A stretch of DNA of 31,665 nt from Terramyces sp. JEL0728 (Eukaryota; Chytridiomycota; Chytridiomycetes; Rhizophydiales; Terramycetaceae), in assembly GCA_027603945.1 (NCBI GenBank), contig JADIIU010000141.1, positions 1 through 31,665 of the forward strand. Direction: 5' to 3'. The notes beneath the pieces were generated by a model. That model was not told where the DNA came from. It made no database searches and was given only the letters and a program-made list of their open reading frames with translations. Both the position numbers and the translations under genes were made by a program. Positions 1-31,665 of the stretch are shown piece after piece (position 1 is the first letter of the stretch; the number at the start of each line of letters is the position of its first letter).

Positions 1-35
1 ATTTGTCCAAATCTGAATTTGTCCAGAATCTCACA

Positions 36-824
36 ATGGACGACGATTTCGAACTGCCTCAACTTCCACCATCATTATCTTTGGATGAACTTTTAGAAAA
101 AGCCCAAAGGGACACACAGGCAGAATCTCAACCTCTAAAACAAGATGAAATTCCATTTGATGAAGATGCTGGTACACATTGCTAACTCAGTAAATAAGCT
201 GTTGGGAACTGATGATATTAAACCAACGAGAAAGATAAAGCGGGATGTAAAGATGACTGAACAAATGCTAATGGGTGATACCGGATTCAAATACCTAATC
301 AAGACAATCAAGAAACACAAATTCAAAGGATCTGGACACGAAGTATATCCCATTAACTGTAGAAATATGACTTGTCCAAACTAATGGAAATCATTCAGCT
401 TTGGGGTAAGTGGCAGTTAATAAAGGACACCAAATGCTGCCAAAGATGGCATTCAAGGACTTTTTGGTCCAAACCAACAAGATTTGCAAGCAACGGAGGA
501 TCAAAGTACGTCAATATTAACCAGATATACAAAGAAGAAATTCAGAGGAGTCACTTTAAAAAGTCAATGGGGATTTTGGTGGAAGAACCACAAAGAGAAG
601 AGCAAGTTGAAGCTGTGGAACCAGAGATTGAAGTTGATGAACCTGTAGTTCTAGAGCCAGAGATTTCTACCCAGCAAAAGGAGATGATTGAAGCCAAAAA
701 GCAGCTGGCGTTGGAGAAACTTGCACGCAGACAAGAAGAACGTGAATCGGCTAGAAGGAGAGAGGAAGAAGAGAATATTGCCAGAATGATTGCTGAATCT
801 GGCCACCTGTTTGCCGAAGAGTAA
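36..824 (+). CDS. CSM3: Csm3/Swi3/Tipin replication fork protection subunit
   Basis: Partner of Tof1/Timeless in the fork protection complex, which stabilises stalled replication forks and relays the S-phase checkpoint in the nucleus. The spliced protein is 236 aa. An acidic N-terminus leads into the conserved Swi3 domain (about residues 75-150): an FKYLIKTIKKHKFKGSGHE stretch, then LSKLMEIIQLWG and MAFKDFLVQTNKIC, in the order known for Tipin. A charged coiled-coil tail contains KKQLALEKLARR, like the KQLALERR of animal Tipin. Four introns were placed by restoring this domain: 172-190, 343-362, 406-425 and 506-524 (19, 20, 20, 19 nt). The ATG at 36 is the first in frame, but the window starts only 35 bases upstream, so a further exon cannot be excluded. 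A possible extra splice from 821 to 867 would replace the stop and join the frame to the next gene. Confidence 0.85.
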
Positions 825-853
825 TAAAATTGCAATGGATTGCTACTAATTGA

Positions 854-1481
854 TATCTGATTTCAAGCTGGATTGTGCTAAATTCCGCAGATATTCTTGC
901 CGAAAAAGCGGAATGGAAAAGCAGAACACCTATTGGAGCATTTTCAGTGAAATATCGAGTGTGCTATATACCTCACTCTTGATAACCCCTGGTCAGCGTC
1001 AAAAGAAAGCCTATTTGATGCCTTTCAAAAGCGATTATATTTGTCACCAGATCGGCGGACATCGGATATTGGCAAATTTCAATCAAACAAAAATCCCAAA
1101 ATACTCTATGAATCAGCGGAACTGCATGGATATCAGCACCTTGCTGTTGACCAATGTAATCCAGCCTTGCCCAATTCCTTTGATGGCCATAAATATTCTA
1201 GCAAAGTTGTAAGCCACATCGGGTTTGACCCCCTAAGTGAGCTTAAAACAGATTTATCCGTCTATTTTCCTTACCAATTTCAAATGAGCGAAACGTATAT
1301 CCTACAGCTCGACAAACCAAAGGGAGAAGCGGATGATTTCGGATCGCTGTTGTACACGGCATTCGTCGAAATTCCTTACATGCTATTCTGGGGCGATGAT
1401 AGCGACCCCGAATTGGACTTGGAAGATATGGAGAACTCCAGAAAGTTGCTAATGTATGGAGCCAGCCAATACACACTTTAA
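854..1481 (+). CDS. OAZ1: Probable ornithine decarboxylase antizyme with +1 frameshift
   Basis: Antizyme binds ornithine decarboxylase monomers and targets them to the proteasome; its synthesis needs a polyamine-stimulated +1 ribosomal frameshift. Seen here: a short open frame (854-979) ending CYIPHS at TGA 980-982. Skipping one T continues directly as DNPWSASKES and stays open to TAA 1479-1481. No GT-AG intron of this genome's size fits the gap. The site TCT-TGA-T mirrors the metazoan TCC-TGA-T, and both are followed by a residue run starting D. ORF2 is 166 codons, against about 160 in human antizyme. The C-terminal part (YILQLDKP, then GEADDFGSLL, ending in SRKLLMYGAS) weakly matches the antizyme YIEIP, GSKDSFAVLL and LLRTFSFLGF blocks. 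No ATG opens ORF1, so the start is unresolved: it may be non-AUG, or lie in an upstream exon spliced from 821 to 867. A frameshifted pseudogene or sequencing error is the alternative. Confidence 0.5.
977..985 (+). other. Candidate programmed +1 frameshift site TCT-TGA-TAA
   Basis: The zero-frame codons are TCT (977-979), TGA (980-982) and TAA (983-985). Skipping T980 puts GAT in frame and restores a 166-codon open frame. A slow UGA followed by U, after a serine codon, is the arrangement known for antizyme frameshifting (UCC-UGA-U). TCT in the P site would be a variant. The second in-frame stop directly behind makes simple readthrough useless, which fits a +1 shift better than stop suppression. 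Confidence 0.5.
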
Positions 1482-1486
1482 TGTAT

Positions 1487-1500
1487 AATAAACTTTTATT
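1487..1500. terminator. Overlapping bidirectional poly(A) signals
   Basis: Seventeen bases separate the stop codons of two convergent genes (antizyme on plus, NARG2-like on minus). They hold AATAAA on the plus strand at 1487-1492 and AATAAA on the minus strand at 1495-1500. The minus-strand hexamer overlaps that gene's own TAA stop (1499-1501). Transcripts from both sides probably overlap in their 3' ends. Confidence 0.55.
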
Positions 1501-3635
1501 AAATTATAAACCTAGAGCTTTGGAATACTTGTTGGTAATCTTGATACTTGACATGTGCAAATCGGCATCCTTTACACTTTTTACCTTTCAGATATTGGTT
1601 GCACACTTTGAAAGGTAAGCGCGTCTTTCCAATAGGTGGGACTTTGTTTGGGGGAAACGTATAGGGGATATTACCTTGCGTCCACTCGTACATGGGCATA
1701 GGAGTGACTGGATTGCCAGTTATTATTAATTCCTTGGGAAAGTACTTAGCTTCAGCGTCACCAGTTTCAAATATTGAAATCTTTTTCCCATTAGGTTTCT
1801 TTGCTATATAATACATACCAGGTTGTAGCCTACGATTAAATAAATGTACCTTTGTAATTCGTTTAAAATCTCATACAAACCATTACTGTACGGGATTGGG
1901 AAATTACCGTCCTGGATTAGTTGATCCATTTGCTTCTCCTGGTTTTCAATTATCACATCCCTTGCTGGATGGATTTTAGCTATCATTAGCTTTGCGTTTG
2001 GCTTTACAAAAGTAGAGCCCCACCATTTGATCTTTTCGTATTCAGTAATCAGCTCTGATCCGTTATCTGGTAAATATTCCAGTTTCACTCGAGTATTTAC
2101 ATTTTGAAGCTTACCATTGCACTCCATTTGGGTTTCTTGCTTAGTGCGCAACAAGATAGTAAATTTACCAAACTTCCATACATTGTACCATAATTGTCCC
2201 CTTTCTTTGTTGAACTGCTTCAGTGAATTTTTGTAGTACTTTTGAAGTTTATCACGCGCAGTTTGTTTGGCCATTGCTAGTGATTTATCAATAATTATCA
2301 CCTTGGAAAGTTTATGCTTTTGTTGAACATTCTTGATTATTAGTGGGATTTCGAATCCAGGAGACTCGCCAACTGCGGAAAGCAACGCGTTAAAGCTCGA
2401 AGAGCTCATTGCGATGTCAATCAAATTATCTTTTAAAAGCATTTCTACGTTCAAATCCATACTCATTACTGGTGGAGAAACCTAAATTAGAATAGAAAAT
2501 ACCTTGTGTACTTCAGGGCTGGATAATTTGACATTCAAATTTCTAGATACGGTACTGGGCTGGCCCAGCTTCAACAGTGTTTCCGTGTACTGTAAAATAC
2601 TACTTATAGTGTAATCCTTTTTCAAGTCTATGCACTTTACGCACTGCACATTCTTGTTATAATCTTCATTTACCCTTTGAAGCCTTTCAGATAGCTTCAC
2701 CTAATGTCAAGACAAAATACCTCATAATAATGCTCCGCTTCCGGCGTGAGATGTTCGAAAACTTGTCTGTTCAAAGATAGTATTGCTTGCGAAATAACAC
2801 TGAATTGGTATCTCTCGACATTCACCATTTGATCGATTGCTTGGAATTTAATCAGGTTTTCTTTACGGTACTTTTCACCTCGGAGACAGTCAAGATAGAA
2901 TTGGTGTTGAGTTTTATCCAGGATAGACGGGGGTAATGGGATATTTTCATTGTAGAAAAGCCGTTTTTTATCTGGTATTTTGCCAGCTGGAGAGGTTATT
3001 TCCGGCACGTCAATCTGCACTGCTTCAGGAGAGCTGCCAACTGGAAAGTTTGGCACTATCTTTTTTACCTCTGGAACAATTTGTAAGCGTGGAAGCTCAA
3101 GGATTCTATTTGGACAAACTTGATCTTCTTCTTTTGGTGAAAATACAGCCTTTTCACGGACCTCAATGGACATTACGTTGTTCTTTTGAGCAGATAGCTG
3201 TGTCTTTGAAGTTCCATGCGTATCCTGAGTGATGGTATTCTGCAGCAGAGTATTGGGAATGCAAAAAGTTTCATTTTGCTTTCTTTCGAAAATAACAGTT
3301 CCTTCTTGAATACATTCTTCAATTTCGTCGGTTGCGAGATCAATGTGTGCGCTATTCTCCTTTATAGCAATATCATTTGTCTCTGTTCCATTTTCCGAAA
3401 TAATATCAGACAAGTCTACTTCTGAATCTTCAACATCTGAAAAATCCACATCTTCTCTGCGTTCAAATTCAAAGTCAACCGCCCTGATTTCTCCTAGATC
3501 ACGCAACTTTCTCCGCTTGTTTTGATAATTAAGCATATCAATTTGAATATCGGTCACCTGCGAAAGAAATTCTGTTGAATTCATCGGTCTTTCCAATATC
3601 TCGTTCAGTTCCGATAGAAATATTGTCGAGTTCAT
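1499..3635 (-). CDS. NARG2: NARG2/ICE2-like little elongation complex subunit
   Basis: In animals ICE2 (NARG2) is a subunit of the little elongation complex, which supports RNA polymerase II transcription of snRNA genes. The spliced protein is 691 aa. The N-terminal half is acidic and low-complexity. The C-terminal half has a NARG2_C-like order: a KFGKFTILLRT strand, VKLEYLPDNGSELITEYE, WWGSTFVKPNAKLMIAKIHP, then NELQRLQPGMYYIAKKPNGK. The tail holds a short CCCH-like cluster, VCNQYLKGKKCKGCRFAH (spacing C-x8-C-x2-C-x3-H). Introns at 2701-2720, 2482-2502 and 1830-1849 (20, 21, 20 nt); the last one restores the LQPG motif. The start ATG lies 32 bases from the divergent IRC3 start. The family call rests on recalled motifs in a fast-evolving protein. 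An unrelated nuclear zinc-finger protein remains possible. This is not the yeast ER protein also named Ice2. Confidence 0.5.
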
Positions 3636-3667
3636 ATTTGAAATTGGAAAAAAAAATTAAAATTGAC
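3636..3667. promoter_or_regulatory. 32-bp divergent promoter spacer
   Basis: Only 32 bases lie between the start codons of the minus-strand NARG2-like gene and the plus-strand IRC3. The spacer is A/T-rich, with an A-run near 3650. Both core promoters and 5' UTRs must fit here or reach into the opposite coding sequence. No clear TATA element is visible. Confidence 0.4.
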
Positions 3668-5545
3668 ATGCGAGTCAGAAGAGTCATTCGCACATTTTCA
3701 ACATTACGAGACTACCAGCACGAATGTATTCAGGAATCGCTCAATCATTTTGAATCTGGACTTAAAAGAATTGCGGTTTCGTTACCTGTAGGTAAAAATA
3801 CCTGACTGGAGGGAGTGGAAAGACAGTGATTTTCTCGAATTTGATTCCCAGGATAAAGAATCCAGCTCCAAATGCTCACAAGACACTCATACTAGCTCAC
3901 AGGTACCTTATATGTCACAATAGACAGGAATTGCTGTTTCAAGCTTACCGCACTGTTAAGAAATATAGTCCGGATATTGTAACTGATTAGTAACAAAGAA
4001 AATTGGTATCGAGCAAGGAAGTAGAAAGCCAGATCTGGATTGCAAAGTACTGATTGCAAGTGTCGCAACGCTTGGCAGAAACAGATCGGATAGATTAGAG
4101 AGATACAACCCTAGTGATTTCAAATGTATTATAATTGACGAAGCCCATCATTCTACAGCTTCAACTTACCAAAAGATTTTGAATTATTTCAGAGTATACG
4201 ACAAAGATAGCCAGATCAAATTGTGGGGTTGTTCCGCTACACTAAGAAGGCATGATGGCCGTAGTCTTGCTCCAACTTTCGAAAAAGTCGTCTTTCAATT
4301 GCCAGTATTTGAATTGATCCAAAACGGATATCTCTGTGATTTGACAATCAAGACAATCAAAACCAATTACAGTCTTGGAAAAATTGCCACTCAGAATGGA
4401 GATTTTAATCTAGCGCAGCTTGCAACTACTTGTGACACTTCAATTAGAAATCAAATTGTCGTTGCGACATATTTGGACCAGTTGCAGAGTTATAACATGA
4501 AATCTACATTGGTGTTTGCAGTAAATGTGCAACACATTCAACATCTGGTTCAAGGATTCATAAATAATGGAATTGAAGCAGTGGGAGTACATGGAGGTAC
4601 TCCTCAAGATCAACGGGAACAAATATTGCAAGATTTTAAAGATCAAAAGTTTCCCGTGCTGGTGAATTGCGGTATTATTACTGAAGGCGTGGATATACCC
4701 AATATTGACTGTCTGTTGATGGCCAGGCCCACCAAATCCGGAGTATTGCTGCAACAGATGCTGGGAAGAGGGATGAGGCTACATGAAGGGAAAAAGACTT
4801 GTTTAGTTCTGGATTTTGTAGATACAATCGATCAAAATGTCATGCGAGCAACTATCCCTACCTTGCTGGGTTTGAATCCAGATTATGTTCTGGATGGTAA
4901 CTAAATTTGACAATAGACACCCTGTCTGCTAAAATGACTGAATTGGCAGACAAAAATCAAAATGAAACTAATGAGCCTGTTTCAGATGGTTATGGCTTGG
5001 GGGAAGTAACTATATCCCTGATTCCGTTTGAGAATCCATTTGCCCTGGAATCAATCTACAAAGAAACACTATTTACTAAAAAGTACTCCAAGTTCGCATG
5101 GATTAGAACAGGGGCAGAGAGGTGGGTTATCTTTCTGCTTGTAAAGAATGAAACAGTATCGCTTGAACGTGGTGCCGACGGTCTTTTTCATGGATACAGT
5201 AGGACAGCTCATCGCAACATCAAGTCCAAACCGAAAGAGATAATGAGCCATGACAATTTTGAATCTGCAACTCGTGCCTTGGATCAGTATATCGTAGATA
5301 AGATTGGCTATCATTCAAGCAAAGATCTGTATTGGGATGCTGGCTGGAGAAGCTTGGATATGACTCCTGCTCAAGCTAAATTGATGAGTAAATATGGTAT
5401 TAAGGGTGACCTAAACCGCGGTATTGCTGCAGATATAATTACAAAGTACTTGCATGGAGCGAAAGGGCATATCCAGCGACAACAGCAGCAGAATAAAATC
5501 TCTGAAAAGCAAGAAACTGAGAGAAAAAAGTTGATGATTATTTAA
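3668..5545 (+). CDS. IRC3: Irc3-type mitochondrial DEAD/DEAH helicase
   Basis: Superfamily 2 helicase of the Irc3/UvsW type, which in yeast acts on branched mitochondrial DNA. The spliced protein is 598 aa. A basic start, MRVRRVIRTFS, looks like a mitochondrial presequence. Motifs in order: LRDYQHEC (Q-motif region), Walker A GSGKT at 42-46, LILAHRQELL (Ia), IIIDEAHH at 134-141 (II), CSATLRRHDG (III), VNCGIITEGVDIPNID (V) and QMLGRGMR (VI), then a family-specific C-terminal domain with WIRTGAERWVIF. Introns: 3792-3811, 3903-3923, 3979-3998 and 4897-4916 (20, 21, 20, 20 nt). The first interrupts Walker A; the second has no stop and keeps frame, but splitting it out restores HRQELL. The last removes an apparent stop that would cut the protein after motif VI. 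Confidence 0.9.
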
Positions 5546-5592
5546 TATATTGCCACCTGGTCCAATGGAAAGCTTGAAAATCTTGCCGCACA

Positions 5593-5968
5593 ATGAACAG
5601 GTAGAAATCAACTCAACGTAGAAACAATGACTGGGACAATCGGATACGCAATGAACAAAATGAGAGATTGCTGGAGAGTCAAACAGATGGATTGGCTGGG
5701 GGTTTAGCGGATAAAGTGTCTAAAATTAAACAAATTACACTGCAGATGCAAGGCAGGATTGACGAGGATCATGTGTAATTAATATTAACCCAGTGTGCTT
5801 GATAATATGGGGAGCTCGTTCGATAATATATCCTCAGACATTAGCCGAACTGGACGCAAACTGGCACTTGTAATGAATACGCCGTATGGACGAAAGATGA
5901 CCACCATTGTTGGCGGAATAGTAGCGTTATTTATATTAATTTGGCTATTCAGCGGTTCCAAGAAATAA
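5593..5968 (+). CDS. BET1: Bet1-type ER-Golgi SNARE
   Basis: Qc-SNARE for ER-to-Golgi vesicle fusion; tail-anchored, 111 aa after splicing. The protein begins MNRNNDWDNRIRNEQNERL. A heptad SNARE motif follows (about residues 20-75: ESQTDGLAGGLADKVSKIKQ, ITLQMQGRIDEDH, LDNMGSSFDNI). A membrane anchor, IVGGIVALFILIWLF, ends four residues before the stop. Two introns, 5601-5621 (21 nt) and 5775-5793 (19 nt), join three frames. The first exon is only 8 bases (ATG AAC AG), chosen because it is the only ATG that meets the donor in the right phase. An upstream ATG at about 5571 would end in a stop after splicing. Confidence 0.85.
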
Positions 5969-6010
5969 ATACTTTTTTCTAATTGCATCCTGTTTTTTTT
6001 CGAATTCAAA

Positions 6011-6520
6011 ATGTCGCAGGAGCAGGAGGAAATGATGCAGCTGAAAGCAATGAAGTTTGCTCAACAAGAACTAATGAATTCTTGCCCGGCAAAGACTCTG
6101 ATTGGTGCAGCAATGGGTAGCTAATTTTAATTGCTAGGATTTGCTATGGGTGGGCTGTTTGGGTTGTTCATGTCTTCTGCAGATAGCGCCCTTGATGATA
6201 AATTCCTGAGATTATCCGTGCGAGAGCAGACTGCAATTACATTCAAAGAAATGGGAGCAAAGGCAGTGTCCTCTGCAAAATCATTTGGAGTTTTAACTGC
6301 AATTTTTGTTTCTTCAGAGTGTGCAATTGAAACTATTAGAGGAAAAGATGATCATTATAACCAATTGCTGTCTGGATGTTTCACCGGAGCCTATCTAAGT
6401 AGAACTGGTAAGTTATTCCTAATGATAGCCGGAGTGCAAGCAATGGGAATTGGATGCGTTGGATTCGCCGCATTTTCTGCTGCTATAGAAACGTATATGC
6501 ATCGCACAAGACATAATTAA
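6011..6520 (+). CDS. TIM22: Tim22 carrier translocase subunit
   Basis: Channel subunit of the TIM22 complex, which inserts carrier proteins into the inner mitochondrial membrane. The protein is 155 aa after splicing and belongs to the Tim17/22/23 family. Visible signatures are the N-terminal ELMNSCPAKTLIGA (compare ESCPGK in yeast), GFAMGGLFGLFMSS (first membrane segment), FKEMGAKAVSSAKSFGVL, and the final AGVQAMGIGCVGFAAFSAAI. Introns at 6117-6137 and 6408-6428, both 21 nt. The second has no stop and stays in frame, so an automatic annotation would keep seven extra residues (GKLFLMI) inside the last membrane segment. Removing it restores SRTAGVQAMG. The gene starts 42 bases after BET1. Confidence 0.9.
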
Positions 6521-6664
6521 ATTATATTAATAAAGGTGTGTATTTAAGCTATTGGATTTCAACTCCACCACGATCAAGAGTTCAAATAGGGTGTGTTGGA
6601 TTTATACACCATACATCCGTCGTATGGTACATCATTTTCTCTTCCAACTTGGATAACGCGTCGA

Positions 6665-9600
6665 ATGGCATCGGATATTACAAAGTGGGCAGACCATGCA
6701 TACGTACTTTCCAAACAAGCAAATACACTATTAGCAGCACTACATTCAGTCAAGAAAACTCTTGATCAAGAGGCTGCTCCTTCAAATGATATTCTAACCA
6801 AAGGGGGTTCGCCAGACTTGGTGGTTACATTTCGCGGCACGATTATCAAGCCTGAAGCTCCTGCAAGACCACCGCTTCAAAGACTACTGATATTTTTAGA
6901 TCCGCAAGTAGCAAATTTACAGAATAAGCTGAAAAAATTCCCAGACTTTGGCGACATCAAGGAAAAGGATTTGACCATATTTCAAAACCAATCGGGAGAG
7001 ATTCTTCAAGATCTAAAACAATACTATGATGTGTTTGGGGCGATTGCAGAATATATAGATTTGGCAACTCCTGTTTTACTCGGAGTAAGCAAATTTCGGC
7101 TGGTGGTAAGGGATGGTTAATCCAGGTGGAAACCCATACCGAGTTGGTAATGACTTTCTTTGAGTTGATGGCCAATATCGCAAAGCTGTTGCTGCTCGCG
7201 TCAACAATATCTCCGCTGAAAAAAGTAATTGTTTTTCTATACAGCAAGGCCTACCAGACTACAACTGGTGAGGCGAGCAGTCCGAATTGGAATAGGTACT
7301 ACTTTTTTAATTCAGTATTGTGCAATTCTTTAAAATACACGAAAAACCGATTGCAACTATGCAAAACTTGCTCGCCCCAATATTGCCTACGTTTAACAAC
7401 ATCCTTCAGGGACTCACACCAATGGTGAATGCCAAGATATCTGATGTTCAGAGTCTCGGATTATGGAACATTTTGGAAGGGTCTGGGAATTCAAATACTC
7501 AAATTTGCAGATATTCCGGACAAAGCTTGTCAGAAATTATGCTCTTGGGATTCTTGGTCAATCCCAATGCCGAATTGGCTGATGCTGTAAAGAATGTTTT
7601 GGGGGTCAGAAATTCCGTAAATTTGGTAAGAGACGAAGGATACAGCTTGTATTATGAAATTGAGCAAGTATCCAAAGACAATGTCAAAGTTCCAAAACTT
7701 AAAAGTCTTAAACAAGACTTGGTTTCTGCCAGCGGCCAAATTGCAAATTACCATCACACTTTGAGAAACTACTTGCTGGTACAGCTACGAACTATCCTTG
7801 CTGCTTTCAAATCCAAGATTGGATTTAAGCAATTTCCAGTACTTTGGCTTTCACCTTAGGTTATTATTGATGCATTATCAACTTGCAAGGAAGAAGTTTA
7901 CTTTTACTTTGATAACTACGACCTGGATGCATTGGGGAGCCCGTTGAAGGGGAAACAGCAAAAAACATTTGATCATACCATTGCAGAACTAATATGGTTA
8001 CATAAATCAGTGTGGACAGCAATAATTCAAGGAAAAAGAGGTAATTATTGCTAATTAGCAGAGTTGCAGCAATACCTGGTTTCAGAAATTGAACTAATTT
8101 ATGCCACCATTTCAGACTTCCTTCGAGCCAATTTTGAATCTCTATCAAGTGATTTGAACGAACCAGAACTGGAAATCATCAAGCAAATCATGGAAACCTG
8201 CAGATCTCCACTTCAGGAATCGGATTTCCATGGACTGCGAATGAATTGGTTGAGATTCCAAGCATTTTTGGCGTTCAACGGAAAAGCATTAAAAACAAAA
8301 ATGGATATAATCAAAGAACAAATGGAAAAGTTTTACCAAATATCCTGCTGGGTAGACGACTTTTCATTATATGTTGCTGAGCACAGCAGTTGGAAATGCC
8401 TCTATTACAAGCAAAATGCTTTGCACGAACATATGAAGGAAATTTACGAAATAGGAGGGGATGCAGTAAAGTACAGTGTAGCATACGGCCTGATTGCAAC
8501 AGATTTTAACGAGAATATTCCTGCAAGCTGGACTTATGATGGCCCCCATGTACAGAGTCATACGATGTGCTACGCTACAGAATTCTTTTCAGTGTATGGT
8601 CAGTTTGCAGCGTCGATTGCGCACGATTTGGCAAACAGAGTGAATCAGTATTTAGCTGCTCCAGCCCCAGAACAAGGAACGATGACTAGAAAAACCATGA
8701 AAAAGAGTAGATTGAATGAGCCATCGAATAAGGAAAATGACCCAAAACTGTTACAAGTTATAGAGGAGGACAGAGCGCTGCTATTAAATTTAATGGACGT
8801 ATTTCAATATGGAGGAATTCCAATTTATGATGTAGTCTTTCATCCATTTGAGTTTTTCTTGGATTCTCTGTGCACCAAATTTCGAATGTAACTTTAAATA
8901 ACTCTAGGTTCTTGAATCAAGGAGTATACTTGAATGACATATTGGTAACCAAAGAAAACTGGGGTGTAGGAGGAGTAGACATCATGTCGTTTGACATTAA
9001 AAGACCAAGCGCTTTGTTGAAAGAAATCAAAAATTACATGAATGGGATGAGCTATTTGTGCCGTATAACGGGTGTAAATGTAAAGAACATTTTGCGAGAT
9101 GTATGGGTAGATCAGATTGACCACGAAAAGTATTTGCTTGTTAATATCAGAGCAAAAAGATTTGCATCGGGAATGCAGAATGAAATGGTTTTCGAGTTGA
9201 ATAACAAACCGCAAAGAAACAAAGGATTGGCTGTTCAGCAAAATTCCATCCAACCATTTTTGATTACAATAGTACAATGGTATAGCGAATTCATCGCAAG
9301 TAAAGCTGCAAGTGGTGCTGCAGTTTTTTCACCGCTACATGAATCGTTTTGCAACATAGCACCCTCGTCAATTCAAGCCGAAAATTACACTGGCGCTGAT
9401 GAAATGAAAGCGCTTTTTGATTTGATTGGCTTGGAAGGGATGCAATTCTTTGAAGAAAAGTTAGTTCGTATGGCGACGGTACAGGCCAGTGCTCTACAAG
9501 TGATCCTTATTAATTTTAGGATATAATTGGGCACAACAAAGATTTACTCGCACAAATTAATCCCCTAGATGGTAGAGCTCTAAAAGATCAGCACAAAAAA

Positions 9601-10371
9601 TTCCTGTATATGACCAACTTTATAAGCGAGGCAACTGCTCTTGGATTTATTTTGCAATTCAGAGACTTGCTTTCAAAAGCCGCAAAATCAAATTTTGAGG
9701 ATAGAATACCGTATGTTACGAGACTCGTTGAAAACCTACTGCACGAGCCGGGCATAAATTCAGAAGAACTAAAAGCGGTTCATGTTTTGGCCAACCAAAT
9801 GGGCAATAAATCGTGTCAAGACGGAATGCTCAAGTGGGGACTTTCCGCTTTGACTAGCGAAGCAGAAGTGTCGGAATTATGGTCATGGATGCCAAATGCC
9901 TTTGGATTGGCAGTATTAAGCCTGGTCAACAGTGAAAAGTCGGTTTATAACTCTAGTTTTGATTGTAATTAAAACTAACACCAGGTTTGGAGAATAACGG
10001 CCACTCTATACTGTATGCATTTGGAACTCTGACAGAGTCTATCAATGCTCTGCGCAAAAAATCGAAATCAGAGACACTAGATCAATACAGAAAATTCCTG
10101 CATTTGGCTTCAACAATCGTTTTTTCAGAGTGGGAGCAGGAAAATGAGAAACAGTACGGTGCTAAATCGACACCATCAATTGTGATAACCCTCCACAAAG
10201 TATTATTATTTAATCTAGTTTGCCAAATCGGTAAAAAGTCTTTCTGAAAACCAAGTCCATGTATACTTACCATCCGCACTGTTGATGTCTTGCATCCAAA
10301 AGATTGAACATAACACCTACCAAAGAGGTATTTCTGGGGGTATTAGTAGAGATGACGACTTGGCGTTGTAG
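6665..10371 (+). CDS. NCKAP1: Nap1/HEM (NCKAP1) subunit of the SCAR/WAVE complex
   Basis: Large scaffold subunit of the SCAR/WAVE regulatory complex, which couples Rac to Arp2/3 actin assembly in crawling cells. The spliced protein is 1181 aa (human NCKAP1 is 1128). Matching blocks in order: the start MASDITKWADHAYVLSKQAN, FQNQSGEILQDLKQYYDVF, NYHHTLRNYLLVQLRTIL, DFHGLRMNWLRFQAFLAF (human FRGMRLDWFRLQAY), VVFHPFEFFLDSLCTKF, LLKEIKNYMNGMSYL, LFDLIGLEGMQFFEEKLV, LGFILQFRDLLSKA. Eight introns: 7106-7125, 7296-7315, 7839-7859, 8041-8061, 8888-8907, 9500-9519, 9965-9984 and 10200-10218, all 19-21 nt. The sum leaves an exact codon count. The ATG at 6665 is the natural start; 144 bases of leader separate it from TIM22. 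The stop lies 24 bases from the convergent ROGDI stop. Confidence 0.85.
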
Positions 10372-10395
10372 AACAATAAAGACAATTTTTTGATA

Positions 10396-11187
10396 TTAGT
10401 AAATAGCATTATATTTTCGAAGAAAATCATCGCATAAAGCCTCAATAGTTCCTAAGCCAGTCTTCAACTCGTTCAATAGCGGAAGCGGGGATTCAACGAG
10501 AAATCTATCCACAACATGTACATCTTTGCCATTTACCCTTTATTAGCACTATTTACTTGACGGTAGAGTTATTTTTAAGCTGCGATAATGCCTGCTCAAT
10601 TGCGTTTTCAGGATTAACCAAACAATTGACATTTGTAATCATGTTCATATCTTGAATCGCAAAATCAACCGCGCAATCAGTAGGAGAATCCAAAAACTAG
10701 GTAAGACAACGGTTTACAGTAGGATGGTGAACTTTGGGAAACATTAGATTTGGGTTTGGAGCAGTTAATGCGGATATGGCCTGTTGTACCAGGGAAGTCA
10801 AGTGCGATAGCACATCCACCATTCCCTCCACAGATCTCGCGTCTAGTCTCTTTACTAATACGAATGCCATTGAAAGACAGTTGTGGGTTGTCTTGAGCTG
10901 AACCAGATCAATAGGGGAATTGGAGTCGATTTTCATTGTTACTGCGTGTCCCCTGTTATAGGAAGGTGATTTAATGGTGAGCTCTCCTTTTATTATCATG
11001 GTATTCGACAGTGTAATAAATCCTTTCAGCTTATTTGAGCTTGATTAAGACTGGGATACTTTATAGACGAAACTGCAATTGTACACGGTTTAGAAGTAGT
11101 TGTGAGTTCCAGTGTTGCCTTTACGATTGCCTCTAGCTCGTCGATGTACGATTCTACGGTTCCTTGAAACCATGCAGCAACCGTCAT
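10396..11187 (-). CDS. ROGDI: Rogdi/Rav2 homologue
   Basis: Rogdi (yeast Rav2) works with Rabconnectin-3/Rav1 in the RAVE complex, which reassembles the V-ATPase. The spliced protein is 243 aa (human 287). Recognisable parts are LKGFITLSNTMIIKGELTIK (Rogdi has LKGFVTLQGD), a leucine-rich helical middle, NLMFPKVHHPTFLDSP, CAVDFAIQDMNMITNVNCL (matching the family's hydrophobic block after the FSPPLP region) and a C-terminal helix. Introns at 11040-11059, 10697-10717 and 10538-10556 (20, 21, 19 nt). The ATG at 11187 is 56 bases from the divergent CMC2 start and convergent with NCKAP1. Confidence 0.75.
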
Positions 11188-11243
11188 TTTTCAAAAAAAC
11201 AATTTTGAATTTTTTGTTGGGCATAGTTTAATTCAACAGGGAA
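11188..11243. promoter_or_regulatory. 56-bp divergent promoter spacer
   Basis: This is the entire space between the divergent ROGDI and CMC2 start codons. It is A/T-rich, with A and T runs and a TAGTTTAAT stretch. No canonical TATA box is visible. It must serve as a shared bidirectional promoter. Confidence 0.4.
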
Positions 11244-11477
11244 ATGGGGTTTGGAGAAGGATGCGCAGTTGAAAAACAATTTCTAACCACATGCATGTCG
11301 TCTAGAACACTTGTAGAGAAGCTGTTTTCAAAGTGCGATGATTTACAACGGAACTATGAAAGATGCATGGAAAAGCAAGTGGAGCTAAAGATTAAGGATA
11401 ATATGGCCAAGGGAAAAGCACGAAAAGAAAAATGGAGGAAATCGAACGAAGCGCTGGGACTGAAGCCGCCAGTATGA
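11244..11477 (+). CDS. CMC2: Cmc2-like twin CX9C mitochondrial protein
   Basis: Small intermembrane-space protein, imported by Mia40, needed for cytochrome c oxidase assembly. It is 77 aa without introns. Twin CX9C motifs are visible: CAVEKQFLTTC (residues 7-17) and CDDLQRNYERC (31-41), with 13 residues between the two pairs. A basic helix follows (VELKIKDNMAKGKARKEKW). Order and spacing fit Cmc2 rather than Cmc1 or Cox17. The next gene on the minus strand ends 13 bases away. Confidence 0.7.
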   Translation: MGFGEGCAVEKQFLTTCMSSRTLVEKLFSKCDDLQRNYERCMEKQVELKIKDNMAKGKARKEKWRKSNEALGLKPPV

Positions 11478-11490
11478 ATCGAATAAAGCA

Positions 11491-11870
11491 TTATATATAT
11501 CGTTCAACATTCAATGACGACGGATCAATCGTTAGGAGTTTTGCGAATTCTTCATACTGCTTGAATGATCCAATGAGAATGTCCAGCGTCTCGAGGGACA
11601 TGAAGTAAATGCCGTCTTTCACAAGAGCTGCCTGCCTTTCAATCACCTTTTCTAAATTAAGAACAGTCACCATTAGCATCGGTTTGGGATCTTCAAGTCG
11701 CCTGTTTTTCCAGACTGGCTTGCTATCCGATCAATTTTGACATGGAAGACCTGCAGCTCCTCCAATTTTGAGCTATATATGTACCTTTCATGCGGCGACA
11801 GGTATACCCTTCTAGCAGCAAGTCCTTCCACTTTGATTTCTTGCATGGTGGTGAAACTGTTTCTTTGCAT
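11491..11870 (-). CDS. Unidentified small protein
   Basis: I do not recognise this gene. Two open frames can be joined by a GT-AG intron at 11719-11741 (23 nt, with TTGAT as possible branch site), giving 118 aa from ATG 11870. It begins MQRNSFTTMQEIKVEGLAAR, continues with LSPHERYIYSSKLEELQVFH and PVWKNRRLEDPKPMLMVTV, and ends LTIDPSSLNVERYI. The part GIYFMSLETLDILIGSFKQY, followed by EEFAKLL, resembles a stretch of the neighbouring MED15. Upstream there is a second possible first exon: an ATG near 11957, a 19-nt candidate intron, then a frame reading VFVERAANAKKQFHHHARNQ. The N-terminus is therefore uncertain. No signal peptide or membrane segment is seen. Confidence 0.45.
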
Positions 11871-11952
11871 TGGCCGCTCTTTCAACAAACACCGAATTTA
11901 CAATTTTAGGTTTATTCTGTAAAAGTAAAACTAACGTATTTTAAAACATAAA

Positions 11953-14900
11953 TCATTTTTCCAATGCTGAAACGATTACTTGCACAATATCAGACACGCG
12001 CTTGGAAGAATTTGGAGATACATACTCAGATACAAGTTTTGACAAACTGTCTGGACTTTGGGTGGTGGCGAACGATATTAAGCCCTTACCCGATCCTTTT
12101 TCATATATAGATTTGTTTTTAACCGTGATTTGGAATGAAGTATTCTTGTATGTAAATTTGATGCTAGCAGTGTCGTTTGGGGTATTGTTTAAAGTGTACG
12201 TAAGGTTGTGCTCGGTGGAAATGGATTTGAGTTCTGACTCGAGCGAAGAGTGAAACTTTGGTTTCTTTTCACTGTCCTGGAAAAAGTCATCAAATTCATC
12301 TCGTTGACGTTTGTTAGAATTAGAAGTTTCATTTACATGTGACTCTAACAATTCATCCAAGTTTTCATTTTCCAATTTCAAAGATTTTTGTGAGGATGGC
12401 GGCACATAATCAAAATTGAAGAAATCTTGATCGAATGGATCGCCTAAAATTAAATAGCCCGTACCAGTTTCGGTTGGTTCCTCTTTTTTAGTTTCCGGCA
12501 TGGAAGGAAAGTCGTTAAACCAATCATCAGAAGAAGCTGTTTGCGCTGGTGCTGGTGGACGGGGAGCAGCAGGGTTCAAAGGTGCATTAAATTGTGTAGT
12601 CTGAGGAGATCTCGCATCCTGTTGTTGCTGAATACGAGCTGGGTATCCTTGTTGACCTTGCTGGAAAGATGGATTTTGCATATTCATTTGCATATTTGGT
12701 TGTCCTTGATTTGGCATACCATTAAATTGATTACGTTGGGCATTATTAAGTTGATTTCTTTGATTCATTTGAGCCATGGCCTGTTGCTGCATTGGAGTCA
12801 TGTTTGCAGGGATTCCAGGCCGCATTTGCATCATCGCCGCTGGCTGATTCATTGGACTATTAGTTTGACTTTGCATCTTGTTCATCATCACCTGCTGTTG
12901 CAAATTGGCTGCGGCCTGCATTGCTTGAGTGCCTGGCATTCCATTCATACCAGGCTGCAATCCTTGATTTTGCATACCTTGCATGTTAACTTGCTGCTGC
13001 AACATGTTTTGCGGCATTCCCTGCATTTGGTTTTGTTGCTGCATGCCTTGCATAGCATGTTGTTGCATTGGAATGGCTTGTTGCATACCTTGAACATCGC
13101 TCATACTTCCTTGAATATTTTGAGGAGGAATTCCCTGAGGCATGTTTGGAGTGGAAATCTTTGGAGTGTTGGGAGGGATTTTAGGGGTTGGCTCCTTCTT
13201 TCCTTTTGTGGGTTTGGCCATAGTAGTGTTTGGATTGACAACCGGGGATGTTTTTGCTTGGGCTTGCAGAGCATTCTTTCCCATTTGTGGAGACGCCTGG
13301 CCAACTTGACGCTGCATAAACATACTTTGATCAGCACCCATTTGAGCATTTTGCATTTGCATTTGTTGCAGAGCCTGTTGCTGCTGCATCATCATTCCTG
13401 CATTTTGAGGGCGTGCTTGGAATTGGAATTGATTAAATTGTGGGTTTTGCATATTCATCATCTGAGGATTCACTCCCATCATCTGTGACTGATACATTTG
13501 GGGATTAATTTGTTGTCCAGGCTGCATTTGCATTCGCATATCTGGAGACATATTACCATTAGCATCCGGTCTCAAGGGTCTCATTGGAGCCCTATTAAAG
13601 TTTGGATGTGGCATTTGGCTGCTGTTCAAACTCATCAGCTGTTGTTGAATCTGCTGCTGTTGGCGCAGACATTCTTGCTGTTTTTGATTCAAACTTTGCA
13701 TTTGTTCTTGGGGAATGCCTTGGCTTTGCATTAACTGCTGAATCTGTTGCAGTTGCGATGAAAGTTGCTGATTCTTGGCATTTAAAAGTTGGATATGTTG
13801 GATTCGTGTATGCATTGGTTGCTGGTTAACCATTCCTCTTCCTTGGCCGGGTGGAATATTTGGACGAACTTGAGGTGAAACCATCATTCCTGGTCTTACA
13901 TTTGGCGATGCAACCATATTCATTTGATTTTGAGCAACCATAGGGGATCTGTTTTGAGCATTCATAGCTGGCTGGCCCATTAAAGAGTTGTTCACCACAG
14001 GACTTCCCATTCCAGGGATTTGCATATTGGAAAAGTTGGCATTTGCGTTAGGCGGTCTTGGGTTTGCAGCATTAGCTTGAAGACTGGCATTCTGTCCGCC
14101 AGCTCTATTCACCAGTAGCTCAGCATAATGGAAATATTGCTGTAAGGAAGGGAGCAGTGCCTGTAAAGTATCTGGCCTAATGAAAAAAATGTCCTGGTCC
14201 AACACTTCCAGCTGGGCACCAAGCATTTGTTTCTAACGTTAAAAAGAACTCACCATCCCAGTCAACTTTCTCACTTTGTCAAACTCCTTCTCACCACCTT
14301 GTTTCAACAAAGTAGAAATCAGCCCGTCAATTCTCATATAAGTAGGTCTGATTTGTTCCATCTAGTTCAGAAAAATTGGTACCTTTGCAGACACAGAGTG
14401 TTTCTCAGCATCAGTAAGGTTCAAGAGGGTAACTTTCATACCTAATGTAAACTGATAGCTACCTCCAATAACCGTTGGAACTTCATGCTGCTGTCCACCG
14501 TTGCTCTCCGAAATTTCGGCGTTGGCCTCGCTATTTGCAGCATTTGGCTCGGGATTTCCGTTCTGTGCAGTATTTCCTTTTGTAGGAGATGTTGGCAGGC
14601 TTGGGGGAGTTTGTGCAGGAGTCTGTGGTTGAACACTCTGCTTTAAACCGCTTTGTGTAAATGATGGATTATTTGACTGTGATTGAGTGGGGTTAATATT
14701 CATAGAGTTTGCAGAAGACTGAGAATTTTCGTTACTCATTATGTCCAAGTCGAATCCAAATGGATTTTGATTAAACATAGAATCTGTACTATTGTTGGCC
14801 TGAGTAATTTCTGCTGAAGTATCGTTGGAAAGTTTCGATTTTGCCTGGGCTTGATTCTGGTTTGGTTGATTGCCGCCTTGCATTAAGAAGCTTGGAGAGT

Positions 14901-15648
14901 TTTGCTGTAAATTCGGGCTTCCGCTTACTATATTGCCGGGGTTTCCAACTGCCGGAGAACTTGGTTGTAACCCTTGCATCCCTGGGTCAGGAAATTGACC
15001 GTTGCGAATTTGCATAGCCACTAGCATAAGCAATACCGTACCTTTCCTTTGAATATTAGTCAGCTGCTCTTTGATCTTGGATAGGTAGTTTGCCTATTGT
15101 TAGTCCAGCCCTTGTGTGAAATTTAAAGTAATTTCAGCGCTTACCCTCGAATCTGCAGTTTCATATATGTGTTGTTCGACGCTTCTTGCTAAATTATCCA
15201 CTCTGTCTGGAGTGTGATAGCTGGGAGGAAGTGCTTGCTGAACAGCCCTGCCCCTGGAGTTAATTTTGATTTACAGTTGCCCAATGACATGGTGTCTATC
15301 CGTAGCACTCAAATTTGTTCTCCAATCACTTCCAGCCGGTCTAAATTGAGGATTCTGACCAGATAGCTGTGTTTGATTCGGCATCATTTGAGGACTAAAC
15401 TGCGGAACTCCGTTAAACGGCATTCCATTCTGCTGGATTTGTACCATTTGGTCTGATTGCGGGTTTAAATGCATTAATGGTTGCTGCTGTACGAATGGAG
15501 TCATCATATTGTGTCCTTGCTGGGGAAATGACTGTACCTGTGATAGCATCATGGGAGCATTTGAATATTGCTGGTTAGGGAATGGTTGGTACGCTTGTTG
15601 AAATGGTTGATTTCCTGCTGGAAATTGGTTCCCGCTGTCGGAATCCAT
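11953..15648 (-). CDS. MED15: Mediator subunit Med15 (Gal11) with KIX domain
   Basis: Tail-module subunit of Mediator that receives activator signals for RNA polymerase II. The spliced protein is 1186 aa. A Q/P-rich leader precedes the KIX domain at about residues 108-180 (GSDWRTNLSATDRHHVIGQL, then SVEQHIYETADSRANYLSKI and KEQLTNIQRK, as in fungal and animal Med15). Next come Asn/Gln-rich linkers, a helical segment (MEQIRPTYMRIDGL, QDIFFIRPDTLQALLPSLQQ), some 450 residues of Met/Gln/Asn/Pro-rich low complexity, and a folded C-terminal domain ending IVQVIVSALEK. Introns: 15254-15274, 15094-15144, 15021-15041, 14362-14382 and 14233-14253. Four are 21 nt; one is 51 nt. The low-complexity part creates long open frames on the opposite strand that are artefacts. 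Confidence 0.85.
15094..15144 (-). other. 51-nt intron, outlier in size
   Basis: This intron sits inside the MED15 KIX domain between DSR and ANYLSKIK. It has donor GTAAGC and ends GGACTAACAATAG, with a strong branch-like CTAAC. At 51 nt it is 2.5 times longer than nearly all other introns here. The KIX motif fixes both ends, so the size is well supported. Confidence 0.7.
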
Positions 15649-16078
15649 ATTGCACTAGTGTAGGAAAGGGAAAATCAATGTTCGTTTTCGACGCCACAGT
15701 AGTTGACAGCCACTTTGAAAATCCATGATCAATAATTTGCAAAGGAAACTACTAGCCAATTAATCCGGCATAGTATTAGTGTACGAGCTAGTAGTAATCG
15801 CATTTGGGAGGCGGTATTTCCAGAGGCATTCCTGTAAGGCTGTTTTCGTATTGAGCGGTGTTTCAGAACGTTTTGAAACTTGCTAATGTCTAGTGATTCC
15901 ACCGCAGGAAATTGCTTTCGTGATTGTCTGACCGACAGGAATTAATGCAAACTTGGCAATTGAAAGATCACAGAGTTAAAGTCTGCAAGCTATACACATT
16001 GATCTTATTTCTGCAAAATTTATCAGTTGGTGAATGTCCGAAAATCAAACATCCGCAATTATGGTGGAGCTCAGGAAA
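15649..16078. other. 430-bp gene-free spacer upstream of MED15
   Basis: This spacer holds the MED15 promoter side and the 3' end of the next minus-strand gene. I found no open frame with family features, no tRNA boxes that pair into a cloverleaf and no clear snRNA signature. An ACAGAG string near 15970 is not in U6 context. Its length is unusual for this genome. Confidence 0.5.
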
Positions 16079-17632
16079 TTAAACAAGTTTATTAAGTTTG
16101 TCTAATGTATCGCCAACTGAGATTTTTTGATCATAGATACTATTGTTGATAACTTGTCGGAGGGAATCAACAAAAATATCAATCTGGTAGCTTTCCACTA
16201 ATTTCGATGGATATGTGATTAGTATATTCATTCTGTTTTCAAAGACGCAACCAGACAATTGCATTACATGTCTGTTCCCAATCCAAGTAGAGTTGGTACC
16301 AAAGAAATAGTCGTTGACTGGTATTTGCTTACTCCAATCTGGCTCGCCTAAATATGATAGCAAAAGCGAATAGTCGCGTCTGAGATTTGGCGAAGCTCTA
16401 TGGATGTACTCATCTATCAGCCAGGCTGGCAAAAGTTGAAATAACCCTTCATATAAAGAAATACTGTCTCTGCACTTGTCGATATGCTTGGTCATTGCTG
16501 CTACTTTATCCCAAAAGTGATTCCTGTTTGAAAGTTTATACATGAATTCCGAAAATATTACACTGCAATTCCCAAGTGAGTTTTTCGAATTTCCCAATGC
16601 TTTACGCTTATCTAGAACGACAGTATAATTTTGATAGTTTGGAACCCTAGGTTCCTTTAGTAATTTAGGAAAATAGAAAAACACCATCATAATTACCGAG
16701 CATGTGAACCAAGCGGTGGATTCCATTCCGAATTCTGCACAGAGCGCTACCATAAATGCAATCGGTATGATTTTGAACAGTGATGCAAAAGAAGATGGCT
16801 GTACTTTTTCTGTCTTCTTTGTGAGGGTATTAATCATCCCTCTATACGAGGCTAAAAGCACAACCAGCAAATATGCGGTGGTACTAGAGTTGGTGTTTTT
16901 GACTTCTTCTCTGATCGCGTTCAGTTCTTTTGGAGTCAACGCAATCAATTTGCATTCAGTCTTCACATCGCTCATTTCGAATGATTCCAGGGTAGCGGTT
17001 TCAGTTCTGGGTCTGCCATAAAATACAGTTTTTGCCGACTTTTGAAAGTGTTGATAAACCAGCCAAAGCGAAAAGACAAAGTTATTCAAGTTGAATGTCT
17101 TTTGGTTAGTAGGTTGCGTAATTATTGCAGGCAGAGTTACAATGCTCTCCCGCAAACTGCCAAAATCCAATTGTCCTCTTGAACTGAGGGCCAGATTTGC
17201 CAGGAATTGCTTTAGGATAAAAGATGTGCTGAACTCGTCCAAAAGTTGGAATTCCGAAGTCAATGATACGTATAATGTGATAACCTGAAGGTTTTCCTTG
17301 ACCCACATCTTGCCTTGTATCACTCGAAGTCTCCATCCCAACCGAGATTGAACCTTTTCGTTCAACTCTTCTCGAACGAGAGTCTCCATCGAAAAAGCCT
17401 TTGCTGCGTCCTGAATTTTGTATTCCAATGGCAAATCCTCTACTTTTTTTGCAACCAACACGCTGGAAGCGTTTCCGTAAACCAAGTGAGGGTGATCAAC
17501 GACTGTCTTACATAGAGCCGAGATAAAAACATGATGTTCAAACTTTGAAGATGCTTCTAAATCTAACGACACCACTCCTACATTTATCGGCAGCCCTGTT
17601 TTCGAGTTTGCTCGCATGATCGTTTCTTCCAT
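16079..17632 (-). CDS. Condensation/acyltransferase-like protein with degenerate active site
   Basis: The single exon encodes 517 aa. The layout resembles the chloramphenicol-acetyltransferase-like superfamily (WSD1, alcohol acetyltransferase, peptide condensation domains). It has an N-terminal lobe with ISALCKTVVDHPHLVYGN, then LTSEFQLLDEFSTSFILKQF where the HHxxxDG catalytic motif is expected. The C-terminal lobe has NDYFFGTNSTWIGNRHVMQ and VESYQIDIFVDSLRQVI. The usual catalytic histidine appears replaced (SEFQLLDEF), so activity is doubtful. Two hydrophobic stretches (YLLVVLLASYRGMINTL and PIAFMVALCAEFGM, followed by FTCSVIMMVFFYF) suggest membrane association, as in lipid acyltransferases. 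ATG 17632 is the first in frame; the frame stays open upstream to about 17690 without another ATG. The family call is tentative. Confidence 0.4.
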   Translation of the reverse strand: MEETIMRANSKTGLPINVGVVSLDLEASSKFEHHVFISALCKTVVDHPHLVYGNASSVLVAKKVEDLPLEYKIQDAAKAFSMETLVREELNEKVQSRLGWRLRVIQGKMWVKENLQVITLYVSLTSEFQLLDEFSTSFILKQFLANLALSSRGQLDFGSLRESIVTLPAIITQPTNQKTFNLNNFVFSLWLVYQHFQKSAKTVFYGRPRTETATLESFEMSDVKTECKLIALTPKELNAIREEVKNTNSSTTAYLLVVLLASYRGMINTLTKKTEKVQPSSFASLFKIIPIAFMVALCAEFGMESTAWFTCSVIMMVFFYFPKLLKEPRVPNYQNYTVVLDKRKALGNSKNSLGNCSVIFSEFMYKLSNRNHFWDKVAAMTKHIDKCRDSISLYEGLFQLLPAWLIDEYIHRASPNLRRDYSLLLSYLGEPDWSKQIPVNDYFFGTNSTWIGNRHVMQLSGCVFENRMNILITYPSKLVESYQIDIFVDSLRQVINNSIYDQKISVGDTLDKLNKLV

Positions 17633-18026
17633 GTTGGATGACGCGTGAATAACGAAAGAATACGACAGGAGTAACCTCACTAGTGTTGCAAATCATTGGT
17701 ATTTAGTTTGAAGATGAATAAGCCTTTGGTAAAGTAATATCCAACTAGCTGGTCCCTAATACTAATGTGACCTCAGAGAATCAGCACCAACTTATTGACT
17801 TTTTCAATATTAACAAGAGGCTTAATGCCATGCTTCAGAAATGAACAATGGAGTAATTAAGTATTCCAAGTGCAAGATTGCAGTTATATCAGGCGTGGGA
17901 GTCAACGCAATTCCAATTGAGTAATGAAAAGATTGTTTTTGCGTTTGTGGGGTGAATCCAGTTTCTGGACTTTTTTGAATTTCCAGCAAAATTTTTCCTT
18001 TTTTCAATTTCAAAAGGTTGGCTGTA
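17633..18026. other. 394-bp divergent intergenic region
   Basis: Lies between divergent starts of the acyltransferase-like gene and the ankyrin gene. The minus strand carries an open frame at 17822-18160 (112 codons, GTG start, no ATG) that overlaps the first exon of the ankyrin gene. I see no family motif in it. Otherwise the region is A/T-rich, with no RNA gene or TATA box that I can support. Confidence 0.4.
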
Positions 18027-21000
18027 ATGGAAAAATCAGTAATATCTTCACTAAACAAGCGTACCCCAGATAACAACCCACCTATTGAATCTCCTATAAA
18101 AGGGACGGTTACTAGCAGTCCATTAACAGACGTGGTCGAACTTGAAGATACACATTTCACGGAAGAGTCAGGTTAGTTGTTTTTCACAATATAGACTCTA
18201 GCGAATCAGAAATTATTGATACAGAAATCAAATACAGAAAAGAGAAGCAGCGCAAAGCCTGGGAACAAGCTCAAGTTGATCAATATTTAAAACTAACGAG
18301 AGTCAAAGGTTCTGACTCAAGCAAATCCTCACTAGAAAATGCTAAAAAGATACGCCATAAAGATGAAAGAGGTAAGTTCAAACAGTGATCTACTTTGGAA
18401 CAGATTGACAATAGTGAACAAGTCCAGGCGAGACTCAGTCAACACCGAATCAGGAACTAATACTCCTGTTGAGACGGAAGAAGGGATTATTCTCCCAGAC
18501 AGAAAAAGACCAGTTCCGTTTTCTGCAGTAAATTCTCAGGATAGATCTGGAAGAACGCTAATATTTAAATATGCGTCGAGGGGTGATTATGCGACTTCAG
18601 AAGCATTACTCAAGGCTGGGGCTTCTCTAAGAATAGCAGACTATGCTGGCTGGACTCCACTCCACGAAGCTTGTTTGGAAGGACACGCAGATATCGTCAC
18701 GTTAATGTTATCTTTTGATGCAGATGTAGATGCTCCAGGCGACGAAGGTGATACCCCATTGCATGATGCTGTTGGAAATGGACATTATGATGTTGTAGAG
18801 ATATTATTAAAGCACGGCTCATCGATCGACATTCCAAACGACAAAGGGCAGACTTCTGTTGAATTTGCGATAGAGAAAGCACAAGAGGCTCGTGATGATG
18901 ATGTAATATGTATTAACGCTAGGAAAGTGATTCGAAACACGGGAGATCTAAAATAGCGGAAGCAGACAAAATTGTAAAGTTACTAATTGAATGGAAAGAG
19001 ATGACCGCCAAAGTGGTTGAAAGGGATAGTTCTGGACAAACTGTGCTGCACAAAGCATGCGAGGCTGGTAATTTAGACGAAGTCTCAAAGCTTTTGATGT
19101 ATGGCGCAGATATTACGGCAGTTGATCTTTCAAATTGGACCCCATTACACAACGCAGCACTAAACGGACATTCAGATATTGTGGGGCTATTGTTGAATTA
19201 TGGAGCAGATGTAGATCCATTAGGCTTGAATAATGAAACGCCATTACACGACTCTGTAGCGAATGGGCATTACGAATGCGTGTCCGTTCTGTTATCGTAT
19301 GGAGCCGAGACGTTCCGAAAGAACAATGATGGAAAACTTCCACTGGATTTAGTGCCAGAAAAGAACTCTGAAAAGATTTCAGAGATGTTAAAGAAACCGC
19401 TAGAGTATTGGCAGCCACTGAAGACTCCAGAATATTACCCCAGATTATTGGCAACCTGTGATTCAATTTCTAAAACACCAAAAATATCGAAAAAGAAAGT
19501 AGAAAAAGAAAAAATCAAAGAAACCCCAAGGCAGGCTAATTCTTTTGCTTGGGGAGGCTTGGACAGCTCAGCTGGACCTTTTGAATCATCTAGAGAAGAG
19601 AAAAAATTCAAAGCTCTATGGAAAACAATTGCCAAACAAAGTGATACCCCTGAGACTGGAAAATACACGGAATCAAAGAGAGATAGTTTGGATAATCAGG
19701 AACAAAGCCATAGCAGGCGATCTCCCGCCATATCAGAGCCTAAGCATCTTCCAACAACGGATAGCAGTCATGAGGGTAGAGCAAGACATTCCAGCGTCGA
19801 CCCAGAAAGTCTCTATAAAACCTCGGAAATACCAAGAAAGAGGTCTCAGAATTTTGAAAGCGAAGAGCCAAAAAAGATTAAAAAGTAACCGTGTATTTAA
19901 TTCAGGGATTCGGCGAAGCATCTGACTACTCCAGCTAAAAAAGTAAAAGGTATTTTTGTCTTGACGCAGAAAAAGGGAAGCTGCCAGACACAAGCAAAAG
20001 TTTAACCCAGCATTCTGAAAGAAAGCCAAAAACCGAGCATTTTAATATGGAAAAGACACCGCAGCAGAAGCAAATTTCAAAACTAGTGTCGCAGAATTCA
20101 GTATCTTCACTTAATTCCTCGGTCGATCAACATAGCGTAGAAAGGAATGATGAAGTGAAAATCTCAAAGAAAAAAAAGAGGTTTACGATATCCGGATATC
20201 AAAAAGCAGGGGAAGAAGAAGACTCCAACCAAGAACTGATACAGAAAAGCGAAACTAGTGCCAAAGTTGATAATACCCTGGAAGGAAATCCTAAACATAC
20301 AATTCAATCGGAAACAAAGTCAGCGCCAGCAGAAAGCGAATCTCTGCGCAAAAACGATGAGAAGCCAATCAGCCCAACCCTTAAACCTCCATCTATTCCT
20401 AATACGAAGGCGGAGGGAGCGGTTGCAAGCGATAAAGTAAGGTCGCCGCCAAAGCTGAGAGATAAACTAATGGAAATGGAAAACTCGAATCAGATACCAG
20501 AAACAGTCAAACAGAAAACAATGGCGCCGGTGCAAACTTCAAAAAAGAGACTGGTGGAAAATATTGAGAATTCTGCGGGGCCAGTAAGGATAAATGAAAA
20601 ACCCAAGCCGGAAACAAAAATAACAGAACCAGTTAAAATAGATTTGAACGTCAAGCATTGTTTACCACTATGTGCGTATCACAAAACACAATCCGGTACA
20701 TATTACAACCCCCCAAGTGATATATGGGGTCATGTACCGAAACCGTTACATTCCAAAGTGTTTATTGATCTTCAATTGGCAATTCTGTTTGGGTTCAAGT
20801 CCGGAAGACAGCTACTAGAGAAATTTCCGCTCTTATCCACTCGAGTAGCAACTACACAGGAGAAATCGGCGCTCGAAACGACAATCCTATCCAAAAGATT
20901 ATTTCAATCAATGTCCCAAACACTTGACAAGTCATACCTACCGTCTGCAATAATAGATGGACAAGAGTATCTGAAACTCGTAGATTTAGATATTCACTTA

Positions 21001-21153
21001 ATATTCTGGAATGAAGATTTGTACAATATCCTATCAGCTAAATTCAAGCAACTAAAGTCTAGTGATTTCATTCAAGATCTAGAGTGGCCTGAAGTACAAG
21101 AGATTCGACAACATTATGTTCATAAATTAAAGCGGTTTAAAAGTATGAAATAA
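18027..21153 (+). CDS. HOS4: Ankyrin-repeat protein resembling Hos4/ANKRD11
   Basis: In yeast, Hos4 is the ankyrin subunit of the Set3 histone-deacetylase complex; ANKRD11/12 are animal relatives. The spliced protein is 999 aa. A charged N-terminus is followed by ankyrin cluster 1 (about residues 151-258: GWTPLHEACLEGHADIVTLM, GDTPLHDAVGNGHYDVVEIL) and cluster 2 (305-415: NWTPLHNAALNGHSDIVGLL, NETPLHDSVANGHYECVSVL). Then come 400 residues of basic, disordered sequence and a folded C-terminal part with CAYHKTQSGTYYNPPSDIWG. The GDTPLHDAVxNGH wording is typical of Hos4/ANKRD11. Introns: 18172-18194 (23 nt), 18372-18414 (43 nt; an alternative 19-nt choice at 18385-18403 also keeps frame), 18903-18922, 19885-19905 and 19950-19969. 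ATG 18027 is the first in frame. Confidence 0.65.
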
Positions 21154-21184
21154 AACACTGTATTGACTCTTACACGATAAAAAA

Positions 21185-21587
21185 TTAATCCTGCTCTTCA
21201 TCCTGCGGTCGTTCATACTCTAAACATTCAACCAACCCCAAAATCCGCTGCTGCTCGTCCTCGCTAAACCTCTCATCAATCTCCTCCACGAGTACAACCA
21301 ATTCAACAAGACTCGTTGGTCTCATATTCAAAATAGACAGTTTCTCCAGTTTAGTCAATTTCAAATCGTTAAACCTTGCTTTATACTCTTTAATCTGGTC
21401 TACTGACTGCTGTGAGCAGGGTAGCATCGGGTCTGAGAGGAATTTTGTTGTTGTGTGCATTGCTGTACGGTAGTCCTGGAATGATGGGTCTAGGGCTTCC
21501 ATCGGTTGGGAAAAGAACTGTAAGACTTCATAGTTGGATACTTTGTTAATTTTAGTTACGTAGTTTTGGCTTTCCTATTATTTTCAT
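21185..21587 (-). CDS. RPC9: RNA polymerase III subunit RPC9 (Rpc17/CRCP)
   Basis: Rpb4-like stalk subunit of RNA polymerase III, which pairs with Rpc25 and contacts TFIIIB during initiation. The spliced protein is 127 aa, close to the usual length. The first exon gives MKIIGKPKL. A 19-nt intron at 21541-21559 restores LLSNYEVLQFFSQ, the typical N-terminal LSNxEV element. The HRDC-like core reads LTKLEKLSILNMRPTSLVEL, then VVLVEEIDERFSEDEQQRI, matching human LTKAEKLQLLNHRPVTAVEI. The tail is acidic. Without the intron the gene would start at an internal ATG (21502) and lose the stalk-binding N-terminus. Confidence 0.85.
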
Positions 21588-21681
21588 TGGAATTGTTTGT
21601 AGATTAAAAAAAATAGAGTTATGATTTTATTCAACCAAGTGATTCTTTGCAACAAATCCAATGAAAAACACAACCTAAATA

Positions 21682-22559
21682 TTAATCGAAATCAACCGCT
21701 CCAAAAGTAGTGAGATTCCTGTAAAAGACTTTGATACGTTCTTCCTTTGTAGTTTCCTTGTACTCTCCAGTAGGATTTTCAATAAATGACATTAGTAGCT
21801 GTTTGATATTTGTTTTAGGCGATGGCGCTCTTACTAAATTAATCAAGGCTACCTAGCGGGGTCGCATACACGATTGTACTCATCCGTTCAACAAATGCGA
21901 TGAGAGTTGGGAATTCAAAGGTCAGTATTGAAAACAATTGCGGGATTTTCAGTGATGGGTAGCAGTGTAATGATAAATGAGCGAATGCGACTACATCCAA
22001 CGTGCTCGTCGAACCATAAAAGAAGGACTGGCTGCCAAGTTTATCCGCCAATGTCTTGTAAATCTCTCTTGCGGTGTCATAGAAATCTTTTCTGTTTTGC
22101 AATCGGGTTTTTACTCTATTTTTCTGTTTGGAAAACAAGTACTTGTTGTATATATTGAAGTTGGTTGAGATTATAGACTTTGTTTTTTGGTAATTTTCCT
22201 GTTCTAAAAACCAAGTGTATAATAAGCAGTCATGAAGTTTGTCCTCTATTAAACTAATGAATGCTTGCGATTCTGCAAGCTCTATCGGTGTCAAAAGGTG
22301 GTCCAAGTCATGGCCTTTGTCAGTTCAAATTACCTCTTGCCTTGAGGACTTTGATAATATTAAATGTGCCAGTGATTGGTTCAAACCCTACCTTTAGCAG
22401 CGGCAATTCTCCTGATGGTGAAATGTCGGTAGAGCAGCATTCATTCACTACCCATTTTACTTGGACTAAATTTAAATATGCTTCGATTGATAAACAGAAT
22501 GGGTCGAACGACGATTGATTGAATCCTTGACCCCAGGCATAAAGTTCTAGATTTGCCAT
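21682..22559 (-). CDS. MTX1: Metaxin-like outer mitochondrial membrane protein
   Basis: Metaxins (Sam37/Sam35 relatives) are peripheral subunits of the SAM complex, which inserts beta-barrel proteins in the outer mitochondrial membrane. The spliced protein is 279 aa. It has a thioredoxin-like N-domain (MANLELYAWGQGF; SPSGELPLLKVG) and a GST-C-like part: ELAESQAFISLIEDKLHDCL, LLYTWFLEQENY, TLADKLGSQSFFYGSTSTLD and VVAFAHLSLH. The last two match the metaxin LGSQKFFFG and SLDAFVFSYLALLL. Introns at 22315-22333 and 21834-21852, both 19 nt. No C-terminal membrane anchor is evident. Only five bases separate its start from the divergent zinc-finger gene. Confidence 0.8.
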
Positions 22560-22564
22560 TTTTG
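22560..22564. promoter_or_regulatory. 5-bp gap between divergent start codons
   Basis: The metaxin ATG (minus strand, 22557-22559) and the ZNF511-like ATG (plus strand, 22565-22567) are separated by five bases. Each gene's promoter and 5' UTR must therefore lie inside the other's coding sequence, unless the zinc-finger gene starts further downstream. No other in-frame ATG occurs there before the first finger. Confidence 0.55.
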
Positions 22565-23155
22565 ATGCAAAATGATTTAATCGGCAAAACAGCACTGCAC
22601 ACAAATCCAAGTACAGAAATCCCTGTACAAAGCAGTACTGAATGGACCTGGAGAAAGAGAAAGTACGACGAGGACGAAGAACCAGTACTAAAATATACAA
22701 AGCTAACCCATTTCACTAATCCAACAAAAATCTACTGCAATCTCTCCCCCAAATGTTCTTTCTACCCTTCGATAAGTGAATACGAAGCTCACTACCAACT
22801 AATCCATCAAAACAAGTGTTTTCAATGCAAAAGAATTCTCCCAACACCAAGATTACTAGATTTGCACTTGTCGGAAATGCACGATTCGTTTTTCAAAACC
22901 AAAAGCCAAAAAGAAGATTTGTATGAATGCTTTGTTGATGACTGCTCGGTTTTATTTCGCACTTTTGGAAAGAGGAATGAGCATATGGTCAAAATCCACT
23001 TGTATCCAGAGAATTTCGAATTTCACAAAGTCGTATTGGGGGAGCGGCATAATGAGAAAAATGCAGAGGTGGATAACAATGAAATTGATTTGATAACAAA
23101 CGGTGTTGAACAGTTGCTCATTCCTCGGCAGTTACGCAATAAAAAAGTAAATTAG
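22565..23155 (+). CDS. ZNF511: ZNF511-like C2H2 zinc-finger protein
   Basis: The protein is 196 aa without introns. Three zinc-finger units are visible: CNLSPKCSFYPSISEYEAHY (closing with LIH), the tight CFQCKRILPTPRLLDLHLSE unit (closing with MH), and CFVDDCSVLFRTFGKRNEHM (closing with KIH), followed by LYPENFEFHKV. The order, the CxxC of the middle finger and the MHLYP-type ending match the ZNF511 family, present from fungi to animals and of unknown precise function. The downstream 150 bases to CLU hold no feature that I can support. Confidence 0.7.
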   Translation: MQNDLIGKTALHTNPSTEIPVQSSTEWTWRKRKYDEDEEPVLKYTKLTHFTNPTKIYCNLSPKCSFYPSISEYEAHYQLIHQNKCFQCKRILPTPRLLDLHLSEMHDSFFKTKSQKEDLYECFVDDCSVLFRTFGKRNEHMVKIHLYPENFEFHKVVLGERHNEKNAEVDNNEIDLITNGVEQLLIPRQLRNKKVN

Positions 23156-23305
23156 TTTGTATTGCTGTTTGTAACTGCCAATATTTGTCCACTTTGTACT
23201 AGGAACTTGATCTCTAACGGCGATCCATATTCTAAAACACATCACCAGCTCAATTCCACAGAGATGAACTTGTGACTGACGAAAAAAAAGTTTACATTCG
23301 AAAAT

Positions 23306-26300
23306 ATGGTGCAGGAAAAAAGTTCAATTGAAGAAGCTGAACCACAGAAGCTGACTATAATCTTACCAAACAAGGAAGAACTGTTCGTATCGGTGGTAGA
23401 AAAGACTATAATTCATGAAGTTCGCCAAGTTGTTTATGATTCGCCAAAAGCCCAATTTTACACTTGCTTTTATCTTTCTTACAAAGGTAGCAAATTAAGT
23501 GAAGATTTGGAATTGGGGCAAATCGAAGGATTTGATTATACATTGAATGCGGTGCAAGGTAATTATCTCTTAACAAGACTTGTACAATGAACATGAAGCC
23601 AGAGTTCATATCGGTAGATTAAGGGAAATTCTTAGTTACTTTAAATCAACCGCTGTTTCTTATGGATTGGATATGGCTGCCACCTACTGTTCTGCAGTCA
23701 GTGGGAAGCAATTATCTGGATTGGAAAAGGAGAAATATCAAAATAATTTGGATTTTGAAAATACAGAAACATCCATGGACAAGCACATTCCTCAAGATTA
23801 CTATGCAAAGGAAATTGAATGCCTTGAACAGATTTCATTGTCAAGGTGGAACCCACCTCCATTCAGCAGAAAAATGCAGGGCGATTTAATCTACCTAACT
23901 GTTGAATTGTTTGAAAAGTCTATTGATATTACTTGTGCCCAGTCTGGGTTCTATGTTAATGGATCAACAGCCAAATCTTTTGATTTCAAACCAAGTTCAC
24001 AAGTGTTTGATACTCTGCCTTCTCTCTTGTCTAGCTTAAGCAATCAATTTGATCAAAAGTTTAAGGAATTGCAAGAGTTTGTTACTGCAAGACATCCATA
24101 TGAATATCTCTTGACCACCTGCCCATCCTACCCTTGGATTGTAAAGTCGCAAGAACACAAGCCAGAGCTGGCAAGAACTTTGGATGCCAATTTCAGCGCC
24201 AGCGATGTTTTGGAAACTCTATGCTCAAGAGACTGGAATGATGATTTGCAAAACGCCAGAGAGCTGCCAAGGGAATCGGCACAAGAAAGAGTACAACGTG
24301 ATCAAACAGTCTTTAAAAACCATTCTGATTTCATTGATGCTGCATTGAAAGGAGCTATGGCTGTGGTAAACAAGACAATTTTGCCCATAAATCAATTGGA
24401 ATCTGATTTATCTCAAATGTACTTGCACAACAACATCTTTCTATCTGAAGGATACGACAACAAGGATCAATTTGATCTTTATGGTGGGTTAGATGCTGCC
24501 CATGTTGCAATGAGCAAAGATATTGATGGAATCAAGAGTGTCTCTCACCGCGATATGGAAGGAATTCATACTTTGGGGACAGCACTTATTGACTACAAAG
24601 GGCGTAGAATCCTTGCGCAGACCATTGTTCCAGGTATCCTCAAAAAGAATGACAATCAAGAATCACCGGTCAAGTATGGGTCTGTTGATAGCGGCAAGGA
24701 AATTCAAGTTTCCGAACACGTTGTCCCTGAAGCTGAAAAATTGGCAAAGGCACTTCACTTGGCTCCCCACGCTCTAGTTGACGGAGAAGGCAAGGAGCAT
24801 ACTCTGTATACTTCCTTGGAAACCAAGGTAATTGTTTTTGATTTTAGTGGGTTAACGGAACAGATTCCAGATTGTACGTGATGGATCTGTACAGACTCTT
24901 CCCGGTCGATGCAACTTTTTTGGAAACTGTCCAAAAAGAGCCCGAAACACCATATCCTCATCAAATGGCTTTACTTCGTCCTGAATTAGTTGAATTGTTT
25001 TATGAACACAAAATCAGATTGGCAGTCAAGGAACACCAGGAAAATGCAGTCAAACAAAAGGAAGGAACAAAAGAAGAATTGGAAAAAATTGCTCAAGATT
25101 CTTTATCTTCTTTCCAATTTAGCTTGGCTTTAAACCCTGACGCATTTACAAAGGCTAACCAAGGAGCCAACAAAGAACAAATCGAAAAAGATGAAAAGTT
25201 GGTCAAAGAAGCTTCTGGATTCATTTCTGTCATGATATCCCAGTTAATTTTGGAACTCGTTCAATACGGCGTCTCAATCCCTGTTGACACTGTCAGTTTA
25301 ACCAAGCTTTTGCATCGTAAGGGTATCAATATGAGGTACCTTGGTAAGATTGCCAGCTTGTTTGAACAAATTGAAGATAAATCAGTGGTGTACTTTACTG
25401 CTTTGTTGAAGGAAGAAATGATTGCTCGTGCTTGCAAGAGAATCCTGCGCAACATCATTGCCGATGTACCACTTGCATCAGTTGGCGGGTGCATTGCGCA
25501 CTTTTTCAACTGTTTGTTTGAAAATGGAAAAGTAACACAGGTTTAAATCTCTTTAACAATAGACTGAAATTGCAAACATGACTGCAAAATCCCTCCACGA
25601 CGAAATCAAGTCGGTTGTTGCACAAAGGTTCAGATTTAAACTTGCTGGTGATGCTCTTAAAGTCAGAAAGAATGCTCTGCTCCGTAGCATTTGTTTGAAA
25701 GTCGGCATCCAACTTGAATCTAAAGATTACACTACCAGCCAATTTGTCCAAGAAGATATTCTAAATATTTATCCCATCATCAAGCACGCTCCTCCTAGAG
25801 CTGCTTTTGCACAAGAAGCACATGAGCATGGAAGGATGAACATTGCTCAGGATCAAAAAGATTTTGGTATGGAACTGTTAAAAGAATCTCTGTCAATGTA
25901 TGAGCAAGTCTTTGGACCTATTCATCCAGAAACCAGCCGTGCATATGACTATTTGGCGCTTCAATCATTCAATCGTAATGAGCTTGAACAAGCCATCTAT
26001 TTACAAAGAAGGGCCCTCATTGCATCTGAAAGAACTACTGGCATTGATTCCCGTGTCACTTTGGAACAATACGTACTATTGAATTAACCATAGATGAACC
26101 TGGCTTACTTTGAATTTGCAAATGACAATCACCAATTGGGTCTTACCTACATGCACCATGCATTAAGATTATGGCTATTCTTGTGTGATGGATATGATCA
26201 CCCAGAAACTGCTTCGGTATTGTCAAATATCGGTGCCATGCTACAAAAAACTGGAAATTCTAAATTATCTGTCGAATACTGTGAAAAAGCAGCCAGACTA

Positions 26301-26540
26301 ACTGAGAAACTATATACTCTTAATAGTGCCAATGCTGCTGCTGCTTACGAATCATTGGCTGAAGCTTATATTCTCAGTGAGGATTATCGCAAAGCTCTTG
26401 ATGCGCAAAAGGTTGTCTATTCTTATTTCAAATCTAGTGGTGACAAGCAAGTCGCTCAAAAAGCAGGCGACCGTTTGAAAAATATTACTGCTAAGGCAGT
26501 TGAACAAGCCAAGAAGGAATTGGCTCTTAAAAAGAAATAA
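23306..26540 (+). CDS. CLU1: Clustered mitochondria protein Clu/Clu1
   Basis: Cytosolic protein needed for normal mitochondrial distribution; it also binds mRNAs of mitochondrial proteins. The spliced protein is 1050 aa. Parts in order: a CLU_N ubiquitin-like domain (KLTIILPNKEELFVSVVEKT, LYNEHEARVHIGRLREIL), the GSKF-like region, the CLU domain (NNIFLSEGYDNKDQFDLYGG, RRILAQTIVPGIL), YVMDLYRLFPVDATF, the central helical domain, and C-terminal tetratricopeptide repeats (SMYEQVFGPIHPETSRAYDY, LWLFLCDGYDHPETASVLSN). Introns: 23559-23577, 24828-24847, 25541-25562 and 26073-26093 (19, 20, 22, 21 nt). The third has a GTTTAA donor. The protein ends in a lysine-rich helix. Confidence 0.9.
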
Positions 26541-26593
26541 ATCGTAGTCCTTCAATCGGACAATCTACCTTTCGTCCGGAAATAAGTTGCAAA

Positions 26594-28135
26594 ATGAAAA
26601 ACAAAAAATCTAAAAAACGCAAGGTTGTAATTGATTCTGATGAGGATCCGATTATTGAAATCAGCGAACTAAAGCGAAAGCCAAGAGTGTCTACCCAGAT
26701 GCTTGTGACAAAGCACGAACCCATATTCACTGCAGAGCTGGCAGTTCACAAGAAAAAGATTGATCAAGTGCGGGACTGGATGCAGACAGCACTCAAAAGC
26801 ACCAAACCAAATGTACATTCTTGCTAACCTAGATTCTGGTTCTATCTGGTCCAAGCGGCTGTGGTAAAACTGCAACAGTAAATTGTCTTGCAAAAGAACT
26901 CTGGAGCAAAGTAATTGAATGGGAGAATATTATTGATACTTCGCTGTTTGACTCTGTATTTGATACAAATTATGGCAATGAAACTATAGCGGATAATTTC
27001 TCAAAGTTCTTGGAGACCAATGGGACAGGGTCATTGTTAACGTTCAATGGGGGGAAATCAGATGGTAATAGACGGTTTTTACTTGTCGAAGATTATCCAA
27101 ACGTAATGCACGATAAAGTGCGGAAAAAAGTTCAAGATGCGTTCCAAAGATATTTAGAGAATGTGGTTGCAGTACCAATCATCATCATAGTCTCGGACAT
27201 TAGCAATTCTTTGGACTGGAATGACGGGCCAATTACCAAGAAAGAACTGCTACCCAAGGAAATCTTGTTTGGCCAGTATTATTCAGAGATTCCATTCAAT
27301 CCGATTGCCCGGACTTTTGTTGCTAAGGCATTGAATAGAATTTGTAACCTGGAGGCGATTACTCTGTCCCGTGCAGTTACAGATTCTGTTTCTGTTTCTT
27401 GTGGTGGAGATATTCGTACTGCAATTAACAACTTGCAGTTCAATAATTTACTGTCTGAAAATTCAGTTTGGTTTCAGAAGGATGCTGATCTATCGCTCTT
27501 CCATGCAATTGGCAAAATACTGCATTGTAAGAGAAAAGTACACGAAGCAAGTGGAGAAGGTTTGCTCAATCCCGACCTGTCCTATTTGAAACGGTGCGAA
27601 TTGCCGTTTAATCCAGAGGTAGTTTGGTGTTGACTTAGGACATTTTCGATTCTTTGAATATCGGGTGCTCCTTCTTTTTGGCGTTTATTCATGAAAACTA
27701 TCCAAACTATTGTAGTCCAGATGAATTGGAGCATGTCACAAATTCTCATTATTTCAGTGAGGCTGATTTAATGATTGGAAATTCACAGGTAATACTTTAT
27801 AATTTTAGTCATTCAAGAATTTGACATCTTATTGCTATTCGGTTGCCGTAAGAGGGTTGCTCTTTTCGTGGGTGATTAATCGAACCGTCCCAAAGTTGGG
27901 ATTCTTTCATTTCAACAAACCAAATATATGGCAGACAGATAAATGCAAAAGGGAAAATCTGCAAAATTGCAATGAAATTATAAAGCACTGCAATGAAAAC
28001 TATAGCCTGGGATCCACTGAACTCGGTCTATCGCACAATCACAGCTCTAGAAGTGTTCGAACAGAAATAATACCCTATTTGGGTATCATGAATCGCCACA
28101 AGTCGCCCACAAAGTTCAATAGTATCTGCGATTAA
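26594..28135 (+). CDS. RAD17: Rad17/Rad24 checkpoint clamp loader
   Basis: AAA+ subunit that, with Rfc2-5, loads the 9-1-1 clamp at damaged DNA in the nucleus. The spliced protein is 493 aa. A basic nuclear-localisation-like start (KNKKSKKRK) and the linker PIFTAELAVHKKKIDQVRDW precede Walker A GPSGCGKT at 79-86. A Walker B-like FLLVEDYPNVMHDKV (Rad17 has LVEDLPN), IIIIVSDISNS, IPFNPIARTFVAKALNRI and the sensor-2 region GGDIRTAINNLQF follow. The C-terminal part includes FLAFIHENYPNYC. Introns: 26813-26832, 27619-27638 and 27789-27808, all 20 nt. The first lies just before the Walker A strand. It is shorter than human Rad17 (about 680 aa), mainly in the C-terminal tail. Confidence 0.85.
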
Positions 28136-28167
28136 CCGTAGATTACCACCGTAGTCAAATATCCAAG

Positions 28168-28356
28168 ATGTCTAATTACAATATTAAAATTCCGCCCCAA
28201 CAATTTAGAGCAGATGATGGGATCGAGGATCCCATTTTCAACGCCAAGATTAGTAGAAAAGAAAGTGCTTCAATTCTGTTTTTGCATGAATTAGAAAGAG
28301 CAAATAGAGAATCTCTGGGAGATTTATATTTATTGGAAGACGACATAGAGGACTAA
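28168..28356 (+). CDS. Small acidic orphan protein
   Basis: Not recognised. The frame gives 62 aa from the ATG at 28168, 32 bases after RAD17, and looks translated: MSNYNIKIPPQQFRADDGIE, a middle ESASILFLHELERANRESLG, and an acidic end LLEDDIED. There are no membrane segment, cysteines or known motif. One amphipathic helix is likely. Its stop is one base from the stop of the convergent EF-hand gene. It could be a small subunit of a larger complex; I have no evidence for which. Confidence 0.5.
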   Translation: MSNYNIKIPPQQFRADDGIEDPIFNAKISRKESASILFLHELERANRESLGDLYLLEDDIED

Positions 28357-28357
28357 C

Positions 28358-29057
28358 TTACACGGCGGGTGTTGCAGATCTTCTACGCTCGCTCAAGTAT
28401 TGCTGTGATACTCCTAGCCGTACATGTAGCGGTGTGGTGTCTTGTTTCAATATCCATTGTACATATTCATTAAACTGGATTTTCCCATCTTTGTTTTGAT
28501 CCAATTCCTGAATTAATCAAGGGTACATTGAGCGTCTGAATCAAGTTTCTTCTAGTCACTCCTCTTCGGATCAATTCCGCGTGTAGTGTTTTGAATTCGT
28601 TGATATCAATTGATCCTGAATTGTCCCTATCAAATTTATTGAAATCCTGTGTAATCAGCTGCAGCACTTCCAAATCTTCAGGCGGAATTTGTAGGATTTT
28701 AAAGCGGTCCTCCCTCCTCCACCAAATCAAAACTGCGTCAATAATTCATTACATTCTTCAAACTCAATCTGCCCATTCCCATCCTTATCCAAGATTTTCA
28801 TGTCAACCTTTGCTTCTTTGTCGCTTAAAAAGTAGCCCATATCTGCGCATAGCAGTCTGAATTCCTTTTCGCTAATATTTCCATTCTTGTCAAAATCGTA
28901 TTTATCAAATCTTGTTAGCAATTTATTACGTCTTTCGAATAATGTTAATTTCAGATTTGATAGGAGTGCCTTGATCTCGAATTACTTGTTTTTGTACTTC
29001 AGCTGCCTCTTGCTTTTCTCGCTGTTTTATCTGGTAGTTCTTTGAGTGCATGCTCAT
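28358..29057 (-). CDS. Four-EF-hand calcium-binding protein
   Basis: The protein has about 210-214 aa with four canonical 12-residue EF loops: DFDKNGNISEKE, DKDGNGQIEFEE, DRDNSGSIDINE and DQNKDGKIQFNE. All have acidic or Asn ligands at positions 1, 3 and 5, Gly at 6 and Glu at 12, so all should bind calcium. The basic, Gln-rich N-terminus starts MSMHSKNYQIKQREKQEA and may form a coiled coil. The C-terminus, SERRRSATPAV, has a possible phosphosite. Introns: 28714-28733 (20 nt, donor GTTTTG) and 28508-28526 (19 nt, which restores loop 4). A third, near 28962-28990, is needed to join the N-terminus; donors allow 16 or 28 nt and I cannot decide. It is wider than calmodulin, with a longer central linker; a centrin, calcineurin B or Dikarya orthologue is not obvious. 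Confidence 0.75.
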
Positions 29058-29567
29058 CTTGTATTTTTCGTGGAAATGTCAACAATGATTCCGAATGAAC
29101 AGCTGATAGTGATTGCCGCCAGGTATATAAATTATGCGTGATAGTGTAGCGCACATTCCTAATGGGAATTATTCATCATCTCGGACTTTAAAGGCAGAGT
29201 GTTTTATTCGTTGTACAGAATACTGACCGCAAATGTATAGGGGGTGATCCACTTATTTTAGATAGCAATTAAGAAAGAGCCTAAATTTTGATTCAGCTCG
29301 GAGCTGCCAAACGACAGGCGCAGTGAGATGCGGTGGGCAAGGCAAAGCAAGTTTTTCGAAAATTGGAATAGAAGGTTGCAAACTGCTTTACCAGTCGGAT
29401 TTCATGGCCTTGTCTTGACATGTGGTTTCAATCGAGTACTTTTGGTGGAATCATAAGTTGAGCTTTGTGAGCCAATGCCAAATTGAAGGGGTAAGGTGAT
29501 ACAAATTAATGGGCGTGTCCAAGCCTTGGGCCGTCAGTATAAAAGATGCTAAAATACAGGCAGAATA
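29058..29567. other. 510-bp divergent promoter region
   Basis: Longest gene-free stretch of the window, between the divergent EF-hand and PX genes. It contains a TATAAAAG box 22 bases before the PX start codon and a TATATAAAT near 29119. I see no open frame, tRNA or repeat that I can support. The unusual length and the TATA box suggest regulated rather than constitutive expression of the PX gene. Confidence 0.45.
29538..29545 (+). promoter_or_regulatory. TATA box of the PX gene
   Basis: TATAAAAG lies 30 bases upstream of the ATG at 29568, counted from its first base. If transcription starts about 25-30 bases downstream of the box, as is usual in many eukaryotes, the 5' UTR would be almost zero. 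It is the clearest TATA element in the window. Confidence 0.5.
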
Positions 29568-30359
29568 ATGGAATCGGAATTAATAATGGATAGCATGTAT
29601 CCAAGTATTTCTGGTGATAATTTCCAAGACATGTCTGTACGGGTATCGCCGCGTTCCGTAAGCTCCTGCACATCAAACCTCAGCACTCTATCAACCTCAT
29701 CTAATGTTCGCAGGAAAAGTTTTTCTTTATTTGCTATTATTGAAAGCTTATCAATCAACAAAGCCTTGGGTCCGTACGACTCTTGCTCCGACGATTCAAG
29801 CGATACAAGCTCTCCAACATCCTATTCGACGATACCTGAAGAACAAGGGCATCTAACTACTTTTCCGAAATATGGTAATGAGGTGAGCAAGCTATCATCT
29901 CCATGCCGACACAGCTACTCAAATAACAGATTAAGTTTGACAAGCAGAAGACCAAGTATAGTGGCCCAGAGTGACGGGATCCCAATTCAGTATTATCGCT
30001 ACGGAATTTACATCTCAGTAGACACGGCTGTTACTTCCGAAAAGTACACAATGTATAGAGTAACCTGTCGTATTTTAAAATATAATGGCGTGCAAGAGCC
30101 CGCAAAGAATTTTCTAATGCGCTACAGCGAGATATACAAATTCCATCAAAAACTGGTAAATTGTTTGCTAACTTGGATTAAAAAGTTTCCCAGTGAACTC
30201 GCAGATGCTCCTCTTTTCCCAAAGAAAGAGTTCTTTAAGAGATTCGACCCAGACGTCATTGCACATAGAGTAGTTCAATTCAATCAAATCCTCAAATTTA
30301 TCGTCTTGCATCCTACATTGGTTCAATCTGAAAATGTGACTAAATTTTTGGAACTGTAA
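29568..30359 (+). CDS. PX-domain protein
   Basis: The single exon encodes 263 aa. The N-terminal 130 residues are very rich in serine and threonine, with many possible phosphorylation sites (NLSTLSTSSNVRRKSFSLF). A PX domain occupies about residues 140-263: YGIYISVDTAVTSEKYTMYR, then FLMRYSEIYKFHQKLVNCLL, with the arginine of RYSEIY in the phosphoinositide-binding position. APLFPKKEFFKRF is the proline-rich loop, and the domain ends with LKFIVLHPTLVQSENVTKFL. PX domains bind PI3P on endosomes or vacuoles. No second domain (BAR, SH3, SNARE) is present, so this resembles small stand-alone PX proteins. Start: the first ATG behind the TATA box; MESELIMDSM offers two later ATGs. Confidence 0.75.
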   Translation: MESELIMDSMYPSISGDNFQDMSVRVSPRSVSSCTSNLSTLSTSSNVRRKSFSLFAIIESLSINKALGPYDSCSDDSSDTSSPTSYSTIPEEQGHLTTFPKYGNEVSKLSSPCRHSYSNNRLSLTSRRPSIVAQSDGIPIQYYRYGIYISVDTAVTSEKYTMYRVTCRILKYNGVQEPAKNFLMRYSEIYKFHQKLVNCLLTWIKKFPSELADAPLFPKKEFFKRFDPDVIAHRVVQFNQILKFIVLHPTLVQSENVTKFLEL

Positions 30360-30395
30360 TATAGTACTATAAAGAATTGATTTTATGCAATTTAT

Positions 30396-31665
30396 TTAAA
30401 ATGCGACTGCCAGTACAATTGCGTAGAAAGCCGAAGTGAGTGCCTTTAATCCTTCTGCAGAAGATGGAGTTCTATATGCATTTGATGTTCCGTAAAGCAC
30501 GCGGGCAGTTGTCGTAGTAGCAGCTTTGTTTGTTGTGTATTGAACAGTAGTGGCAGCGTTTGCCTTAGTAGTCGATCTGTACAATGGGGTAGTTACGACA
30601 GGTGCAGGAGGTTGATATACTGAAACAGAGTAAACCTTTGAAAGTGTTTTCCCATATTCTGCTGGAGTAGTGGTTGTAAATACTGGATTGGCGACATCAT
30701 ATTTTGCGCGAGTAACTGCAGAGTACGTCTTACTATATACTGGAGGTGTACTAGTTTGAGGAGTAGCTGTGGTAGCCGGACCATAAGTCTTGAGCGACGA
30801 GCTAGTTGTAGTAACTGTGGTAGCTGGACCATAAGTCTTGAGCGACGAGCTAGTTGTGGTAGGAGTAGCTGTAGTGGCTGTGGTAGTACCAGACTTTGAA
30901 GTAGATTGACTAGATGTAGTGCATGGAGTTGAGGTAGACTTTGAGGACGTTGTGGTTGTACTGCTTGTCTGGGAGTTGGTAGTAGATGCAGAAGTTGTGC
31001 ATGGGGTAGTGGTAGAACGTTGGGTAGTTGTACCAGTAGTAGTGGAGCCAGTTGTGGTTCCAGTAGTAGTAGTTCCAGTAGTAGTTCCAGTAGTAGTTCC
31101 AGTAGTAGTTCCAGTAGTTGTACCAGTTGTGGTTCCAGTAGTAGTTCCAGTTGTGGTTCCAGTAGTACTGCAAGTTGTAGATGCACTAGTAGTAGTGGTG
31201 TGTTGATACGAAGGCTTGGTAGTAGTAGTGTGTTGATACGATGGCTTGGTAGTAGTAGTGTTTGTGTTGGTAGTGGTGGTGTGTTGGTACGAAGGCTTAG
31301 TAGTGGTGGTGTGTTCGAAGGCTTGGTAGGGTAGTTGTGTTGAGTGGTGGTGTGTTGGTAAGATGGCTTGGTAGTGGTGGTGTGTTCGAAGGCTTGGTAG
31401 GGTAGTTGTGTTGATGTGTTGGTACGAAGGTTTAGTAGTAGTAGTGTGTTGATACGAAGGCTTAGTAGTGGTGGTGTGCTGGTACGAAGGTTTCGTAGTA
31501 GTAGTGTGTTCATACGATGGTTTAGTGGTAGTAGTGTGTTGGTACGAAGGCTTAGTAGTGGTAGTGTGTTGGTAAGATGGTTTAGTGGTAGTAGTGTGTT
31601 GATACGAAGGCTTGGGTGTGTTTTTAGTGAAGGCTTGGTAGGGTAGTTGTGTTGATGTGTTTTTA
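30396..31665 (-). CDS. Thr-rich repeat protein with probable GPI anchor, 5' partial
   Basis: About 422 aa are visible; the start lies beyond the window edge. One frame stays open from the edge to TAA 30396-30398. From the N-side: copies of KPSYQHTTTT, then TTTG repeats, a Ser/Thr linker with two cysteines, two copies of TSSSLKTYGPATT, a Pro/Tyr-rich region (PPVYSKTYSAVTRAKYDV) and a C-terminus SAEGLKALTSAFYAIVLAVAF-like, shaped as a GPI-attachment signal: small residues, a short spacer and a hydrophobic tail. This composition is that of a heavily O-glycosylated wall or surface protein. There is no ATG in the visible frame. Other frames are also open because of the repeats, and part of the KPSYQH array is read out of phase. 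The length of the array is open to assembly error. Confidence 0.6.
   Translation of the reverse strand, partial: KNTSTQLPYQAFTKNTPKPSYQHTTTTKPSYQHTTTTKPSYQHTTTTKPSYEHTTTTKPSYQHTTTTKPSYQHTTTTKPSYQHINTTTLPSLRTHHHYQAILPTHHHSTQLPYQAFEHTTTTKPSYQHTTTTNTNTTTTKPSYQHTTTTKPSYQHTTTTSASTTCSTTGTTTGTTTGTTTGTTTGTTTGTTTGTTTGTTTTGTTTGSTTTGTTTQRSTTTPCTTSASTTNSQTSSTTTTSSKSTSTPCTTSSQSTSKSGTTTATTATPTTTSSSLKTYGPATTVTTTSSSLKTYGPATTATPQTSTPPVYSKTYSAVTRAKYDVANPVFTTTTPAEYGKTLSKVYSVSVYQPPAPVVTTPLYRSTTKANAATTVQYTTNKAATTTTARVLYGTSNAYRTPSSAEGLKALTSAFYAIVLAVAF
30769..30859 (-). repeat. 48-bp tandem duplication in the surface protein
   Basis: Two nearly identical copies, offset by 48 bases, encode TSSSLKTYGPATT plus a variable linker (VT / ATP). 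Only a few third-position or single-base differences are seen, so the duplication looks recent. It remains in frame (16 codons). Confidence 0.65.
31023..31168 (-). repeat. 12-bp tandem repeat encoding TTTG
   Basis: About a dozen units of a 12-base repeat (plus strand GTTCCAGTAGTA and variants) encode GTTT. One unit is extended by a codon (GTTTT), so the array stays in frame. It would form a flexible, glycosylated stalk. Confidence 0.65.
31188..31665 (-). repeat. 30-bp repeat array encoding KPSYQHTTTT
   Basis: At least ten full or partial units, running off the window. Units differ mainly at third positions (TAC/TAT, ACC/ACT) and at Q/E. Three variant blocks contain CAACACAACTACCCTACCAAG, a 21-base join (its middle is AACTACCCTACC) that changes the phase of the following unit. 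As a result some copies are read as THHHYQAILPTHHH instead of TTTTKPSYQH before the original frame returns. Confidence 0.65.

Follow-up and report, generated by a model that had tools for sequence, protein, structure and literature searches.

Genes and introns of the window

The window, which is the whole analysed stretch of 31,665 nucleotides, carried a series of predicted genes that are interrupted by very short introns. A Swi3/Csm3-like gene (172..824, forward strand) contained introns at 172-190 (19 nt), 343-362 (20 nt), 406-425 (20 nt), and 506-524 (19 nt), and the Pfam match to Swi3 (83.4 bits, residues 77-156) spanned three of these four junctions. The gene at 1499-3635 (introns within 1830..2720, reverse strand) was divided by introns at 1830-1849 (20 nt), 2482-2502 (21 nt), and 2701-2720 (20 nt), which were placed by reading frame and splice motif. 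It was followed by a helicase gene interpreted as IRC3-like (3792..4916, forward) with three 20-nt introns (3792-3811, 3979-3998, and 4897-4916); a ResIII match (92.9 bits) ran across the first two junctions, the third lying outside it, and removal of 3792-3811 restored the Walker A motif PVGSGKT; the product was also aligned to RadD (6jde). Excision of introns at 5601-5621 (21 nt) and 5775-5793 (19 nt) restored a 111-aa frame in a small gene (5601..5793, forward) interpreted as Bet1-like, for which the Pfam search gave no match. A Tim17/22-family gene (6117..6428, forward) had introns at 6117-6137 and 6408-6428 (both 21 nt), with both junctions inside a Tim17 match (95.2 bits, residues 25-142).

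The gene for NCKAP1 of the WAVE complex (7106..10218, forward) harbored nine introns (7106-7125, 7296-7315, 7839-7859, 8041-8058 of 18 nt, 8888-8907, 9130-9150, 9500-9519, 9965-9984, and 10200-10218), and all nine junctions fell within a Pfam Nckap1 match of 370.9 bits that covers 1068 residues (87-1154). When its product was aligned with 3p8c_B, the alignment broke into two stretches, between which the 9130-9150 junction (residue 789) lies. On the reverse strand, a Rogdi-like gene (10538..11059) contained introns at 10538-10556 (19 nt), 10697-10717 (21 nt), and 11040-11059 (20 nt), two of whose junctions were inside a Rogdi_lz match (104.4 bits, residues 6-177), and a Gln/Met-rich region interpreted as MED15-like (12444..15274) contained four 21-nt introns (12444-12464, 14233-14253, 14362-14382, and 15254-15274) placed by frame and motif. 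The same two signals placed introns 18903-18922 (20 nt), 19885-19905 (21 nt), and 19950-19969 (20 nt) in an ankyrin-repeat gene (18903..19969, forward), the repeats of which were recognised by eye in the translation. Three 19-nt introns (21541-21559, 21834-21852, and 22315-22333) followed at 21541..22333 (reverse); the last two belong to a metaxin/Tom37-like gene, and the Tom37 match (90.2 bits, residues 22-138) crossed one junction, that of 22315-22333.

A CLU1/TIF31-like gene (23559..26093, forward), for which homologs were found, contained introns at 23559-23577 (19 nt), 24828-24847 (20 nt), 25541-25562 (22 nt), and 26073-26093 (21 nt), with CLU_N, CLU, and eIF3_p135 matches across the first three junctions. 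The Rad17/Rad24-like gene (26813..28141, forward) had four 20-nt introns (26813-26832, 27619-27638, 27789-27808, and 28122-28141); a Rad17 match (105.2 bits) crossed the first junction, a RAD24_helical match (26.0 bits, below the 27-bit cut-off) crossed the second and touched the third, and the segment 28122-28141 may instead mark a gene boundary. Finally, an EF-hand gene (28508..28929, reverse) had introns at 28508-28526 (19 nt), 28733-28752 (20 nt), and 28911-28929 (19 nt), with an EF-hand_7 match of 84.5 bits whose best stretch (40-100) ran across two junctions.

This intron set was derived afresh, independently of the 48 introns counted in the initial annotation, which had assigned 44 of them to 19-21 nt. 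Models with permitted intron lengths of 15-26 nt gave 46 introns in the window; removal of a 16-nt case in an antisense ORF of doubtful status and addition of the pair from a small gene overlooked by the finder made 47, of which 45 were 19-21 nt, one 18 nt, and one 22 nt, which bears out the earlier observation. Pfam matches ran across 26 of the 47 junctions (24 of these introns being 19-21 nt), with the slightly sub-threshold RAD24_helical match counted among them, and the remaining 21 were placed by reading frame and splice motif. An unrestricted model with a flat length distribution called 41 introns: 31 measured 19-21 nt, a single one 18 nt, and nine exceeded 30 nt. Several of the long calls engulfed a 20-nt intron together with exon: 7085-7125 contains 7106-7125, 21834-21879 contains 21834-21852, and 3792-3895 starts with 3792-3811. 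The observation of tiny introns is real and confirmed, although the accompanying statement that nearly every gene has one was too strong: introns were called in 151 of the 219 genes predicted in 34 sequences, incomplete and uncertain genes counted.

Length distribution across the genome sample

The genome is 15.0 Mb in size, and the largest sample consisted of the window plus 35 loci (312,856 bases). A semi-Markov gene finder given no information beyond codon usage and GT..AG, and weighting intron lengths of 6-150 nt equally, called 218 introns in 231,665 bases (the window plus 20 loci), of which 60 were 20 nt, 30 were 19 nt, 16 were 21 nt, and 14 were 22 nt. A length peak arose with GT-AG alone; the seven control dinucleotide pairs, which included GC-AG and AT-AC, lacked one at 19-22 nt and reached at most nine calls at any single length. 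AT-AC ends, which part of the minor (U12) introns carry, gave no peak, and a GC-AG-only model showed no clear one (5 of 142 at 20 nt). When donor, branch, and acceptor motifs were learned and the length prior was kept flat, 330 of 391 introns in 306,229 bases were 18-23 nt (78 of 19 nt, 163 of 20 nt, and 54 of 21 nt). In the 312,856-base sample the corresponding figure was 337 of 398, whereas nine controls placed only 5-17 introns in this range. A spacing scan that ignores reading frames, yet uses motifs learned from frame-based calls, found 61, 117, and 44 sites with a score of at least 4.5 at 19, 20, and 21 nt, and 0-7 per length across 24-60 nt.

Restricted models of the 306,229 bases contained 460 introns, of which 11 were 15-16 nt, and one 15-nt call falls in the SF1 gene itself. 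In-frame stops occurred in 77 of 100 introns with a length divisible by three and in 228 of the other 360, a comparison that is confounded by detectability to the finder, and no excess is claimed.

The lengths thus form a single narrow class of up to about 25 nt, and a longer class was not seen, in a comparison with controls that is biased because true introns are bridged there by spurious long ones. That the short introns are only one class, with a normal longer one overlooked, is distinctly unlikely, even though 55 of the 398 ab initio calls were 24-150 nt, the models covered coding-sequence introns of at most 150 nt, and the Pfam-checked models were confined to 15-26 nt. The 55 long calls were fewer than in each of the nine controls (137-247), a comparison weakened by the bias just named, which inflates the control counts. 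Moreover, the full-length genes checked by homology (NCKAP1 and pyruvate dehydrogenase E1-beta) need no intron longer than 23 nt, except for one double segment of 44 nt.

Intron anatomy and the splicing machinery

The computed consensus consists of a GTAATT donor, a YTRAY branch motif, 2-3 nt, and the final AG. Among 330 introns, the predicted branch A lay at base 13, 14, 15, 16, or 17 in 2, 156, 143, 23, and 6 cases (14-15 in 299 of 330), and 4, 5, 6, 7, or 8 nt before the last G in 20, 142, 152, 15, and 1; these are computed positions, the motif having been learned with gaps of 0-8 and scored with gaps of 1-5. The correlation between the two distances was -0.08. The introns are AT-rich (70%), have no space for a polypyrimidine tract, and show no preference for G at +5 of the donor. 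Their lengths are fixed by homology in the E1-beta gene (locus L027), which aligned with human 1ni4_B over 335 residues without a gap after excision of 20, 21, 21, 20, and 44 nt, the last modelled as 21+23. In two gene copies that are 98.9% identical, one intron measures 21 nt in one copy and 20 nt in the other, as drift just above a length floor would be expected to give.

The 44-nt segment of the E1-beta gene and another that the frame requires (L003 at 5234) divide exactly at AG|GT into 21+23 nt, and each half carries its own branch motif. A third case (L020 at 4717, 21+21 nt) shows the AG|GT split with a relaxed branch but fails the strict test. Of the 12 introns of 36-48 nt called by the flat model, one passed the strict test as a doublet (shuffle mean 0.008), the E1-beta case having been noticed separately. 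The idea of double introns rests on these three cases, because a scan of intron-site separations showed no excess at zero separation under strict conditions (counts of 1, 0, and 0 at scores 1, 2, and 3; means 0.25-0.9), and the excess was modest when the thresholds were relaxed (3-7 sites, means 0.8-3.8; the listed sites exclude the E1-beta case). A 41-nt candidate (L020+8302) was rejected as a doublet, because the reading frame of an ABC transporter there needs just one intron, of 20 nt.

The inventory of snRNAs and splicing factors suggested in the initial annotation was drawn up for U1, U2, and U6 snRNA and for SF1, U2AF65, U1-70K, Slu7, and Prp18. U2 snRNA was present (140.2 bits) with the standard branch-pairing GUAGUA in the stretch GUGUAGUAUC, to which the YTRAY motif is complementary. 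The genes for SF1, U2AF65, Slu7, and Prp18 were also present, each interrupted by such tiny introns; exon joining turned matches of 66.2 and 42.9 bits to SF1-HH into a single match of 113.5 bits, raised Slu7 from 139.2 and 104.2 bits to 289.2, and raised U2AF65 from 251.7 and 27.9 bits to 334 (cut-off 310.3). Slu7 and Prp18 are less needed in yeast when branch and AG are close, and their loss, predicted from the short branch-AG distance, proved wrong; since both genes are retained, a simple story of a reduced second step fails. A pattern search of the genome for U1 snRNA gave no match (a reversed control pattern gave eight), and a search of the genome for the U1-70K gene did not find it. U6 snRNA was not found by Rfam or by core patterns, a longer core pattern with three mismatches allowed giving no match. 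Two Rfam candidates for U6 (27.4 and 26.9 bits; cut-off 44) were rejected, as they lie inside an apparent protein-coding gene with two near-identical copies, where the matched stretch contains one tiny intron; five matches to the U6 3' core were rejected for want of U6-like sequence upstream. U6 can hardly be truly absent, which points to assembly gaps or to divergent or interrupted RNAs that such searches miss.

A non-spliceosomal origin, as excised DNA elements (similar to ciliate IES) or as gaps bypassed in translation, is highly improbable: the segments are short, uniform, mostly frame-breaking, and known here from DNA alone, but their ends are GT-AG (Prp18 has a single GC-AG case), their branch motif is complementary to the stretch of U2 found in the same genome, and the SF1, U2AF65, and Slu7 genes are intact after splicing. 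Least probable of all is that a reader or gene finder merely favoured chance GT..AG pairs, which is refuted in the main, since, frequent as GT and AG are, and despite spurious long introns from the finder (at a low penalty, 117 of 542 calls measured at least 25 nt) and the nine long calls in the window, the peak arises with a flat prior and without motifs, is absent from the seven control pairs and from the nine controls of the learned-motif run, recurs in the frame-free scan, and agrees with the gap-free E1-beta homology. The long ab initio introns of the low-penalty run were mostly unreliable.

A probable, seemingly lineage-specific length floor

The most probable explanation, at a probability of about 0.93, is that the window is nuclear DNA of a chytrid-like fungus whose introns, predicted to be spliceosomal and of the U2 type, have been reduced in size to a floor of 19-21 nt. 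In an ATP-citrate lyase tree, a 14-row fork (94/95, not starred) joined the sequence with Nowakowskiella, Blyttiomyces, Siphonaria, Lobulomyces, Quaeritorhiza, and unnamed rows, and the ascomycetes Limtongia and Lipomyces fall within the smallest set that is starred (16 rows, 99/95), so that this one gene tree suggests a place among the chytrids without firm support. The best named match of CLU1 was Kappamyces (57%), and no DNA of relatives was found in viral_contigs and genome_contigs. Each intron would be recognised across itself as a single compact unit, with proximity selecting the first AG downstream of the branch A. Two independent minimum distances, from 5' site to branch and from branch to AG, would then set a hard lower edge, and deletion-biased drift against that edge would keep the range of lengths narrow. 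A more speculative and rather doubtful extension is that the spliceosome acts as a ruler that excises only units of about 18-23 nt; longer segments would survive only if they can be taken out as two directly adjoining units with an exon of zero length between them, a miniature recursive splicing. Its further proposal that the 5' site is read by an altered U1 or mainly by U5/U6 builds on the lack of a +5 G preference and on the U1 and U1-70K searches.

The size class itself has precedents. The nucleomorph of Bigelowiella natans, a 373-kb endosymbiont remnant with described snRNAs, has 865 spliceosomal introns of 18-21 nt without an identifiable 5' splice site motif (PMC6461891); it resembles the present set in size class, abundance, and spliceosomal type, whereas the introns described here belong to a 15-Mb nuclear fungal genome and have a GTAATT donor and a YTRAY branch. 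Stentor coeruleus has introns of 15-16 nt (75.6% AT) in 18% of its genes, with the branch A at base 10-11 and 5 nt to the intron end (PMC9505925); near-fixed length, AT-richness, and a short tail (5-6 nt here) are shared, but length, branch position, and the proportion of predicted genes with introns differ. Mikrocytos and Paramikrocytos also have uniform ultra-short introns (16-17 nt; 224 in M. mackini) with conserved motifs and a spliceosome cut to 17-19 proteins (PMC10245619), whereas SF1, U2AF65, Slu7, and Prp18 are retained here. Paramecium and Nyctotherus likewise have a single ultra-short class, in ciliates and at about 25 nt (PMC5014332).

The initial annotation had placed these introns near the lower limit for spliceosomal introns and had taken them as informative about minimal spliceosome geometry. 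A set that is U2-type by sequence, comparable in length with the nucleomorph, and above Stentor agrees with the former, but the limit is not universal; the floor looks lineage-specific rather than the product of one spliceosome geometry, because mikrocytids reach 16-17 nt and the branch A of Stentor lies at base 10-11 instead of 14-15. What seems new is the chytrid-like fungal, non-endosymbiont lineage, the large extrapolated intron number, and the retention of the four splicing factors; among the matches listed from titles and abstract openings in the open-licence literature, none concerned fungal introns of about 20 nt. Densities of 398 introns per 312,856 bases (flat model) or 460 per 306,229 (restricted) extrapolate, from a non-random sample of about 2% of the genome, to roughly 20,000 tiny introns, which would far exceed the numbers reported for the nucleomorph and M. 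mackini. Gene finders that bar introns shorter than 25-30 nt would misannotate such genomes. The tail agrees between this fungus and Stentor and the loop differs: the distance from 5' site to branch has a sharp lower edge of 14 nt here, as opposed to 10 nt in Stentor, so that comparing lineages can test what determines the minimum. This fungus joins the few lineages with near-minimal introns and offers a good new system for studying how small introns can get.

Intron lengths in sampled parts of the assembly

The assembly containing the window comprises 15,016,339 bases in 231 contigs and was sampled as 25 stretches of 10 kb together with short loci around gene or pattern matches; the sample is non-random, as 10 of the 35 loci of the 398-intron set were chosen via such matches. 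Introns were placed de novo, independently of the list of the initial annotation, by a gene finder that used codon usage and obligatory GT..AG, with all lengths from 6 to 150 nt equally likely. With GT..AG only, this flat-length finder placed 218 introns in 231,665 bases, including 60 of 20 nt, 30 of 19 nt, 16 of 21 nt, and 14 of 22 nt, and no length peak appeared with seven other dinucleotide pairs. When donor, branch, and acceptor motifs were then learned from the introns found, still with no length preference, 330 of 391 introns measured 18–23 nt, as did 337 of 398 after the set was slightly enlarged; nine control signals, run with these motifs, gave 5–17 introns in this range. Calls of 24–150 nt numbered 55, below every one of the nine controls (137–247), whose counts are inflated because controls must bridge true introns and hence over-call long ones. 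No second, longer class was seen in the flat-model calls, and a minor one may exist. Furthermore, a spacing scan that ignored reading frames, with motifs learned from frame-based calls, found 61 strong sites with a length of 19 nt, 117 with 20 nt, and 44 with 21 nt, vs. 0–7 per length over 24–60 nt. The flat-length peak, the controls without a peak, and the frame-free scan bear out the proposal that these introns form a narrow length class of tiny introns. When lengths were limited to 15–26 nt, 11 of 460 calls were of 15–16 nt; a 15-nt call in the finder model of the SF1 gene (locus L035, 1192–1206, minus strand) represents either an intron as short as those of Stentor or an error in the gene model.

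Homology support and possible double introns

In window gene models limited to introns of 15–26 nt, 26 of 47 introns sit inside Pfam matches that continue through the junction, and the basis for the other 21 is reading frame and motif only. The NCKAP1 match (370.9 bits) contains nine introns, and the rest of the 26 lie in CLU1, Rad17/Rad24 (two introns, one of them in a match slightly below cut-off), Tim17/22, Swi3, Rogdi, metaxin/Tom37, an IRC3-like helicase, and an EF-hand protein. Excision of the intron at 3792–3811 restored a Walker A motif in the translation, for which an alignment was made. The gene for pyruvate dehydrogenase E1-beta, which lies elsewhere in the assembly (L027), aligned gap-free with human 1ni4_B over 335 residues (522 bits) after 20, 21, 21, 20, and 44 nt were excised; it is the cleanest case, in which homology fixes the excised lengths, and division of the 44 nt into 21 + 23 is the gene finder's reading, not that of homology. 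Few frame-required segments of 42–44 nt were separable into two introns without an intervening exon. Shuffling gave the two strict cases individual chance probabilities of 0.29 and 0.14%, a third qualified under a relaxed criterion only, and a separation scan favored double introns at loose thresholds only.

Lineage and gene content

The closest named match of CLU1 among 27 rows was Kappamyces (57% over 70%). ATP-citrate lyase was placed among chytrids and metagenomic sequences (group support 94/95, not starred), and the smallest starred set with this organism also includes two ascomycete yeasts. No protein at least 90% identical was present among the matches listed (27 rows; best 120 of 6247), and thus the genome seems unannotated in the protein sources compared. 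NCKAP1, a WAVE-complex subunit encoded at 6665–10371, suggests that actin-driven crawling cells may occur. An IFT172-like reading frame, read by eye in L031, similarly suggests a possible flagellum.

A Thr-rich repeat reading frame on the minus strand (30396–31665), with PSYQHTTTTK-like units recognized by eye and a hydrophobic C-terminal tail, perhaps encodes a GPI-anchored wall or adhesion protein; its repeats contain several frames and stops, and it is open at the window end. About 500 bases at 29058–29567 have no predicted gene, which ranks this interval among the longer gaps in a compactly organized region. At another locus (L012), alike reading frames starting ..CDYNISIVGC.. cluster on both strands and appear to be an expanded family.

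Intron anatomy, splicing machinery, and geometry

The consensus was an A-rich exon end ...AG, then GTAATT ... YTRAY NN(N) AG. Among 330 introns, donor +3 was A in 308, T was the base at +5 in 55% and at +6 in 64%, and just 53 had G at +5; the rarely used +5 G points to possibly altered 5′ splice site recognition. The computed branch A lay at base 13, 14, 15, 16, or 17 in 2, 156, 143, 23, and 6 introns, and 4, 5, 6, 7, or 8 nt before the last G in 20, 142, 152, 15, and 1, respectively. The two distances were uncorrelated (−0.08), with a sharp lower edge in both. Two gene copies, 98.9% identical, are one base apart inside an intron (21 vs. 20 nt); their near-identical 3.1-kb stretches, L023 (contig C199) and L024 (contig C111), are either haplotypes or a recent duplication.

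The U2 snRNA (140.2 bits) is standard, including the branch-pairing stretch, and genes for SF1, U2AF65, Slu7, and Prp18 were found, the last with a 20-nt GC-AG intron (L039, 1790–1809). No stretch of the raw genome reached the curated U2AF65 cut-off (310.3 bits), which was passed with 334 bits once tiny introns were excised; the presence of U2AF65 is noteworthy because a polypyrimidine tract has no space behind the branch. Neither U1 (model and pattern) nor the U1-70K N-terminal domain was found in the genome by searches that also gave no match in control genomes and whose power is shown only by positive finds in the same genome. U6, necessarily present somewhere, was likewise not found in the genome (model and two patterns); since it was missed, true absence of U1 is not inferable either. 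In the nucleomorph U1 is shortened, and Cyanidioschyzon reportedly lacks U1 (PMC6461891).

In Stentor, the branch A lies at base 10–11 with a 5-nt tail (PMC9505925). Compared with the introns here, the tail is alike and the 5′ site-to-branch loop different; therefore, the single minimal spliceosome geometry put forward in the initial annotation is unsupported as stated. Motifs, computed distances, and the named factors are what is directly shown for the mechanism. We infer that the intron may be defined as a whole by one compact complex, that the AG would be selected through its nearness to the branch, and that two minimum distances would set the limit, against both of which deletion drift would run up.
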